From the NCBI RefSeq assembly GCF_015476235.1, contig NZ_CP064338.1:1798001-1862000 (forward strand): DNA of 64,000 nucleotides. Reading direction: 5' to 3'. Below, in pieces: positions 1 to 64,000 of the stretch. Position 1 is the first letter of the stretch. Every line of letters starts with the position of its first letter. The notes below the pieces were generated by a model. That model was not told the DNA's origin. It was given only the letters and a program-made list of their open reading frames with translations, and did not search any database. Source of the stretch: Caldimonas thermodepolymerans (GTDB taxonomy: Bacteria > Pseudomonadota > Gammaproteobacteria > Burkholderiales > Burkholderiaceae_C). Position numbers and translations under genes: made by a program.

Positions 1-1
1 C

Positions 2-388
2 CGCCTGCGCTCCATCGGGTACGACGTAGACGAGGTGCAGTTCGGTGCTCGTGCGCTGGACCAGCGAAAGTACGCCCAGCGCCGCAGCGAGTTGTGGGGT
101 CTGATGCGCGACTGGTTGAAGGTGGGCGCGATCCCCAACGACCAGGAGCTGCTGGACGACCTGACCGGCCCCGAGTACGGGTTCACCAGCACCGAGCAGG
201 TGCAACTCGAGCGCAAGGCCGACATGAAAGCACGCGGGCTGTCATCGCCCGACGTGGCCGACGCGCTGGCCATCACCTTCGCTGTCGAGCCGCCGATGCC
301 TGGCGAGCAGGACTTGCCCGGAGCCACGCACTCTGAGCGTGAGCGGCTGATTGTGCTCGACTTCAACCCCTATGCCGGCATGCGATGA
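2..388 (+). CDS. Phage terminase large subunit, C-terminal end (partial)
   Basis: The reading frame is open from the first bases, so the gene starts outside the window and only its last ~128 residues are seen. The stretch SSPDVADALAITFA near the end resembles the C-terminal part of the nuclease domain of many phage large terminases, where a late acidic residue in a DxxDA context helps bind metal. The enzyme would cut and package phage DNA at the portal. The next small gene starts at an ATGA overlap, as is usual in phage operons. The assignment rests on this short motif and on context; the ATPase domain is not visible. Confidence 0.6.
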   Translation, partial: RLRSIGYDVDEVQFGARALDQRKYAQRRSELWGLMRDWLKVGAIPNDQELLDDLTGPEYGFTSTEQVQLERKADMKARGLSSPDVADALAITFAVEPPMPGEQDLPGATHSERERLIVLDFNPYAGMR

Positions 389-621
389 GTCGACCCATCC
401 ACACCTGGCTGGTGGTCACCACGATGCCCGACGCGCAGGGCGTCGAGACCGTGCTGCTGGGCAAGGCCACCTACGACGATGAGGCTGACCTCTTGACGGT
501 GTCGACGCTGGCCACGCCTAAGCGGCTGCACCAGACCACGCAGGGTGGGCACGGCGACCTGCAGGCGCTGGCCAAGCATCTGCTGCGTTCGCTCATTCGG
601 GACGCATCGGCGCGGTCTTGA
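385..621 (+). CDS. Small phage-type hypothetical protein
   Basis: A 78-residue protein that begins inside the stop codon of the terminase gene (ATGA), which suggests translational coupling. It starts MSRPIHTWLVVTTMPDAQG and is rich in beta-prone stretches, with no membrane segment or signal peptide. I do not recognise the family. Its last ~29 bases run against the end of a minus-strand gene. Terminase-linked position suggests a prophage structural or packaging-linked protein, which is inference only. Confidence 0.45.
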   Translation: MSRPIHTWLVVTTMPDAQGVETVLLGKATYDDEADLLTVSTLATPKRLHQTTQGGHGDLQALAKHLLRSLIRDASARS

Positions 622-880
622 GGTGTTGCTGCTCGCGGGCCGTGGTGAAGGTCCGTGGGTTTTCCTTCTGCCACTCCCTGAATTTGGCCTTCGAGACGTT
701 GCGGCGCACGAACCGCTCCACGTACAGGTCATTACGGGCCTGCAGCTCTTGCAGCAAGGATGCAGCTGACGTCGGTGTCCACGTTGCCTCCCATAGCTCC
801 AGGTCGGCGTTGGTCTTGGCTGAGAGCAATGTGTCGGGGATCAGCACCCGGTCTGCAAGGGGCAAGCTGGACGTGGTCAT
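593..880 (-). CDS. Hypothetical protein of prophage remnant
   Basis: About 95 residues, starting MTTSSLPLADRVLIPDTLLS. The ATG lies within the stop codon of the upstream minus-strand gene (ATGA), which supports this start over a longer one 30 bases upstream. The second half is charged and helical (RNDLYVERFVRRNVSKAKF, then EWQKENPRTF), compatible with a small DNA- or protein-binding protein. No family recognised. Its 3' end overlaps the plus-strand hypothetical gene by 29 bases, a tail-to-tail overlap that makes one of the two less certain. Confidence 0.45.
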   Translation of the reverse strand: MTTSSLPLADRVLIPDTLLSAKTNADLELWEATWTPTSAASLLQELQARNDLYVERFVRRNVSKAKFREWQKENPRTFTTAREQQHLKTAPMRPE

Positions 881-1179
881 GCCTTGTCGATTGTGCCGGG
901 TACCTTGCAAACACGGTGGGCGACCTTGAGCAGCTGCTCAAGTCCAGGCGTGTTCTTCTCGAATCCAGGGTTCCAGTTGGGTGTGTAGACGTTCGCCCCG
1001 TTAGGGCCAATGCAGATGGTTACCCAGTTTCCATCATCGAAACCGTAGTAATGGTAGTAACAACCCCAGTCGTCAGCTTTTGTAGAAACGTCAGCTCCAA
1101 GTGAACGTGCGAGCGGATCGAGTTCCCTGCGGATATTTCTAAGCCGAAGGTGACCGCGAATCCAGTCTGCGATCAGCAT
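877..1179 (-). CDS. Hypothetical protein of prophage remnant
   Basis: About 100 residues, MLIADWIRGHLRLRNIRREL onward. I chose the ATG at 1179, preceded by a purine-rich AGAAAG; a TTG at 1221 would add 14 residues but has no ribosome site. The middle has an aromatic run (DDWGCYYHYYGFDDGNW). Family unknown. It couples by ATGA to the next gene. The base composition of this stretch (880-1640) is visibly less GC-rich than the core chromosome, which fits imported phage DNA. Confidence 0.45.
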   Translation of the reverse strand: MLIADWIRGHLRLRNIRRELDPLARSLGADVSTKADDWGCYYHYYGFDDGNWVTICIGPNGANVYTPNWNPGFEKNTPGLEQLLKVAHRVCKVPGTIDKA

Positions 1180-1298
1180 CACAGTCTTTCTAGACTTAGG
1201 TGTTCTTTCGCCAAATCCCAAAGTAGGACCCGACGAAGATCAGAACACCCATCGGCAGTGAGCCGCCCAACATCAGTGCTACGAGGTTCACATGGCAC

Positions 1299-1595
1299 CT
1301 ATTTGAGACGATGCTTCACAAACACAGCACCAGCAAACATTGGCACGAGAAAACCTGCGACTGTTGTCTGAGTTTCTTCGTCCATCCCCAAGATGCTAGC
1401 CATCACATATGCGGAAACGGCTACCGCAGACACAAACACCCATGTGCTGAGAAAGAAGACGAGCTTCTCACCAGCTAAAACCGGAAAGATTGCCCCTTTG
1501 CCCGCAAGGAACTTGCCTGCAAGTAAAGCAACGATACATGGCACCAAAGAACCCAGCGCAATCAACCAGACTTCCCGCAGCATTTTTTCATCCAT
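1299..1595 (-). CDS. Small membrane protein of prophage remnant
   Basis: 98 residues from MDEKMLREVW. Two clear hydrophobic segments (about residues 8-27 and 36-62) and a third weaker one near the C-terminus, ending in a positively charged tail (VKHRLK). Size and layout would allow a phage holin or small accessory membrane protein, but no motif proves it. The open frame continues upstream to 1673 only because the ISL3 left end is open in that frame; the ATG at 1595 is the natural start. The ISL3 insertion lies 50 bases upstream and may have separated the gene from its promoter. Confidence 0.5.
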   Translation of the reverse strand: MDEKMLREVWLIALGSLVPCIVALLAGKFLAGKGAIFPVLAGEKLVFFLSTWVFVSAVAVSAYVMASILGMDEETQTTVAGFLVPMFAGAVFVKHRLK

Positions 1596-1644
1596 TCGGT
1601 ATTTTGTAGAAAATAGTCCGTGGACTCTGAGTCTACTACGAGAC

Positions 1645-3103
1645 GGCTCTTCGTCATTTCGTGTGGAACCCAACAGTCACAATGACTCCTGGTCGTCGAG
1701 CCCGGTGGGCATGTGTGCAGGCCGCTGGCCGGCCTGTGCACATGTCCACCGGGCGGGTTTGATCAGGAGGATGAGTCCATGGGCATTGCCGTGGAAGCTC
1801 TGTTCACCAGCGCGCTGGGCTTGCAGCCGCCGTAGGTCGTCGATGACGTCAGGCTCGACACCGCTAAGCGGCGTATCGACTTCGAGATCGGCTGCCACAC
1901 CAGCAGGCTCGCCTGCCCGGCATGCGGCCACGCAACCGGTGCACGACCGGCTGCGCCGATCCTGGCGGCACCTGGACTTCTTCCAGTTCGAGGCCTGGCT
2001 GCACTGCGACGTGCCGCGCGTGGCCTGCGGTGCCTGCGGCAAGACCACGCAGGTGGCCGTGCCCTGGGCGCGTCCGGGCTCGGGCTTCACCGCGGCGTTC
2101 GAAGCGCTGGCGCTGACCTTGTGCCTGGACCTGCCGGTGCGCCAGGCCGCCGAGTTGCTGCGCTGCAAGGACAAGCGGCTGTGGCGGCGCATCGAGTTCT
2201 ACGTCGCGCAGGCGCGTGCGCTGGAAGACTTCGCCGGCGTGCGCACGGTGGGCATCGACGAGACCAGCCTGCGGCGCGGGCAGCACTACATCACCGTCGT
2301 GCACGACCTGGATCGCAAGCGGCTGCTGTTCGCCACCGAGGGGCGCGAGCACCGCACGGTGGTGGAGTTCGCCGAGGATCTGAAGGCCCATGGCGGCGAT
2401 CCCGCCCAGGTGCGGCACGTGTGCATGGACATGAGCGCAGCCTACGCCAAGGGCGTGGCGCTGGCGCTGCCCCAGGCGCAGATCAGCTACGACCGCTTTC
2501 ACGTCGTCTCGATGGCCATCGATGCGATGGACCAGGTGCGCCGCGCGGAGATGGCCACCGACGCGCAGGCGGTGCGAGCCGCGCTGGGCGCTGGCGGCCG
2601 CAAGACGCTCAGGCAGCTGCTGTGGGGCATGCGGCGCAACCCCAGCACCTGGAGCGCCCGCCAGCTCGATGCCATGCACTGGCTGCAGCGCTCGACGCTC
2701 AAGAGCGCGCGGGCGTGGCGGCTGAAGATGGCGCTGCGCGAGGTGTACGCGCGGGCCACAGCGCACAACAGCATCGAACAGGCCGCATCCGACCTCAGGG
2801 CCTGGCTGAGCTGGGCGCGGCGCTGTCGGCTCGAGCCGTTCAAGAAGCTGGCCGCCACGCTCAAGGAGCGGTTCGACGCGGTGGTGCGCGGCATGGTCGA
2901 TCACCGCAGCAACGCCTTCGTCGAGGCGATGAACGGGCTGCTGCAGCAGGCCAAGCGCGCCGCACGCGGCTTCAGGACGAGCCAGAACTTCATCGCCATC
3001 GCCTATCTACGCATGTCCAAGCTCAAGCACCTGCCGGCCAGCCCATTCGCGCCGGCGATGCCCCAGTGACAGTGTTGCTTTCCACACGAAACGACATGGA
3101 GCC
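1645..3103 (+). mobile_element. ISL3-family insertion sequence, copy 1 (decayed)
   Basis: 1459-bp element bounded by imperfect inverted ends: left GGCTCTTCGTCATTTCGTGT, right (read inward) GGCTCCATGTCGTTTCGTGT, the GGCTC start being typical of ISL3 ends. It is a near copy of the element at 13253-14716 but five bases shorter. The 8-bp flanks TACGAGAC and CTGGAGAC match at only five positions (GAGAC), so a clean target duplication is not preserved, suggesting mutation or rearrangement after insertion. Confidence 0.85.
1779..3069 (+). pseudogene. ISL3-family transposase, inactivated
   Basis: Same start (MGIAVEALFTSALGLQPP) and ribosome site (AGGAGG) as the intact copy at 13387. Two lesions stand out. 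A TGG codon is changed to TAG at codon 19 (1833-1835). A 5-bp TGCGG deletion near 1926 then shifts the frame within the N-terminal cysteine-rich (zinc finger) region, after SRLACPAC. Downstream the DDE-type catalytic core is preserved in the other frame to the natural stop. The protein cannot be made as such; the element could still be mobilised in trans by the intact copy because its ends are kept. Confidence 0.9.
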
Positions 3104-3113
3104 CTGGAGACTC

Positions 3114-3350
3114 GTGCTCGTGAAAAGCACCGAGTTCCAGCGGCTTCAAAAGCGCCTGGCCGAACGGGTCAGGAGCTACCGCAAGCTGCGCAACATTTCC
3201 CAGGAAGATCTGGCCGATCTGGCTGAGATCGATCGCACCTACGTCTCGCAGAGCGAGCGTGCGGTGGGTAACCCTTCACTGGGTGTCATGGTGAAGGTCG
3301 CTGGTGCGCTCGACGTTCACGTCACTGATCTGCTTCAGCCCGCCACCTAG
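3114..3350 (+). CDS. XRE-family transcriptional regulator
   Basis: A 78-residue single-domain helix-turn-helix protein. The core RSYRKLRNISQEDLADLAEI and DRTYVSQSERAVGNPSLGVM matches the XRE/Cro fold used by phage repressors and restriction control (C) proteins. GTG codons at 3114 and 3120 are candidate starts; an ATG at 3096 lies inside the ISL3 right end and would give a hybrid N-terminus MEPWRL. The insertion sits directly upstream, so the native promoter has been displaced and expression probably now depends on the IS. It could be a prophage regulator or a controller of a lost neighbour. Confidence 0.7.
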   Translation: MLVKSTEFQRLQKRLAERVRSYRKLRNISQEDLADLAEIDRTYVSQSERAVGNPSLGVMVKVAGALDVHVTDLLQPAT

Positions 3351-3383
3351 GTTGACCCTCGACGGCGGTAGACTTTCTGCATC

Positions 3384-3680
3384 GTGAGGTGCCAACTCGT
3401 TCGCGCACGCCGTGATGGCGTGCCTCTGACCAGCAAATCGACCCGGCCCAAGCCAGACGTGGGCCTGCTGGAGGTGCTGTCGTCCGTGCAGGACACGGTG
3501 CTGGGGCGCGCAGTTACCGTGGCCAGGTTCGCGGGCACACAGCATCACGAACTGATCAACGTTGAGATTGTGAAGCTCACCGGCAACGAGATGATCCTGT
3601 CGGGCCTCGAGCGCCGGTATTCTGAATTTGGTGGCCGGGCAGACTACGCCCAGACTTGGCTGCTGAAGTTGCTCCCCTGA
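3384..3680 (+). CDS. Hypothetical protein
   Basis: 98 residues from a GTG start (MRCQLVRARRDGVPLTSKST). Soluble, mixed alpha/beta, with no signal peptide or recognised motif. It follows the XRE gene by 33 bases on the same strand and is followed by a strong rightward terminator hairpin, which supports it as the last gene of a short unit. Family not recognised. Confidence 0.4.
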   Translation: MRCQLVRARRDGVPLTSKSTRPKPDVGLLEVLSSVQDTVLGRAVTVARFAGTQHHELINVEIVKLTGNEMILSGLERRYSEFGGRADYAQTWLLKLLP

Positions 3681-3751
3681 ATACGGGATGTGCAGCAGCG
3701 CTGGCTGCAACGATGATGCAGGTGCGCGTTCCTCCCTGAACCGCTGCCGGG

Positions 3752-3958
3752 TTAGGTGACACTGCCCGGGCTTGGCCCCCACCCTGGCGGTGGGGGTTCT
3801 TTTTTGGCCTCGACAGGTGGCGTAGGTGAAGCCGCCGCATCCTCCTGGGACGCTGGCGATTTTGCTGTGGAAGAGTCTCTGCGCTTCGGCCCGGGCATCA
3901 CGAGCCCGGCACCGAAGAGGCGCGCAGCCTCTTCATCTGACATTTTGGTCACTGGCAC
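3752..3958 (-). CDS. Small phage-type hypothetical protein
   Basis: 68 residues; a more conservative start is MSDEEAARLFGAGLVMPG, five codons in. The N-terminal third is helical and the rest is a low-complexity Ala/Pro/Lys-rich tail. Small proteins of this shape occur beside structural genes in tailed phages, but I cannot name the family. It is the last of four small minus-strand genes packed head to tail, and its 3' end contains the rightward terminator of the opposite strand. Confidence 0.45.
   Translation of the reverse strand: MPVTKMSDEEAARLFGAGLVMPGPKRRDSSTAKSPASQEDAAASPTPPVEAKKEPPPPGWGPSPGSVT
3776..3806 (+). terminator. Rho-independent terminator
   Basis: Perfect 8-bp stem CCCCCACC / GGTGGGGG with a 5-base loop, followed by TTCTTTTTT. 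It ends transcription of the plus-strand genes (XRE and hypothetical). Confidence 0.8.
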
Positions 3959-3976
3959 AGTCGTTGACCCTCCTGG

Positions 3977-4174
3977 TCACCCCATAGGGTTCTGCCATTC
4001 TGGCTTGATCTTCCCGTCCTCGTCCCAGAAGCCACCGGTCTCACGCCGGCGCTGGTTGCGCTCGTGCATGGCGATCTGAGCACGCAGGCCCTGCAGCATG
4101 GGGTTGTCAGCCGGCACGCCCTCGGCTTCGAGCCGGGCCAAGGATTCGCGCAGCAGTTCAAGTTGGGTTGCCAT
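3977..4174 (-). CDS. Small phage-type hypothetical protein
   Basis: 65 residues, MATQLELLRESLARLEAEG onward, with a heptad-like first helix and a tryptophan-containing tail (GGFWDEDGKIKPEW). The ATG at 4174 has a good ribosome site (GGGGGTG) just ahead; an ATG at 4186 would add four residues. It starts two bases after the stop of the upstream gene. Looks like a small helical phage protein; family unknown. Confidence 0.5.
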   Translation of the reverse strand: MATQLELLRESLARLEAEGVPADNPMLQGLRAQIAMHERNQRRRETGGFWDEDGKIKPEWQNPMG

Positions 4175-4176
4175 GG

Positions 4177-4395
4177 TCACCCCCATAAGCTCGTTGGATC
4201 GTTGGCCTCATCGCGCACCAGCACGCTGGCGGCCAAGGGCATGCCGATGCGGCAGGTGGCCCTGACGAGCGCCAGCTTGCGCGCCAGCTTGCGCCCCATC
4301 TCGAGCACGCACACCCAGTCGGGCACGTTGCTGCCGAACCGCCGCCGGTATTCAGCGTTGGCCTGAAGCCAGGACATACCCTGGGCGAAGTTCAT
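4177..4395 (-). CDS. Small phage-type hypothetical protein
   Basis: 72 residues, MNFAQGMSWLQANAEYRRRF onward. Mostly helical with a Lys/Arg-rich centre (GRKLARKLALVRATCRIG). Starts in an ATGA overlap with the previous gene. No family recognised; context suggests a prophage accessory protein. Confidence 0.5.
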   Translation of the reverse strand: MNFAQGMSWLQANAEYRRRFGSNVPDWVCVLEMGRKLARKLALVRATCRIGMPLAASVLVRDEANDPTSLWG

Positions 4396-4598
4396 ACGGC
4401 CTCCAGCGCCTGGTTGATGGCGTCACGCAGCCGGCGCAGTTCATCGGTGCTGAACGTGCCGCTGAACTTGACCTGGCGCTCAGGGCGGCGGGCGCTGGGC
4501 ACGAACGAGCTGATGACCAGGTGGTGGCCATAGGGTGTCTGACCGATGCGGACATCGAGTTGCCAGCCCTGAGACTGTTGGAAGATGGTTGTGGACAT
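4392..4598 (-). CDS. Small phage-type hypothetical protein
   Basis: 68 residues starting MSTTIFQQSQGWQLDVRIGQ and ending DELRRLRDAINQALEAV. A predicted beta-rich first half is followed by a C-terminal amphipathic helix. The ATG at 4598 is preferred over an upstream in-frame ATG at 4697 because the extra 33 residues are low-complexity Ser/Arg/Pro. First gene of a four-gene minus-strand string (4598 to 3752) with overlaps or near-contacts throughout. Confidence 0.5.
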   Translation of the reverse strand: MSTTIFQQSQGWQLDVRIGQTPYGHHLVISSFVPSARRPERQVKFSGTFSTDELRRLRDAINQALEAV

Positions 4599-4771
4599 TG
4601 CTGCTCCTGTGCACCCCGCAGACCTTGGACGTCTGCTGCTTGCGGGGGAGGAGCGGCTGGACGTTTTAGCGGTTGGTAACGCCCCCGCAATAGTCATAAC
4701 TCGGGCGGTCGACGGTGAGGTCGACAGGTCAAATTCTATCAGCGCGCGAAGTAGGGTGGTGGTTTCCGCCC

Positions 4772-4951
4772 TGACGGTATCGACGTCGCCCGTACCGTCA
4801 GGCAGAGTTGAAGCGCCGCTGGCGATACCGTCATGTCACGCAGACCACAGGGCATCGCCTCTCTGTGCGTGACAACGACATTGTGGCGAGTACTTTGACA
4901 CGGGCGGACGACCAACTCATGTGTGGTCAAATGACGGTAAAGCTGACGGTT
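4772..4951. repeat. Cluster of TGACGGTA / TACCGTCA repeats in a non-coding stretch
   Basis: The 580 bases from 4599 to 5182 hold no convincing gene. Inside them TGACGGTA or its complement TACCGTCA occurs at 4772, 4793 (complement), 4826 (complement) and 4932, with a variant TGACGGTT at 4944. The first two form an inverted pair, and a longer 11-base arm TGACGGTATCG pairs with CGATACCGTCA at 4823-4833. Such arrays are typical of repressor operators or small replication origins; which one is not decidable here. Confidence 0.6.
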
Positions 4952-5022
4952 AGAGGGGGTTTGCGCCTGTGTTCAGCATCGTTCAGCACCAGATAAAAGC
5001 GTTTTTTCTGGCCGACCTGTTG

Positions 5023-5040
5023 ACAATTGAGTGGGAGTAG
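5023..5040 (+). repeat. guaA-like 3'-end motif, copy 1 (possible attachment-site remnant)
   Basis: ACAATTGAGTGGGAGTAG, reading Thr-Ile-Glu-Trp-Glu-stop, the C-terminus of GMP synthase GuaA. The rest of guaA is absent. It lies at the left border of the NUDIX unit. Related motifs are at 7211 and 24621 in the same orientation. Confidence 0.4.
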
Positions 5041-5182
5041 CACGCGGTGGCATGGCAGGGGAGCGGCGACCATGGGCCAACGAGCCGTCTTCCCCCATCG
5101 GGCGCCCGCCAGGGCGCTTTGCCAACGATGCTCGGGAAACCGTCTCAGAGCGATTCCATATGGCATCCACCGATAAGGGCAG

Positions 5183-6916
5183 TCAGCTCAGCGCTTCCTG
5201 CACGGCCTTGATGATTGGTGCGTCGTTCTTGTGGGTCAGGATTTCAGGCAGCCTGTCCGCCGGGATCAGCAGGACGGCCTGGCTTTCCCAGCCCATGTCG
5301 CCGGGGTGGCCGCCGATACGGCGGGCCAGGTAATAGCGGGTGTAGCTCGTTGATCGGGGCACATCCACCAGAAAACGGGTCAGCTGCACCCGAAGACCGG
5401 CTTCTTCGTAGGCTTCCCGGATCGCTGCGGCTTGCAGGCTCGTACCGGGGGTGCAGGTGCCCTTGGGGAAGGTTGCCTCGTAACCGCCATAGGCATTGCT
5501 GGGGGCCACTGCCCAGACACGCCCGTCGTCCTCAACGATGACCACACCGGCTGCGGCTTTCTTGCCTTTGGGAAGGTTGAAGTCGGGCTCTTCAACCGGA
5601 TGTTGCTCAGCCACTCGCTGCCACCCGGCACGGTCGGTTGGCGCATCATCCCAAGAGTCAAAGGGTATCGTTGCCAGTTCTGACGGCATCGGGCCGTCCG
5701 GGATGACGATGGCGATGCTCTGGGGATCCCGCCAGGTCCACAAGGCGGTGGGCGTGCTGGGGTGGGCGAGCTTGACGAGATTACCGTTGTCATCGCGGCG
5801 AGGGTGTACCGGCGGGCCGGGCTGGAAAATTTCTTCCTCGTCCTCGAGTGCGTCGTCTTCCTCCAGTTCTGCGTCCAGGGCCTCCAGCTCGCGCAGCAAT
5901 TTCTCGAAGCTGGACTGCTGACTGTCCTCAACAGGCACTTCGTCGAAATCCTCCGGGTTCTCCTCTGGCTCCAGGCGATTCTCAGCTTCTTCGTCCCCTT
6001 GCATGAAGCGCCAGCGGTTCGACCAAGTGAAGTCACTGAGCGTCACATCCGGAAAGTAAACCGTGTGAGTCCCCAGGATCACACTGGCGGTGAATTCGCG
6101 CAGAGCGCTGATAAACCTGAACAGGGCCTTCAGGTCATAGGGTGGCGGGTCATTCCGCCAGTCGGCGATGATCTTTGTAACTGCCGTCGACAGGCCGGCC
6201 AGGCCTTCGCTGAGGATGCAGTGCAGGTTCTCATCGGCGTACCAGTCCGGGTCCAGCTCCAGAGTCCGGATGATGGCTTTGCCCAATCCCTGCTCGGTGC
6301 GCCAGGCTTCCAGCCCGTGGAAACGCTCGTCCGCGCCGCTGAGCACCGATGCAATGCGTTCGTTGGCGCTCAGCACATCGGAGAAGCTGGTAGGTTCATA
6401 TCCGGGCAGGGCATCCAGCCCGGAATAGTACTTGGGCAGTTCCTTGCAGACGATGCGCCAGAAATAGGGGGCAAGCAGCTCCATGACCACGGACGGAGAA
6501 CCCAGATAGTTGGGTTGCGTCGCTTCCTTCAGGGCAGAGACGAGGCCCGGCTCGTCGGGGCGATGGGCCTCGTCGCTGGCGTAATAGGCCAGCACGTCGA
6601 CCAATGTCTCCCACGCGTCATCGAGGGTGCCGCCATAGTCGGGCCCCAGGTTGATCCTTACCCTGCGCGCAACCCCGCCATCCTCGTCCTCGTCGAATAC
6701 CACCTCGTACCGCTTGATGCCCGTCCAGCTGCGGTGGATATGCAGGATGTTGTCCTCAAAGTAGAGGAACCACTTCTCGTTCTGGTCGGACGGGACGAAC
6801 CCGCGCCGGAGGTTGCGCATGTGCGCGGCGTTGAAATGCAGCTTGATCTTCATGTCCTCATACGAGGCAGGCATCGGCTTGAGGTCTGGCCAATCGCTCT
6901 TGGTGGCGATGTGCAT
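5183..6916 (-). CDS. NUDIX-domain protein with large N-terminal region, putative defence gene
   Basis: 577 residues from the ATG at 6916, which has GGAG eight bases ahead. The C-terminal ~120 residues are a NUDIX hydrolase domain: the box at residues 486-508 reads G-x5-T-x7-REAYEEAGL, so the REx2EExG metal-binding core is intact but the usual first Glu is Thr. The N-terminal ~100 residues (HFNAAHMRNLRRGF, then EKWFLYFEDNILHIHRSWTG) form a separate small domain that I have seen beside ADP-ribose-related enzymes, though I cannot name it securely. The middle has an acidic coiled-coil segment (residues ~350-375). NUDIX enzymes hydrolyse nucleoside diphosphates such as ADP-ribose or NAD. The gene stands alone, but its upstream region resembles those of the two WYL-controlled defence units, so a nucleotide-based defence role is plausible, not shown. 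Confidence 0.75.
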   Translation of the reverse strand: MHIATKSDWPDLKPMPASYEDMKIKLHFNAAHMRNLRRGFVPSDQNEKWFLYFEDNILHIHRSWTGIKRYEVVFDEDEDGGVARRVRINLGPDYGGTLDDAWETLVDVLAYYASDEAHRPDEPGLVSALKEATQPNYLGSPSVVMELLAPYFWRIVCKELPKYYSGLDALPGYEPTSFSDVLSANERIASVLSGADERFHGLEAWRTEQGLGKAIIRTLELDPDWYADENLHCILSEGLAGLSTAVTKIIADWRNDPPPYDLKALFRFISALREFTASVILGTHTVYFPDVTLSDFTWSNRWRFMQGDEEAENRLEPEENPEDFDEVPVEDSQQSSFEKLLRELEALDAELEEDDALEDEEEIFQPGPPVHPRRDDNGNLVKLAHPSTPTALWTWRDPQSIAIVIPDGPMPSELATIPFDSWDDAPTDRAGWQRVAEQHPVEEPDFNLPKGKKAAAGVVIVEDDGRVWAVAPSNAYGGYEATFPKGTCTPGTSLQAAAIREAYEEAGLRVQLTRFLVDVPRSTSYTRYYLARRIGGHPGDMGWESQAVLLIPADRLPEILTHKNDAPIIKAVQEALS

Positions 6917-7067
6917 GGTTGCGGCTCCGTTGCAAAAGGGCTTCACGCCCTCATTGAATCGGCCTGCAGGGCAGTCACAACCGGCAGGCCTTTGGTTCAA
7001 GAGGACAATCCGCGTGCAGGCTTTTCCTGTTCTCGATCATGACCGGGAAGTCTCATGCCGAGGCACG

Positions 7068-7205
7068 GCGGAGAGGAGGGCTGTGGCAGGCGCGGCCATC
7101 GCCGAGAGGGAGAGGGCGGCGGTAAGGTCAGTGGAGTATGGTATTGGGCGTGGTACTTGGCCACTTGGCGTTGTGATGAAATGTAGATTTGTAGGGTTTT
7201 TTAAG
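7068..7205 (-). promoter_or_regulatory. Leader block of the NUDIX unit, shared with the WYL units
   Basis: Part of the 319-base gap upstream of the NUDIX gene. It shares blocks with 10410-10545 and 24478-24610, for example GAGAGGAGGGCTG, GGCCATCGCCG and GAGAGGGCGGCGG, followed at similar spacing by GTCAG and a GTGAT(A/G)A-type stretch. Unlike the other two copies, the ACCAG-TTT-CTGGT palindrome and a WYL gene are missing. Probably a shared promoter-distal leader. Confidence 0.5.
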
Positions 7206-7210
7206 TGCTG

Positions 7211-7231
7211 ACGATCGAGTGGGGGCGATAG
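7211..7231 (+). repeat. guaA-like 3'-end motif, copy 2 (possible attachment-site remnant)
   Basis: ACGATCGAGTGG followed by GGGCGATAG: Thr-Ile-Glu-Trp then two changed codons and a stop. It falls exactly between the leader of the NUDIX unit and the stop codon of the GmrSD gene, which is five bases further on. Confidence 0.4.
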
Positions 7232-7235
7232 CTGA

Positions 7236-9419
7236 TCAATCCGATTCCGCTGGAACATCATCTTCTTCCTCCGCGCCCTCTAGCGACACAACGCGCAGGT
7301 ACTCGGCGCGCACTTCATTTAGTGGCCGGCCCCCGCTTGGATCAAGTCGCCAGAAGTCCCAGCCATTTGTTGGCTTCTGGCGAATGTGCACGGCGGCGCT
7401 AGAAGGGCTTTCAAAAACTTTCCCTTCCACGTCGATTCGCCCGTTCGAAAGGATCCTGCCAGAGCGGCCCCCATACTTTCCGGGTTGGGAATAAAGAACT
7501 TGACCCGGCGCAAGCAGGCCTGCAGCGATCAGGTCGGCAATCTCCACCGTGATGGAAGTGTCTAGCTGCTCGTGCTCGATCTTGACCCTATGATCCGGCG
7601 GGACTGGCCAGATGGCGAGAATAGTATCGAACATCTGCTTCGTGCGTGTGTCGATACCGGCCTCATCCCATTGCTTCGATGCGTACTCCTTCAGCAGTTT
7701 GCTGTTCAGAAGAACCACATCCTTCTCCTGAAGGTGTCTAGCTTTGCCGGCAGCCCCCAACCACGGGCCGTTGGACACCGTGCTGTTCAGCTTCTTCGTC
7801 AGCAGGGTCAGGTTGCCGAGCCGATGGATGTGTGCGTCGCGGTCCGCCTCGGATCCACCGGGTGGCAGCGGCCAGTGTTTGTTCCAGGCCTGAGGCATCA
7901 GGTGTTCGATCGCATAACTCTCACGTCGGATGCGCATGCCGGCTGCCGACACCTGTCCGGGAATCCAGCCGCGCCAATGGTCTTCGATGGCCTCGAGCAC
8001 CATGCGCAGGCGTGCCCTGCTTAGCTTCCGGTAGACGGGCGACGTCTCCAGTTCACGGCGTACCTCTTCGTCGTCGGGCCAATAGGCCACTTCGGACCGC
8101 TGTGAGGAGAAGAACCGCCGTACTGTTTCATCCATCTGATCGATGGGTGCATTGCGGATGACGGAGACAACTTCCGCCATGATCTTGTTGTAGGACTTCG
8201 CCGTTGCGCGGATCAGCATGCGGCGCGTCAGCCAACTCTCGAGTACGTCCAGAGTCGTGTCGATTTGTTTCTGAGGCAGCGGGCCCGACTTATGGTCCAG
8301 CAGCGCGAGCAAAACAGGCTTGATGACCTCGCTTTCCAGCGCCTTGACGCGATAGACAAACAGCCCGACGCGGTCGAGGGGGCCGTCCAGCACCTGGGCC
8401 TTTTCGGTGAACTCCCGATAGATCGTCGCGGCCCGGTGGATCTCTTTCAGGAGGTCGAGCATCGGGTGACCAGACTGGTGGTCGGCGTATTCCTTGAAGC
8501 GGGAGAAGACTTCGCGAGCAACCACTTCTTCACCCGTCCGGGCGACCAGCCAATGGTTCAGGAACACCGATGATCGAGGGATCCTGACGCGGCCGACGTT
8601 GACTTCTTCCTCCCAGAAAGCCGTTTCGAACTGCGCCCAGTACTTGTTGTACGCCTCTTCGACATTGGCTTTTTGCTCATGCAGACGCTGGAAGACGAAA
8701 TTCTTGATCAGGTCGGCTGCAGTGAGGACGGCACCACGCGCATTAAGTGTTTCGAAAATCTCTTGGGCATTCTCCTGTGCAGAGAGATCGATGACAACAA
8801 TCTGCAGAAGCTCGCGAGCACTGCGTTCGATGGCTTCTGCACGCGCAGCGATTTTGTCGGGGCCCTCGGCATGGAGCCAGGCGCGGCACTGCTGTGAGAA
8901 GTACTGGTGAGCCTTGACAATGCGGGAAGCGCGATATTCGAGCTTCTGATAATCGACGGGTGCGGATGCCCCCATCACCTCGTAGAACGCCGGGCGGTCG
9001 CGGTTGGTAGGCCAAACCTTGAAGCGATCTTCCTGGTTGCGACAGAACGCTTCATCGTTGGCGATGAGAAACTTCAGACGCGCGGCCTGCGTTGTGGCGC
9101 CAGCCGTGGCTATTTCGGTGTGGATAGCGTCAAGCAGAAGCTGCAGAGTCGTCAGTCGCTGTTGTCCGTCGATGACTGTGCGCTGCTGAAGATCGCTCGT
9201 GGAGCTGGGAAGTTGTTGCAGGACGATGGCACCGAGGAAATGTGGTGCTCGTGCTGTATTCGGTGACTGCAGCTGGCGGGTAGCAACGCGCACCAGGTCC
9301 TTCCAAAGAGGCTCCCATTGCAGCTCCTCGTTCCAGACGTATGGCCGCTGGAAGAGTGGAATAAGCAGCCGCTGAGGCTGCATGAAGATGGTTTGTGGAG
9401 TTCGGACTTGGGTATCCAT
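7236..9419 (-). CDS. GmrSD-type (DUF262/DUF1524) restriction endonuclease with RAMA-like C-terminus
   Basis: 727 residues. The N-terminal DUF262 (ParB/Srx-like nucleotide-binding) domain shows IPLFQRPYVW at 20-29 and the signature DGQQRLTTL at 84-92. The DUF1524 HNH nuclease domain shows IEHLMPQAW at 504 followed by LGNLTLLTKKLNS. The last ~80 residues (VLYSQPGKYGGRSGRILSNG, then FESPSSAAVHI and GWDFWRL) resemble a RAMA domain, a module linked to restriction enzymes and modified-DNA recognition. Family members such as GmrSD and BrxU use NTP to cut phage DNA carrying modified cytosines. It lies 54 bases downstream of a WYL regulator, probably its repressor or activator. Single-chain fusion of both domains is normal for this family; the RAMA tail is less usual. 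Confidence 0.85.
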   Translation of the reverse strand: MDTQVRTPQTIFMQPQRLLIPLFQRPYVWNEELQWEPLWKDLVRVATRQLQSPNTARAPHFLGAIVLQQLPSSTSDLQQRTVIDGQQRLTTLQLLLDAIHTEIATAGATTQAARLKFLIANDEAFCRNQEDRFKVWPTNRDRPAFYEVMGASAPVDYQKLEYRASRIVKAHQYFSQQCRAWLHAEGPDKIAARAEAIERSARELLQIVVIDLSAQENAQEIFETLNARGAVLTAADLIKNFVFQRLHEQKANVEEAYNKYWAQFETAFWEEEVNVGRVRIPRSSVFLNHWLVARTGEEVVAREVFSRFKEYADHQSGHPMLDLLKEIHRAATIYREFTEKAQVLDGPLDRVGLFVYRVKALESEVIKPVLLALLDHKSGPLPQKQIDTTLDVLESWLTRRMLIRATAKSYNKIMAEVVSVIRNAPIDQMDETVRRFFSSQRSEVAYWPDDEEVRRELETSPVYRKLSRARLRMVLEAIEDHWRGWIPGQVSAAGMRIRRESYAIEHLMPQAWNKHWPLPPGGSEADRDAHIHRLGNLTLLTKKLNSTVSNGPWLGAAGKARHLQEKDVVLLNSKLLKEYASKQWDEAGIDTRTKQMFDTILAIWPVPPDHRVKIEHEQLDTSITVEIADLIAAGLLAPGQVLYSQPGKYGGRSGRILSNGRIDVEGKVFESPSSAAVHIRQKPTNGWDFWRLDPSGGRPLNEVRAEYLRVVSLEGAEEEDDVPAESD

Positions 9420-9473
9420 AGGGATCGGGCTCTAGGAGACGGTGAGTTCGGGATAGGAAGCTTCTTCTGCTCG

Positions 9474-10346
9474 TCAATGTGGAGATGGCGATTGCCCGGT
9501 CACACAGACCACCTCCTTGTTCAGGAGCACGATCTGGTCCGCCACTTTCCGGGTGGACGGGTCAGTGTCCAGCCCGAGACGCTTGAGCGCGTAGTAGAGC
9601 AGGGCCTTGCGGACGGTGATGCTGGCCTTGCCTCCCCGCATCCCATAGTCGAGCGCCACCACCTTCTTCTGCGCGTCGGACAGGCCCGGGTGCGGACCGA
9701 TTTTCAGCGTGACGTGTGTGTGCCAGTCGGCATCCTGGCTGGGGTCCGCGTCACTGGGGCGGCTGTCCCGGATGCCGAGGATGCGCGCCAGTAGGAAGTC
9801 CTTGAAGCAGCCGTCGGTGAAGCAGTACGCCCGGGCATGCCAGCGGAAGCCGTCGTAGGCAATGGCGTGCGGTGCGATCCAGCGCCAGCGTGGGGCCGGG
9901 CTGGAAAGCGACTGGTATTCGATTTCGATGGCCCGTTTGCTGTGAATGGCCTGGAGCACGGTGCGCAGGTGGCCGGCATCGATGCCCCGAGCGGGGTTGC
10001 GCACCGTATCGAAGGCCGGCATCTGGCCGATCCAAGTTTCCTCCTGCGTGACGATGCCGTCGGAGATCGACCGCAGCTGGGACAGGTAGCTGGCCGGGTC
10101 CGGTTTCAGAAACAGGGGCTCGAAGCGGTCGCCCCGGACGTAGGTGCGGGCGCTCTTGTCGTAGCGCATGTTGTCCGGCGCCATGCCGAGGTAGCGGTTC
10201 AGGTCGGTGGATGCCTGGTTGATCGAGATCCCGAAGGCGGCCATCAGGTCGCCGCGGTTGACATGGCCTTCCCAGAAGAGCCGGAACTCGATGAACTCGA
10301 GTCGGCGCTCAATGCCCCATCGAACGCTGCCTTGCGTTGTCCCCAC
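9474..10346 (-). CDS. WYL-domain transcriptional regulator, BrxR/CapW type
   Basis: 290 residues from a GTG start. Residues ~11-75 form a winged helix-turn-helix (RRLEFIEFRLFWEGHVNRGD, then ISINQASTDLNRYLG) highly typical of the BrxR/CapW regulators of BREX and CBASS loci. Residues ~130-200 are the WYL domain with WHARAYC at 169-175, thought to sense a ligand linked to phage attack, and the C-terminus is a WCX-like dimerisation part. The gene is first in a two-gene unit with the GmrSD enzyme. It is almost identical over residues 9-98 to the second WYL protein at 23538-24413 but drifts after residue ~112, so the two should read the same operator but may answer to different ligands. Confidence 0.9.
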   Translation of the reverse strand: MGTTQGSVRWGIERRLEFIEFRLFWEGHVNRGDLMAAFGISINQASTDLNRYLGMAPDNMRYDKSARTYVRGDRFEPLFLKPDPASYLSQLRSISDGIVTQEETWIGQMPAFDTVRNPARGIDAGHLRTVLQAIHSKRAIEIEYQSLSSPAPRWRWIAPHAIAYDGFRWHARAYCFTDGCFKDFLLARILGIRDSRPSDADPSQDADWHTHVTLKIGPHPGLSDAQKKVVALDYGMRGGKASITVRKALLYYALKRLGLDTDPSTRKVADQIVLLNKEVVCVTGQSPSPH

Positions 10347-10388
10347 CCTTGCGCCCCAGTATCATGACCCACATCGGAATTGTATTCG

Positions 10389-10401
10389 ACCAGTTTCTGG
10401 T
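10389..10401. promoter_or_regulatory. Probable WYL-regulator operator
   Basis: Perfect palindrome ACCAG-TTT-CTGGT, 43 bases upstream of the WYL start codon and flanked by a TTTACA / TACAAT-like promoter region on the minus strand. The same 13 bases and ~35 bases around them recur upstream of the second WYL gene. BrxR/CapW proteins bind inverted repeats in their own promoters, so autoregulation is likely. Confidence 0.6.
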
Positions 10402-10409
10402 TGGTTTGT

Positions 10410-10545
10410 AAAGGGAGGATGGGTGCGGCGGGGGCCATCGCTGCGAGGGAGAGGGCGGTGGTGCGGTCAGCGGCTCATGGCATTTGGTGCTTTTCGCTGT
10501 GGTGACGCATTGATCTGCATGCGATTGAAGCTCCCATTGATGAAT
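10410..10545 (-). promoter_or_regulatory. Leader block of the GmrSD unit
   Basis: Conserved with the block at 24478-24610: GGCCATCGC, GAGAGGGCGG, GGTCAGCGGCTCATGG, GCATTGATCT and CCCATTGATG appear in the same order and spacing. The guaA-like motif that closes the other two leader copies is not present here. Confidence 0.5.
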
Positions 10546-10580
10546 GATCCCACGTCCGGCAGAGCCCGGCAGGCACCAGA

Positions 10581-10617
10581 CACACCCTCAGCCCGCGTCA
10601 AAGCGGGCTTGGGTGTG
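10581..10617. terminator. Large hairpin, terminator-like
   Basis: CACACCC-TC-AGCCCGC, loop GTCAAA, GCGGGCT-T-GGGTGTG: two 7-bp stem blocks with a small internal loop. No T-run follows on either strand, so it may be the stump of a terminator of a lost gene or an IS-edge hairpin. Confidence 0.35.
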
Positions 10618-10679
10618 CGTTCGACTTGGCAGGACTGGCAGCCTGGGGTATGGCCAAGCACGAATTTTTCATGGCATCG

Positions 10680-11645
10680 CTACTTGTCGGGTCCCGGATG
10701 ATTCCTAACCTGTTTTGAGAACAGATGCGGATGGGAGCGGCGCCATCGTTTCATGGCCTGGAGGGGCGTGAGGTGTTCTAGAGCCTTCTGGGGCAGGTGC
10801 TCGTTGTACAGCCACACGTAGCGGTGCAGCGTGGTGGCCAGGTCCTGGGCGCTGTTGAAGTGGTGCGAGCGCAGCACCTGCTCAAGCCGCCCGTTGAATC
10901 GCTCGACCATGCCGTTGGTCTGCGGCGACTTCGGCCGGGTCAAGCGATGCTCGATGCCCAGGGCTTCACACAGGGCGTCGAACGCATGCTGCCCCGAGGC
11001 GTCCTTGGCTTTGGAGCCGAACTGGCGGTCGGTGAACTCCTTGCCGTTGTCGGTGAGCAGGGTGTGTACACGAAACGGCGCGGCCTTGTGCAGCGCGTTG
11101 AGGAAGGCTTTGGCTGCCGCCGCCGTCTTGTGGCTCTTGATGGCGATGAACACCCAGCGTGTGGCCCGGTCGATGGCCACGAACACATAGCGCCGGGCCG
11201 TCTCGTCGGCCATCTGCGGCAGGTACTTCACGTCCAGGTGCACATAGCCCGGCTCGTAGGCCTTGAAGGGCTTGGGCGAGCGCGCAGGGACCTCCGGGGT
11301 CGGCAGGCGCGAATGGCCTCGTCGGCGCAGCAGGCGGTCCAGCGCCGAGCGGCTCATGCCAGGTTCGATGAACTCGCGCACCACCGCCAGCAGATCGTCC
11401 AGCGACAGCCGCAGTTGCGTGCGCAGGTAGATTACCAGCTCCTCCTGGGCGGCATTGAGTGTGGTCTGCAACCGGTGCGGGGTGTGGCTGGCGTCATGCA
11501 CGCTGTCGCGCTTGCGCCAGCGCCGGATCGTCTGGCGGCTCACGCCGTATTGGCGAGCCAGCTCGTACTCACTGGCCGAGGACTGTTGGATGGCCGCGCG
11601 CACGGCCGGCGTGGTGGTGGCGTTCTTGTGCAAGGTGATCAGCAT
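10680..11645 (-). CDS. IS481-family transposase
   Basis: 321 residues from the ATG at 11645, which follows GGGGAGGGGT. An N-terminal helix-turn-helix (YELARQYGVSRQTIRRWRKR) precedes an rve integrase core with the DDE triad in YVHLDVKYLPQM (D), LLTDNGKEF (D) and NGMVERFNGRLEQVL (E), and the IS481-type C-terminal NEHLPQKALEHLTPLQAM. The gene looks intact. The stop codon lies at the very edge of the element, as is common in this family. Confidence 0.9.
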   Translation of the reverse strand: MLITLHKNATTTPAVRAAIQQSSASEYELARQYGVSRQTIRRWRKRDSVHDASHTPHRLQTTLNAAQEELVIYLRTQLRLSLDDLLAVVREFIEPGMSRSALDRLLRRRGHSRLPTPEVPARSPKPFKAYEPGYVHLDVKYLPQMADETARRYVFVAIDRATRWVFIAIKSHKTAAAAKAFLNALHKAAPFRVHTLLTDNGKEFTDRQFGSKAKDASGQHAFDALCEALGIEHRLTRPKSPQTNGMVERFNGRLEQVLRSHHFNSAQDLATTLHRYVWLYNEHLPQKALEHLTPLQAMKRWRRSHPHLFSKQVRNHPGPDK

Positions 11646-11688
11646 GCTACCCCTCCCCGGACGGATGATCCTGCCATCACGGCCCGCA
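10685..11688 (-). mobile_element. IS481-family insertion sequence
   Basis: About 1.0 kb around an intact transposase. One end begins TGTCGGGTCCCGGATGATTC; the other, read inward, TGCGGGCCGTGATGGCAGGA, is only loosely complementary, so the right border (11688) is tentative. No clear target duplication; the next IS begins within two bases. Confidence 0.65.
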
Positions 11689-11703
11689 GCGTAAGCTTCC
11701 CCG

Positions 11704-12559
11704 TCAAGCAGGCATTTCAAAAGTAGAACTTCCGGCGACGCGTTGGCGGTACTCGGCCGGGGTCAGATCGCCGAGCGAATCGTGGGGACGCTCCTCGTTG
11801 TACTCGAGCATCCACCAGTACGCGGCCTCGCGCACGTCGTCGAGGCGGGTGAACAGGTGCTGGTCCAGGACCTCCTCGCGGAAGGTCCGATTGAAGCGTT
11901 CGATGTAGGCGTTCTGGTTGGGCTTGCCGGGCTGGATGTACCGGATGGCCATGCCGTTGAGCTTGGCCCACTGCACGAAGGCCTCGCCCAGGAACTCCGG
12001 GCCGTTGTCGGTACGCAGGACCTGCGGCAGGCCGTGGTCGCGCTTGAGCTGCTCGAAGATGCGGACCAGGCGCGTGGACGAGATCGAGGTGTCGACCTCG
12101 ATGTGCAGCGCCTCGCGGTTGAAGTCGTCGACCACGTTGAAGGTCCGGAAGCGGCGGCCACACGCCAGCGCGTCGGCCATGAAATCCGCTGACCAGACGG
12201 CATCGGGCAGCAGGGGAACGTAGAGCGGTACGCGTTCGCGCTTGGGCAGCCGCTGCTTGGCCTTGCGGCGCAGATTGAGCTTCATCGCCTTGTACACTCG
12301 GTAGATTCGCTTGTGGTTCCAGTCCGGACGCGCACGGCGCAGGACCTTGCAACACTTCCAGAAGCCGCGGCTCGGGCGATTCTCGACCACCTCGGCCAGG
12401 GCCGCGATGATCTCGGCATCCCGTACCGTCCAGTGCACCGGCGGCTGGTACCACGCTGCCCGCGACAACCCAACGCAATCACAGGACCGGCTCAGGGGCC
12501 GCGTGCGCACCTCGACCAGGTACCGCACGGCCTCGCGCTTCTGCTCCGGCCCTACAGTT
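11704..12559 (-). CDS. IS3-family element A OrfB (transposase catalytic part)
   Basis: Integrase-like transposase of IS3 type, probably of the IS407 branch judging by GLSRAAWYQP and NHKRIYRVYKAMKLNLRRKA. DDE residues are in AVWSADFMADAL (D), VLRTDNGPEFLG (D) and NAYIERFNRTFREEVL (E). It has no good start of its own and is normally made as an OrfAB fusion by -1 slippage on seven A residues (12558-12564 on the complement) just before the OrfA stop. The reading frame is intact to the stop next to the element end. Confidence 0.85.
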
Positions 12560-12851
12560 TTTTTGCGATCAGATCCTTCATCGCGGCGTTGTCGAGCGCC
12601 AGCTCGGCGTACATCCGCTTGAGCCTGGCGTTCTCCGCTTCCAGGTCCTTGACACGCCGCAGCTCGGAGGCCTCCAGGCCGCCGTACTTCGACTTCCACT
12701 TGTAGTAGGTCGGAACGCTGATGCCGGCCTGCCGGCAGATGTCCTTGACCGGCACGCCGGCGTCGGCCTGCTTGAGGATCGAGACGATCTGGGTCTCGGT
12801 GAAACGGGACTTCTTGAATCGCCCCGTGTTTCGTAGACACCTTGCAGCCAT
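12552..12851 (-). CDS. IS3-family element A OrfA, 5' end displaced by element B
   Basis: Helix-turn-helix OrfA: KKSRFTETQIVSILKQADAG, then ICRQAGISVPTYYKWKSKYG and a leucine-zipper region. Element B inserted after seven bases of this gene; the original ribosome site AGGAGG and ATG-AAG-A now lie at 15521-15538, 2.7 kb away. By chance the end of element B supplies a new in-frame ATG at 12851, giving an extra N-terminus MAARCLRNTGRF before KKSRF. Whether this hybrid is translated is unknown; there is no clear ribosome site. Confidence 0.75.
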   Translation of the reverse strand: MAARCLRNTGRFKKSRFTETQIVSILKQADAGVPVKDICRQAGISVPTYYKWKSKYGGLEASELRRVKDLEAENARLKRMYAELALDNAAMKDLIAKKL

Positions 12852-12877
12852 AATCCACGGCAGCAGCAGGAGTGTCC

Positions 12878-13156
12878 ATGAGCAGCAAGCGGTACACGGA
12901 AGAGTTCAAGGTTGAAGCGGTCAGGCAGGTGACGGACCGCGGCCACTCGGTGGCAGAGGTGGCCGATCGGCTGGGGGTGTCGATCCACAGCCTCTACACG
13001 TGGCGGAAGCAGTACGGTCGGTCCGGGCCCGAGCGGGCAGCGACGGCGGACCAGGCGGACGAGTTGCGCCGGCTCAAGTCGGAGCTTCGCCGGGTCACGG
13101 AGGAGCGCGACATTCTAAAAAAAGCCGCGGCGTACTTTGCCAAGCAGTCCGGGTGA
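12878..13156 (+). CDS. IS3-family element B OrfA
   Basis: 92 residues from the ATG at 12878, preceded by GCAGGAGTG. Typical IS3-group Orf[21 protein letters not shown], helix-turn-helix [20 protein letters not shown], then a leucine-rich coiled coil ([20 protein letters not shown]). Seven A residues at 13117-13123 followed by G form the -1 frameshift site that would fuse it to OrfB. OrfA itself is intact. Confidence 0.9.
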
Positions 13157-13252
13157 AGTACGCCTTCATGCGCGACCACGAACGGGAGTTCCGGGTGCGC
13201 AGCATGTGCCGGGTGTTGGGCGTGCACCCCAGCGGCTACTACGCCTGGCGTC

Positions 13253-14716
13253 GGCTCTTCGTCATTTCGTGTGGAACCCAACAGTCACAATGACTCCTGG
13301 TCGTCGAGCCCGGTGGGCATGTGTGCAGGCCGCTGGCCGGCCTGTGCACATGTCCACGAGGCGTGTTTGATCAGGAGGATGAGTCCATGGGCATTGCCGT
13401 AGAAGCTCTGTTCACCAGCGCGCTGGGCTTGCAGCCGCCGTGGGTCGTCGATGACGTCAGGCTCGACACCGCTAAGCGGCGTATCGACTTCGAGATCGGC
13501 TGCCACACCAGCAGGCTCGCCTGCCCGGCATGCGGTGCGGCCACGCAACCGGTGCACGACCGGCTGCGCCGATCCTGGCGGCACCTGGACTTCTTCCAGT
13601 TCGAGGCCTGGCTGCACTGCGACGTGCCGCGCGTGGCCTGCGGTGCCTGCGGCAAGACCACGCAGGTGGCCGTGCCCTGGGCGCGTCCGGGCTCGGGCTT
13701 CACCGCGGCGTTCGAAGCGCTGGCGCTGACCTTGTGCCTGGACCTGCCGGTGCGCCAGGCCGCCGAGTTGCTGCGCTGCAAGGACAAGCGGCTGTGGCGG
13801 CGCATCGAGTTCTACGTCGCGCAGGCGCGTGCGCTGGAAGACTTCGCCGGCGTGCGCACGGTGGGCATCGACGAGACCAGCCTGCGGCGCGGGCAGCACT
13901 ACATCACCGTCGTGCACGACCTGGATCGCAAGCGGCTGCTGTTCGCCACCGAGGGGCGCGAGCACCGCACGGTGGTGGAGTTCGCCGAGGATCTGAAGGC
14001 CCATGGCGGCGATCCCGCCCAGGTGCGGCACGTGTGCATGGACATGAGCGCAGCCTACGCCAAGGGCGTGGCGCTGGCGCTGCCCGAGGCGCAGATCAGC
14101 TACGACCGCTTTCACGTCGTCTCGATGGCCATCGAGACGATGGACCAGGTGCGCCGCGCGGAGATGGCCACCGACGCGCAGGCGGTGCGAGCCGCGCTGG
14201 GCACTGGCCAGCGTAAGACGCTCAGGCAGCTGCTGTGGGGCATGCGGCGCAACCCCAGCACCTGGAGCGCCCGCCAGCTCCAGGCGATGCACTGGCTGCA
14301 GCGCTCGACGCTCAAGAGCGCGCGGGCGTGGCGGCTGAAGATGGCGCTGCGCGAGGTGTACGCGCGGGCCACAGCGCACAACAGCATCGAACAGGCCGCT
14401 TCCGATCTCGGGGCCTGGCTGAGCTGGGCGCGGCGCTGCCGGCTCGAGCCGTTCAAGAAGCTGGCCGCCACGCTCAAGGAGCGGTTCGACGCGGTGGTGC
14501 GCGGCATGGTCGATCACCGCAGCAACGCCTTCGTCGAGGCGATGAACGGGCTGCTGCAACAGGCCAAGCGCGCCGCACGCGGCTTCAGGACGAGCCAGAA
14601 CTTCATCGCCATCGCCTACCTACGCATGTCCAAGCTCAAGCACCTGCCGGCCAGCCCATTCGCGCCGGCGATGCCCCAGTGACAGCGTTGCTTTCCACAC
14701 GAAACGACATGGAGCC
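13253..14716 (+). mobile_element. ISL3-family insertion sequence, copy 2 (intact)
   Basis: 1464 bp with the same inverted ends as copy 1 and an exact 8-bp target duplication CTGGCGTC at 13245-13252 and 14717-14724, so it is a recent insertion by transposition. Innermost of the three nested elements. Confidence 0.95.
13387..14682 (+). CDS. ISL3-family transposase
   Basis: 431 residues from an ATG with AGGAGG upstream. The N-terminal zinc-binding region carries paired cysteines (ACPACGAATQ and ACGACGKTTQ), then a helix-turn-helix-like segment (LDLPVRQAAELLRCKDKRLW), then the DDE_Tnp_ISL3 core: RTVGIDETSLRRGQHY, VRHVCMDMSAAYAKGV with ISYDRFHVV, and the C-terminal DHRSNAFVEAMNGLLQQAKR with the last acidic residue. 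Compared with copy 1 it lacks both lesions and is probably the source of transposase for all ISL3 ends in this window. Confidence 0.95.
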   Translation: MGIAVEALFTSALGLQPPWVVDDVRLDTAKRRIDFEIGCHTSRLACPACGAATQPVHDRLRRSWRHLDFFQFEAWLHCDVPRVACGACGKTTQVAVPWARPGSGFTAAFEALALTLCLDLPVRQAAELLRCKDKRLWRRIEFYVAQARALEDFAGVRTVGIDETSLRRGQHYITVVHDLDRKRLLFATEGREHRTVVEFAEDLKAHGGDPAQVRHVCMDMSAAYAKGVALALPEAQISYDRFHVVSMAIETMDQVRRAEMATDAQAVRAALGTGQRKTLRQLLWGMRRNPSTWSARQLQAMHWLQRSTLKSARAWRLKMALREVYARATAHNSIEQAASDLGAWLSWARRCRLEPFKKLAATLKERFDAVVRGMVDHRSNAFVEAMNGLLQQAKRAARGFRTSQNFIAIAYLRMSKLKHLPASPFAPAMPQ

Positions 14717-15652
14717 CTGGCGTCGGGCGCCGCTGTCGGCACGGGCCAAGGACGATCGGCGCGTACTGGGCCTGATCAAGCAGTCCTGGCTGGAGAGCGG
14801 GAGCGTGTACGGCTACCGCAAGGTTGCCCGCGACTTGCGTGATCTGGGCGAACGCTGCGGCAAGCACCGGGTGGCCCGGCTGATGCGTGGCGAAGGCTTG
14901 CGGGCGCAAGTTGGTTATCGCCGCCGACCCGGCATGCGCGGAGGCAAGCCGGCCGTGGTCGCAGACAACCATCTGGCACGGCAGTTCGACCCCGTAGCCG
15001 CCAATCGTGCCTGGGTCACCGACATCACCTACATCCGCACCCACGAAGGCTGGCTGTACCTGGCGGCGGTCATGGACCTGTTCTCCCGGAAGATCGTCGG
15101 CTGGGCGATGGGATCGACCCTGCACACCGACCTGGTGCTGCAGGCGTTGATGATGGCGGTGTGGCGCCGCAAGCCGCCCGCCGGACTGCTCATTCACTCC
15201 GATCAGGGAACGCAATACACCGGCCACGATTGGCAGGATTTCCTGACAGCCCACGGCCTGGTCAGCAGCATGAGCCGCCGCGGCAACTGCCATGACAACG
15301 CGGTCGCCGAAAGCTTCTTCCAGCTCCTCAAGCGCGAGCGCATCAGGCGCCGGATCTACGCCACCCGGGACGAGGCCAAGGCCGACGTCTTCAACTACAT
15401 CGAGATGTTCTACAACACCCGCAGGCAGCACGGACACAACGATGGCCTGCCTCCGGTAGAGTTCGAAAAGCGGCAATCAATTTGAGGCTTCGGGGTGTCT
15501 ACAGAAGCCGGGGCGATTCATCTTCATGGAACCTCCTGGCTGGGGAAAACATGCCAGAAAGTTCTACTTATGGGGTGTCTGCGGATCGGGGAAGCTTACG
15601 GTAGTCCAGGCTGCAACCGAGAAAGAGAAAGCTGAAGCTGGTGTAGAGGCGT

Positions 15653-15742
15653 TCAAAAGTTTCGGAATGGGACGATCGTAGTAATCTTGCCGTCGTCGCC
15701 ATAGGTATTGGCGTATTTGGCTTTCTCCAAGAATGAAATCAT
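15653..15742 (-). CDS. Short ORF coupled to ptuB, possibly a truncated third gene
   Basis: The ATG overlaps the ptuB stop (ATGA), and the 29 codons read MISFLEKAKYANTYGDDGKI then TTIVPFRNF-stop. The composition is protein-like and the coupling mimics the rest of the operon. The stop follows a run of four T; one T fewer would let the frame run on as ERLYTSFSFLFLGCSLDYRK until element A cuts it at 15600. So it is either a very short peptide gene, a frameshifted remnant, or chance. Function unknown. Confidence 0.3.
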   Translation of the reverse strand: MISFLEKAKYANTYGDDGKITTIVPFRNF

Positions 15743-16533
15743 GTCCCTGTGAGAATGGCTTCAACCCAGTCCAGATGGCGGTGAAGTTTAAGGTAGAATC
15801 GTGCCGCTGTGCTGAAGGGAGCTGTCGGCGCGAGTCGCGCGGCAATACGATTCCGAATGATAGTTCTTTCCGGGGCTCCCGCGGGCAAAGCTTCGTGGGC
15901 TCTTACGTCGTCTTCCGTCGCGATGCGCAATTGCTCACGCTTTGAATTCAACTCCGGGTGGTCGAGGTTCAGAAGGATTTTGCTCTGTTCGACTCGTTGT
16001 CGGGCAACAGTGTCCCGTTCAAAAGCCGGGTTCAAAACCGGGCGCCCGTCGGCTTGGAAAGCCAACAACTCACAATCTGCGGCATTGCATGGGTCGAGAA
16101 TTACCGGCCTTTCGATGCGCAGTTTGTTTTTTCCCTTGGCGCGAAGTCCGGGAGGGAGAAGAGGAAATCTATCCCCTTTGCCCCCTGCGCAGCCATGAAG
16201 CGGGTTATGTTCAGGACTGTTCGCCCAAGGACACGCGATTCGGTAGTTCTCGGCGTCATAAGCCAGCCACCAGTAATCACAAACCGGGCGATAGTGATCG
16301 ACCGCCAACGGTGCGCCAAACAGTTCGACTTCTGTATACCAGCATTTCCTACCGACTATCGATACGGCGAGATCCTTAAACCCCCTCCAGTTACGGGATC
16401 CGTTTCTTTTGATGTGCGCTTTTCTAGTTTCCGGCTCCATCTTGGCGGACTTTTTGTGCGCCTCTCGTAGCCGCTTATTCACTTCCTTGCCGTCATCGCT
16501 GGTGAGCAGGATGTTGAGATCGATGTGCCTCAT
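15739..16533 (-). CDS. ptuB: Septu system HNH endonuclease PtuB
   Basis: 264 residues. The HNH-type centre starts with CWYTE at 64-68, then VDHYRP at 78-83, YWWLAYDAENYRIACPWAN at 87-105 and GGKGDRFPL at 117-125, the pattern of PtuB nucleases. In Septu, PtuB forms a complex with the ATPase PtuA and degrades DNA during phage infection. It starts two bases after the ptuA stop and is last or next to last of the type I restriction operon. Length and motif order are normal for the family; no missing residue was noted. Confidence 0.85.
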   Translation of the reverse strand: MRHIDLNILLTSDDGKEVNKRLREAHKKSAKMEPETRKAHIKRNGSRNWRGFKDLAVSIVGRKCWYTEVELFGAPLAVDHYRPVCDYWWLAYDAENYRIACPWANSPEHNPLHGCAGGKGDRFPLLPPGLRAKGKNKLRIERPVILDPCNAADCELLAFQADGRPVLNPAFERDTVARQRVEQSKILLNLDHPELNSKREQLRIATEDDVRAHEALPAGAPERTIIRNRIAARLAPTAPFSTAARFYLKLHRHLDWVEAILTGT

Positions 16534-16535
16534 GG

Positions 16536-18011
16536 TCAGAGCTGATTCGTCGCGTGTCGCTGCCTCAAGAACGCTACGTATTCTGGGTCGCGCTCACTCA
16601 CACCCGGCAGAATTTCCAACTGTTCGTTAAGTGTCTTGAGTCGTACCTTGTCCTCGGGGGTGAGTTCCGGCTTGATGCTGATCGCGAGTCGCTCATCGAG
16701 CAGTTTCTGGGTCTCCTTATCGAGACTTGAGGGGAGCCCGAAGAACTCACTGCTGCAGAGAAGATTCGCAACGCCCTGTCCTCTGGGATTGCGGTGCGGG
16801 CGGGAAAAGAGAGACCCCTCTGCGTTTTGCGTGTGCGCCAATAAGACTTGCTCCCGAGTCATACCCGAAATCGTCACGGGGTTGTGGGTCGTCATAAGGA
16901 CCGTGGAGCCAGGTAACTGTTCTGCAGCGAAAGCCTCCGTCAACATGCTGGGATAATCCCAAGACCACTGTGGGTTGAGGTGAGTGTCTGGCTCATCGAG
17001 CAACACCAGATTGTCTTTCTGATTGGTGAGGGTAAGCGCGCCAATGACAGCCACGAGTTGCTTCTCCCCCTCACTGAGCTGATCAAATGGGAATGGCTCC
17101 TCTGCACTTCTTCCTCTTAGGAGAAAGGACACCGACTTCAACATTCCCCTCGCGCGGAGGGTCTCCAATGCCAGATAAACATTCTCGCCAGCCAGTTCTA
17201 ATCGTCGCGCAAACGCGTAGAGCCCTTTTTCCGTAAGCCGGTAGCTACGAATTATTGGTTTGCTAGGGTGGCGGCGCAGAAGCCCGCCTTCCATTGCGCT
17301 TTCGGGTGGAATATCAAAAATGCCGGAAGCATCTTGAGTCGTGGAGGCTGCATCCAGCGCCGCCACGATTCGGCGAATTGCACCTGCAGTGTTCCAAAGC
17401 TTTGGTTCATGCAGTGTAGGGTCGAATCCATAAGGCGAGCGCAGGACGATCGTCACATCTACGACCTCTTCCAGCTTCAGATGATCCAGCAGGCATTTGT
17501 GACCGTGGGCAAAGAGAGCCAGAAGAATTAAGTGCGACTGCTCGTTACTGGATTGCACGAAGAGCGGACGAAAGCGATCGGTCTCCGGCTGTTGGGTTAG
17601 CTTCTGGAAATGTCGGCGATAGCGGGCAACGAGTTGCTGCACGCGACGACACTCTCCGGAGTAATAGACCAAGGTCAGCTCGGGGTAGAATACCTGAGCC
17701 GGGCCATCTCTAAGCCGTCTCGCGAAGTGATCCATTGGCATCCGGTAGCCGTCCACCGTGACTGAGGTTCGGCGCCCTTCGCCATGCAGGACGATTACCC
17801 TGTTCTGTGCTTCAAATTCGAACCTGAAATCAAAGGGTGGCACCTTTTTGAAATAGCAGCCGACCAAAATTTGGATGATCGCTTCAATTAAGTTCGACTT
17901 TCCGCTGCCGTTGCTGCCGATGACGGCGTTGATCAGCGGTGATTGGCTGAACTCGATGTCGCAGGACCTGAGGTTCTTGTAACCCTCGATTCGCAATCGT
18001 CTAAGTTTCAC
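16536..18011 (-). CDS. ptuA: Septu system ATPase PtuA
   Basis: 491 residues from a GTG start that lies inside the end of hsdS (11-base overlap), so it is translationally coupled. It is an SMC/OLD-like AAA ATPase: Walker A GSNGSGKSN at 32-40, ABC signature LSEGEKQ at 312-318, Walker B NLVLLDEPDTHLNP at 334-347 and a switch histidine in MTTHNP near 373. A helical region lies between. PtuA senses infection-linked nucleotide change and controls PtuB. Together with ptuB it makes a complete type I Septu pair embedded behind a restriction-modification operon. Confidence 0.88.
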   Translation of the reverse strand: MKLRRLRIEGYKNLRSCDIEFSQSPLINAVIGSNGSGKSNLIEAIIQILVGCYFKKVPPFDFRFEFEAQNRVIVLHGEGRRTSVTVDGYRMPMDHFARRLRDGPAQVFYPELTLVYYSGECRRVQQLVARYRRHFQKLTQQPETDRFRPLFVQSSNEQSHLILLALFAHGHKCLLDHLKLEEVVDVTIVLRSPYGFDPTLHEPKLWNTAGAIRRIVAALDAASTTQDASGIFDIPPESAMEGGLLRRHPSKPIIRSYRLTEKGLYAFARRLELAGENVYLALETLRARGMLKSVSFLLRGRSAEEPFPFDQLSEGEKQLVAVIGALTLTNQKDNLVLLDEPDTHLNPQWSWDYPSMLTEAFAAEQLPGSTVLMTTHNPVTISGMTREQVLLAHTQNAEGSLFSRPHRNPRGQGVANLLCSSEFFGLPSSLDKETQKLLDERLAISIKPELTPEDKVRLKTLNEQLEILPGVSERDPEYVAFLRQRHATNQL

Positions 18012-19611
18012 CGCTGACTCCTTTGCGAGAAGTGAGTTTGGCGACGAGGGCGGTCAGGAGCTTTTCGGCGGTCGCGCGGGAGGCGGCGAGCTGTTGCTCC
18101 AACTCGTCCACCAGGGCCATCAGTTGCTCCACTTTCGCCACGATCCGGCGCTGCTCGGCGAGGGGTGGGAGGGGGACCCAATACTTTTTGACGTTGCTTG
18201 CTGAGAGGTTTGGCTGCGCCGAGCCATTATCGAATCTATAGATTTGCTCTCGGCCTAGCGGACTGGTCAGAAATCGATAAGCGAAAGCGGGTGTGATTAT
18301 CGGGGAGAGCCGTATGATCACGAGTGAAGATGCCACCGCTCCTTCTTCAAGTTGGGAAATGATCGCTGTCTTTCCAAGCGTCCCACGTAGGCAATAGACC
18401 AAGTCCCCGGGACGAATCTTTCCGCTGCGAAGTGAATCGAACTTCTTCCGTGTGATGTATTGCATCGACTCAAGGGAAAGCGTCCCATCTGGCTTGATGT
18501 GTCCGGCGTTAATCCACGCTACACCTTCTTGAACATACTCTGCCTTGTTCGGGTAGTTTTTGCTTCGATCACCATTGATCAGTTGGCTGATCTGTTCGAG
18601 ATGCACCCATCGCCAGCTTGGAGGTAAACTGAATGGGTGTTCTTGTTCGTCTTTCGCCTTCGTGGCGCGCGATATTGCCGCTACCTCCACCGGTTCGTCA
18701 TTGGGATCTTGAGGGACGAGTTTGCCCTGAACGGCGAGGGTAAGGATGGTTTTGCGGAGGTCGGCGGGCGAGACCTCGTAAGACGGGTGGAAAAGGAATT
18801 GGAGATTTGTGGGAGTGGGCGCCTCGGTGAAGCGGGCGAGCGACGCGCGAACGAGCGCGGCGTGCCGCGTGTCCCGTTCCTGTTGCTGCGCTTCCAGGCG
18901 GTCACACAAGGCCATCAACTCATCCACCTTCGCCACGATCCGCTTTTGCTCGGCGAGCGGAGGGAGAGGAACGGGACAGCTGCGAAATTCACCGTCGTTA
19001 ATTGCGGGGTAAGCCACACCCTTCATGCGCTCAGCTACCTCCACCTCGAATGGTTTGGAACGGAGCCAGAAAAAAAGGAAACGAGAGTCCACAAATGGTC
19101 TCGGATGTAGAACGGCGAATGCCGTGCTAACGATTGCCGGTGGCGAGAACTCACGGTCAATAATCGCAATGTTTTTCAGGTATGGCCTAACCGTCGCGTA
19201 GATAACCGTGCCAAGTCGCACCAGTTTCCGCGCTCGCGACGGCGCGTTTTCCGGTGTCAGAACTTCGAGATCAGACTTGATGATGCCGCACTGGTTATCA
19301 ATGGAGGCAACGTCGATGTAGGTAAACGGTTCGTCGGGCCTCTTTTGTCCACATGCATCTGCAACGTCATCAACACATACCCAGCGCCACTCGTTTGGGA
19401 TATCGAAGGGCGGTCCGGGGTCAGTGCCGTGGATTCGATTGTCGAACTTCTCCAGAAAGACCTGCCAAGCGGGGTCGTTTTGGTCCTCGGGATTGCGTTC
19501 GCTGAGTTGCCCGCGCACAGCGAGTTCCAGCACGAGCGCGCGCATCTTCGCCACCGCGCCTGGCGCGTCGGCGAACAGCTCGAACTTCTCGAAGAACGTT
19601 TCCAGCTTCAT
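18001..19611 (-). CDS. hsdS: Type I restriction-modification specificity subunit HsdS
   Basis: 536 residues with the usual two target-recognition domains, each followed by a conserved helical spacer: LPPLAEQKRIVAKVDELMAL in the middle and LPPLAEQRRIVAKVEQLMAL near the C-terminus. An N-terminal helical segment (MKLETFFEKFELFADAPG) is shared with the EcoEI-like family. The two domains define a bipartite DNA sequence that cannot be read off here. The ATG overlaps the hsdM stop by four bases. The near-identical repeats are where recombination could swap specificity. Confidence 0.92.
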   Translation of the reverse strand: MKLETFFEKFELFADAPGAVAKMRALVLELAVRGQLSERNPEDQNDPAWQVFLEKFDNRIHGTDPGPPFDIPNEWRWVCVDDVADACGQKRPDEPFTYIDVASIDNQCGIIKSDLEVLTPENAPSRARKLVRLGTVIYATVRPYLKNIAIIDREFSPPAIVSTAFAVLHPRPFVDSRFLFFWLRSKPFEVEVAERMKGVAYPAINDGEFRSCPVPLPPLAEQKRIVAKVDELMALCDRLEAQQQERDTRHAALVRASLARFTEAPTPTNLQFLFHPSYEVSPADLRKTILTLAVQGKLVPQDPNDEPVEVAAISRATKAKDEQEHPFSLPPSWRWVHLEQISQLINGDRSKNYPNKAEYVQEGVAWINAGHIKPDGTLSLESMQYITRKKFDSLRSGKIRPGDLVYCLRGTLGKTAIISQLEEGAVASSLVIIRLSPIITPAFAYRFLTSPLGREQIYRFDNGSAQPNLSASNVKKYWVPLPPLAEQRRIVAKVEQLMALVDELEQQLAASRATAEKLLTALVAKLTSRKGVSGET

Positions 19612-21080
19612 TCGACACTCCCGGCGCTGGCGGTGAGGGCAGCGTGCAGTTCCTGTTTCAGCTTTGCACGCGTTTCGGCGATCTGCGCGAGGAGCTTTTC
19701 GTATTCCGGCAGGAGGTGCTCGACGTCGCCGGGACCCTCGTCGGTGCGGTGTGGGTTCTTCAGATCGAGGCTGTAGTTGCCGGCCTTGATCTGGTCGATG
19801 GATACGCGCCAGGCGTATTCGTTTTCAACGCGGGCCTTGAAGCCGTCGGCCTCATCGCCCCACCAGGCTTTCTCGGGCGCAAATTCCTCGATGCGGATGG
19901 GCTTGCTCTTGTTGTAGCTCTTCACGCCCGGCGGATAGGGGTGCTCGTAATACCAGATCTCCTTCGTCGGCGTGCCTTTCGTGAAGAAGAGAAGGTTGGT
20001 CCGGATGCCGGTATAGGGGTTGAAGACGCCATTGGGCAGGCGGACGATGGTGTGCAGGTTGCACTCGGCGAGGAGTGCTTCCTTGATGCGCGTCTTCACG
20101 CCCTCGCCGAAGAGGGTGCCATCGGGTAGGACGATGCCGGCGCGGCCGCCGGTCTTGAGCAGCTTCATGATGAGCACGAGGAAGAGGTCGGCGGTCTCGC
20201 GCGTGCGGAACTCGGCGGGGAAATTGGCTTCGATGCCGTCTTCCTCCATGCCCCCGAAGGGAGGGTTTGTCACGATCACGTCCACGCGATCCTTCGGCCC
20301 CCAGTCGCGCAGCGGACGGGCCAGGGTGTTGTCGTGGCGGACATTGGAGGGAACGTCGATGCCGTGCAGGAGAAGGTTGGTCATGCACAGCACGTGCGGC
20401 AGGTGCTTTTTCTCGATGCCGGAGAAGCACTCCTGAATGGTGCGCTCGTCGGCTTCAGTTCTTGCCTGCTTGCGCAGGTGTTCGATGGCGCACACCAGGA
20501 AGCCGCCGGTGCCACAGGCGGGGTCGAGGATGGTCTCTCCGAGGCGGGGATTGACCTGCTCGACGATAAACTGGGTGACGGCGCGCGGCGTGTAGAACTC
20601 GCCGGCATTGCCCGCGGACTGGAGATCCTTGAGCAGCTTCTCGTAGATGTCGCCGAACATGTGGCGGTCATCGGAGGCATTGAAGTCGATGCCGTTGATC
20701 TTGTTGATCACCTGCCGCATCAATGTGCCGTTCTTCATGTAGTTGTTGGCGTCGGCGAAGGTCGAGCGGATGAGTGCTGACATCGGGTCCGAACCGGGGA
20801 GCGATTCCAGCGCCGGAAGCAGCTCATCATCGACAAAATTCAGAAGCGCATCTCCGGTGATACCTTCCTCGTCAGCCGCCCAGTTGCGCCAGCGGAACTT
20901 CTCGGGGAGGGGCGATTTGTAGTCGTCCTGGAGAAGTTCGAGCTGGGTCTCGCGGTCGTCGAAGATCTTGAGGAAGAACATCCATGCCATTTGCTCGAGC
21001 CGCTGGGCGTCGCCGTAGGTGCCGGCGTCCTTGCGCATGATGTCCTGGATAGATTTGACGAGATTGGAGACGTTGGGCAT
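19608..21080 (-). CDS. hsdM: Type I restriction-modification methyltransferase HsdM
   Basis: 490-residue N6-adenine methyltransferase. The N-terminal helical HsdM_N domain spans ~1-130. EFYTPRAV at 161-168, SAM motif I DPACGTGGF at 186-194 and catalytic motif IV NPPF at 272-275 are all present. It methylates the host sequence chosen by HsdS, protecting it from HsdR. It starts three bases after the hsdR stop and overlaps hsdS by four. No lesion seen, so the system should be able to modify DNA. Confidence 0.95.
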   Translation of the reverse strand: MPNVSNLVKSIQDIMRKDAGTYGDAQRLEQMAWMFFLKIFDDRETQLELLQDDYKSPLPEKFRWRNWAADEEGITGDALLNFVDDELLPALESLPGSDPMSALIRSTFADANNYMKNGTLMRQVINKINGIDFNASDDRHMFGDIYEKLLKDLQSAGNAGEFYTPRAVTQFIVEQVNPRLGETILDPACGTGGFLVCAIEHLRKQARTEADERTIQECFSGIEKKHLPHVLCMTNLLLHGIDVPSNVRHDNTLARPLRDWGPKDRVDVIVTNPPFGGMEEDGIEANFPAEFRTRETADLFLVLIMKLLKTGGRAGIVLPDGTLFGEGVKTRIKEALLAECNLHTIVRLPNGVFNPYTGIRTNLLFFTKGTPTKEIWYYEHPYPPGVKSYNKSKPIRIEEFAPEKAWWGDEADGFKARVENEYAWRVSIDQIKAGNYSLDLKNPHRTDEGPGDVEHLLPEYEKLLAQIAETRAKLKQELHAALTASAGSVE

Positions 21081-21083
21081 GGG

Positions 21084-23462
21084 TCAGGCAGCTTCCTGGT
21101 ACAGAGCGGTTTCGAGTTCGTTGACAGCCTTGAGGTAGGCGGCTTTTCCACCGAACAGATTGATAATTTCAACGGGGGTGCCGAGGGAACGGAACGGATC
21201 CAGCTTGAGGATCTCCAGCGATTCGACGCTCGCAATGCCGGCATCGGCATATTTCTCGAGGAGCGCCTCAAGGACCGCGCGGGCCTTCGCCTCGTACTTG
21301 CCGAAGATGTCGCGCTTCTTCACCCGCGCGGCGCGTTCCTTTCGGGTGAGCGGCGGGCGATCAAAGGCGATGTGGCAAATGAGGTCAAAGGGATCGAGAT
21401 CCTTGCCGACCTGTTCGGCGAGTTCGTCGAGGAAGACGCCCTGCTTGGCCAGTTCCTCCATAATTGGCCGTTTGCGCTCGGCGCTGGTCCACTTGGTCAG
21501 GAACGCGTCGAGCGAAGCGTAGTGCTTCAGGACGGTCTTCCTCGTGTAGTCGGTAAGCGATTCGGTGATAAGCTTGCCGTTTTCATCCAGGTACTGGACT
21601 CGCTCCACAGAGACACTGACCTCGACATCGTCCACGAAGTAGCGTGTCGGAGGCGGCGTAGGTTCGCTGCCTCCAAGCCCCGGTCCGGGATCGGGCGGCA
21701 GGAACCCGGCGTCGGGCGAGTCCTCTCCAGGAGAAAAGGGAGACGGATCGTCAGGAGGGAGCGGAGGATCATCCGGACCGGGTTCGTAGACCTGCACGGG
21801 ATCCCCATCGAAAGCGGGATCGGAAAACAGGGCGGTAGCCCCACGAAAATCCATGATGGTGAAGAAGAACTTGCCGTAGTCTTCGTTGATGCGCGTGCCT
21901 CGGCCGATGATCTGCTTGAACTCGGTCATGGAGCCAATACGCTTGTCGAGCACGATGAGCTGGCAGGTTTGGGCATCCACTCCGGTGCTCATGAGCCGAG
22001 ACGTGCAGGCAATGACGGGATAGGTCGATTCCGGATCGATGAAGTTGTCGAGCTGGGCCTTTCCCTCGTCGTCATCACCGGTGATGCGCATGACGTATTT
22101 GCTGTTGGCGGCAGCAAGATCTGGATTCGCGTTGACCATTGCCTGCCGCATGCGCTCGGCGTGGTCTGTTCGTTCGCAAAAGATGATGGTCTTGGCGAAG
22201 CGGTTGGTGGCGCGCAGGTACTCGGTGACCTTGGCGGCGACCAGTTCGGTGCGCTTTTCGAGGATGAGGTTCCTGTCGTAATCGCTGAGGTTGTATTCGC
22301 GATCCTCGATGAGCTGACCGTATTTGTCCACCTGGCCGAGTGACGGGCGCCAGCCGAGAATGTCTTTGTCGAGTCCGATGCGAATGACCTTGTAGGGAGC
22401 CAGGAAGCCATCGCTAATGCCTTGGCGCAACGAGTAGGTGTAGATCGGTTCGCCAAAGTATTCGATGTTGGAGACGGTTTTCGTTTCTTTCGGCGTGGCA
22501 GTGAGGCCGATCTGGGTCGCGGAAGAGAAGTATTCGAGCACCTGTCGCCACGCCGCATCTTCGTCAGCGCTTCCTCGATGACACTCGTCCACGATGACGA
22601 GGTCGAAGAAGTCGGGCGAGAACTGCTTGTAGATGTTCTTTTCCTCTTCGAATCCGGTGACCGCCTGATAGAGGCTCAAGTAGATTTCGTAAGACTTGTC
22701 GACCGTTCGATTCGTGATCTTGGTCATCGCGTTGCCGAACGGCTTGAAGTCGTTTGTTTTCGTCTGATCGGCGAGAATGTTTCGGTCGACGAGAAAAAGG
22801 ATGCGCTTCTTGAGGCCGGACTTCCACAAGCGCCAGATGATCTGAAAGGCGGTGTAGGTTTTTCCCGTGCCGGTGGCCATCACGAGCAGAATGCGGTTTT
22901 CGCCTCGGGCTATGGCCTCGACAGTGCGATTGATTGCGATGAGCTGGTAATAACGCGGGCTCTTCTTCGAACCGTCGTCGTAGTAGTCCTGTGTGGTGAC
23001 GGCGATTTGCTGCGGCGTAAGGTTCTTGGCAGTGCAGTACCGGGACCAGAGTTCCTCGGGAGATGGAAACTGATCAAGCGGAATCTCCCGAGTTACTGTA
23101 CCCGTGGTAGCGGTCCGATCGTGTTCGAGAAAGGCATCGCCGTTGCTGCTGTAGGCGAAAGGCACATCGAGAATCTCTGCATACTCAAGTGCCTGTTGCA
23201 TGCCGTCGCCAACGGCGTGGTTGTTGTCCTTGGCCTCGATGACGGCGATGGGAAGGTTGGGTTTGTAGTAAAGGATGTAGTCAGCCTTCTTGGCCTCACC
23301 GCGTCGAACGGTCTTGCCGCGCACAATGACGCGACCTTTCGTGAAGTAGACTTCCTCCCGGACTTGAGTCATCAAGTCCCAGCCAGCTCCTCCAGGTCCA
23401 CAGAGCGCCGGAGTAATGAACTTGGAACGGATGTCGGTTTCCGAGAGAGCTTTCTTGTTCAT
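21084..23462 (-). CDS. hsdR: Type I restriction enzyme HsdR (EcoEI-like)
   Basis: 792 residues. The N-terminal PD-(D/E)xK nuclease has D61 and E76-A-K78 (AVIEAK). Two RecA-like helicase domains follow: Walker A ATGTGKT at 196-202, DECH at 292-295, TATPK, and motif VI QIIGRGTRI. A proline-rich linker (~residues 560-610) precedes an EcoEI_R-type C-terminal helical domain. The enzyme translocates DNA with ATP and cuts unmodified DNA far from the site. First structural gene after the WYL regulator, 75 bases away; order R-M-S is typical for EcoEI-like loci. Confidence 0.95.
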   Translation of the reverse strand: MNKKALSETDIRSKFITPALCGPGGAGWDLMTQVREEVYFTKGRVIVRGKTVRRGEAKKADYILYYKPNLPIAVIEAKDNNHAVGDGMQQALEYAEILDVPFAYSSNGDAFLEHDRTATTGTVTREIPLDQFPSPEELWSRYCTAKNLTPQQIAVTTQDYYDDGSKKSPRYYQLIAINRTVEAIARGENRILLVMATGTGKTYTAFQIIWRLWKSGLKKRILFLVDRNILADQTKTNDFKPFGNAMTKITNRTVDKSYEIYLSLYQAVTGFEEEKNIYKQFSPDFFDLVIVDECHRGSADEDAAWRQVLEYFSSATQIGLTATPKETKTVSNIEYFGEPIYTYSLRQGISDGFLAPYKVIRIGLDKDILGWRPSLGQVDKYGQLIEDREYNLSDYDRNLILEKRTELVAAKVTEYLRATNRFAKTIIFCERTDHAERMRQAMVNANPDLAAANSKYVMRITGDDDEGKAQLDNFIDPESTYPVIACTSRLMSTGVDAQTCQLIVLDKRIGSMTEFKQIIGRGTRINEDYGKFFFTIMDFRGATALFSDPAFDGDPVQVYEPGPDDPPLPPDDPSPFSPGEDSPDAGFLPPDPGPGLGGSEPTPPPTRYFVDDVEVSVSVERVQYLDENGKLITESLTDYTRKTVLKHYASLDAFLTKWTSAERKRPIMEELAKQGVFLDELAEQVGKDLDPFDLICHIAFDRPPLTRKERAARVKKRDIFGKYEAKARAVLEALLEKYADAGIASVESLEILKLDPFRSLGTPVEIINLFGGKAAYLKAVNELETALYQEAA

Positions 23463-23537
23463 GCGGCAAAGATCTCTATTGTGAGGAGGTTGAAGGGCTG
23501 ACCATGCAGTGCCACCATGCGATCTACGAGGTCGGCC

Positions 23538-24413
23538 CTACTCACGGGGCATGCCTGCGACGCCTGCCCCCACCACCTCCCGGTTCAGAAGTGCGATCTG
23601 CTGATCCGCCGGGTTCCGGGTGGACGGGTCAATGTCGAGCCCGAGACGCTTGAGCGTGTAGTAGAGCAGCGCCTTGCGGACGGTGACCCTGGCCTTGCCG
23701 TTGCGCAGTCCGTAGTCGAGGGCGATGATCTTCTTCTGCGTGTCGGACAAACCTGGGTGCGGGCCGATATCCAGCGTGATGTGCGTGTGCCAGTCGGCAT
23801 CCTGGCTGTCGTCGATATCGCTGGGGCGGCTGTCCCGGGTGCCGAGGATGCGCGCCAACAGGAAGTCCTTGAAGCAGCCGTCGGTGAAGCAGTATGCCCG
23901 GGCATGCCAGCGGAAGCCGTCGAAGGCGATGGCGTGCGGTGCGATCCAGCGCCAGCGTGGGGCGGGGTTGGAAAGGGACCGGTACTCGACTTCAAGCGCT
24001 TGCCTGGTACGAATCGCTTCGATGACGCGGCGCAACGTGTGGGCATCGATGCCGCGAACGGGGCTGGGGACGATGTCGAAGGCAGGCATCTGGCCGATCC
24101 AGGTTTCCTCCTGCGTGGTGATGCCGTCGGAGATCGACCGCAGCTGGGACAGGTAGCTGGCCGGGTCCGGTTTCAGAAACAGGGGCTCGAAGCGGTCGCC
24201 CCGGACGTAGGTGCGGGCGCTCTTGTCATAGACCATGTTGCCCGGCGCCATGCCGAGGTAGCGGTTCAGGTCGGTGGATGCCTGGTTGATCGAGATCCCG
24301 AAGGCGGCCATTAGGTCGCCGCGGTTGACATGGCCTTCCCAGAACAGCCGGAACTCGATGAACTCGAGTCGGCGCTCGATGCCCCACCGAACGCGACGTT
24401 GCGCTGCCCCCAC
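23538..24413 (-). CDS. WYL-domain transcriptional regulator, BrxR/CapW type (second copy)
   Basis: 291 residues, GTG start. Winged helix-turn-helix, WYL domain (FRWHARAYCFTDGCF) and WCX-like C-terminus as in the first copy. Residues 9-98 differ from that copy at only about two or three positions, whereas residues 112-145 (for example RRVIEAIRTRQALEVEYRSL) and the tail differ at many. Shared promoter, palindrome and DNA-binding domain point to one common operator. It precedes hsdR and probably controls the whole hsd-ptu operon, as BrxR does for BREX. Whether it represses or activates cannot be told from sequence. Confidence 0.9.
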   Translation of the reverse strand: MGAAQRRVRWGIERRLEFIEFRLFWEGHVNRGDLMAAFGISINQASTDLNRYLGMAPGNMVYDKSARTYVRGDRFEPLFLKPDPASYLSQLRSISDGITTQEETWIGQMPAFDIVPSPVRGIDAHTLRRVIEAIRTRQALEVEYRSLSNPAPRWRWIAPHAIAFDGFRWHARAYCFTDGCFKDFLLARILGTRDSRPSDIDDSQDADWHTHITLDIGPHPGLSDTQKKIIALDYGLRNGKARVTVRKALLYYTLKRLGLDIDPSTRNPADQQIALLNREVVGAGVAGMPRE

Positions 24414-24455
24414 CCTTGCACCCCAGTATCATGACCCACATCGGAATTGTATTCG

Positions 24456-24468
24456 ACCAGTTTCTGGT
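24456..24468. promoter_or_regulatory. Probable WYL-regulator operator
   Basis: ACCAG-TTT-CTGGT, identical to the site at 10389-10401, at the same distance (43 bases) from the WYL start. TTTACA lies just upstream and TACAATT just downstream on the minus strand. Confidence 0.6.
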
Positions 24469-24477
24469 TGGTTTGTA

Positions 24478-24610
24478 AAGAGAGGAGGGCTGCGGGGGGT
24501 GGGCCATCGCCGCGAAGGAGAGGGCGGCGGCGCAGTCAGCGGCTCATGGTATTTTTCATGGCATTTGGTCCTTTCCGCCGTGATAACACATTGATCTATA
24601 TGAGATTGCA
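24478..24610 (-). promoter_or_regulatory. Leader block of the hsd-ptu unit
   Basis: Counterpart of the blocks at 10410-10545 and 7068-7205. The stretch from 24414 to 24699 holds no gene: operator region, this leader, the guaA-like motif and ~60 bases of unassigned sequence. Confidence 0.5.
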
Positions 24611-24620
24611 GTTCCCATTG

Positions 24621-24638
24621 ATGTTCGAGTGGGAGTGA
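24621..24638 (+). repeat. guaA-like 3'-end motif, copy 3 (possible attachment-site remnant)
   Basis: ATGTTCGAGTGGGAGTGA, reading Met-Phe-Glu-Trp-Glu-stop. TCGAGTGGG is shared with copy 2 and GAGTGGGAGT with copy 1. It marks the right end of the defence island. Confidence 0.45.
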
Positions 24639-24699
24639 CCGGGCAATCGGCAATGTATGTCGCGATCAGGCGGTAAAACCATTTATTGCCACAGCATGG

Positions 24700-24742
24700 G
24701 GCTCCATGTCGTTTCGTGTGGAAAGCAACACTGTCACTGGGG
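24700..24742 (-). mobile_element. ISL3 end remnant (43 bp)
   Basis: Identical to the right end of the ISL3 copies in reverse orientation: GGCTCCATGTCGTTTCGTGT at its outer edge through CACTGGGG. After 24742 the sequence becomes autotransporter coding DNA, so the rest of the element has been lost. No 8-bp duplication is visible. Confidence 0.85.
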
Positions 24743-26019
24743 GCCCGACGCACATCCATGTGGACTACGACCCGGCCGACCTGGGCCACCTGACCCAGGG
24801 CAACGGCATTGCCGTGGTGGAGGTGCGCGACGCGACGGCCTCGGCCGAGGGCGCCTTCGCGCTGGGCAGCCGCGTGGCCGCCGGGGCGTACGAGTACGAG
24901 CTGCACCAGGGCGGCGTCGACGGCGACGCGGCCGACGGCAACTGGTACCTGCGCAGCTACCTGCGCCTGGACGACGACACGCCGACGCCGCCGGTCGACA
25001 ACGAGGTGCCCAACTACCGCGTCGAGGTGCCGGTCGACATGGTGCTGCCGGCGCTGGCGCACCGGCTGGGGCTGGACACGCTGGGCACCTACCACGACCG
25101 CGCCGGCGAGCACTACCTGCCGGCCGGCTTCCGCGCGACACCGGTGGATGCACGCGGCCGGCCGACCCAGGACGAGCAGCGCGGCTGGGCCCGCGTCTTC
25201 GGCCGCAGCGGCAAGGTCGGAGGCAGCACCGCCAGCGAGGCCAGCCGCTACCGCTGGTTCGAGAAGAACGGCCCGCGCTACGAGTTCGACCTCAGCGGCC
25301 TGCAGGTCGGGCTGGACGTGCATCGCGAGGTGGCCGGCGGTTACCTCGCGGTGACGCAGGCCTCGGCGCAGGTCGAGGCGGTGCTGGGCGGGCGTGCCGG
25401 CAAGGCGTCGATGAAGGGGTACTCGCTCGGCGGCTACTGGACGCGCATGGCTGCCTCCGGTGCGTACGTGGACGGTGTGCTGCAGTTCACCGACTACCAG
25501 GGCGTCAGCGCCCATTCCGTGCGGGGCGTGGAGATCTCGCCCGACGGCTGGGGCATCGCGGCGTCGCTGGAGGCCGGCCATGCGTTCGAGCCCGTGGCGC
25601 ACTGGCACTTCGAGCCGCAGGTGCAGCTGGTGTACCAGGTCGTCTCGATGGGCGGCACGCGCGACGACTTCGGGCGCATCCGCTACGGCGACGCGGAAGC
25701 GGTCTACGGCCGCCTGGGCATGCGCCTGGTGCGCAACGGCGAAACCGACGAGGGGCAGCGCTACACCTTCTGGGGCCGCTTCAACGTCTGGCAGCAGTTC
25801 GGCGGCAAGGCGAAGACGAGCTTCGCGTCGCTGGGCGGGGGCAACCGCGTCGCGCTCGGGACCACGCTGGGCGGCACCTGGGCGCAGCTGGGCCTGGGGC
25901 TGAACGCGCAGCTGTCCAGGAGCGTCAACGGCTTCGTCTCGGCAGACTACGAGCAGAACCTGAGCTTCGACGCCTCGCGCAGCATCGGCGCGCGCGTGGG
26001 CGTGCAGGTCACCTGGTAA
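24706..26019 (+). pseudogene. Autotransporter, truncated to passenger end and beta-barrel
   Basis: Frame open from an ATG inside the ISL3 remnant (MSFRVESNTVTGG), but the true 5' part, including signal peptide and most of the passenger, is gone. Residues ~20-90 resemble the end of a pertactin-like passenger (GNGIAVVEVRDATASAEGAF, then YEYELHQGG and NWYLRSYL). Residues ~145-437 form the AT-type outer-membrane barrel with alternating beta strands and a terminal aromatic (VGVQVTW). Without a signal peptide it cannot reach the outer membrane. The loss was probably a deletion linked to the IS or to arrival of the island. Confidence 0.85.
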
Positions 26020-26060
26020 GGCGTGCGGCGGGCCGGTCCGCGGGCCCGTGCATGACGAAA

Positions 26061-26086
26061 AAGCCCGGCTGCTGCCGGGCTTTTTT
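26061..26086. terminator. Bidirectional rho-independent terminator
   Basis: AAAAAGCCCGGC, loop TGCT, GCCGGGCTTTTTT. T-run on both strands; it closes the autotransporter remnant and the NUDIX gene that ends downstream. Confidence 0.85.
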
Positions 26087-26128
26087 CCTTGGGGAGGCCG
26101 CAGGGCGGGCGTCGCGCCCCGGCGCGGC

Positions 26129-26677
26129 TCAGGAGATGTCGCCGGTGTGCACGTCGAAATGGCCACGCGCCAGGTCAGCGAAGTAGTGCTGCAACGTGGC
26201 CTTGACGGTGCGGAAGGCCAGCTCGTCCCAGGGGATGTCCTGCTGGGTGAACAGGCGCGCCTCGATGGTCTCGGGGCCCGGGTCGAAGCGGTCGTTGAGC
26301 AGGCGGCCACGATAGAACAGGTGCACCTGCCCGGCGCGCACCACGTTCAGCACGGTGAACAGGCCGTCCAGCTCGATCGCGGCGCCGGCTTCTTCCTGGG
26401 TCTCGCGGATCGCGCCCTGCTCGGTGGTCTCGCCCAGCTCCAGGAAGCCCGCCGGCAGCGTCCAGTAGCCGTAGCGTGGCTCGATGTTGCGGCGGCACAG
26501 CAGCACCTTGCCCTCCCAGATCGGCACCGTGCCGACGACGTTCAGCGGGTTCTGGTAGTGGATCTCGCCGCAGGCGGGGCAGACGGCACGCTCGCGGTTG
26601 TCGTCGGCGGGGATGCGGTAGGTGACGGGGGAACCGCAGGCTCGGCAATGCTTGATCTGTCGGGCTTGTTGGAGCAT
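26129..26677 (-). CDS. NUDIX hydrolase with N-terminal zinc ribbon
   Basis: 182 residues from MLQQARQIKHC. A zinc ribbon (CRAC at ~11-14 and CPAC at ~33-36) precedes a NUDIX domain with a complete box GFLELGETTEQGAIRETQEE ending AGA. NUDIX proteins of this architecture hydrolyse nucleotide sugars, ADP-ribose or related diphosphates in the cytoplasm; the exact substrate cannot be told. An upstream in-frame ATG at 26791 would run into the divergent FAH gene, so the shorter start is preferred. Stand-alone housekeeping gene. Confidence 0.85.
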   Translation of the reverse strand: MLQQARQIKHCRACGSPVTYRIPADDNRERAVCPACGEIHYQNPLNVVGTVPIWEGKVLLCRRNIEPRYGYWTLPAGFLELGETTEQGAIRETQEEAGAAIELDGLFTVLNVVRAGQVHLFYRGRLLNDRFDPGPETIEARLFTQQDIPWDELAFRTVKATLQHYFADLARGHFDVHTGDIS

Positions 26678-26766
26678 GACAGGCAGTGTAGCTTGCGCCA
26701 CCTGCCACGTGCGCCGGGTCGGGATCGCAGTAGCATGGCGGCTTGTCCGCAACAAGGAGGAGACCA

Positions 26767-27462
26767 GTGAGCGACGTCCTTCAGGCACCACCGGTGCCGC
26801 GCGTGCCCGTGGCCGGTGGCGGCAGTTTCCCGGTGCGCCGCATCTACTGCGTGGGTCGCAACTACGTGGAGCATGCGATCGAGATGGGCGACACCGGCCG
26901 CGAGCCGCCGTTCTTCTTCCTGAAGCCGGCCGACAGCGTCGTGCCGGTGGAGGCCGGCCAGACCGGGCGCATGCGCTACCCGAGCCTGACGCAGGACCTG
27001 CAGCACGAGGTCGAGCTGGTGGTGGCCATCGGACGCGGCGGCAGCCGGATCCCAGCCGCCGAGGCGCTCGGCCATGTCTGGGGCTATGCGGTCGGGCTGG
27101 ACATGACCCGGCGCGACCTGCAGGGCGAGATGAAGAAGAAGGGGCGCCCGTGGTGCATCGGCAAGGGCTTCGATGCCTCCGCCCCGATCGGCCCGATCAC
27201 GCCGGCCGCGCAGGCGCCCGGGGTGCTGGATGCGCCGATCACGCTGGCCGTCAACGGCGAGGTGCGCCAGCACAGCCGCACCGGCAAGCTGATCTGGAAC
27301 GTGGCCGAGGTGATCGAGCACCTGTCGGCCGCGTGGACGCTGGCGCCGGGCGACCTGATCTACACCGGCACGCCCGAGGGCGTCGGCACGGTGGTCGCCG
27401 GCGACCTGCTCGAGGCCCGCATCGAGGGCCTGGAGCCGCTGCGCGTCAGCATCGTGGCCTGA
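26767..27462 (+). CDS. Fumarylacetoacetate hydrolase family protein
   Basis: 231 residues from a GTG start seven bases after AAGGAGG. The FAH fold is evident: IYCVGRNYVEHAIEMG, then EVELVVAIGR, GYAVGLDMTRRDLQ, KGFDASAPIGP, and DLIYTGTPEGVGTV near the end, with acidic metal ligands in the first two conserved blocks. Family members cleave or decarboxylate C-C bonds of diketo acids (fumarylpyruvate, acylpyruvate). With the nearby maiA it could take part in gentisate or homogentisate breakdown, where maleylpyruvate isomerisation yields fumarylpyruvate. Substrate is inference. Confidence 0.85.
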   Translation: MSDVLQAPPVPRVPVAGGGSFPVRRIYCVGRNYVEHAIEMGDTGREPPFFFLKPADSVVPVEAGQTGRMRYPSLTQDLQHEVELVVAIGRGGSRIPAAEALGHVWGYAVGLDMTRRDLQGEMKKKGRPWCIGKGFDASAPIGPITPAAQAPGVLDAPITLAVNGEVRQHSRTGKLIWNVAEVIEHLSAAWTLAPGDLIYTGTPEGVGTVVAGDLLEARIEGLEPLRVSIVA

Positions 27463-28000
27463 ACGGCAGGCGCTGCGCCGCGCGCGGCGAGAACAGCTCG
27501 ACGATCACCAGCGGCGCGCCGTGCCGGCTGAAGCGCGAGCGCCGCGCCCACACGGTTCCCCGCGGCAGCGCCTCGCCGGTGGCGGCCTGCCAGAGGCGCT
27601 GCATCTGCCGGCGCCACGGGCTGCACGGCGGCACGCGGCGGTATTGCAGCGCCTGCCGGGCCAGCGCCTGGTCCTGGAACAGCATGTGGCCGAGCGGCCG
27701 CGTGCCCAGCCCGCGCAGCGCACGCCAGGGGCCGCGCACGTGGCGCGCGTCGACCACGGTGCGGGCATAGACCAGCGGTTCGCCGTCGCAGCGCAGCACG
27801 ACCTCGCGGGCGTGCGTGCGGCCGCGGCAGGCGGGCAGGAGGCTTCGTTCGTTCCGACGCAGGGGGCTGCTGCCCTGGCGGACCGGCTGCACGGCGTAGT
27901 GCTCGCACACGGCTTGCAGCCGCGCGCTCAGGGACCCGGCCCCGGTCAGCCAGTGCCGCAGTCGGCACCAGGGCAGGGGACGGGCAAACCAGGATGGCAT
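27446..28000 (-). CDS. ubiC: Chorismate lyase
   Basis: 184 residues from MPSWFARPLPW. UbiC removes pyruvate from chorismate to give 4-hydroxybenzoate, the first step of ubiquinone synthesis. Diagnostic stretches are SLSARLQAVCEHYAVQPVRQ, REVVLRCDGEPLVYARTVV and LGTRPLGHMLFQ, with the arginine and glutamate that bind product. The sequence is Arg-rich and slightly long. Its 3' end overlaps the FAH-family gene by 17 bases tail to tail. Start choice avoids a long N-terminal extension that overlaps maiA. Confidence 0.8.
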   Translation of the reverse strand: MPSWFARPLPWCRLRHWLTGAGSLSARLQAVCEHYAVQPVRQGSSPLRRNERSLLPACRGRTHAREVVLRCDGEPLVYARTVVDARHVRGPWRALRGLGTRPLGHMLFQDQALARQALQYRRVPPCSPWRRQMQRLWQAATGEALPRGTVWARRSRFSRHGAPLVIVELFSPRAAQRLPFRPRC

Positions 28001-28097
28001 GGACGATGGGAACAGGATGGGGACCGTCAAAGGGGCGCCATCATAACGACGGGGTAGGGATCGGCGCGGCCGGCGAAGCTGGCTACACTGCCGCCAC

Positions 28098-28739
28098 ATG
28101 AAGCTGCACAACTACTTCCGGTCTTCCGCTTCGTTCCGCGTGCGCATCGCGCTGGCGCTCAAGGGCCTGGACTACGAGTACGTGCCCGTCCACCTGGTCA
28201 AGGGCGAGCAGCTGCAGGCGCCGTTTGCCCAGCTCTCCCCGGAGCGGCTGGTGCCGGTGCTGCAGGACGGCGACCAGACGCTCTCGCAGTCGCTGGCCAT
28301 CATCGAGTACCTCGACGAAACCCACCCCGAGCCGCCGCTGCTGCCGGCCGACCCGCCGGGCCGCGCGCGGGTGCGGGCGCTGGCGCTGGACATCGCCTGC
28401 GAGATCCACCCGCTCAACAACCTGCGCGTGCTGCGCTACCTGGTGCGCCAGCTGGGCGTGAGCGACGAGGCCAAGAACGGCTGGTACCGGCACTGGGTGG
28501 AAACCGGCCTGGAGGCGGTGGAGCGCCAGCTGGCCGGGCACCCGGCCACCGGCCGCTACTGCCACGGCGACACCCCCACGCTCGCGGACTGCGTGCTGGT
28601 GCCGCAGATCTTCAACGCGCAGCGCTTCGACTGCCGGCTGGACCACGTGCCGACCGTCATGAAGGTGTTCGAGCACTGCATGCAGCACCCGGCCTTCATC
28701 GCCGCGCAGCCGTCGCGCTGCCCCGACGCCGAGGCCTGA
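28098..28739 (+). CDS. maiA: Maleylacetoacetate isomerase (zeta-class GST)
   Basis: 213 residues. N-terminal thioredoxin-like domain with the zeta-class motif SSASFRVRIALALKGLDYEY (normally SSCSxRVRIA; here the Cys is Ala) and the glutathione-binding QSLAIIEYLDE; helical C-terminal domain with GDTPTLADCVLVPQIFNAQR. It isomerises maleylacetoacetate or maleylpyruvate with glutathione. It lies in the same direction as the FAH-family gene, with ubiC inverted between them, and seven bases before pgeF. Confidence 0.9.
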   Translation: MKLHNYFRSSASFRVRIALALKGLDYEYVPVHLVKGEQLQAPFAQLSPERLVPVLQDGDQTLSQSLAIIEYLDETHPEPPLLPADPPGRARVRALALDIACEIHPLNNLRVLRYLVRQLGVSDEAKNGWYRHWVETGLEAVERQLAGHPATGRYCHGDTPTLADCVLVPQIFNAQRFDCRLDHVPTVMKVFEHCMQHPAFIAAQPSRCPDAEA

Positions 28740-28746
28740 GGCGGCG

Positions 28747-29541
28747 ATGGGCGAGGTCGACGCCACGCGGCCGGACACGGCCTGGTTGCGCCCCGAGTGG
28801 CCGGCGCCGCCGGGCGTGCGGGCGCTGATGAGCACCCGACAGGGGGGCGTCAGCCGCCCGCCTTACGATGGGCTGAACCTGGGCGACCACGTCGGCGACG
28901 ACGCCGAGGCGGTGCGGCGCAACCGCGAGCGCTTCGTCGCGGCGCTGCAGGCGCAGCCGGTGTTCCTGCAGCAGGTGCACGGCACCACCGTGGTGCGGCT
29001 GGGACCGGACGACCTGCGCCGTGCCCGGCCGCACGAGGCCGATGCGGCGATCACGACCGAGCCGGGCATCGCCTGCACGGTCATGGTGGCCGACTGCCTG
29101 CCGGTGCTGTTCGCCAGCGCCGACGGCCGCGCGGTGGGTGCCGCCCATGCAGGCTGGCGCGGGCTGTGCGCCGGCGTGCTGGAGCGCACCGTGCGCGCGC
29201 TGTGCGAGGCAGCCGGGTGCGAGCCGGCGCGGCTGCTCGCCTGGCTCGGACCTTGCATCGGAGCCGATCGGTTCGAGGTGGGCGACGAGGTGCGCCAGGC
29301 GTTCGTCGCGGTGCAGGACCGCGCCGGCGCCCGCTTCCGGCCGGGGGCGGTGGCGGGCAAGTGGTGGGCCGACCTGCCCGGGCTGGCGAGGGACCGCCTG
29401 GCGGCCGCGGGCGTGACCGCGGTCAGCGGCGGGCACTGGTGCACGGTGTCCGACCGCTCAAGGTTCTTTTCGTTCCGGCGCGACGGGGTCACGGGGCGCA
29501 TGGCGGCTGCCGTCTGGCGGGTCGCCGGCGCCGGGGACTAG
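28747..29541 (+). CDS. pgeF: Purine nucleoside phosphorylase / polyphenol oxidase family (YfiH)
   Basis: 264 residues of the laccase-domain (DUF152) family, also known as PgeF. Copper/zinc-ligand motifs are visible: VFLQQVHGTTVVRL, VMVADCLPVLF with the conserved Cys, AAHAGWRG, and GPCIGADRFEVGDEV. Homologues correct peptidoglycan precursors or cleave nucleosides. Directly follows maiA and may be co-transcribed. Its last ~84 bases overlap a small minus-strand membrane-protein gene. Confidence 0.88.
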   Translation: MGEVDATRPDTAWLRPEWPAPPGVRALMSTRQGGVSRPPYDGLNLGDHVGDDAEAVRRNRERFVAALQAQPVFLQQVHGTTVVRLGPDDLRRARPHEADAAITTEPGIACTVMVADCLPVLFASADGRAVGAAHAGWRGLCAGVLERTVRALCEAAGCEPARLLAWLGPCIGADRFEVGDEVRQAFVAVQDRAGARFRPGAVAGKWWADLPGLARDRLAAAGVTAVSGGHWCTVSDRSRFFSFRRDGVTGRMAAAVWRVAGAGD

Positions 29542-29769
29542 CGGGGACGCGGCGGCTTGCGCCTGCTCGGCGCGACGCCGGGCCTTGCGGCGCGCAGGTG
29601 TACCCAACAGATACAGCACCAGTGCGACGGGGCCGAGCCCGTACAGAATGAAGGTGAAGATCGCGCCGAGCACGGTTCCCTGGCTGCTGAAGGCCTCGGC
29701 CACGGCCATCATCAGCGCGACGTAGAGCCAGGTGATTGCGACGAGATAGAGCACGCGTGGTTCCAGCAC
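29458..29769 (-). CDS. Small membrane protein upstream of phaC
   Basis: About 103 residues from a GTG (VLEPRVLYLVAITWLYVALM). Two hydrophobic helices (residues ~7-24 and ~30-50, ending ILYGLGPVALVLYLLGTP) precede an Arg-rich stop-transfer RRKARRRA and a disordered Pro-rich tail. The clean membrane-protein pattern with positive-inside arginines supports a real gene, although its tail is antisense to the end of pgeF. Function unknown; divergent from the PHA operon. Confidence 0.55.
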   Translation of the reverse strand: MLEPRVLYLVAITWLYVALMMAVAEAFSSQGTVLGAIFTFILYGLGPVALVLYLLGTPARRKARRRAEQAQAAASPLVPGAGDPPDGSRHAPRDPVAPERKEP

Positions 29770-29785
29770 CGGGCGGCAGGCCCGA

Positions 29786-29816
29786 TTGACAACGATCAGA
29801 GAGGACCGAGCATTAT
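29786..29816 (+). promoter_or_regulatory. Possible sigma-70 promoter of the PHA operon
   Basis: TTGACA (29786) and CATTAT (29811) with a 19-base spacer, about 107 bases before the phaC ATG. The spacer is longer than ideal, so this is tentative. Confidence 0.35.
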
Positions 29817-29922
29817 GGGAGTCAGATGCAGGGCCGCGGGCAGCGCGGGCGCCAGAGGGAGGCAAACGCCCGGACACCCGGTTTCGGGCGGCCCGGCTCG
29901 CGTTCACTGACACGAGGAGAGG

Positions 29923-31620
29923 ATGACACAACGCTCTGCACCCCGGCCTGCCCAGGACAAGCAGCCGCCCGCGGGTCCCACGGTCCAGGCCCTCGGCGAA
30001 CACGTCAGCCAGGCGGTCAACGCGCTGATGCGCCTGAACCTGCCGCTCGAGCGCGTCTCGCAGCTGCAGAACGAATACCTGCAGGAAGCCGCGAAGATCT
30101 GGAACGCCGCGCTGGCGCAGCCCGGCCAGGCGCCGCGCATCGAGGACCGGCGCTTCAGCGGGCCGGGCTGGGCGGAAAACCCGGCCGCGTCGTACGTGGC
30201 GGCGATGTACCTGCTCAACGCCCGCACGATGCTGCAGCTGGCCGACGCCGTGCAGGGCGACGAGAAGACCCGCCAGCGCATCCGCTTCGCGGTGCAGCAG
30301 TGGATCGAGGCGAGCGCGCCGAGCAACTTCCTCGCCTTCAACCCGGAGGCGCAGCGCAAGGCGCTGGAGACCCAGGGCGAGAGCCTGACGCAGGGCATGC
30401 TGCGCCTGCTGCACGACCTCAGGCAAGGGCACCTGTCGCAGACCGACGAGAGCGTCTTCGAGGTGGGCCGCAACGTGGCCACCACCGAGGGCAGCGTGAT
30501 CTACGAGAACCCGCTGTTCCAGCTGATCGAGTACAAGCCGCTGACGGCCAAGGTGTACGAGCGGCCGCTGCTGATCGTGCCGCCGTGCATCAACAAGTAC
30601 TACATCCTCGACCTGCAGCCGGACAACTCCTTCGTGCGCCATGCGCTGGAGCAGGGGCTGCGGGTGTTCCTGGTCAGCTGGCGCAATGCCGACGAGAGCC
30701 TCGCGCAGGTCGGCTGGGACGAGTACATCGAGGACGGCGTGATCCGGGCCATCCGCGTCGTGCAGGAGGTGGCCAAAAGCCCGCAGCTGAACGCGCTCGG
30801 CTTCTGCATCGGCGGCACCCTGCTGGCCACCGCGCTGGCGGTGCTGGCCGCGCGCGGCGAGCAGCCGGCGGCCAGCCTGACGCTGCTGACCTCGTTCCTC
30901 GACTTCGGCCACACCGGGGTGATCGACGTGTTCGTCGACGAGGCCGCGGTGCAGATGCGCGAGATGACCATCGGCCCGAACAGCCCCACCGGCGGCGGGC
31001 TGATGCGCGGCCGCGAGCTGGCGGCGACCTTCTCGTTCCTGCGCCCGAACGACCTGGTGTGGAACTACGTGGTCGGCAACTACCTCAAGGGCGAGACGCC
31101 ACCGCCGTTCGACCTGCTGTACTGGAACTCCGACAGCACCAACCTGCCCGGGCCGATGTTCTGCTGGTACCTGCGCAACACCTACCTGGAGAACAACCTC
31201 AAGGAGCCGGGCAAGCTGACGGTGTGCGGCGCGCCGGTGGACCTCGGCCGCATCCAGGCGCCGGCGTTCATCTACGGCTCGCGCGAGGACCACATCGTGC
31301 CCTGGGAGTCGGCCTACGCCTCGACGCGGCTGCTCAAGGGCAAGCTGCGCTTCGTGCTGGGGGCCTCGGGCCACATCGCCGGCGTGATCAACCCGCCGGC
31401 CAGGAAGAAGCGCAGCTACTGGGTCAACGCCAGGCTGCCCGCCTCGGCGCGCGACTGGCTGGCCGGTGCGACCGAGCACCCGGGCAGCTGGTGGCCGGAG
31501 TGGGCGGGCTGGATCCGCAGCCACGCCGGCAAGCAGGTCGCCGCGCCGCGCACGCCGGGCAACCGGACCTACCGGCCGATCGAGCCGGCGCCCGGGCGCT
31601 ACGTCAAGGAACGGGCCTGA
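29923..31620 (+). CDS. phaC: Class I polyhydroxyalkanoate synthase
   Basis: 565 residues, normal for class I. It joins 3-hydroxyacyl-CoA units into PHA polyester on granules. The lipase-like box GFCIGG holds the nucleophile Cys295; Asp456 (GSREDHIVPWES) and His484 (GASGHIAGVINPP) complete the triad. The N-terminal region (~1-190) carries the class I helical domain. The ribosome site GAGGAGAGG is strong. Followed by phaA and phaB on the same strand, giving the whole route from acetyl-CoA to poly(3-hydroxybutyrate). Confidence 0.97.
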   Translation: MTQRSAPRPAQDKQPPAGPTVQALGEHVSQAVNALMRLNLPLERVSQLQNEYLQEAAKIWNAALAQPGQAPRIEDRRFSGPGWAENPAASYVAAMYLLNARTMLQLADAVQGDEKTRQRIRFAVQQWIEASAPSNFLAFNPEAQRKALETQGESLTQGMLRLLHDLRQGHLSQTDESVFEVGRNVATTEGSVIYENPLFQLIEYKPLTAKVYERPLLIVPPCINKYYILDLQPDNSFVRHALEQGLRVFLVSWRNADESLAQVGWDEYIEDGVIRAIRVVQEVAKSPQLNALGFCIGGTLLATALAVLAARGEQPAASLTLLTSFLDFGHTGVIDVFVDEAAVQMREMTIGPNSPTGGGLMRGRELAATFSFLRPNDLVWNYVVGNYLKGETPPPFDLLYWNSDSTNLPGPMFCWYLRNTYLENNLKEPGKLTVCGAPVDLGRIQAPAFIYGSREDHIVPWESAYASTRLLKGKLRFVLGASGHIAGVINPPARKKRSYWVNARLPASARDWLAGATEHPGSWWPEWAGWIRSHAGKQVAAPRTPGNRTYRPIEPAPGRYVKERA

Positions 31621-31671
31621 AGGCGCCTTCCGGCATGAACAGATACCCGAACCCTTCCAAGGAGCTTGAAC

Positions 31672-32850
31672 ATGTCTGACATCGTCATCGTTTCCGCCGC
31701 GCGAACGGCGGTCGGCAAGTTCGGCGGCACGCTGGCGAAGACGCCGGCTGCCGAGCTGGGGGCCACCGTGATCAAGGAGGTGCTGCGCCGCGCCGGCCTT
31801 TCGGGCGAGCAGGTCAGCGAGGTGATCATGGGCCAGGTGCTGCAGGCCGGCTGCGGGCAGAACCCGGCGCGACAGGCGGTCATCAAGGCCGGGTTGCCGG
31901 AAGGCGTGCCGGCGATGACCATCAACAAGGTGTGCGGCTCGGGCCTGAAGGCCGTGATGCTGGCGGCGCAGGCCATCCGCGACGGCGACGCCGACATCGT
32001 CGTGGCCGGCGGGCAGGAGAACATGAGCCTGGCGCCCCACGTGCTGCTCGGCTCGCGCGAGGGCCAGCGCATGGGTGACTGGAAGATGGTCGACTCGATG
32101 ATCACCGACGGCCTGTGGGACGTCTACAACCAGTACCACATGGGCATCACCGCCGAGAACGTCGCGAAGAAGTACGGCATCAGCCGCGAGGAGCAGGACG
32201 CGCTGGCGCTGGCCTCGCAGCAGAAGGCCGCCGCCGCGCAGGACGCCGGGCGCTTCAAGGACGAGATCGTGCCGGTGGTGATCCCCCAGAGGAAGGGCGA
32301 CCCGGTGGTGTTCGACACCGACGAGTTCATCAACCGCAAGACCAGCGCCGAGGCGCTGGCCGGGCTGCGCCCGGCCTTCGACAAGGCGGGCACGGTGACC
32401 GCGGGCAATGCCTCGGGCATCAACGACGGCGCGGCCGCGGTGGTGGTGATGAGCGCGAAGCGCGCCGAGCAGCTGGGCCTCAAGCCGCTGGCGCGCATCG
32501 CCTCCTATGCCAGCGCCGGCCTGGATCCGGCCTACATGGGCATGGGCCCGGTGCCGGCGGCGCGCAAGGCGCTGGACCGCGCCGGCTGGAAGCCGGCCGA
32601 CCTCGACCTGCTCGAGATCAACGAGGCCTTCGCGGCGCAGGCCTGCGCGGTGCACAAGGAAATGGGCTGGGACACCAGCAAGGTCAACGTCAACGGCGGC
32701 GCGATCGCGATCGGGCACCCGATCGGCGCGTCCGGCTGCCGCATCCTGGTCACGCTGCTGCACGAGATGCAGCGGCGCGACGCCCGCAAGGGCATCGCCT
32801 CGCTGTGCATCGGCGGCGGCATGGGCGTGGCACTGACCGTCGAGCGCTGA
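31672..32850 (+). CDS. phaA: Acetyl-CoA acetyltransferase (beta-ketothiolase)
   Basis: 392 residues from ATG with AAGGAG upstream; a TTG six bases earlier is unlikely. It condenses two acetyl-CoA to acetoacetyl-CoA. Cys88 in [12 protein letters not shown] is the acyl-accepting residue; [10 protein letters not shown] and [16 protein letters not shown] carry the other catalytic residues (second Cys in CIGGGMG). Second gene of the PHB operon, 51 bases after phaC. Confidence 0.97.
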
Positions 32851-32968
32851 ACGTTGCGGCAATGGCCCGTCCGGTGACGGGGGAGGGGGAACCTGGGCTT
32901 GACCCGTGGGGCCTTTGCGGCAACCCTCGTCACCGGCACAGACGAAACAGATACATCAGGAGCAGAAC

Positions 32969-33706
32969 ATGGCACAGAAAGTTGCGTACGTCACCGGCGG
33001 CATGGGCGGTATCGGCACCGCGATCTGCCAGCGCCTGGCACGCGATGGGTTCAAGGTCATCGCCGGCTGCGGGCCGAACCGCGACTACCAGAAGTGGCTC
33101 GACCAGCAGAAGGAGCTGGGCTACACCTTCTACGCCTCGGTGGGCAACGTGGCCGACTGGGATTCGACGGTGGCCGCCTTCGCCAAGGCCAAGGCCGAGC
33201 ACGGGCCGATCGACGTGCTGGTCAACAACGCCGGCATCACCCGCGACCGCATGTTCCTGAAGATGACGCCGGAGGACTGGCACGCGGTGATCAACACCAA
33301 CCTCAACAGCATGTTCAACGTCACCAAGCAGGTGGTGCCGGACATGGTGGAGCGGGGCTGGGGCCGCATCATCCAGATCTCCTCGGTCAACGGCGAGAAG
33401 GGCCAGGCCGGGCAGACCAACTACTCGGCGGCCAAGGCCGGCATGCACGGCTTCACGATGGCGCTGGCGCAGGAGCTGGCCTCCAAGGGCGTGACGGTCA
33501 ACACCGTGAGCCCCGGCTACATCGGCACCGACATGGTCCGCGCGATCAAGCCCGAGATCCTGGAGAAGATCATCGCCACGATCCCGGTGCGGCGCCTGGG
33601 CACGCCGGAGGAAATCGCCTCCATCGTGTCCTGGGTGGCGTCGGAGGAATCGGGCTTCGCGACCGGTGCCGATTTCTCGATCAACGGCGGCCTGCACATG
33701 GGCTGA
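32969..33706 (+). CDS. phaB: Acetoacetyl-CoA reductase
   Basis: 245-residue short-chain dehydrogenase with NADPH-binding TGGMGGIG near the N-terminus, NNAG at ~88, and catalytic Tyr152-x3-Lys156 (NYSAAKAGMHG). It reduces acetoacetyl-CoA to (R)-3-hydroxybutyryl-CoA for PhaC. The C-terminus EESGFATGADFSINGGLHMG is characteristic of PhaB. ATG follows CAGGAGCAG. Separated from phaA by 118 bases, enough for a separate promoter, though none is obvious. Confidence 0.97.
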   Translation: MAQKVAYVTGGMGGIGTAICQRLARDGFKVIAGCGPNRDYQKWLDQQKELGYTFYASVGNVADWDSTVAAFAKAKAEHGPIDVLVNNAGITRDRMFLKMTPEDWHAVINTNLNSMFNVTKQVVPDMVERGWGRIIQISSVNGEKGQAGQTNYSAAKAGMHGFTMALAQELASKGVTVNTVSPGYIGTDMVRAIKPEILEKIIATIPVRRLGTPEEIASIVSWVASEESGFATGADFSINGGLHMG

Positions 33707-33730
33707 AGCTCGCCAGCCCTGCCGATGCGA

Positions 33731-33754
33731 AGAAGCCGCCCTCGGGCGGCTTCT
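33731..33754. terminator. Rho-independent terminator
   Basis: AGAAGCCGCC, loop CTCG, GGCGGCTTCT: a perfect 10-bp stem between the convergent phaB and tesA genes. It can serve both. Confidence 0.8.
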
Positions 33755-33766
33755 TGCCGGGGCGGC

Positions 33767-34417
33767 TCATTTCGCCGCGAGCATGCGGCGCAGCTCGGGC
33801 CAGACGTTGTCCAGCATCTTCGGCTGGGCCGCCTCGTTCGGGTGGATGCGGTCGGCCTGGAACCATTGCGCGGCGTCGGGCGCGTCCCCGATGCCCTGCA
33901 GCAGGAAGGGCACCAGCCGCGCACCGTGCGCCTTCGCCACGCGCGGGTAGAGGGCGGCGAACTGCTCGGCATAGGCGCGGCCGTAGTTGGGCGGCATCTG
34001 CATGCCCACCAGCAGCACCTGCGCGCCGGCGGCCTGCGCATCCTGCACCATGCGGGCGAGGTTGTCCTCGGTCATCGGAAGCGGCAGCCCGCGCAGCGCG
34101 TCGTTGCCGCCCAGCTCGATCACGACATGGGTGGGCTGATGGCGCTTCAGCAAGGCCGGCAGGCGCGAGCGGCCGCCCGAGGTGGTGTCGCCGCTGACGC
34201 TGGCATTGACCACGGTGGCCGGCAACTGCTGCTGCGCCAGGCGCTGCTCCAGCAGGGCGACCCAGCCGCTGCCGCGCCGCAGCCCGTACTCGGCCGACAG
34301 GCTGTCGCCGACCACCAGGATCTTCGCCGGCCCCGCGGCGAACGCGGGCAGCACGGCCGCACCCGCGAGCAGCGCGGCAAGCACGATACAGTTGCGACGT
34401 TGTCGAAAGGACGCCAT
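33767..34417 (-). CDS. tesA: Arylesterase / acyl-CoA thioesterase I (SGNH hydrolase)
   Basis: 216 residues with a signal peptide (NCIVLAALLAGAAVLPAFAA), so periplasmic. SGNH blocks: ILVVGDSLS with catalytic Ser39, the oxyanion Gly in SGDTTSGG, ELGGNDALRG (Asn), and DRIHPNEAAQ (Asp and His). It hydrolyses acyl esters or thioesters. The start codon overlaps that of ybbA on the opposite strand: the four bases CATG hold both ATGs. The tesA/ybbA divergent pair is widespread in proteobacteria. Confidence 0.9.
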   Translation of the reverse strand: MASFRQRRNCIVLAALLAGAAVLPAFAAGPAKILVVGDSLSAEYGLRRGSGWVALLEQRLAQQQLPATVVNASVSGDTTSGGRSRLPALLKRHQPTHVVIELGGNDALRGLPLPMTEDNLARMVQDAQAAGAQVLLVGMQMPPNYGRAYAEQFAALYPRVAKAHGARLVPFLLQGIGDAPDAAQWFQADRIHPNEAAQPKMLDNVWPELRRMLAAK

Positions 34418-35102
34418 GAGTTCAGCCATCATTGAAGTCGAACACGTCACCAAGCGCGTGCGCGATTCGACCGGAGAGCTGACGATTCTCCACGATATCA
34501 GCTTCACCCTCGAGCCCCGGGAGTCGGTCGCCATCGTGGGTGCGTCCGGCTCCGGCAAGTCCACGCTGCTGGGCATCATCGCCGGGCTGGACACGCCCAC
34601 TTCGGGCACGGTGAAGCTGGCCGGGCATGACCTGTTCGCGCTGGACGAGGACGCGCGCGCACGGGTGCGCGCCGAGAAGATCGGCTTCGTGTTCCAGAGT
34701 TTCCAGCTGATGGGCAACCTGACCGCGCTGGAGAACGTGATGCTGCCGCTGGAGCTGCAGGGCCGCGGCGACGCGCGGCGCGCGGCCACCGAGATGCTCG
34801 CACGCGTGGGCCTGGGCGCGCGGCTGCACCACTATCCCCGCCTGCTGTCCGGCGGCGAGCAGCAGCGCGTCGCGCTGGCGCGCGCCTTCGTCGTGCAGCC
34901 GGCGGTGCTGCTGGCCGACGAGCCGACCGGCAGCCTGGACTTCGCCACCGGCGAGAAGGTCATGGAGCTGATGTTCGACCTGAACCGCGAGCGCGGCACG
35001 ACCCTGGTGCTCGTGACCCATGACCGCGCGATCGCGCAGCGCTGCGACCGGCAGATCCGCATCGAGGCCGGCCGCATCGCGCCCGCTACCATAGCCGCAT
35101 GA
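34416..35102 (+). CDS. ybbA: ABC transporter ATP-binding protein YbbA
   Basis: 228 residues of the LolD/MacB-like ATPase family: Walker A GASGSGKST, Q-loop FVFQSFQLM, signature LSGGEQQRVALARA, Walker B AVLLADEPTGSLD, H-loop VLVTHD. In other bacteria it pairs with a large permease YbbP; no permease follows here, so its partner must be elsewhere. Start overlaps the tesA start and the end overlaps rlmB by four bases (ATGA). Confidence 0.88.
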   Translation: MSSAIIEVEHVTKRVRDSTGELTILHDISFTLEPRESVAIVGASGSGKSTLLGIIAGLDTPTSGTVKLAGHDLFALDEDARARVRAEKIGFVFQSFQLMGNLTALENVMLPLELQGRGDARRAATEMLARVGLGARLHHYPRLLSGGEQQRVALARAFVVQPAVLLADEPTGSLDFATGEKVMELMFDLNRERGTTLVLVTHDRAIAQRCDRQIRIEAGRIAPATIAA

Positions 35103-35839
35103 CCGCAGCCCCCAAGATCCTGTTCGGCTTCCATGCCGTCACCGTGCGCCTGAAGACGGCGCCGCAATCCATCCACGAGATCTACGTCGACGCCTCGCGC
35201 CGCGACCAGCGCATGCGCCAGTTCGTCGCCCGTGCGCAGGAGGCGGGCGTGCGCCTGATCGACAGCGACGACGAGCGGCTGCACAAGCTGTGCGGCACGC
35301 ACCGCCACCAGGGGGTGGTGGCGAAGGTGTCGCCGCTGGAGCAGGCGCGCTCGCTGGACGACCTGCTCGACGGCCTGAACGAGGCGCCACTGCTGCTGGT
35401 GCTCGACGGCGTGACCGACCCGCACAACCTGGGCGCCTGCCTGCGCGTGGCCGACGGGGCCGGCGCCCATGCGGTGATCGCGCCCAAGGACCACGCGGCC
35501 GGGATCAACGCGACGGTGGCCAAGGTCGCCAGCGGCGCGGCCGAGACCGTGCCGTACTTCATGGTGACCAACCTGGCGCGCACGCTCAACGAGCTGAAGG
35601 AACGCAACATCTGGGTCATCGGCACCTCCGACGATGCGCCCAAGACCCTGTACGAGGTCGACCTCAAGGGCCCGGTGGCCCTGGTGCTGGGGGCCGAGGG
35701 CGCCGGGATGCGGCAGCTGACCCGCAAGACCTGCGACGAGCTGGTCAGCCTGCCGATGCGCGGCGCCGTCGAGAGCCTGAATGTCTCCGTCGCCAGCGGC
35801 ATCTGCCTGTACGAAGCCGTGCGCCAGCGCGGCGCCTGA
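35099..35839 (+). CDS. rlmB: 23S rRNA (guanosine-2'-O-)-methyltransferase RlmB
   Basis: 246-residue SPOUT/TrmH methyltransferase. The N-terminal L30e-like substrate-binding domain (ILFGFHAVTVRLKTAPQSIH) precedes the knotted SAM-binding domain with VLDGVTDPHNLGACLRVAD, VLGAEGAGMRQLTRKTCDEL and SLNVSVASGICLYE. It 2'-O-methylates G2251 (E. coli numbering) of 23S rRNA. Translationally coupled to ybbA through ATGA. Confidence 0.93.
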   Translation: MTAAPKILFGFHAVTVRLKTAPQSIHEIYVDASRRDQRMRQFVARAQEAGVRLIDSDDERLHKLCGTHRHQGVVAKVSPLEQARSLDDLLDGLNEAPLLLVLDGVTDPHNLGACLRVADGAGAHAVIAPKDHAAGINATVAKVASGAAETVPYFMVTNLARTLNELKERNIWVIGTSDDAPKTLYEVDLKGPVALVLGAEGAGMRQLTRKTCDELVSLPMRGAVESLNVSVASGICLYEAVRQRGA

Positions 35840-35848
35840 ACGCGCATC

Positions 35849-36592
35849 TTGGACACCGACACCGTCCGCCGCTGGATCGAGGAGGCGCAGCACCTGTGCG
35901 TGCTGACCGGCGCCGGCATGTCCGCCGAAAGCGGCGTGCCGACCTTCCGCGACGCACTGACCGGGCTGTGGGCCCGCTACGACGCGGCGGAGCTGGCCAC
36001 CGAGCAGGGGTTCCGCGCCCAGCCGGCGCTGGTGTGGGACTGGTACCAGTCGCGCCGCGAGGGGGTCGCGCGCGCGCAGCCCAACGCCGGGCACCTGGCC
36101 ATCGCGCGCTGGCAGGCGGACCACCCGGGGCGGTTGACGCTGGTGACGCAGAACGTCGACGACCTCCACCAGCGCGCCGGCAGCACCGGGGTGCTGTGCC
36201 TGCACGGCGCGCTGTTCGCCGACCGCTGGCTGGACGCCTGCCCGCGCCGTGCGCGCGGCGAGCCGGCCTGCGATCCCGGCTCGGCCGAACCGGGCCACCC
36301 GCCGCGCTGTCGCAGCTGCGGCAACCTGGTGCGCCCCGGGGTGGTGTGGTTCGGCGAGGACCTGCCGCCGGACGTGCTGGAGGCGGCCGAGCGCGCCGCC
36401 GAGGCCTGCGACCTGATGCTGGTGGTCGGCACCTCGGGGGTGGTCTACCCTGCGGCCGGGCTGCCGGCCGTCGCCCGGCGGTGCGGTGCGCGGGTGGTCG
36501 TCGTCAACCCCGAGCCGAGCGGCATCGACCCGCTCGCGCACGTGGTGTTGCGCGGCACGGCGGCCGGGCTGCTGCCCGTCCTGCTGCGCTGA
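35849..36592 (+). CDS. cobB: NAD-dependent protein deacylase (sirtuin)
   Basis: 247 residues from a TTG start; no ATG/GTG fits before the conserved N-terminus. Sirtuin motifs: [17 protein letters not shown] at 20-34, [17 protein letters not shown] with the catalytic His, a zinc site formed by Cys residues around [13 protein letters not shown] and CRSCGN, and [12 protein letters not shown]. Trp-x-Trp-Tyr66-x-x-Arg69 matches the pair that lets class III enzymes remove succinyl groups. Ten bases after rlmB. Confidence 0.92.
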
Positions 36593-36641
36593 TCGCTACA
36601 CTCAACGCACCTGCAAACGCCCGCCTCGCCGAGGTGAATTC

Positions 36642-37274
36642 ATGCCCGTCATCGAAGTCAAGCATCCGCTCGTCAAGCACAAGGTCGGCCTCATGCGCGA
36701 GGCCGACATCTCCACCAAGAAGTTCCGCGAACTGACGGCCGAAGTGGCCCGCCTGATCGCCTACGAGGCGACCGCCGATTTCCCGCTGGAAAAGACCACC
36801 ATCAACTGCTGGAGCGGACCGGCCGAGGTGGACCAGATCAAGGGCAAGAAGGTCACCGTGGTGCCCATCCTGCGCGCAGGGCTGGGCATGCTCGACGGCG
36901 TGCTCGACATGATCCCCAACGCCAAGATCAGCGTGGTGGGCCTGTCGCGCAACCATGACACGCTGCAGCCGGAACACTATTTCGAGAAGTTCGTCGGCGA
37001 CCTGGCCGCGCGCACCGCGCTGATCATCGACCCGATGCTGGCCACGGCCGGCTCGATGATCGCCACCATCGACCTGCTCAAGCGCAAGGGCTGCAAGGAC
37101 ATCCGCGCGCTGGTGCTGGTCGCGGCCCCCGAAGGCGTGAAGGCGCTGGACGACGCGCACCCGGACGTGCGCTGCTGGACCGCCGCGATCGACAGCCACC
37201 TGGACGCCAACGGCTACATCATCCCGGGCCTGGGCGACGCAGGCGACAAGATCTTCGGCACCAAGCACGAGTAA
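36642..37274 (+). CDS. upp: Uracil phosphoribosyltransferase
   Basis: 210 residues from [20 protein letters not shown]. It makes UMP from uracil and PRPP (pyrimidine salvage). PRPP-binding loop in [20 protein letters not shown]; uracil-binding C-terminus [31 protein letters not shown] is typical. A purine-rich GCCGAGGTG lies just ahead of the start. Likely its own transcription unit. Confidence 0.96.
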
Positions 37275-37401
37275 GCCGCGCGTCCGGCCCCGGTCGCACC
37301 GCAGGGCCGGGGATACACGGCTTTACAGCTCCCGTTGAACATTGTCGGTGCGCCGCGATCCATGTGCGGTGCCACAAGACAACAGGGAGCCTGTCCGACC
37401 C

Positions 37402-37827
37402 ATGAGCCACCTGCGTGCATGGATGACCGGGTGCCTGGCGGTGGTCATGGCCGCGATCAGCGGCGACCTCGCCCGGACCCCCTCGGAGCGCACCGCCAGC
37501 GCCCGCCACAGCCGCTACGACGCCGACGAGACGCTGCGCAAGATCGAGCACGCCGCGCGCCGGCACGGTTACACCGTGTTCGCGCGGGTCGCGATGCCCG
37601 CCGATGCGCCGCCCGCGAACCGCCCGGTGGTGCTGGTGCTCGGCACGCCCGAGGGCGTGACGCCGGTCGTCGTCGACGAGCGGGCCGCCTCGATCGAGGC
37701 GCCGCTTGCGCTGACCATCGTGCCGGCCGGCGACGGCCGTGCGCAGGTCCATGTGCCCGAGCCTGCGGCGCCCTGGACCGCGGCACTCACCCCGCTGGCA
37801 CCGTTGGTGGAGCAGGCGCTGGCCTGA
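37402..37827 (+). CDS. Exported DUF302-like protein
   Basis: 141 residues from MSHLRAWMTGCLAVVMAAIS, a signal peptide with likely cleavage near residue 20. The rest (ETLRKIEHAARRHGYTVFAR, then a PVVLVLGTPEG strand) resembles the DUF302 fold, in which a helix pair packs on a sheet, but the usual C-terminal residues are diverged. GGGAGC stands upstream of the ATG. Periplasmic, function unknown. Convergent with the MFS gene, seven bases apart. Confidence 0.6.
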   Translation: MSHLRAWMTGCLAVVMAAISGDLARTPSERTASARHSRYDADETLRKIEHAARRHGYTVFARVAMPADAPPANRPVVLVLGTPEGVTPVVVDERAASIEAPLALTIVPAGDGRAQVHVPEPAAPWTAALTPLAPLVEQALA

Positions 37828-37834
37828 ACGCGCC

Positions 37835-39010
37835 TCAGGCCCCGGCCGCGGCGGTGCGGCGCGCGACCCAGTGGCTTGCCACCACGGCCAGCAGCAGCCA
37901 GCCCAGGCCCATCCAGCTGAGCGGCCCGTAGCCGCCGTGCGCGATGATCCAGCCCCCGGAGCCTGCGCCGACGGCCTGGCCCAGGTAGATCGCCGAGGTG
38001 TTCAGCGCCATCAGCGCCGGGGCGAGCAGCGGCGCGGTCATCCCCAGGCGGGCCTGCTGCGCCGAGTTGGTCGCGAAGCAGCCCAGCCCCCAGGGCACCA
38101 GGATCAGCGCCAGCATGGCCGGCGTGGTCGCCAGCGGGAACAGCAGCAGGCTGCTGCCGATCAGCACCAGCGTGATCATCACGCCCTGTGCGGGCCCGAT
38201 GCGGTCGATCCCGCGCGACAGCAGCACGTTGCCGACCAGGCCCCAGGCACCGAACCAGGCGAACGTCAGGCTGATCGCGGTCGGTCCCGCCTGCAGCTGC
38301 TGCCGCAGGTAGGGGGCGAAGTAGGAGAACACGGTGAACTGGCCGGCGGCCTGCAGCGCGGTGACCGCCACCATGGTCATCAGCATCGGGTTGGCGAACA
38401 CGCCGCGCCAGGCGCGCAGGCTCATGCCGGGCGGGCACACGCCGTCGGGCAGGGTGCGCCACACCGCCGCGGCCGAGGCGAGCGACAGCACGGCCACGCC
38501 GCCCATGGCCCAGCGCCAGCCGAGGGTCTCGCCGACCCAGGCCGACATCGGCATGCCGGCCACCGAGGCGACCGACCAGCCGAGGAAGACAAAGGTGATG
38601 CTGCGCCCGCGCTTATCCGGCGGGGCCATGAAGCCGATCGCGGCGGCCGCCTGCGGCGTGAACACCGCGGCCGCCAGCACGGTCAGCGCGCGCACCACCA
38701 GCAGCGAGGCGTAGTTCGGCATCAGCGCGCAGGCCGCATGGCCGACCGCGTACCAGAGCATCGTCAGGCACAGCAGCCGGCGCCGGTCCCAGCCGGCCAG
38801 CAGGCCGCCCAGCACCGGGGCGAAGAAGCAGATCACCGCGGCGCCGACGGCCACCAGCTGGCCGGCCAGCGCCACCGGCACCTGCAGCGAGGCGGCGATG
38901 TCGTTGAGCGTGCCGCTGGCGGACATCACGCCGCTGCCGATCACGAAATTGCCGAACAGCAGCGCGCGGCACACCCGCGCGAGGGCGTCATCCCGGGCGG
39001 CGGCGCTCAT
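37835..39010 (-). CDS. MFS transporter (AraJ/DHA1-like)
   Basis: 391 residues with about twelve hydrophobic segments. The N-terminal half has the MFS motif A region (GGLLAGWDRRRLL) and VVRALTVLAAAVFTPQAAAA. Proton-driven sugar or drug efflux proteins of the AraJ type look like this. No regulator beside it, so substrate unknown. Codon use is as in neighbours. The D-2-hydroxyacid dehydrogenase gene ends 31 bases upstream on the same strand. Confidence 0.85.
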   Translation of the reverse strand: MSAAARDDALARVCRALLFGNFVIGSGVMSASGTLNDIAASLQVPVALAGQLVAVGAAVICFFAPVLGGLLAGWDRRRLLCLTMLWYAVGHAACALMPNYASLLVVRALTVLAAAVFTPQAAAAIGFMAPPDKRGRSITFVFLGWSVASVAGMPMSAWVGETLGWRWAMGGVAVLSLASAAAVWRTLPDGVCPPGMSLRAWRGVFANPMLMTMVAVTALQAAGQFTVFSYFAPYLRQQLQAGPTAISLTFAWFGAWGLVGNVLLSRGIDRIGPAQGVMITLVLIGSSLLLFPLATTPAMLALILVPWGLGCFATNSAQQARLGMTAPLLAPALMALNTSAIYLGQAVGAGSGGWIIAHGGYGPLSWMGLGWLLLAVVASHWVARRTAAAGA

Positions 39011-39041
39011 CGGACCGGGCCCCGGAAGCAGGACAGGGACT

Positions 39042-40052
39042 TCATCCGCGGATCACCTTGAGCGCGTCGGGATTGACGATGTTGGTCGGTTGGCCGTTGA
39101 TGAAGTTGATGACGTTGTCGAACGCCGCGTTGAAGTACATCTCGTAGCTATCCTGCTCGACGTAGCCGATGTGCGGCGTGCACACGGCGTTCTCCAGGCG
39201 CAGCAGCGGATGGCCCTGCAGGATGGGTTCGCTCTCGAACACGTCGACCGCGGCCATGCCGGGGCGGCCGCGGTTGAGCGCGCTGACCAGCGCGTTTTCC
39301 TCGATCAGCTCGGCGCGCGAGGTGTTGACGAACAGCGCGGTGGGCTTCATGCGCAGCAGGTCGTCCAGGCGCACGATGCCGCGCGTGGCGTCGACCAGGC
39401 GCAGGTGCAGGCTCAGCACGTCGCTCGCCTCGAACAGCGCCTCGCGGCTGAAGGCCGCGTCATGCCCGTCGGCCACCGCCTTGGCGCGCGAGGCCTCGCT
39501 GCCCCAGACCAGCACCTTCATCCCGAAGGCCCGGCCGTAGCCGGCGACCAGCTGGCCGATGCGTCCATAGCCCCACACCCCGAGCGTCTTGCCGCGCAGC
39601 ACCATGCCGATGCCGAAGTTGGGCGGCATCGACGCGGCCTTCAGGCCCGACTGCTGCCAGGCGCCGTGCTTGAGGTTGCCGATGTACTGCGGCAGGCGGC
39701 GCATCGCGGCCATGATCAGCGCCCAGGTCAGCTCCGCCGGGGCCACCGGCGAGCCCACGCCTTCGGCCACCGCGATGCCCATGCGGGTGCAGGTCTCGAG
39801 GTCGATGTGCGGGCCGACCTTGCCGGTCTGCGAGATCAGCTTCAGGCGCGGCAGCTTCTCCAGCAGCTGGCGCGGGAAATGGGTGCGTTCACGGATGAGC
39901 ACCAGCACGTCGGCGTCGCGCAGCCGCACCGACAACTGGCCGATGCCCTTGACCGTGTTGGTGTAGACCTTGGCGTTGTAAGGCTCGAGCTTGGCCGCGC
40001 ACTTGAGCTTGCGTACGGCGTCCTGATAGTCGTCCAGGATGATGATGTTCAT
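39042..40052 (-). CDS. D-2-hydroxyacid dehydrogenase family protein
   Basis: 336 residues from MNIIILDDYQDAV. It has the NAD-binding Rossmann motif GVWGYGRIGQLVAGYGRAFG, the catalytic Arg block ALFVNTSRAELIEENALVSA, a Glu in DVFESEPIL and the His in VCTPHIGYVEQDSYEMYFN. It resembles phosphoglycerate dehydrogenase-like enzymes of unknown substrate. Nine upstream codons to 40079 are less likely as they lack a ribosome site. Possibly co-transcribed with the MFS gene, which could export or import its substrate. Confidence 0.88.
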   Translation of the reverse strand: MNIIILDDYQDAVRKLKCAAKLEPYNAKVYTNTVKGIGQLSVRLRDADVLVLIRERTHFPRQLLEKLPRLKLISQTGKVGPHIDLETCTRMGIAVAEGVGSPVAPAELTWALIMAAMRRLPQYIGNLKHGAWQQSGLKAASMPPNFGIGMVLRGKTLGVWGYGRIGQLVAGYGRAFGMKVLVWGSEASRAKAVADGHDAAFSREALFEASDVLSLHLRLVDATRGIVRLDDLLRMKPTALFVNTSRAELIEENALVSALNRGRPGMAAVDVFESEPILQGHPLLRLENAVCTPHIGYVEQDSYEMYFNAAFDNVINFINGQPTNIVNPDALKVIRG

Positions 40053-40214
40053 GAATGCTGCTGACGATGGGGCGCGCAACGGCGACGGCCGCCAGGATGA
40101 GACCCCGCAAGTTTCTCACGGGTGGGCCGGCTGATGGGACGCCGCGGGGCAGGGCAGGTCCGCTGGCGGCACGCGGGCGGGCCGGTTACCCTTGCCCGCG
40201 AAGGAGAGGTGACG

Positions 40215-42620
40215 ATGAAGTGGTTGCGTCGCGTGCTGCTGGGGCTGGTGCTGCTGGTGGCGGTGGTGGTCGCCGGGGCGGCCTGGTACGTGCTGCGGGC
40301 CTTGCCGCAGGTCGAGGGCGAGCTGGTGGTGCAGGGCATCGAGGCGCCGGTGACCATCGTGCGCGACGAGCACGGCATCCCGACCATCCGCGGTGCCTCG
40401 CTGGCCGACGTGATGTGGGGCCTGGGCTTCGTGCATGCGCAGGACCGGCTGTGGCAGCTCGAGGTGCACAAGCGCGTCGGCGCGGGCCGCCTGGCCGAGG
40501 CCTTCGGGCCGGCCGCGCTGGCGAACGACCAGTTCCTGCGCGCGCTGGGCGTGCGCCGCACCGCGCAGCAGCAGTGGGCGGGCGTGGACGGCGAGACCCG
40601 CCGTGTGGTCGAGGCCTATGCGGCGGGCATCAATGCCTACGTGCGCCAGCACCTGCGTGCCCGGCCGCCGGAGTTCATCGTGCTGGGCCTGGAGCCCGAG
40701 GACTGGGAACCGGCCGACACCGTGGCCTGGACCACGATGATGGCGTGGGACCTGGGCGGCAACTGGAACAACGAGCTGCTGCGCATGGCGCTGTCGCTGA
40801 AGCTGCCCGTGGAGCGCATCAACGAGCTGCTGCCGCCGTACCCCGGCACCGCGCCGCTGCCCACCATCGACTACGCGCAGCTGTATCGCAGCCTGAGGCT
40901 GGACGGCACGCTGGGGCGCCAGGCGGAGCTCGCCGCGCCGCCCTCGGGGCTGGACGGCATCGGCTCGAACAACTGGGTGGTGGCCGGCTCGCACGCTGCC
41001 AGCGGCAAGCCGCTGGTGGCCAACGACCCGCACCTGCGCCTGAGCGCGCCGGCGCTGTGGTACTTCGCGCGGCTGGAGGCCCCCGGCTTCAAGGTGGCCG
41101 GCGCGACCATGCCCGGGTTGCCGGCCGTGGTGCTGGGGCAGAACGAGCACCTGGCCTGGGGCTTCACCAACACCGCACCGGACGTGCAGGACCTGTACCT
41201 CGAGGAACTTCACCCGGACGACCCGATGCTGTACCGCACGCCCGACGGTTGGGCCCGGTTCGAGACCCACGAGGAGGTGATCCGGGTCAGGGGCCAGCCC
41301 GAGGTGCGGATGACCGTGCGCGCGACGCGCCACGGCCCGGTGATCTCCGACGCACCCGGTCCGGCCAGCACGCTGACCGGACCGCAAGGCGCGCCGACTC
41401 ATGTGCTGGCGATGCGCTGGACCGCGCTCGACACGGACTACACGACGCTGGACGCCGCACTGGGCATCAACCGGGCGCGCAACGTGGACGAGTTCGTCCA
41501 GGCCGCCCAGCGGCATGTGGCGCCGATGCAGAGCATGGTGGTCGCCGACGTGCACGGCCGCATCGCGATGGTGGCGGCCGGGCGCGTGCCGTTGCGGCAG
41601 CCCGGGCACGACCTGCATGGCCTGGTGCCGGCACCCGGCTGGGAGGCGAAGTACGACTGGGCCGGCTACCTGGACCCGGCGCTGACGCCGCGCGAGCTCG
41701 ATCCCGCGCGCGGCTGGATCGCCACCGCCAACCACCGCATCCACGGGCCGGACTACCCGCATTTCCTGACCAGCGAATGGACCCTGCCGTACCGCCAGCA
41801 GCGCATCGAGCAGCTGATCGACACCGGAACCAGGCACACGGTGCAGACGATGGCCGCGATGCAGGCCGACGTGGTTTCGCTGGCCGCGCGCCGCCTGCTG
41901 CCCTGGCTGCGGCGCGCGCAGGCCTCGCACCCGCTGGCTGCCGCAGCGCACCGGCAGCTGGAGGGGTTCGATGGCGAGATGCACACCGACGCGGTCGGCC
42001 CGACCCTGTTGTGGGCCTGGCAACGGCACCTGGCCGAAGGGCTGTTCGCCGACGAGCTCGGCCCCGAGCTGTGGGAACGCATGGCCGCGCGCCATTTCCA
42101 GGACGCGATCGAAGGCGTGCTGGAGGGCGACCGCACCTGGTGGTGCGACGACAAGTCCACGCCGCAGGTCGAGACCTGCCAGGACGCGATCGATGCCGCC
42201 TTCGTGCGCGCGCTGGACGAGCTGCAGGCGCGGCTGGGCGACGACGTGGCGGCCTGGCAGTGGGGGCGGGTGCACCTGGCGCGCTCGGAACACCGTCCGT
42301 TCAGCCGGGTCAAGGCCTTGGCGCCCGCGTTCGAGCCGGACACCCCGACCGCCGGCGACAGCTTCACGCTCAATGCGACCCGCGTGAACCTGAAGGCCCA
42401 CCCGCGCACCGGCGAGCGCTACTGGAGCGACCACGGCCCCAGCCTGCGTGCGGTGTACGACGTGGCGGACCCGGCGCAATCGCGCTTCATCCATTCCACC
42501 GGCCAGTCCGGACTGCCGTTCTCGCGCTGGTACCGCAGCTTCGTGCAGCGCTGGGCCGAAGGGCAGTCGGTGCCGGTGTGGGCCGAAGGCGAGACGGTGC
42601 TGAAGCTGGTGCCGCGCTGA
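40215..42620 (+). CDS. Penicillin acylase family protein (Ntn-hydrolase)
   Basis: 801 residues, starting MKWLRRVLLGLVLLVAVVVA, a signal anchor or signal peptide, after AAGGAGAGGTGACG. The alpha-chain part has VHAQDRLWQLEVHKRVGAGR; autocatalytic cleavage would occur before Ser251 in GIGSNNWVVAGS, making Ser the N-terminal nucleophile of the beta chain. The beta chain has PLVANDPHLRLSAPALWYFA and a late QSRFIHSTGQSG. Such enzymes cleave amides, including acyl-homoserine lactones (quorum quenching) and beta-lactams; which one applies is unknown. Confidence 0.9.
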   Translation: MKWLRRVLLGLVLLVAVVVAGAAWYVLRALPQVEGELVVQGIEAPVTIVRDEHGIPTIRGASLADVMWGLGFVHAQDRLWQLEVHKRVGAGRLAEAFGPAALANDQFLRALGVRRTAQQQWAGVDGETRRVVEAYAAGINAYVRQHLRARPPEFIVLGLEPEDWEPADTVAWTTMMAWDLGGNWNNELLRMALSLKLPVERINELLPPYPGTAPLPTIDYAQLYRSLRLDGTLGRQAELAAPPSGLDGIGSNNWVVAGSHAASGKPLVANDPHLRLSAPALWYFARLEAPGFKVAGATMPGLPAVVLGQNEHLAWGFTNTAPDVQDLYLEELHPDDPMLYRTPDGWARFETHEEVIRVRGQPEVRMTVRATRHGPVISDAPGPASTLTGPQGAPTHVLAMRWTALDTDYTTLDAALGINRARNVDEFVQAAQRHVAPMQSMVVADVHGRIAMVAAGRVPLRQPGHDLHGLVPAPGWEAKYDWAGYLDPALTPRELDPARGWIATANHRIHGPDYPHFLTSEWTLPYRQQRIEQLIDTGTRHTVQTMAAMQADVVSLAARRLLPWLRRAQASHPLAAAAHRQLEGFDGEMHTDAVGPTLLWAWQRHLAEGLFADELGPELWERMAARHFQDAIEGVLEGDRTWWCDDKSTPQVETCQDAIDAAFVRALDELQARLGDDVAAWQWGRVHLARSEHRPFSRVKALAPAFEPDTPTAGDSFTLNATRVNLKAHPRTGERYWSDHGPSLRAVYDVADPAQSRFIHSTGQSGLPFSRWYRSFVQRWAEGQSVPVWAEGETVLKLVPR

Positions 42621-42630
42621 CGGGCGGCCT

Positions 42631-43344
42631 TCAGGGCTGCAGCAGCCAGCCGATGCCGGCCAGCAGCGCCCCGGCGGCGGCCAGGCACAGGCCCAGCAGC
42701 ACCGGCCGCAGCCCGGCATGGTGGCCGAGGAAGCCGCCGAGCACGAACAGCTCGGCGATCGCGATGCCGTAGGCTAGGTGCAGGCCGTCGGCCGCCCACC
42801 ACAGCGGCAACACCGCCGGCAGCAGCCCGGCCAGCACGATCAGCAGCACGGCGCCGGCGGCCTGCAGCTCGCCGGCAAGGCCCAGTTCTTCCTGCTCGGT
42901 GTCGCGCACGCGCGCCCTCATGCGGTGGAGGTCGTGCGGCGAGACCTGCTCGACCAGGCTGGGCGGCAGTTCGTGCCGCAATTCATCGACAAAGGCGTCG
43001 GGGGAGGTTGCGCCGAGCAGCTGCTGGCGCAGGCGCTGGCGCGCTTCGCGCGCGGCCAGGTTGCGCCGCAGGAAGACCACCGCGCAGACGCCGCTCCAGG
43101 CGAGTGCCGCGGCCAGCGCGCCTTTCGCCGTGGTCGACGCCGGGCCCCCCGCGATCGCGAAGGTGCCGGTGAACAGGATGGTGACCAGCAGCCCGCAGGC
43201 GATTTCGCCCGCCCGCTGGGCCCGGTCCAGCCAGTGACGGCGACGCGGGCGGCGTTCGTCGCGCGCGATGCCGAACAGCAGCCCGGCCAGCCGCGATACG
43301 GCGTTGGCCTTGCGTCCGACATCGTGTAGGTCACTGCCGTGCAT
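42631..43344 (-). CDS. Membrane protein, VIT/CCC1-like
   Basis: 237 residues with about five hydrophobic segments: two around residues 50-75 and 82-100, a soluble helical insert (~105-155), then two or three more at the C-terminus ending GALLAGIGWLLQP. This order (two TMs, acidic cytosolic insert, three TMs) is that of VIT/CCC1 iron-manganese transporters, but the canonical metal-binding glutamates are not clearly present. Convergent with the acylase gene, 10 bases apart. Confidence 0.5.
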   Translation of the reverse strand: MHGSDLHDVGRKANAVSRLAGLLFGIARDERRPRRRHWLDRAQRAGEIACGLLVTILFTGTFAIAGGPASTTAKGALAAALAWSGVCAVVFLRRNLAAREARQRLRQQLLGATSPDAFVDELRHELPPSLVEQVSPHDLHRMRARVRDTEQEELGLAGELQAAGAVLLIVLAGLLPAVLPLWWAADGLHLAYGIAIAELFVLGGFLGHHAGLRPVLLGLCLAAAGALLAGIGWLLQP

Positions 43345-44008
43345 CGCGCGCTTGCTCCTCGAGGTTCCTTCGGGCCGGTCCGGGCCTGCCGGGCGTCAGT
43401 ATGAGGGGCTTCGCCTGCCTGCGAAAGCTGTCAGGTCTGCGAGAGCACGTCTTTTGCCGTCGGGCGTGTCGAAAGCGGCACGAACACAGCGAGCCGGTAG
43501 CGTTTGGTCACACCTGACGGACTGGTCCGGTGCCTGCGGGGTCGGTCGCGTCAGGCCATGCAAGACGGATGCCCGACCCTCACGCTGGCTGCTGCCGCTG
43601 CGCCCGCAGGGCCTGGGCTGCCTGCACCATGTGGCGCAGCGCCTGCCGAGCGGGGCGTCCAGAACGACGTCGACGACGAGTACGGGGCCGCCAAGCGCAT
43701 CGGGGCAGGGGGCCGTGGCGCGAGCTGTACGCCACCAGGCCCCAGTCGATTGCGGGCCAACCCGAGGTCGCGGAGCTGGGCGAGATCATGCGCACCCGGT
43801 GCGCAAGGCTGCTGCCGGGCACCGAACTGCTGCCCCGAGCGGGCAGTCCTGCGCCCGGCCGTGGAATGCTTGACAAAAGGCCGCGGCGGCGTCTGATGGC
43901 AGGGGGGCGACCCGGATACCCGGTGCGCCGCTTCCACCCTATGATCTACTGCTTTGCCTCGTGGAGGGGGCGGGGCCTGGCTTGAGCCGGAAGGATCGAG
44001 GGAGCGAG
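43345..44008. other. Non-coding or degraded stretch
   Basis: About 660 bases with no convincing gene. Several overlapping frames are open because of the high GC content, but none has a good start, a recognisable domain or a natural protein composition. A stretch near 43720-43900 (WRELYATRPQSIAGQPEVAE in one frame) could be the ghost of a gene. The last ~100 bases should hold the promoter of the fecR-like operon. Confidence 0.5.
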
Positions 44009-44905
44009 ATGTTTCGTCGAGCGATGCTGCTGCTGACCTGCTGGCTGCCCGCGGTGACGCTGGCGGCGGGGGCGGAGGCGGTCGTGACCATACAGGAGGG
44101 GGAGGCCAGCCTGGTGCGCGGCGTCAACCGCCTGGCGATCGCCGAAGGCGTGCGGCTGCACCGGCAGGACGTGGTCGAGACCGGGGCGTCCACCGGGCTG
44201 CTGCGCCTGGAGTTCGCCGACGGCACCATCGCCGACCTGGGCCCGGACACCGCGATCCTGCTCGCCCCGCGGCTGCGCGTCGCGCGCGGCGAACGACGTC
44301 CCGACCGGCTGTACCTGTTGCGTGGCTGGATCAAGCTGACGCCGGCGGCCGGCCAGCCCGCGGCCTTCGCGTCGCCACAGGTCGACCTGCAGGCCAGCGA
44401 AGGCGTCACCGTGTCGTACGTGAGCGCGGCCGAGAGCATCGTGTTTGCCGAGAGCGGCGGCGCGGCGCTGACGGTCCGGCAGGACGGCAAGGCGGCTGCG
44501 CGGGTGTCGCTGCGCAACGGCGAGGCCCACGCGCGGCGCGGTGCGGCGCCCGGGGACGTGCAGCCCCGCCCGCCGGCGGACATGCTGGAGCGCATGCCGC
44601 GCGCATTCCGCGATTCGCTGCCGGCGCGCATCGGTCGCTACCAGGACCAGGAGGTGCTGCCGCAGGAGCGGGGCACGGTGGATTACGACGCCATCCGCCC
44701 GTGGCTGCAGGCCGAGCGTGCGGTGCGCCTGCCGCTGGTCAACCGCTGGAAGCCGCTCGCCGAGGATGACGATGCGTTCCGGCGCCAGCTGGTCACGCAC
44801 ATGCGCGCCCACCCCGAATGGGACCGCGTGCTGTTCCCCGAGAAGTACCTGCCCAGGCCGCCGGTGGCGGCGTCCGGCCCGGTGGCCGTCCCGGCGTCGC
44901 GCTGA
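44009..44905 (+). CDS. FecR-domain exported protein
   Basis: 298 residues from MFRRAMLLLTCWLPAVTLAA, a signal peptide with cleavage near AGAEA. Residues ~25-130 form a FecR domain: VTIQEGEASLVRGVNRLAIA, VETGASTGLLRLEFADGTI and LLRGWIKLTP. The C-terminal third is helical. FecR domains act in the periplasm as signal receivers or polymer-binding parts. First gene of an operon with a heme-binding membrane sensor and a Ser/Thr kinase, so it may pass an envelope signal to them (inference). Confidence 0.85.
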   Translation: MFRRAMLLLTCWLPAVTLAAGAEAVVTIQEGEASLVRGVNRLAIAEGVRLHRQDVVETGASTGLLRLEFADGTIADLGPDTAILLAPRLRVARGERRPDRLYLLRGWIKLTPAAGQPAAFASPQVDLQASEGVTVSYVSAAESIVFAESGGAALTVRQDGKAAARVSLRNGEAHARRGAAPGDVQPRPPADMLERMPRAFRDSLPARIGRYQDQEVLPQERGTVDYDAIRPWLQAERAVRLPLVNRWKPLAEDDDAFRRQLVTHMRAHPEWDRVLFPEKYLPRPPVAASGPVAVPASR

Positions 44906-44961
44906 CCGGCACGCTGCCCGACATCCCGATGCGCATCCGACCGTATGAGTGAGGCCGCGCC

Positions 44962-45834
44962 ATGAAACTGCTGCTCAAGTTCAACCTGGTGTTCGTGCTC
45001 GTCTTTGCACTCGGCCTGGCAGGCGCCGGGTACGCCACGCGCGACCTGCTGCAGCGCCATGCCCAGGAGGAGGTGCTGGACAACGCGCGCATGCTGATGG
45101 AGAAGGCGCTTGCGGTGCGCGGCTACACCTCCAGGCAGATCGCGCCGTTGCTCGAGACGCAGATGAAGTACACCTTCCTGCCGCAGTCGGTGCCGGCCTA
45201 TTCGGCCACCGAGGTGCTGGCCACGCTGCAGCAGAAGTACCCCGACTACGCCTACAAGGAAGCGACGCTCAACCCGACCAACCCGCGCGACCGGGCGGTC
45301 GAATGGGAGGTGGACATCGTCAACCAGTTCCGCAACACGCCGACGCTGCGCGAGTTCGTCGGCCAGCGCGACACGCCCGGCGGCCGCTCGCTCTACGTGG
45401 CACGCCCGATCCAGATCACCGATGCGGCCTGCCTGCGCTGCCACAGCACGGTGGAGGCCGCCCCGAAGCCGATGATCGACCGCTACGGGCCGGCCAACGG
45501 CTTCGGCTGGATGCACAACGAGATCGTGGGCGCGCAGATCGTCTCGGTGCCGATGGCCGTGCCGATGGAGCGGGCCGACCGCGAGCTGCGCCTGTTCATG
45601 ATCCTGCTGACCGGCGTGTTCGTGCTGATCGGCCTGGCGCTGAACCTGATGCTGTGGAAGCTGGTGATCCAGCCGGTGAGCCGGCTGTCCAGGATCGCCG
45701 ACCGCGTCAGCCTGGGCGAGCTCGATGCGCCCGAGTTCACGACGCGCAGCCGCGACGAGATCGGCACGCTGGCCGAGTCGTTCACGCGCATGCGCAAGAG
45801 CCTGGTCCAGGCGATGAAGATGCTCGACGGCTGA
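44962..45834 (+). CDS. DUF3365 heme-binding sensor with HAMP domain
   Basis: 290 residues: N-terminal membrane helix (LLLKFNLVFVLVFALGLAGA), periplasmic DUF3365 domain (~30-205) with a single CLRCH heme c site at 157-161, a second membrane helix (~211-232), then a HAMP domain (~233-285). It ends after HAMP, with no kinase or cyclase of its own, so output may be through the next gene's Ser/Thr kinase. Tll0287-type DUF3365 proteins are thought to sense redox state or gas. Confidence 0.88.
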   Translation: MKLLLKFNLVFVLVFALGLAGAGYATRDLLQRHAQEEVLDNARMLMEKALAVRGYTSRQIAPLLETQMKYTFLPQSVPAYSATEVLATLQQKYPDYAYKEATLNPTNPRDRAVEWEVDIVNQFRNTPTLREFVGQRDTPGGRSLYVARPIQITDAACLRCHSTVEAAPKPMIDRYGPANGFGWMHNEIVGAQIVSVPMAVPMERADRELRLFMILLTGVFVLIGLALNLMLWKLVIQPVSRLSRIADRVSLGELDAPEFTTRSRDEIGTLAESFTRMRKSLVQAMKMLDG

Positions 45835-45852
45835 AGCCGGGGCGGGTGAGTG

Positions 45853-47253
45853 ATGCCACATCCTGAGCGCCTGGGCAAGTACCCGATCACCGCCGTCCTC
45901 GGCGAGGGGGCGATGGGGGTCGTCTACAAGGCCTTCGACCCGCACATCAAGCGGCCGGTGGCGATCAAGACCATCCGGCGCCAGCTGATCGAGGACAGCG
46001 AGCTGGGCCAGTCGGCCGTGGCGCGCTTCCGCAACGAGGCCCAGGCGGCGGGGCGGCTGCTGCACCCCGGCATCGTGGCGGTCTACGAGTACGGCGAGGA
46101 CCAGGAACAGGCCTACATCGCGATGGAGTACGTCGAGGGCCACAGCCTGGCGAAGTACCTCGCGCGCAAGGTGCGCTTCCCGGAAGCCGACATCCTGAGC
46201 ATCATGTCGCAGCTGCTGCAGGCGCTGGACCATGCGCACGAGCAGGGCGTCTGGCACCGCGACATCAAGCCGGCCAACCTGATCATCACGCGCCAGGGGC
46301 GGGTGAAGATCGCCGACTTCGGCATCGCGCGCGTGGATGCCGTGGGCCTGACCCAGGTGAACTCGGTGGTCGGCACCCCGGGCTACATGTCGCCCGAGCA
46401 GTACACCGGCCAGCCGGTCGACCACCGCGTCGACATCTGGGCGGCCGGCGTGGTGCTGTACCAGCTGCTGACCGGCCAGCTGCCCTTCAACGGCTCGGCG
46501 CAGAGCCTGATGTACAAGATCGTCCACGAGGAGCCGGTGTGGCCGTCCGAGCATGCCGGCCTCGCCTGGGCCCGTCGCTATGACGCCATCCTGGCGCAGG
46601 CGCTGAGCAAGCGGCCCGATGGGCGCTACGCCAGCGCGCTGGCGTTCCGCGAGGCGCTGCTCAGCCAGACCAGCGAACCGGTCCAGCCGGTCGTCTCGGA
46701 AGAAACCGTGATCATGGACCTGGGCCGTCACGAGGGCCGCAGCGCCGGCACTCCTTCACAGGGCGGCAGCGGAGCGGGCGCGGTGACCACGGCCCCGCCT
46801 TCGGGATGGGACGCCGACACGCTGTCGCGGCTGGAGGCGAGCCTGGCGAGGTTCGTCGGCCCGGTGGCCAAGGTGCTGGTGCGGCGGGCGGCACGTGACT
46901 GCGCCGACATTGACACGCTGGCGGCACGCCTGGCCGGGCACCTGCAGACCGACCAGGAGCGCGCGGCCTTCCTGCAGCAGACCGGCAGTCGCCCGAAGGC
47001 GCCCGGGCCGGCGTCCACCGGCAGCGGCATGACGGCCACGCTGGTGATGGACACCACGCGCCTGGATGCGGCCGTGGTCGATCAGGCCCAGCGCATCCTG
47101 GCCGCGCACATCGGGCCGATCGCGAAGATCATCGCCAGGCAGGCCGCGGCCCAGGCCGCGACGCGCTCGGCGTTCTTCGAGCTGGTGTGCGCCCGGATCG
47201 ACAACGAGGACGAGCGCGCCCGGGTCCTGGCCGAGCTGCGCGCCATTCCCTGA
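45853..47253 (+). CDS. Hanks-type serine/threonine protein kinase
   Basis: 466 residues. The N-terminal kinase domain (~8-270) is complete: Gly loop GEGAMGVVYK, Lys39 in VAIKTI, HRDIKPANL from residue 135, DFG at 155-157, and GTPGYMSPEQ. A Pro/Ser linker follows, then two related helical modules (FVGPVAKVLVRRAARDCADI and HIGPIAKIIARQAAAQAATR) at the C-terminus, ~80 residues apart. No transmembrane segment. A GTG three bases earlier is an alternative start. Sixteen-base gap from the heme sensor gene suggests one operon; no phosphatase is nearby. Confidence 0.93.
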   Translation: MPHPERLGKYPITAVLGEGAMGVVYKAFDPHIKRPVAIKTIRRQLIEDSELGQSAVARFRNEAQAAGRLLHPGIVAVYEYGEDQEQAYIAMEYVEGHSLAKYLARKVRFPEADILSIMSQLLQALDHAHEQGVWHRDIKPANLIITRQGRVKIADFGIARVDAVGLTQVNSVVGTPGYMSPEQYTGQPVDHRVDIWAAGVVLYQLLTGQLPFNGSAQSLMYKIVHEEPVWPSEHAGLAWARRYDAILAQALSKRPDGRYASALAFREALLSQTSEPVQPVVSEETVIMDLGRHEGRSAGTPSQGGSGAGAVTTAPPSGWDADTLSRLEASLARFVGPVAKVLVRRAARDCADIDTLAARLAGHLQTDQERAAFLQQTGSRPKAPGPASTGSGMTATLVMDTTRLDAAVVDQAQRILAAHIGPIAKIIARQAAAQAATRSAFFELVCARIDNEDERARVLAELRAIP

Positions 47254-47263
47254 GCCGGGGACG

Positions 47264-47293
47264 AAAAAAGCCCGGCCGCACGCGGCGGCCGGG
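47264..47293 (-). terminator. Rho-independent terminator of opgGH
   Basis: Read on the minus strand: CCCGGCCG, loop CCGCGTG, CGGCCGGG followed by CTTTTTT. It lies just beyond the opgH stop and is also placed to stop the kinase transcript. Confidence 0.8.
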
Positions 47294-47314
47294 CCGGGAC
47301 GGGGAGGACCCAGG

Positions 47315-49603
47315 TCAGTGCAGCGTGCGGCTGTTGCCGCCGGCCGGGCGCAGGCTGTTGATCGCCAGCGCGTGCGGCGCGGCGCGCGGGCGGTCCATGT
47401 CGCGTGCCAGCTGGCGGCCGTAGACCTGGCCGCGCAGGATGCTGTGCCGCAGGCGCAGCTGTTCCAGGCTCTGCGGCTCGCTCAGGAAGCGCATGCGCTC
47501 CGTCGGTGCGAGGCTTTCGGCGCTGCGTTCGGCCGACAGGTCCAGCAGCAGCTGGCGGCGCGCCAGCGCGCGACGGCCGCGGTCGGTGTGGCGGTTGCCC
47601 ATCGCGGTGCGCACGAGGTCGAACAGGCTTTCGTCCTGCAGCACGTCGGCCCAGCGGGTCGGGCGCTGCTGGCGCGCCGCGTAGCTCCAGGCGTGGCGCA
47701 GCACGGCCGGGGTCCAGGTTTCTTCCGGGATGCGCAGCAGGCCGCGTTCGCTGACGCGCCTGCCCCGGCCCTCCTGGCTGGTGAAGACGGCCAGCGGCAC
47801 CGCCATCAGCAGCGGCAGCGCGATCGGCGCCATCCACAGCATCAGGGCCGGGTTGACGGCCGCGGCGGCCACGGCCGCGCCCAGGATCACCGAGGTGCTG
47901 GGCAGCAGCCGGCGGGCGGCATCGCGCCAGCGCAGGGATTCGGCCTCGCGCGGGGGCGACTTCCAGTCGATGCGCCAGCCGGTCAGGGCAGCGAACACGA
48001 ACACGCTGTGCGCCACCATGCGCACCGGCGCCTGCAGCACGGACAGCCCGGCTTCCAGCAGCGCGCTCTTGAGCAGCACCGCGGTGCCGCCGTAGAAGCG
48101 CTGCTCGCCGCGCAGCAGGATGCCGGCAATGCCCAGCACGCGCGGCAGCACCAGCATGGCCAGCGTGCCGACCCACAGGCCGCCGACGGCGATCGGCAGG
48201 CCGAACGCGGTGACGCTGGCGCCCAGGCCACCGGTGAGCCACAGCGCGACGCCCAGCACCACGAAGGCCAGCCACAGCGGTGCCGAGGCATAGGCCAGCG
48301 CGCCGGTGGCCAGCATCGCGCGGTGCACGGCGTGCAGGCCGGGCTCGGCGATCAGGCGCGCGTTCTGCAGGTTGCCCTGGCACCAGCGGCGGTCGCGCTG
48401 CAGCTCTTCCAGCAGGTTGGGCGGCTGCTGTTCGTAGCTGCCGGTCAGGTCGGTGGCCAGCCAGACGTGGTAGCCGGCGCGGCGCATCAGCGCGGCCTCG
48501 ACGAAGTCGTGCGACATGATCTCGCCGCTGAGCGCGCCGCGCCCGGGCAGCGGCGCCAGGCCGCAGTGTTTCATGAAGGGCTCGACGCGGATGATCGCGT
48601 TGTGGCCCCAGTAGTGCGACTCGCCCAGCTGCCAGTAGGCCATGCCCAGCGTGAACAGCCGGCCGGTGACGCGGCTGGCGAACTGCTGCGAGCGCGCGTG
48701 GATGGTGGCGTGGCCGACCGCCTGCGGCGCGGTCTGGATGATGCCGGCCTTGGGGTTGGCCTCCATCAGGCGCACCAGGTTGACCAGGCAGTCGCCGCTC
48801 ATCACGCTGTCGGCGTCCAGCACCACCATGTAGCGGTAGTTGCGTCCCCAGCGGCGGCAGAAGTCGGCCACGTTGCCGGCCTTGCGCTTGGTGCGGCGCT
48901 GGCGCCAGCGGTAGTAGATGCGGGCGTTGTCGCCCAGTGTCTCGCGCAGCTCGCCCCAGGCCTTGATCTCGGCGCTGCGGATGTCCGGGTCGCTGGTGTC
49001 GGACAGCACGTAGACGTCGAACAGCTGCTGCGCCCCGGAGTTGGCGAGCGATTCGCAGGTGGCGCGCAGGCCGGCGAACACGGTGCTCACGTGCTCGTTG
49101 CAGATCGGCATGATGATCGCGGTGCGCGCGTCCGGGCGGATCGGGTCGTGCCGGACGTCCTGCCTGGACAGCGCGTGTCGATCGCCGCGCAGCATCACGT
49201 AGAAGCCCATCACCGCGGTGAAGAAGCCCGCCGAGACCCAGGCGAACAGCAGCGCGAACAGCACGATCTGGCCGTATTGCAGGGCCGGGTGCTGGTAGGG
49301 CGGCTGCACCTGCGCCATCAGCGCGGTCGCGATGGTGGTGGACAGGGCGATCAGCGCCAGGAACACGCGCCGGCGCGTGATCGCGGCGCGTTCCCACGCG
49401 GCAAGCGGTGCGGCGGGCGCGGCGTCCTGGCGGCGCAGCAGGCCGGCCAGTCCGGCGGCCAGGCCGCGGAAGAAACCGTGCCACGGCTGGGCCGGCATGG
49501 ATGCCCGGCGGATCGGCGGCGCACTCGCGCCGGCCGTGGGGCCGGACGTGTGCGGCGGGGTGATGCCGCGAGGGCTCATCGGGGAAGAATGATGTTGCTC
49601 CAT
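47315..49603 (-). CDS. opgH: Glucans biosynthesis glucosyltransferase OpgH
   Basis: 762-residue inner-membrane GT2 enzyme that makes osmoregulated periplasmic beta-glucan from UDP-glucose. Catalytic parts: AIIMPICNEHVSTVFAGLRA, VVLDADSVMSGDCLV (DxD), and the QRDRRWCQGNLQN (QxxRW) motif; several membrane helices lie before and after. The ATG at 49603 overlaps opgG by 28 bases; a second ATG at 49579 (MSPRGITPP) would give a 4-base ATGA overlap and a 754-residue protein. Pairing with opgG confirms the role. Confidence 0.95.
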   Translation of the reverse strand: MEQHHSSPMSPRGITPPHTSGPTAGASAPPIRRASMPAQPWHGFFRGLAAGLAGLLRRQDAAPAAPLAAWERAAITRRRVFLALIALSTTIATALMAQVQPPYQHPALQYGQIVLFALLFAWVSAGFFTAVMGFYVMLRGDRHALSRQDVRHDPIRPDARTAIIMPICNEHVSTVFAGLRATCESLANSGAQQLFDVYVLSDTSDPDIRSAEIKAWGELRETLGDNARIYYRWRQRRTKRKAGNVADFCRRWGRNYRYMVVLDADSVMSGDCLVNLVRLMEANPKAGIIQTAPQAVGHATIHARSQQFASRVTGRLFTLGMAYWQLGESHYWGHNAIIRVEPFMKHCGLAPLPGRGALSGEIMSHDFVEAALMRRAGYHVWLATDLTGSYEQQPPNLLEELQRDRRWCQGNLQNARLIAEPGLHAVHRAMLATGALAYASAPLWLAFVVLGVALWLTGGLGASVTAFGLPIAVGGLWVGTLAMLVLPRVLGIAGILLRGEQRFYGGTAVLLKSALLEAGLSVLQAPVRMVAHSVFVFAALTGWRIDWKSPPREAESLRWRDAARRLLPSTSVILGAAVAAAAVNPALMLWMAPIALPLLMAVPLAVFTSQEGRGRRVSERGLLRIPEETWTPAVLRHAWSYAARQQRPTRWADVLQDESLFDLVRTAMGNRHTDRGRRALARRQLLLDLSAERSAESLAPTERMRFLSEPQSLEQLRLRHSILRGQVYGRQLARDMDRPRAAPHALAINSLRPAGGNSRTLH

Positions 49604-51102
49604 GTCTCGGTCAGGATGTCGTTGCCGTGTTGGAGGTAGCCCCGCAGCTCGACCGGCACGCCGGGTTCGAGCTGCTGGACGCGTACGGCCATCCGCCACG
49701 TGCCATTGGCCACGTTGCGGTAGACGTTGCGTTCGGTGATCCGGCCGTTGCGGTCGGCGCTGACGACGGCCTGCAGCGGGGCGTCCGCCGGCAGGGCCGC
49801 CAGCTCGGGGCCGGTGAAATCGACGATGAACTGGTGTTCGCCCGGTGCCAGCGGCTGCACGCCGCGTCCGGCACGGGTCTGCACCACCCAGCCGCCGGGC
49901 GGGCGCCGCTGCTCGTCGCCCTGCCAGTGCATGCGGTAGCGCAGTTCCAGCGGCTGGCCCGGTGCGGGCTGGCGATCGGGCACCCAGTAGGCGACGATGT
50001 TGTCGTGCGTCTCGTCGGGCGTGGGCAGCATGACCAGCTCGACGCGCCCCGGGCCCCAGTTGCCCATGGGCTCGATCCAGGCGCTCGGGCGGCGGTCGTA
50101 GCGGGCCTCGGCGTCCTCGTAGCTGGCGTAGGCACGGTCGCGCTGCATCAGGCCGAAGCCCTGCAGGCCGTCCATCGCGAACGAGGTGGGCAGGGGCCGG
50201 CGCGGGTTCTGCAGCGGGCGCCAGAGCCACTCGCCGCCGCGGGTGGCGACCATCAGCCCGTCGGAGTCGTGCACTTCGGGGCGGAAGTCCTCCGGGTGCG
50301 GCTGGTTCTCGCCGAAGAAGTACATGCTGGTCAGCGGCGCCAGGCCCAGCGTGGCGACCGGCGCACGCAGGTACAGCCGCGAGCGCACCTCGACCAGCGT
50401 CTCGGCGCCGGGGCGGATCTCGAACTGCCAGGCACCGGCCGCGCGCGGCGAATCGAGCAGCGCGTAGACCGTCAGCGACGTCGCGCCGGGCTCGGGCTTG
50501 CGCAGCCAGAACTCGGTGAAGCGGGGGAACTCCTCGCGTTCGGCCCCCACGGTGTCGATCGCGAGCGCCCGGGCCGACAGGCCGTAGTGCTGTCCCGCGC
50601 CCAGCGCGCGGAAGTAGCTGGCGCCGAGGAAGACGATCAGCTCGTCCTTGTAGTCGGGCCGGTTGAGCGGGTAATGCACCCGGAACCCGCTGAAGCCCAG
50701 GTCGCCCCAGTCGCGATTCCGAGACAAGGGCGTGCGGCCGTAGTCGAAATCGTCCGCATTGAAGGGGATCGTGCGCACGCCCTGCGGGGTGATCTCGTGG
50801 ATGCGCACCGGCTCGGTCTGCAGGTTGCCGAGGTGGAAGAACATCACCTCGAACGGCAGTCCGTCGTTGCGCCACAGGGCGCGCTCGGGCTTGAAGCGGA
50901 TGTCGCGGCGCTGGTCGTAGCTCAGCGCCTGCAGTTCGGCCGGCAGGGTGGCGGGGGAGGGACGGTACGGCTGCTGCGCCAGCTGGCGCGCGCGCCGGTC
51001 GAGCTCGTCAAAGCCGAAGGCGCTGGCCACCCCGGGCAGCGCGAGCGCAGCTGCCACGCAGACGACCATCCATCCGCCGGCCAGGCGGTCTCGTACAGGC
51101 AC
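49576..51102 (-). CDS. opgG: Glucans biosynthesis protein OpgG
   Basis: 508 residues with a signal peptide (WMVVCVAAALALPGVASAFG), so periplasmic. MdoG family blocks: YDQRRDIRFKPERALWR, FDYGRTPL, FLGASYFRALGAGQHYGLSA, and GGEWLWRPLQNPRRP. OpgG is needed for glucan branching or release after OpgH synthesis. Starts upstream of and overlaps opgH, so the two are one operon ended by the hairpin at 47264-47293. Confidence 0.95.
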   Translation of the reverse strand: MPVRDRLAGGWMVVCVAAALALPGVASAFGFDELDRRARQLAQQPYRPSPATLPAELQALSYDQRRDIRFKPERALWRNDGLPFEVMFFHLGNLQTEPVRIHEITPQGVRTIPFNADDFDYGRTPLSRNRDWGDLGFSGFRVHYPLNRPDYKDELIVFLGASYFRALGAGQHYGLSARALAIDTVGAEREEFPRFTEFWLRKPEPGATSLTVYALLDSPRAAGAWQFEIRPGAETLVEVRSRLYLRAPVATLGLAPLTSMYFFGENQPHPEDFRPEVHDSDGLMVATRGGEWLWRPLQNPRRPLPTSFAMDGLQGFGLMQRDRAYASYEDAEARYDRRPSAWIEPMGNWGPGRVELVMLPTPDETHDNIVAYWVPDRQPAPGQPLELRYRMHWQGDEQRRPPGGWVVQTRAGRGVQPLAPGEHQFIVDFTGPELAALPADAPLQAVVSADRNGRITERNVYRNVANGTWRMAVRVQQLEPGVPVELRGYLQHGNDILTETWSNIILPR

Positions 51103-51355
51103 TTGCGAATCCTTTCCCTGATGCGTTCGAGCTCTGTCGGATGCCCCCGGCCGGAGGGCCGGAAGCGTCCGGTCGTGACGCAGTTCGCAATGCCTGTGCC
51201 AGGCAAAAAAACGCCGTCAAATCAACGGCTTGGAGGGATGTTTCAGGGTTTTTCAGTAGTGTGACATCCCGGGCGGCCGGAATCCGTCGCCGATCGGCGA
51301 CAGGATTTCCGGCGGATCACCCAAGTGCCTGATTTTTCAGGGAAAAGTCCTGTCG

Positions 51356-52714
<1,359 letters not shown>

Positions 52715-52748
52715 GGCAGGCTCCTGGCGAGGACGGGCAGGGAGGGGT

Positions 52749-53342
52749 TCATGGCGAAGCCGGGCGCACGCCGGAGGCCGCCGGCGCCGGGGCCGGCGCC
52801 GGTCGGGGCGCCAAGCTGCGTTCGATGGCCTTCAGCGCTTCGAGTTTCTCGTTGAGCTGGTCGATGCGGCGCTGGCTTTCGCGCAGCTGCAGGTGCTGGC
52901 GGTCGACCTGCTCCTCGAGGCGACGCAAGTCGAGGAACCTGGCCAGCGTCATGCGCGCCATCGGCTGCCAGGGGGCGGCGTCGGGTTCGGTCGAGCGCGT
53001 CAGGCTCTCCAGCAGCGCGATGGCCTTGGGCAGGTCCCCGGGGATGCGGGTCTGGCCGAACACCAGCGCCAGTTCCAGCGTCGACACGGGCGTGACCGGG
53101 CTTTCGTTGAGCCGCACGATCTCCTGCTGCAGCTCGGGCAGCGACATCCGGCGCAGCCGTTCGGCGTACTCGAGCACGTGCCGGTTGGCCTGGTCCACCG
53201 GGTCCCGGACCGACACCGGAACCGGCACGTCCACGCGCACCGGCACCTTGACCTGCTTGACGTCGGTGACCTCGGGCAGGGGGGCGCAGGCGGTGGCGAG
53301 ACACACCAGGCAGCAGAACAGCAGAAGGGACCTAGGCAGCAT
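52749..53342 (-). CDS. qseG: QseG-like outer-membrane lipoprotein
   Basis: 197 residues with a lipoprotein signal peptide and lipobox LATAC (LLLFCCLVCLATACAP), so a lipid-anchored envelope protein. The middle is helical and the C-terminal ~60 residues form a coiled coil (EEQVDRQHLQLRESQRRIDQ) followed by an Ala/Pro tail. Sequence similarity to QseG cannot be judged by eye; the name rests on position between the kinase and regulator genes. The start overlaps the end of the kinase gene by 11 bases. Confidence 0.7.
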   Translation of the reverse strand: MLPRSLLLFCCLVCLATACAPLPEVTDVKQVKVPVRVDVPVPVSVRDPVDQANRHVLEYAERLRRMSLPELQQEIVRLNESPVTPVSTLELALVFGQTRIPGDLPKAIALLESLTRSTEPDAAPWQPMARMTLARFLDLRRLEEQVDRQHLQLRESQRRIDQLNEKLEALKAIERSLAPRPAPAPAPAASGVRPASP

Positions 53343-54756
53343 GCGGCAGCTCGATACGGAAATGCGCGCCGGGCGCGTTGGGCAGCAGCTCGACCCGTCC
53401 ACCGTGCGCAGCGACGTACTCCTGCACGATGGACAGGCCCACGCCCGTGCCACGCGCCGCCCCTTCGGGTTGCCGTTCGCCGCGGTAGAAAGGTTCGAAC
53501 ACCCGCGCCCGGTCGGCCGGAGACACGCCGGGGCCCTCGTCGACGATGTCGATGCACGCGAGCCCGGCGCTTCGGGTGACGGAAAAGCGAATGGTACCGC
53601 CGGGGGGACTGAAGCGGATCGCGTTGGACAGCAGGTTGCCCACCGCGGTGCCGAGCTTGTCCGGGTCGACCTCGGCGTGCAGCGGCTCGCCGGTGATCTC
53701 GACGCGTAGGTGCTTGGCCTGCCACTGCAGCTTCTGTTCGTCGACCAGCTGCCGCAGCAGGGCCCGCAGGTCGGTGCGGCGGCGCTGCAGGCGGCGCGCC
53801 TCGAAGGCCGCGGCGTTGAAGCGCAGCAGGTCCTCGATCTGGCGCTGCAGCACCCCGGTGTTGTGGCGCAGGATGTGGGCGATCTCGCGCTGGTTGTCGG
53901 TGAGCTTGCCCGCGACCTCGTCTTCGAGCAGCGCGACGCCCTCGCGCAGCGCCGCCAGCGGGGTCTTCAGCTCGTGCGAGATGTGGCGCAGGAAGCGGGC
54001 CTTGTCGGCATCCAGCTCGGCCAGGCGCAGGCGCAGCCAGTCCAGCCGGCGGCCCACCTCGCGCACGTCGGTCGGGCCGCGGATCTCGATCGGCTCGTCC
54101 ATGCGGTTCTCGCCCAGGCCCACGATGGCGCGTTCCAGGTCCTTGAGCGGGCGTGCCAGCCACAGGCCGAAGGCGAAGGCCAGCAGCACCGACACCGCGA
54201 TCGCGGCAAGCACCTGGCGCGCCAGCACCAGGCGGCCGGCTTCCAGTTCCTGCTGCAGCTCGCGGTTGCGCTTCTCGTTGGCGCGGCGCACCTGCTCGGC
54301 CACCGCGGTGGTGACGTCGGCCAGCTCACGGAACGCCAGGCTCAGCGTCTGCTCGCGCATCAGCGCGGTGGCGCGTGGTCCCTGCATCTGCTCGCGGATG
54401 CTGTCCATGTGCAGCCGCCAGTCGTCGGCCAGCCGGGCCGGCAGGCCCTGCTCGGTCAGGCGATCGAGCACGGTTTCGGCGGCCGCCAGCTCCTCCTCGA
54501 AGCGCTTGTGCAGGGCCGGGTCGTCCAGCACCACGTACTGGCGTGCGGTGCGTTCCAGCCCGATGTTGCGGTCGGCCAGCGCCTGCGCCTGGGCGGTGAG
54601 TTCCATCGACTGCTCGGCGCCGGCCCGGGCCTGGGCGATCAGGCGCTCCAGCGTCAGCAACCCGCGCACCGACACCGCGCCGAGCACGGCGGCGATCAGC
54701 AGGAAGGCCACCAGCAGCAGCTGGCGGAAGGAGACGCGATGCAACAGCTTGAGCAT
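53332..54756 (-). CDS. glrK: Sensor histidine kinase, GlrK/QseE type
   Basis: 474 residues: membrane helix at ~12-32, a helical periplasmic sensor (~35-175), second helix ~180-200, HAMP (~201-250), dimerisation/phosphoacceptor domain FLRHISHELKTPL with His261, and a HATPase_c domain with NLLSNAIRF (N box), DEGPGVSPADR (G1) and GTGVGLSIVQEYV (G2). First gene of the operon with the lipoprotein and GlrR-type regulator. Ligand unknown; in enterobacteria the system answers to cell-envelope stress. Confidence 0.9.
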   Translation of the reverse strand: MLKLLHRVSFRQLLLVAFLLIAAVLGAVSVRGLLTLERLIAQARAGAEQSMELTAQAQALADRNIGLERTARQYVVLDDPALHKRFEEELAAAETVLDRLTEQGLPARLADDWRLHMDSIREQMQGPRATALMREQTLSLAFRELADVTTAVAEQVRRANEKRNRELQQELEAGRLVLARQVLAAIAVSVLLAFAFGLWLARPLKDLERAIVGLGENRMDEPIEIRGPTDVREVGRRLDWLRLRLAELDADKARFLRHISHELKTPLAALREGVALLEDEVAGKLTDNQREIAHILRHNTGVLQRQIEDLLRFNAAAFEARRLQRRRTDLRALLRQLVDEQKLQWQAKHLRVEITGEPLHAEVDPDKLGTAVGNLLSNAIRFSPPGGTIRFSVTRSAGLACIDIVDEGPGVSPADRARVFEPFYRGERQPEGAARGTGVGLSIVQEYVAAHGGRVELLPNAPGAHFRIELPHAA

Positions 54757-54984
54757 GGAGGATCGAGGCGGCGTTTCACGACCGCCTTGCGGCGGCGACT
54801 ATACCGGGGCCGGCCGGCCCTGTCGGGCGGGGGAGATGGCCGTGGGGGATGGCGGGCGCCTGTCCCCGGGGCGCCGTCGTCGCGTTCAGGCACGCGATGC
54901 GGTGCCGGTGGTCCCCATCGTCGCGGCGGGGCCTTGGCCGCTGCGGCTTGACCACGGGGGAGCCGGCTCCTTACACTTGCCGCC

Positions 54985-57047
<2,063 letters not shown>

Positions 57048-57066
57048 TGGCATCCGAAGGAGTGCA

Positions 57067-58146
57067 ATGAAACCCATGCATGTGGGGATCGCCGGGGCCG
57101 GCCTGCTGGGCCGGCTGCTGGCGTGGCGGCTGTCCACCCGGGGGCACCGCGTGACGGTGTTCGACCCGGCGCCCGACGCCGGCCCCCCGCAGCCCGGCAG
57201 CGTCTACGCGGCCGGCTGGACCGCCGCCGGCATGCTGAGCCCGCTGGCCGAGCTCGAATGCGCCGACGCCCACGTCGCCCGGCTGGGCCTGCGCTCGCTG
57301 GACCTGTGGCAGGCCATCGTCGCGCAGCTGCCCGGCGAGGTCTATTTCCACCGCCAGGGCAGCCTGCTGCTGGCGCACCGGCCGGACGTCGGCGCGGCGC
57401 AGCGGCTGCTGGACCTGCTGCACAGCAAGGCGCCCGGCGGGATGCAGCCGCGGCCGCTGCCGCTGGCCAAGCTGCGCGCGATGGAGCCGTCCATCCACGG
57501 CCCGGCGCAGGCCTGGCTGCTCGAGCAGGAAGGCCAGATCCACACCGTGCAGGCCATGCTCGCGCTGGCCGCGGGTGCCAGCGCGCAGGGCGTGCAGTGG
57601 CACTGGGGCCAGGCCGTGACGCAGGTGGCGCCGGGCCGCATCGAGGCCGGCGGCCGCACCCACGGCTTCGACTGGGTGTTCGACGCCCGCGGGCTGGGCG
57701 CGCGGCCGGACCTGCCGGTGCGCGGCGTGCGCGGCGAGATCTTCTGGCTGCATGCGCCGGGCGTGCAGCTGCTGCGGCCGACGCGGCTGCTGCATCCGCG
57801 CTGGCGCGTCTACATCGTGGCGCGGCCTGGCGACCTGATCGTGGTGGGCGCCAGCGAGATCGAGTCCGAGGACCGTTCGCCGGTCTCGGTGCGCACCACG
57901 CTGGGCCTGCTGAGCGCGGCGCACAGCGTGATCCCGGAGCTGGCCGAGGCGCGCATCGTGCACTCCGAATCCAACCTGCGCCCGGCGCTGCCCGACAATC
58001 TGCCCATGATCGACACACGAACAGGACTGACACGCCTGAACGGCCTGTTCCGCCACGGCTGGCTGATCGCCCCGGCCATCGTGGAGGACGCGCTGTCCCA
58101 GGTGCCCGGCCTCGAGGCCGGATCCCCCGAGCAGGTGACCGCATGA
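57067..58146 (+). CDS. thiO: Glycine oxidase ThiO
   Basis: 359-residue FAD-dependent amine oxidase. Dinucleotide-binding GIAGAGLLGRLLAWRLSTRG at the N-terminus, DWVFDARGLGARPDLPVRGV in the middle, and NGLFRHGWLIAPAI near the C-terminus. It oxidises glycine to iminoglycine for thiazole formation by ThiG. ATG follows AAGGAGTGCA; the stop overlaps thiS by four bases. Use of ThiO rather than ThiH is usual in aerobic betaproteobacteria. Confidence 0.9.
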   Translation: MKPMHVGIAGAGLLGRLLAWRLSTRGHRVTVFDPAPDAGPPQPGSVYAAGWTAAGMLSPLAELECADAHVARLGLRSLDLWQAIVAQLPGEVYFHRQGSLLLAHRPDVGAAQRLLDLLHSKAPGGMQPRPLPLAKLRAMEPSIHGPAQAWLLEQEGQIHTVQAMLALAAGASAQGVQWHWGQAVTQVAPGRIEAGGRTHGFDWVFDARGLGARPDLPVRGVRGEIFWLHAPGVQLLRPTRLLHPRWRVYIVARPGDLIVVGASEIESEDRSPVSVRTTLGLLSAAHSVIPELAEARIVHSESNLRPALPDNLPMIDTRTGLTRLNGLFRHGWLIAPAIVEDALSQVPGLEAGSPEQVTA

Positions 58147-58403
58147 ACGCCCGCAACGACGCCGCGAGCGACGCCTTCGTCGCCGCCGACCATCCGGGCG
58201 CCGTGCCCATCCACCTCAACGGCGAGGCGCGCCACGTGCCTGCGGGCACCACGCTCGCGCAGCTGCTCGAGCGCCTGGGCCATGCGCCGGCCTCGGTGGC
58301 CACCGCCGTCAACGGCAACTTCGTGGCGCGCGGGGCGCGCGACGGCTGCGTGCTGCAGCCCGGCGACCACGTGACCTGTTTCGCACCCATCGTGGGGGGA
58401 TGA
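58143..58403 (+). CDS. thiS: Sulfur carrier protein ThiS
   Basis: 86 residues, about 20 longer than typical because of an N-terminal extension ([20 protein letters not shown]). The ubiquitin-like core runs from [20 protein letters not shown] to the Gly-Gly C-terminus (FAPIVGG) that becomes a thiocarboxylate and donates sulfur to the thiazole. No thiF is next to it. Overlaps thiO by ATGA; the extension might be absent if translation starts further in, but no better start is seen. Confidence 0.92.
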
Positions 58404-58404
58404 A

Positions 58405-59199
58405 ATGAGCAGCAAGACCTCCGACATCCTGAAGCTCGGCGACGTCGAGCTGGGCAGCCGCTTCCTGCTCGGCACCGCCGGCTACCCGTCTCCCCAGGTG
58501 CTGAGCGACGCGATCGCGGCCTCCGGCACGCAGGTGGTGACGCTGGGCCTGAAGCGCCAGCTGGCCTCCGGCGCGGGCGACAACGGCTTCATCGAGATCA
58601 TCCGCAACTGCGGCGCCAGGCTGCTGCCCAACACCGCCGGCTGCCGCACCGCGCGCGAGGCGGTCACGCTGGCGCACATGGCGCGCGAGCTGCTGGAGAC
58701 GCACTGGATCAAGCTCGAGGTGGTGGGCGACGAGCACACGCTGCAGCCCGACCCGTTCGGCCTGGTCGAGGCGGCCGAGCAACTCGTCAAGGACGGCTTC
58801 GAGGTGTTCCCGTACTGCACCGACGACCTGGTGACCTGCCAGCGCCTGCTGGACGTGGGCTGCCGCATCCTGATGCCCTGGGGCGCGCCGATCGGCTCGG
58901 CGCAGGGGCTGCTGAACCCCTGGGCGCTGCGCACGCTGCGCGCGCGCTTGCCCGACGTGACGCTGGTGGTCGACGCCGGCATCGGTGCGCCGTCGCACGC
59001 CGCGCACGCGATGGAACTGGGCTACGACGCGGTGCTGCTGAACTCGGCGGTCGCGCAGGCGAGCGATCCGGTCGGCATGGCGCGCGCCTTCCGCCACGCG
59101 ATCGAGGCCGGGCGGCTGGGTTACCTGTCCGGGCTGCTGGCGCCGCAGGACATGGCGGTGGCGTCCACGCCCGTGGCCGGCCGGCCGTTCGACCTATGA
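58405..59199 (+). CDS. thiG: Thiazole synthase
   Basis: 264-residue TIM-barrel enzyme. The Schiff-base Lys is in [14 protein letters not shown]; phosphate-binding [17 protein letters not shown] and [20 protein letters not shown] are conserved. It joins DXP, iminoglycine and the ThiS thiocarboxylate into the thiazole phosphate. One base separates it from thiS; its stop overlaps thiDE (ATGA). Confidence 0.97.
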
Positions 59200-60749
59200 G
59201 CGCGCGGCCCATCGTCTGGAGCATCGCGGGCTCGGACAGCGGCGGCGGCGCGGGCATCCAGGCCGACCTGAAGGCGCTGGCCGCCTTCGAGGTGCACGGC
59301 TGCACCGCGATCGCGGCGCTGACGGCGCAGAACTCGGTGGCGGTCGAGCGCATCGAGGCGGTCGCCCCGGCAATGCTGGAGGCCCAGCTTGCCGCGCTCG
59401 CGTCCGACCTGCTGCCGCAGGTGGTCAAGACCGGGCTCCTTGCGAGCCTGGAGAACGTCGCGATCGTCGCGCGCTGGATCGACCGCCTGCGCGAGCGCGG
59501 CCCGGTCGCGCTGGTCGTGGACCCGGTGCGGCGCGCCAGCAGCGGCGCCAGCTTCGCGAGCGACGAGCTGCGCCGTGCCTTCGTCGAGCAGCTGCTGCCG
59601 CGCGCGACGCTCGTCACCCCCAACCGGGACGAAGCCGCCTGGCTGCTCGGCGTGGACGCGCTGGCCCAGGAACAGCTGCCCGAGGCGGCGGCGCGCCTGC
59701 GCGCGCTGGGCGCCCGGGCGGTGGCGATCACCGGCGGCGATGCGGCCGGCGAGTCCTCGCTGGACTGCATCGACACCCCGCAGGCGCGCGGCTGGCTGTC
59801 GCTGCCGCGCGTGGCGACCGCGCACACCCACGGCACCGGCTGCACCTATGCCTCCTCGGCCGCAGCGGCACTGGCGCTGGGCTTCTGCGAGGCCGACGCG
59901 ACGGTGCTGGCCAAGATGGCGACCACCGCCGCGCTGCGCGACGGCTATGCCGCGGGGCAGGGACCCGGGCCGGTGCAGGCGCGCGCCGGGTTCGCGCTCC
60001 AGGGCGCGCTGCTGCCCGACCTGCTGGACCGACTGCTGGACGCGCCGGCCACGCCGTATGCCGCGCTGGCCAATGCCGACCTGGGCCTGTACCCGGTGGT
60101 CGACAGCGCCGACTGGGTCGAGCGCGTGCTGGCCGCCGGCGTGCGCACCGTGCAGCTGCGCATCAAGCAGGCAGCGCCCGGGCATCTCGCGCAGGAGGTG
60201 GCGCGCAGCGTCGCGGCCGCGCGGGCCGTGCAGGCGCAGCTGTTCATCAACGACCACTGGCGGCTGGCGATCGAGCACGGCGCCTACGGCGTGCACCTCG
60301 GCCAGGAAGACCTGCACACGCTCTCGGCGGCCGACCTCGCCGCGATCCGCGACGCCGGCCTGCGCCTGGGCCTGAGCACGCACAGCTACTGGGAGGTGTG
60401 CCGCGCCCGCGCGCACCGGCCGAGCTACATCGCCTGCGGGCCGATCCACGCCACCACCACCAAGGACATGCCGTGGCGCCCGCAGGGGCCGGACAACCTG
60501 GCCTACTGGTGCCGCGTGCTGGCCGAGCCGGTGGTCGCGATCGCCGGCATGGACGAGCCGCGCAGCCGCGTCGCGGCCAGCTGCGGCGCCTCCGGCATCG
60601 CGGTGGTGCGCGGCATCGTGCAGGCGGGCGACCCGGAGCAGGCGATTCGCCGCCTGCAGCAGGCCATCGCGCAGGGCCGGGCCGGCGCGCCCCATCCGGT
60701 GCCCGCGTTGCCGCGCCCGACGCTGGCCGGCCCCGTGCCCCGTGACTGA
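59196..60749 (+). CDS. thiDE: Bifunctional HMP-P kinase / thiamine-phosphate synthase
   Basis: 517-residue fusion. ThiD (~1-265): [34 protein letters not shown] (PV-M motif altered to PVRRAS), [20 protein letters not shown] with the anion hole. ThiE (~280-495): [56 protein letters not shown] and the thiazole-phosphate site [19 protein letters not shown]. It makes HMP-PP and couples it to thiazole phosphate. Such D-E fusions occur in several Burkholderiales. The unusual Met-to-Arg change in the ThiD motif deserves a check. Confidence 0.93.
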
Positions 60750-60806
60750 AACCGACCCGCCGGCGCCGGGCTCCCGTGCCCGCTGCCGGCATCGCAAGGA
60801 GATCCC

Positions 60807-61799
60807 ATGACGAACACCGCAATCACCGCGCAGCCGGTGCAGGTGGTGCGCCGCGCCGCGCCATCGACCGGACCCTGGACCGTCGAGGCCGTGCAGGCGC
60901 TGCTCGACCTGCCGTTTGCCGACCTGCTGTACCGGGCCCAGACGGTGCACCGCGAGCACTTCGATGCCAACGAGGTGCAGCTGTCGACGCTGCTGTCGAT
61001 CAAGACCGGCGGCTGCCCGGAGGACTGCGCCTACTGCCCGCAGTCGGTGCACCACGACACCGGCGTGGAGGCCGGCAAGCTGCTGGACGTCGAGGCGGTC
61101 AAGGCAGCGGCCGCCGCGGCGCGCGAGCAGGGCGCGACGCGCTTCTGCATGGGGGCCGCCTGGCGCGCGCCCAAGGACCGCGACATCGAGAAGGTCGCCG
61201 AGCTGGTGCGCAGCGTCAAGGCGCTGGGCATGGAGGCCTGCTGCACCCTGGGCATGCTGACCGACGAGCAGGCGCGCACCCTCAAGGAGGCGGGCCTGGA
61301 CTACTACAACCACAACCTCGACACCGCCCCCGAGGCCTACGGGCGCATCATCACCACGCGCGACTACCAGGACCGGCTCGACACGCTGGAGCGGGTGCGC
61401 GCGGCGGGGATGCACGTGTGCTGCGGCGGCATCGTCGGCATGGGCGAGTCCCGCCGCGAGCGGGCCGGCCTGATCGCGCAGCTCGCCAACCTGGACCCGT
61501 ACCCCGAGTCGGTGCCGATCAACCACCTGGTGCAGGTCGAGGGCACGCCGCTGCACGGGCTGGAGCCGCTGGACCCGCTGGAATTCGTGCGCACCATCGC
61601 GGTCGCACGCATCACCATGCCCCGCGCGCGGGTGCGCCTGTCGGCCGGCCGCCAGCAGATGGGCGAGGCCGTCCAGGCCCTGTGCTTCCTCGCCGGGGCC
61701 AACTCGATCTTCTACGGCGACAAGCTGCTCACCACCGGCAACCCGGACTGGGAGCGCGACCAGGCGCTGTTCGCCAAGCTCGGCCTGACCGCGGCCTGA
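60807..61799 (+). CDS. bioB: Biotin synthase
   Basis: 330-residue radical SAM enzyme; CPEDCAYC gives Cys70, Cys74 and Cys77 for the [4Fe-4S] cluster, and the second cluster ligands lie in ACCTLGM and the [10 protein letters not shown] block with the conserved Arg in VRLSAGR. It inserts sulfur into dethiobiotin. ATG follows GCAAGGAGATCCC. It begins 57 bases after thiDE with no terminator between, so read-through from the thi operon is expected; the other bio genes are not here. Confidence 0.97.
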
Positions 61800-61848
61800 G
61801 CCGGCCGCGGCGCTGTCGTGCCGGCGGGCGCGGCAGCGCAAAGGAAAG

Positions 61849-61870
61849 GCCCCGCGCGATGCGCGGGGCC
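61849..61870. terminator. Rho-independent terminator between convergent genes
   Basis: GGCCCCGCGC, loop GA, TGCGCGGGGCC-like 10-bp stem; on the minus strand it is followed by TTTCCTTT, so it best serves the membrane-protein operon, and also bioB. Confidence 0.65.
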
Positions 61871-61891
61871 GGTGGCGTCCAGCGGTTCAGC

Positions 61892-62083
61892 TCAACGTCC
61901 CTTGGAGCGGTCGTACCACATCCAGGCCATCGTGATCAGCCACGAGAAGACCGGCGGGCTCCAGTCATACATGCGCAGCGGGCGGGCGCCCATCGAGGTC
62001 GAGAAACCGATCACGATCAACGTCCAGATGAGCGCGACGGCGGTTATCAGGATGAAATGCTTGCCGGTGATCCGCTTTTCCAT
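61892..62083 (-). CDS. Small two-helix membrane protein
   Basis: 63 residues, MEKRITGKHFILITAVALIW onward, with one clear membrane helix (~9-27) and a second hydrophobic helix (~42-57). Starts three bases after the DoxX-like gene and shares its terminator. AAGGGG lies ahead of the ATG. Too short to assign; probably works with the DoxX-like protein. Confidence 0.65.
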   Translation of the reverse strand: MEKRITGKHFILITAVALIWTLIVIGFSTSMGARPLRMYDWSPPVFSWLITMAWMWYDRSKGR

Positions 62084-62086
62084 GAT

Positions 62087-62539
62087 TCACCCCTTGCGGT
62101 TCTTGAAACCTTCCCACAGGAACAAGGGCTCGGCCTTTTTCCGCAGGTAGTCGACATAATAGCCACCATAAGCCAGCAGCAGGGAGCCGTTGATCAGCAG
62201 TTCCTGCGTCCCGGTGAATGCCTGCCGGGGGTGGGGCGACACGAACAGGTTGAGGTAGGAGATCTGCACGGTGATGCCGGCCATCACGATCAGCGCCAGC
62301 GGCACGAACCAGTTGAACAGCAGCATCGCGCCCAGCACCACCTCGAGGTACTTGACGAACGGGTAGAACCCGACGTTGTGCATCTCGGTCAGGTAGGGGC
62401 CCACCGGGCCGGCCTTGCTGAAGTCGGGCACGTAGTTGAAGATCACGAAATACAGCCCGGACTTGAGGTAATGGAAGGCGTAGTAATACCTCAGCCACAT
62501 CACCAGGTATTTCCATGGTGATTCGTTTGCCTTGATCAC
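62087..62539 (-). CDS. DoxX-like membrane protein
   Basis: 150 residues from a GTG after GAGGAGACGCC. Four hydrophobic helices: YYYAFHYLKSGLYFVIF, YPFVKYLEVVLGAMLLF, FVPLALIVMAGITVQISYLN and ELLINGSLLLAYGGYYVDYL. This is the layout of the DoxX/SURF4 family, linked to thiosulfate or redox handling. Two-gene operon with the small membrane protein downstream. Substrate unknown. Confidence 0.75.
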   Translation of the reverse strand: MIKANESPWKYLVMWLRYYYAFHYLKSGLYFVIFNYVPDFSKAGPVGPYLTEMHNVGFYPFVKYLEVVLGAMLLFNWFVPLALIVMAGITVQISYLNLFVSPHPRQAFTGTQELLINGSLLLAYGGYYVDYLRKKAEPLFLWEGFKNRKG

Positions 62540-62768
62540 GGCGTCTCCTCAATGATTGCGAACGCCGCGCAGCGTTAGAGAAGCCTGGAAAGCCGAACAA
62601 GCGCAAACACTGAATATCAGTTATGCGGCGGCGCAGGTATTCAATTCCGGACGAAAAGCCAGTTGGATATTCGCAACCCAGGGAAAATCCGGATATCCGG
62701 ATCGGCGGGTATCCTGCGGACAAATCGGGGCAGCCCGTCACCCGGAAAAAGGGGCGGCGGGCGCCGCC

Positions 62769-63998
<1,230 letters not shown>

Positions 63999-64000
63999 CA

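Follow-up and report, generated by a model that had tools for sequence, protein, structure and literature searches.

A putative tandem array of guaA-targeted elements with defense cassettes headed by CapW/BrxR-type regulators in Caldimonas thermodepolymerans

We analyzed DNA from Caldimonas thermodepolymerans (GCF_015476235.1, contig NZ_CP064338.1, positions 1,798,001 to 1,862,000, forward strand). The window, meaning the whole stretch analyzed, is 64,000 nt long. The region described here is probably the distal portion of an array in which at least four guaA-targeted elements (E1 to E4) lie in tandem. E1 adjoins guaA and carries its own integrase. E2 to E4 would be cassettes; no integrase was found in them (E 1e-30), and no phage genes were seen there. 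From their sequence, we favor reading them as cis-mobilizable defense cassettes, which would rely on the integrases of neighboring or incoming guaA elements.

The guaA array and its elements

The end of the intact guaA gene is 10.6 kb to the left of the window, and a tyrosine integrase gene comes next. The real guaA end, ACGATTGAGTGGGAGTGA, lies at genome positions 1787341 to 1787358. A search of the surrounding 102 kb with ACGATTGAGTGGGAGTGA retrieved four copies at ≤4 mismatches, all on the plus strand. The guaA copy had 0 mismatches, and those at window positions 5023, 7211, and 24621 had 3 each. Mononucleotide shuffles gave an expectation of 0.03 copies at ≤3 mismatches. The original prediction had placed border motifs at these three positions and had expected an intact guaA with the same motif nearby, and it was right in both. 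It had also read the motifs as TIEWE-stop, which holds at 5023; the motif at 7211 reads TIEWGR-stop and that at 24621 reads MFEWE-stop. A whole-genome search with a close motif variant retrieved guaA, 7211, and 24621 only, with 0 copies on the opposite strand and 0 for the reversed control. It missed 5023, which is too distant from the variant used. The three motifs are copies of the 3' end of guaA, and the region would thus be a series of guaA islands in tandem. Its start has an intact guaA 3' end, and its other end has a direct repeat of that sequence. E2 has cores on both sides. E3 and E4 have their outer cores, and their common core at 10543 is lost. The features are as follows.

1 to 5022, plus strand: right part of E1, an element that starts at guaA, 10.6 kb to the left of the window
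5023 to 5040, plus strand: guaA-type core at the E1/E2 junction (motif search)
5183 to 6916, minus strand: E2 gene with a C-terminal NUDIX domain (domain search); the same gene is in Tepidimonas cassettes
6917 to 7069, minus strand: NUDIX gene promoter region, homologous to Tepidimonas and lacking in the WYL leaders
7070 to 7210, no strand: right-arm-like block of E2, with a single repeat ATGGTATT at 7138 to 7145
7211 to 7228, plus strand: guaA-type core at the E2/E3 junction (motif search)
7236 to 9419, minus strand: GmrSD-family type IV restriction enzyme with a RAMA domain, cargo of E3
9474 to 10346, minus strand: WYL1, a CapW/BrxR-family regulator
10389 to 10401, no strand: candidate WYL1 operator, palindrome ACCAGAAACTGGT
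10410 to 10542, no strand: right-arm-like block of E3, with one CATGGCATT repeat kept (10476 to 10484) and the guaA core beyond it lost
10543 to 10680, plus strand: left end of E4; its homologue in locus L137 lies between guaA and an integrase remnant
10680 to 14700, no strand: transposase-like frames at the expected place of an E4 integrase
15739 to 18011, minus strand: PtuB and PtuA of E4 (Septu-like)
18001 to 23462, minus strand: HsdS, HsdM, and HsdR (type I restriction-modification)
23538 to 24413, minus strand: WYL2, a CapW/BrxR-family regulator 82% identical to WYL1
24456 to 24468, no strand: candidate WYL2 operator, palindrome ACCAGAAACTGGT
24480 to 24620, no strand: right-arm-like block of E4, with the paired repeat CATGGTATTTTTCATGGCATT at 24545 to 24565 (the CATGGTATT pair)
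24621 to 24638, plus strand: guaA-type core at the right end of the array (motif search)

E1 encodes a tyrosine integrase, AlpA-like genes, a primase, and a terminase-like gene. A guaA-adjacent tyrosine integrase was found in E1 only (PF00589, E 3e-26). An epsilon15-type integrase was absent from this genome in a search at E 1e-30. The sole match was the integrase of E1, with 46% identity to the query and 42% to the epsilon15 integrase. Arm-like repeats (TGACGGTA/TACCGTCA) lie near the right end of E1 at about 4772, 4793, 4826, and 4932. TGACGGTA occurs 5 times in the left 402 bp of E1, 4 times in the right 422 bp, and 0 times in an 890-bp control. The E1 ends carry another repeat than the cassettes, so E1 may not act on them, which weakens its integrase as a candidate mobilizer. 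The window had been predicted to hold no integrase. None lies inside it, but the E1 integrase is at guaA just outside, with arm repeats of its own.

E2 contains no WYL gene and matched no PADLOC model, so a defense role is not supported. Its similarity to the WYL2 leader ends at 7070. Past that point, from 7069 on, the sequence matches the promoter that this gene has in Tepidimonas charontis (91%). Three defense units with blocks in the same order had been proposed. The repeats are real and E3 and E4 carry defense genes, but E2 shares only the motif-proximal half.

E3 encodes the GmrSD-family enzyme behind WYL1. The GmrSD stop codon starts at 7236, which is 7 bases past the 18-base motif and not five as originally described. 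The E3 leader (10410 to 10545) has lost its core and lacks 9 bases relative to locus L048, whose own core is 1 base short.

E4 encodes WYL2 and, judged by sequence, the hsdRMS and ptuAB genes expected of type I restriction-modification and Septu systems. Its frame at 10680 to 11720 contains an rve domain (family search); those at 11704 to 12909 and 13285 to 14682 are transposase-like by reading only.

The right flank of the window was compared with the sequence that follows guaA in 15 relatives, over at most 1.5 kb. The right side had no match, and no empty site emerged; the only match was between the stretch of one relative and the E1 integrase. A search of the window for tRNA genes found none, and they were rejected as attachment sites.

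The two parts of the leader

The leader is made of two parts, the putative operator of the regulator and an attachment-arm-like block. Positions 7075 to 7148, 10414 to 10487, and 24483 to 24556 form one repeat family, the latter two matching the first at 73% and 65%. Leaders from the window match leaders of other genomes with E values down to 6e-93.

The putative operator is the palindrome ACCAGAAACTGGT, which lies 55 bp before the gene in both WYL copies of the window and in the same place in relatives. It would belong to a CapW/BrxR-type regulator. The best 80 matches listed include 68 more distant relatives, of which 48 have the operator at its place (control stretch, 0 of 68). None of these 68 has a guaA core or arm repeats upstream.

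WYL1 matches CapW (7tb6) with an E value of 1.2e-65 over residues 6 to 273 and BrxR (7t8k) with an E value of 1.7e-42. The homology spans the HTH, WYL, and C-terminal parts. The CapW residues R32, S42, Q45, and S47, which contact DNA and were mutated in that protein (PMC9122588), align with R31, S41, Q44, and S46 of WYL1. The WYL repressor probably represses its defense operon through the palindrome.

The block beside the guaA motif is the sole part common to all three units. It resembles the right arm of the site at which epsilon15-type phages attach. Ten right ends were compared, namely those picked for an alignable block. A paired 21-mer occurs 82 to 83 bases before GAGTGGGA in 6 of them and a single copy in 4 (expected, 0.0 of 10); these arm sites were assigned from similarity, and related sequences do not count as independent cases. 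E4 contains the pair at 82 bases. E2 and E3 contain one copy each, in E3 without a core. The five remaining close loci, inspected separately, contain no pair (0 of 5) and no core (0 of 5), and one has a single repeat. The close WYL units among the matches listed number 14; the arm block was recognizable in 10 of them. The other 4 (L044, L050, L052, and L076) lack both the arm repeat and the core upstream. In L051 one repeat is kept, after which the contig ends. Integrase-bearing viral contigs were also compared, 15 of 20 being kept (L208, L215, L216, L217, and L223 had a wrong anchor). The pair was at 82 to 83 bases in 5, at 113 in 7, and absent in 3. In epsilon15 the spacing is 113.

The shared half occurs without a WYL gene in E2, and the operator half occurs without a guaA site, so the leader is not one "dock." That term came from the original prediction of a portable leader and regulator. 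The varied cargo agrees with it, but the two parts are separable and a portable defense regulator is already published (BrxR, CapW). WYL repressors of this family are associated with many kinds of defense systems (PMC9122601, PMC9122588).

Relatives in other genomes

The family search covered 299 genomes. A WYL match at E 1e-20 was found in 57, the genome of the window included. The best relative, the window's own copies aside, had 47% identity, so the close relatives were drawn from a scan of genome contigs. The best 80 matches of that scan are listed, and counts from them do not give prevalence. Of 397 genomes in the order to which T. hydrothermalis belongs, 3 gave a match at E 1e-110. Each had already appeared among the genome-contig matches, and the close WYL family thus looks rare.

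Among the best 80 matches listed, 12 close WYL loci were retrieved from 11 genomes, with 79 to 94% identity. The cassette adjoins guaA in 6 of these genomes: 5 have a whole guaA on the cassette's contig, and 1 has the last 17 codons of a guaA, on a contig that is probably mis-binned. In the other 5, the guaA end is 0.2 to 3.7 kb from a contig end. The first cargo genes of the 12 units, among the matches listed, represent seven kinds, among which three pairs are distantly related. The leader and WYL gene are therefore not tied to one cargo family, as had been foreseen. Border motifs had likewise been expected at the ends of homologous units, which proved true in part. Among the 12 matches listed, the motif is beside the leader in 5 at ≤2 mismatches, degenerate in 2 more, and not found in 5 (L044, L050, L051, L052, and L076; upstream sequence is only 192 bases in L044 and 159 in L051). 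Degenerate cores occur in P. thermotolerans, T. fonticaldi, and L048.

No integrase was seen between guaA and the right core in P. thermotolerans (138 to 10942) and T. fonticaldi (142 to 12541). The same applies to a "Uliginosibacterium" contig (41 to 13439; E 1e-30). This contig has probably been mis-binned; the tail of guaA on it is Tepidimonas-like and differs from the guaA that the genome carries on a separate contig. The epsilon15-type integrase of that genome was thus not used as evidence. In T. charontis the order is integrase fragment, about 32 kb, core, NUDIX gene, cargo, WYL gene, arm, and core, which appears to parallel that of the window. The T. charontis guaA is on another contig, so the link of cassette to guaA there is a presumed one.

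One cargo gene has 95.9 to 96.4% DNA identity in five cross-genus comparisons of Tepidimonas, Pseudomonas, and Thermomonas, in which guaA has 75 to 80% (four Uliginosibacterium values, taken from the wrong strand, were left out of the guaA comparison). In two Tepidimonas the cargo gene has 95.9% and guaA 90%. By these identities, one cargo has evidently spread horizontally.

Left ends of more than 100 bases are kept in four genomes, so left-end loss is not general. Three such left ends contain no arm repeat. Identity to the epsilon15 integrase was 53 to 54% for two viral contigs, 48% for a remnant in a Lysobacteraceae MAG, and 58% for the T. charontis fragment. The guaA core check took in 21 of 45 integrase loci. 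At 4 mismatches of 21, the guaA core was absent from 22 viral-contig WYL loci and 69 genome loci (L053 to L121) among the matches listed, so only the close group shows a link to guaA.

Mobility of the cassettes and comparison with known systems

On the side far from guaA, each of E2 to E4 ends in an arm-like block; a guaA core comes after it, except in E3, which has lost its core. The repressor genes of E3 and E4 lie immediately inside the arm block and head the defense operons. In the favored reading, an arm-matched tyrosine integrase from a neighboring or incoming guaA element would bind and recombine the left site at guaA with the right end of a cassette. One or more cassettes would be excised, moved, and re-integrated at guaA, giving accretion and mobilization in cis and possibly in trans. 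The operons may be repressed and induced by their regulators. Stepwise stacking of units made of border motif, leader, WYL gene, and cargo, as first proposed, is supported. This anatomy recurs at guaA in other genera.

Ordinary islands that have decayed are the strongest rival, and we give them a lesser but real likelihood. Each would once have had a left integrase and a right WYL-controlled defense operon, and nothing would move now. The integrases would have been deleted or hit by insertion sequences, and transfer between species would have been earlier or by homologous recombination or transduction. Lateral transduction can also move defense genes (PMC12829572). L137 holds an integrase remnant, type I restriction-modification genes, and a WYL gene in one element, and the E4 left end is the one that precedes the L137 remnant, with a transposase next to it in place of an integrase. 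The Lysobacteraceae MAG contains an integrase remnant and a WYL unit in one element with no internal core, so plain integrase loss fits as well. The lost E3 core and the 4 of 14 close WYL units (among the matches listed) with no recognizable arm or core point the same way. However, T. fonticaldi and T. charontis both have the order NUDIX gene, cargo, and WYL gene with no intervening integrase, and the integrase-less cassette of P. thermotolerans shares its cargo with them (about 96% DNA identity).

A more specific form of the mobile-cassette reading is tentative. The cassettes may have kept the right half of a temperate phage's attachment site and the CapW-type switch, and incoming epsilon15-type phages or islands may, through their integrases, capture, stack, and move them at guaA. 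If this is true, the phage's own kind of integration enzyme would spread anti-phage defense. The arm, the operator, and the repressor's DNA-binding half would form a constant end behind which cargo is swapped.

It is unlikely that the shared block is mainly regulatory, as a promoter or leader RNA of defense operons that is near guaA as a by-product of common descent. The block is upstream of operons on the same strand, and the operator part of the leader is regulatory by homology. However, the common block also precedes the unrelated NUDIX gene, the repeat stands at a core distance known from some phage-type contigs, and it is missing upstream of the 68 more distant WYL relatives among the matches listed. 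Local duplication with accidental guaA motifs is very improbable; WYL1 and WYL2 are 82% identical, but WYL1 is nearer to units of other genera with other cargo (up to 94% identity among the matches listed), the motif copies are above chance, and relatives with the same ends and other cargo occur elsewhere.

If the mobile-cassette reading is right, a short conserved end would mark a possible mobile defense cassette and point to the likely enzyme family. New cassettes are predicted downstream of guaA and inside the right arm. Two contents of the leader, the operator of the regulator and the attachment arm of the element, can be told apart. The mobilization of chromosomal defense genes was called poorly understood in 2026, with lateral transduction reported (PMC12829572).

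The phages epsilon15, phiV10, and vB_EcoP_ZX5 integrate in the guaA 3' end (PMC9782041). The elements described here are like them in the core attgagtgggaatgatt in guaA and the P4-like tyrosine integrase (PMC9782041). They are like epsilon15 in the pair CATGGCATTTTTCATGGTACT ahead of the core. They differ in that neither phage genes nor an integrase were seen in E2 to E4, and in the pair spacing, which is 82 to 83, as in some IMG/VR contigs, versus 113 in epsilon15. The Dehalococcoides ssrA islands that lack an integration module also have target-gene-end borders and integrase-less units in tandem with integrase-bearing ones, but they use another target and a serine recombinase (PMC3146451). 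Here the recombinase is a tyrosine integrase, and defense cargo stands behind one kind of regulator. Defense island 13 of Stenotrophomonas maltophilia is flanked by guaA and also holds diverse defense systems. It was described by its flanking and mobile genes; the term WYL is absent from the main text, and the description consulted includes no attachment arms (PMC11680222). As in the BrxR/CapW family, WYL1 and WYL2 head defense operons with a palindrome upstream at a fixed place. Here the gene abuts an attachment arm, whereas the main text of PMC9122601 mentions neither guaA nor integrase. The guaA islands, CapW/BrxR regulators, and CIMEs are each known; their combination is new.

The array of guaA-targeted elements

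The region is a tandem array of guaA elements. The window sits on a single 3.86 Mb contig at positions 1798001-1862000. The genome has a single guaA match, on the plus strand; its end, at 1787358, is 10.6 kb to the left of the window. The last 18 bases of guaA are repeated at window positions 5023, 7211 and 24621, all on the plus strand and with 3 mismatches each (0.03 copies expected per 102 kb from shuffles). The original prediction had read guaA-like border motifs at these positions, and all three are copies of the guaA 3' end (cores).

Elements of the array, left to right (window coordinates)
E1: guaA to 5023; delimited by guaA-type cores
E2: 5023 to 7211; delimited by guaA-type cores; cargo on the minus strand, a gene with a NUDIX domain and no known defence match
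E3: 7211 to 10543; right core lost, boundary placed from the left-end sequence 10543-10680; cargo on the minus strand, GmrSD with a RAMA domain, then WYL1
E4: 10543 to 24621; left-end sequence 10543-10680 and right core 24621; cargo on the minus strand, PtuBA (Septu), HsdS, HsdM, HsdR, then WYL2

WYL1 encodes a homologue of CapW/BrxR; WYL2 shares 82% identity with this protein. The left-end sequence 10543-10680 has a homologue immediately downstream of guaA in a Lysobacteraceae MAG, ahead of an integrase remnant. Its first part is homologous to post-guaA stretches of P. taiwanensis, T. hydrothermalis and an Alcaligenaceae MAG. In the window it leads into a transposase frame.

The right end of E1 is taken as the motif at 5023. 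A tyrosine integrase frame with an arm-binding domain starts 84 bases after guaA. The window itself had been said to lack an integrase; this one lies outside it, and none was found in the cassettes. E1 also encodes AlpA-like regulators, a primase/helicase and a terminase-like protein. E1 (locus L002 7359-18388 plus window 1-5022) combines these genes with the integrase and resembles a phage satellite or a prophage remnant sited at guaA.

Two near-identical copies (98-100%) of an insertion sequence lie at 1644-2222 in E1 and 13252-13835 in E4. Its transposase is presumably of the ISL3 type. The left end of the insertion sequence has a short 75% match at 24700-24739.

Candidate operator and arm blocks of the leader

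The shared leader does not behave as the one unit originally proposed. It splits into an operator block beside the WYL gene and an arm block beside the guaA core. In both window copies, the operator palindrome ACCAGAAACTGGT begins 55 bases before the start codon. Its best match was exact in 9 of 82 upstream regions and had one mismatch in 6 more, two of them placed elsewhere, at -155 (shuffle expectation, 0.0 exact and 0.6 with one mismatch). The variant CAGNNNHTGG occurs between -72 and -30 in 48 of 68 more distant WYL relatives (control stretch, 0/68), nearly all Alphaproteobacteria judging by titles. None of these 68 has a guaA core or the arm repeat within 300 bases. The WYL genes carry two forms of the stretch 300-450 bases after the start (about 73-76% versus 86-97% identity to WYL1). 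These forms do not track the remaining gene sequence, a pattern suggestive of recombination within the regulator gene.

The arm block is the sole leader part common to the NUDIX unit and the WYL units. The NUDIX-unit leader resembles the WYL2 leader over 75 bases. This similarity ends at 7070, where similarity to the T. charontis promoter of the same NUDIX gene takes over. E2 can be read as a former NUDIX-cargo-WYL cassette in which all sequence from behind the NUDIX promoter up to the arm is gone.

A search with the Lysobacteraceae MAG's integrase remnant retrieved 45 viral-contig loci, and 21 were examined for the core. A guaA core lies about 400 bases upstream of the integrase match in 20 of the 21; in the exception, L198, the upstream sequence is only 72 bases long. 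The integrases of two such contigs are 53-54% identical to that of epsilon15. The guaA 3'-end core attgagtgggaatgatt is published for epsilon15, phiV10 and ZX5 (extract of PMC9782041).

Copies of the repeat ATGG[CT]ATT number 24 in 12 viral-contig left arms (0.32 expected), 7 in 11 pre-core 300-base stretches (0.24 expected; L208 among them is host guaA) and 15 in the right ends of 10 cassettes (0.07 expected). The repeat is absent from 3 cassette left ends. Six of the 10 cassette right ends contain the pair CATGGTATTTTTCATGGYATY, 82-83 bases ahead of GAGTGGGA; the other 4 have a single copy. Among 15 correctly anchored viral contigs, the pair lies at 82-83 in 5, at 113 in 7 and is missing in 3.

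Related cassettes and their cargo

A WYL alignment was run against genome contigs; of the best 80 loci, 12, in 11 genomes, are 79-94% identical. The genomes among the matches listed are Tepidimonas, Thermomonas, Pseudomonas, Pseudoxanthomonas, Arenimonas and MAGs. Among these 11 listed genomes, five have a whole guaA beside the cassette on the same contig, and in one the contig edge carries just the final 17 codons of a guaA. In the other five, guaA stops 0.2-3.7 kb short of a contig end, a position compatible with a link to the cassette but no proof of it.

P. thermotolerans has only cargo and WYL between guaA and the right core, and T. fonticaldi only a NUDIX gene, cargo and WYL. The guaA tail of contig DYIB01000081.1 (L139, L255) is Tepidimonas-like, and the binning of this contig as Uliginosibacterium is probably an error. 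Between guaA and the right core it has a NUDIX gene, cargo and WYL, and in addition a Fic-like gene and a stretch of N. The T. charontis contig starts with an epsilon15-type integrase fragment (78% to the query), followed by about 32 kb of other genes, core, NUDIX gene, cargo, WYL and arm. That core has the same ending, GAGTGGGAGTAG, as the one at window 5023, and the contig shares with the window about 100 bases on the left side of the NUDIX gene. The right end of this integrase element has one repeat copy at 82. Immediately after guaA, P. taiwanensis and T. aquatica have genes that, judged by reading, resemble a VapBC-type toxin-antitoxin pair; T. hydrothermalis has the beginning of one (L138 340-1016 and the reverse complements of L140 and L142).

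First cargo gene in 12 units (L044 and L076 left out)
GmrSD: 1 of 12
DrmD-like: 5 of 12
SNF2 helicase, matching the HKD+Snf2 model: 1 of 12
HsdM, two kinds: 2 and 1 of 12
HsdR, two kinds: 1 and 1 of 12

One cargo has spread horizontally. In five cross-genus pairs the DrmD-like genes share 95.9-96.4% DNA identity, and guaA of those genera is 75-80% identical. These genera belong to different orders. A Fic-domain gene (L044 7273-8385) lies inside a type III RM-like cargo operon. Similar frames, judged by their start, occur in L042 and L043; they are present in some copies, not all.

Proposed cassette movement and known systems

Most units have a common right end (core, arm, operator and CapW-type gene) before changing cargo, and the cassettes are without any integrase found. 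The favoured reading is that the cassettes move; its chief competitor, simple decay of once complete islands, is less likely but plausible. The 14 close WYL units are the 12 loci among the matches listed and the window's two. An arm block with at least one repeat is found in 9 of them, and L051 keeps one arm repeat before its contig end. Four (L044, L050, L052 and L076, all among the matches listed) have neither arm repeat nor core upstream, and these count for decay. On the favoured reading, an integrase of matching arm type would recombine the left site at guaA with a cassette right end. Such recombination could move one or several cassettes. The WYL protein would repress the operon until infection or damage.

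The pair CATGGTATTTTTCATGGYATY of epsilon15 lies at 113, unlike the 82-83 of 6 of 10 cassette right ends. The E1 right end has no copy of this repeat. E1 carries TGACGGTA repeats at both ends, and these resemble GTGACGGTAT, which the record of epsilon15 annotates as integrase sites. GMP-synthase islands were reportedly surveyed in 2012. The guaA-flanked defence island of S. maltophilia is described as the most diverse in content (extract of PMC11680222). The present combination is not described in the titles and abstract openings of the open-licence papers listed on guaA islands and defence or on cis-mobilizable and integrase-less cassettes. Its parts, namely guaA phages, CapW/BrxR regulators with many cargo types and cis-mobilizable elements, are each known already.
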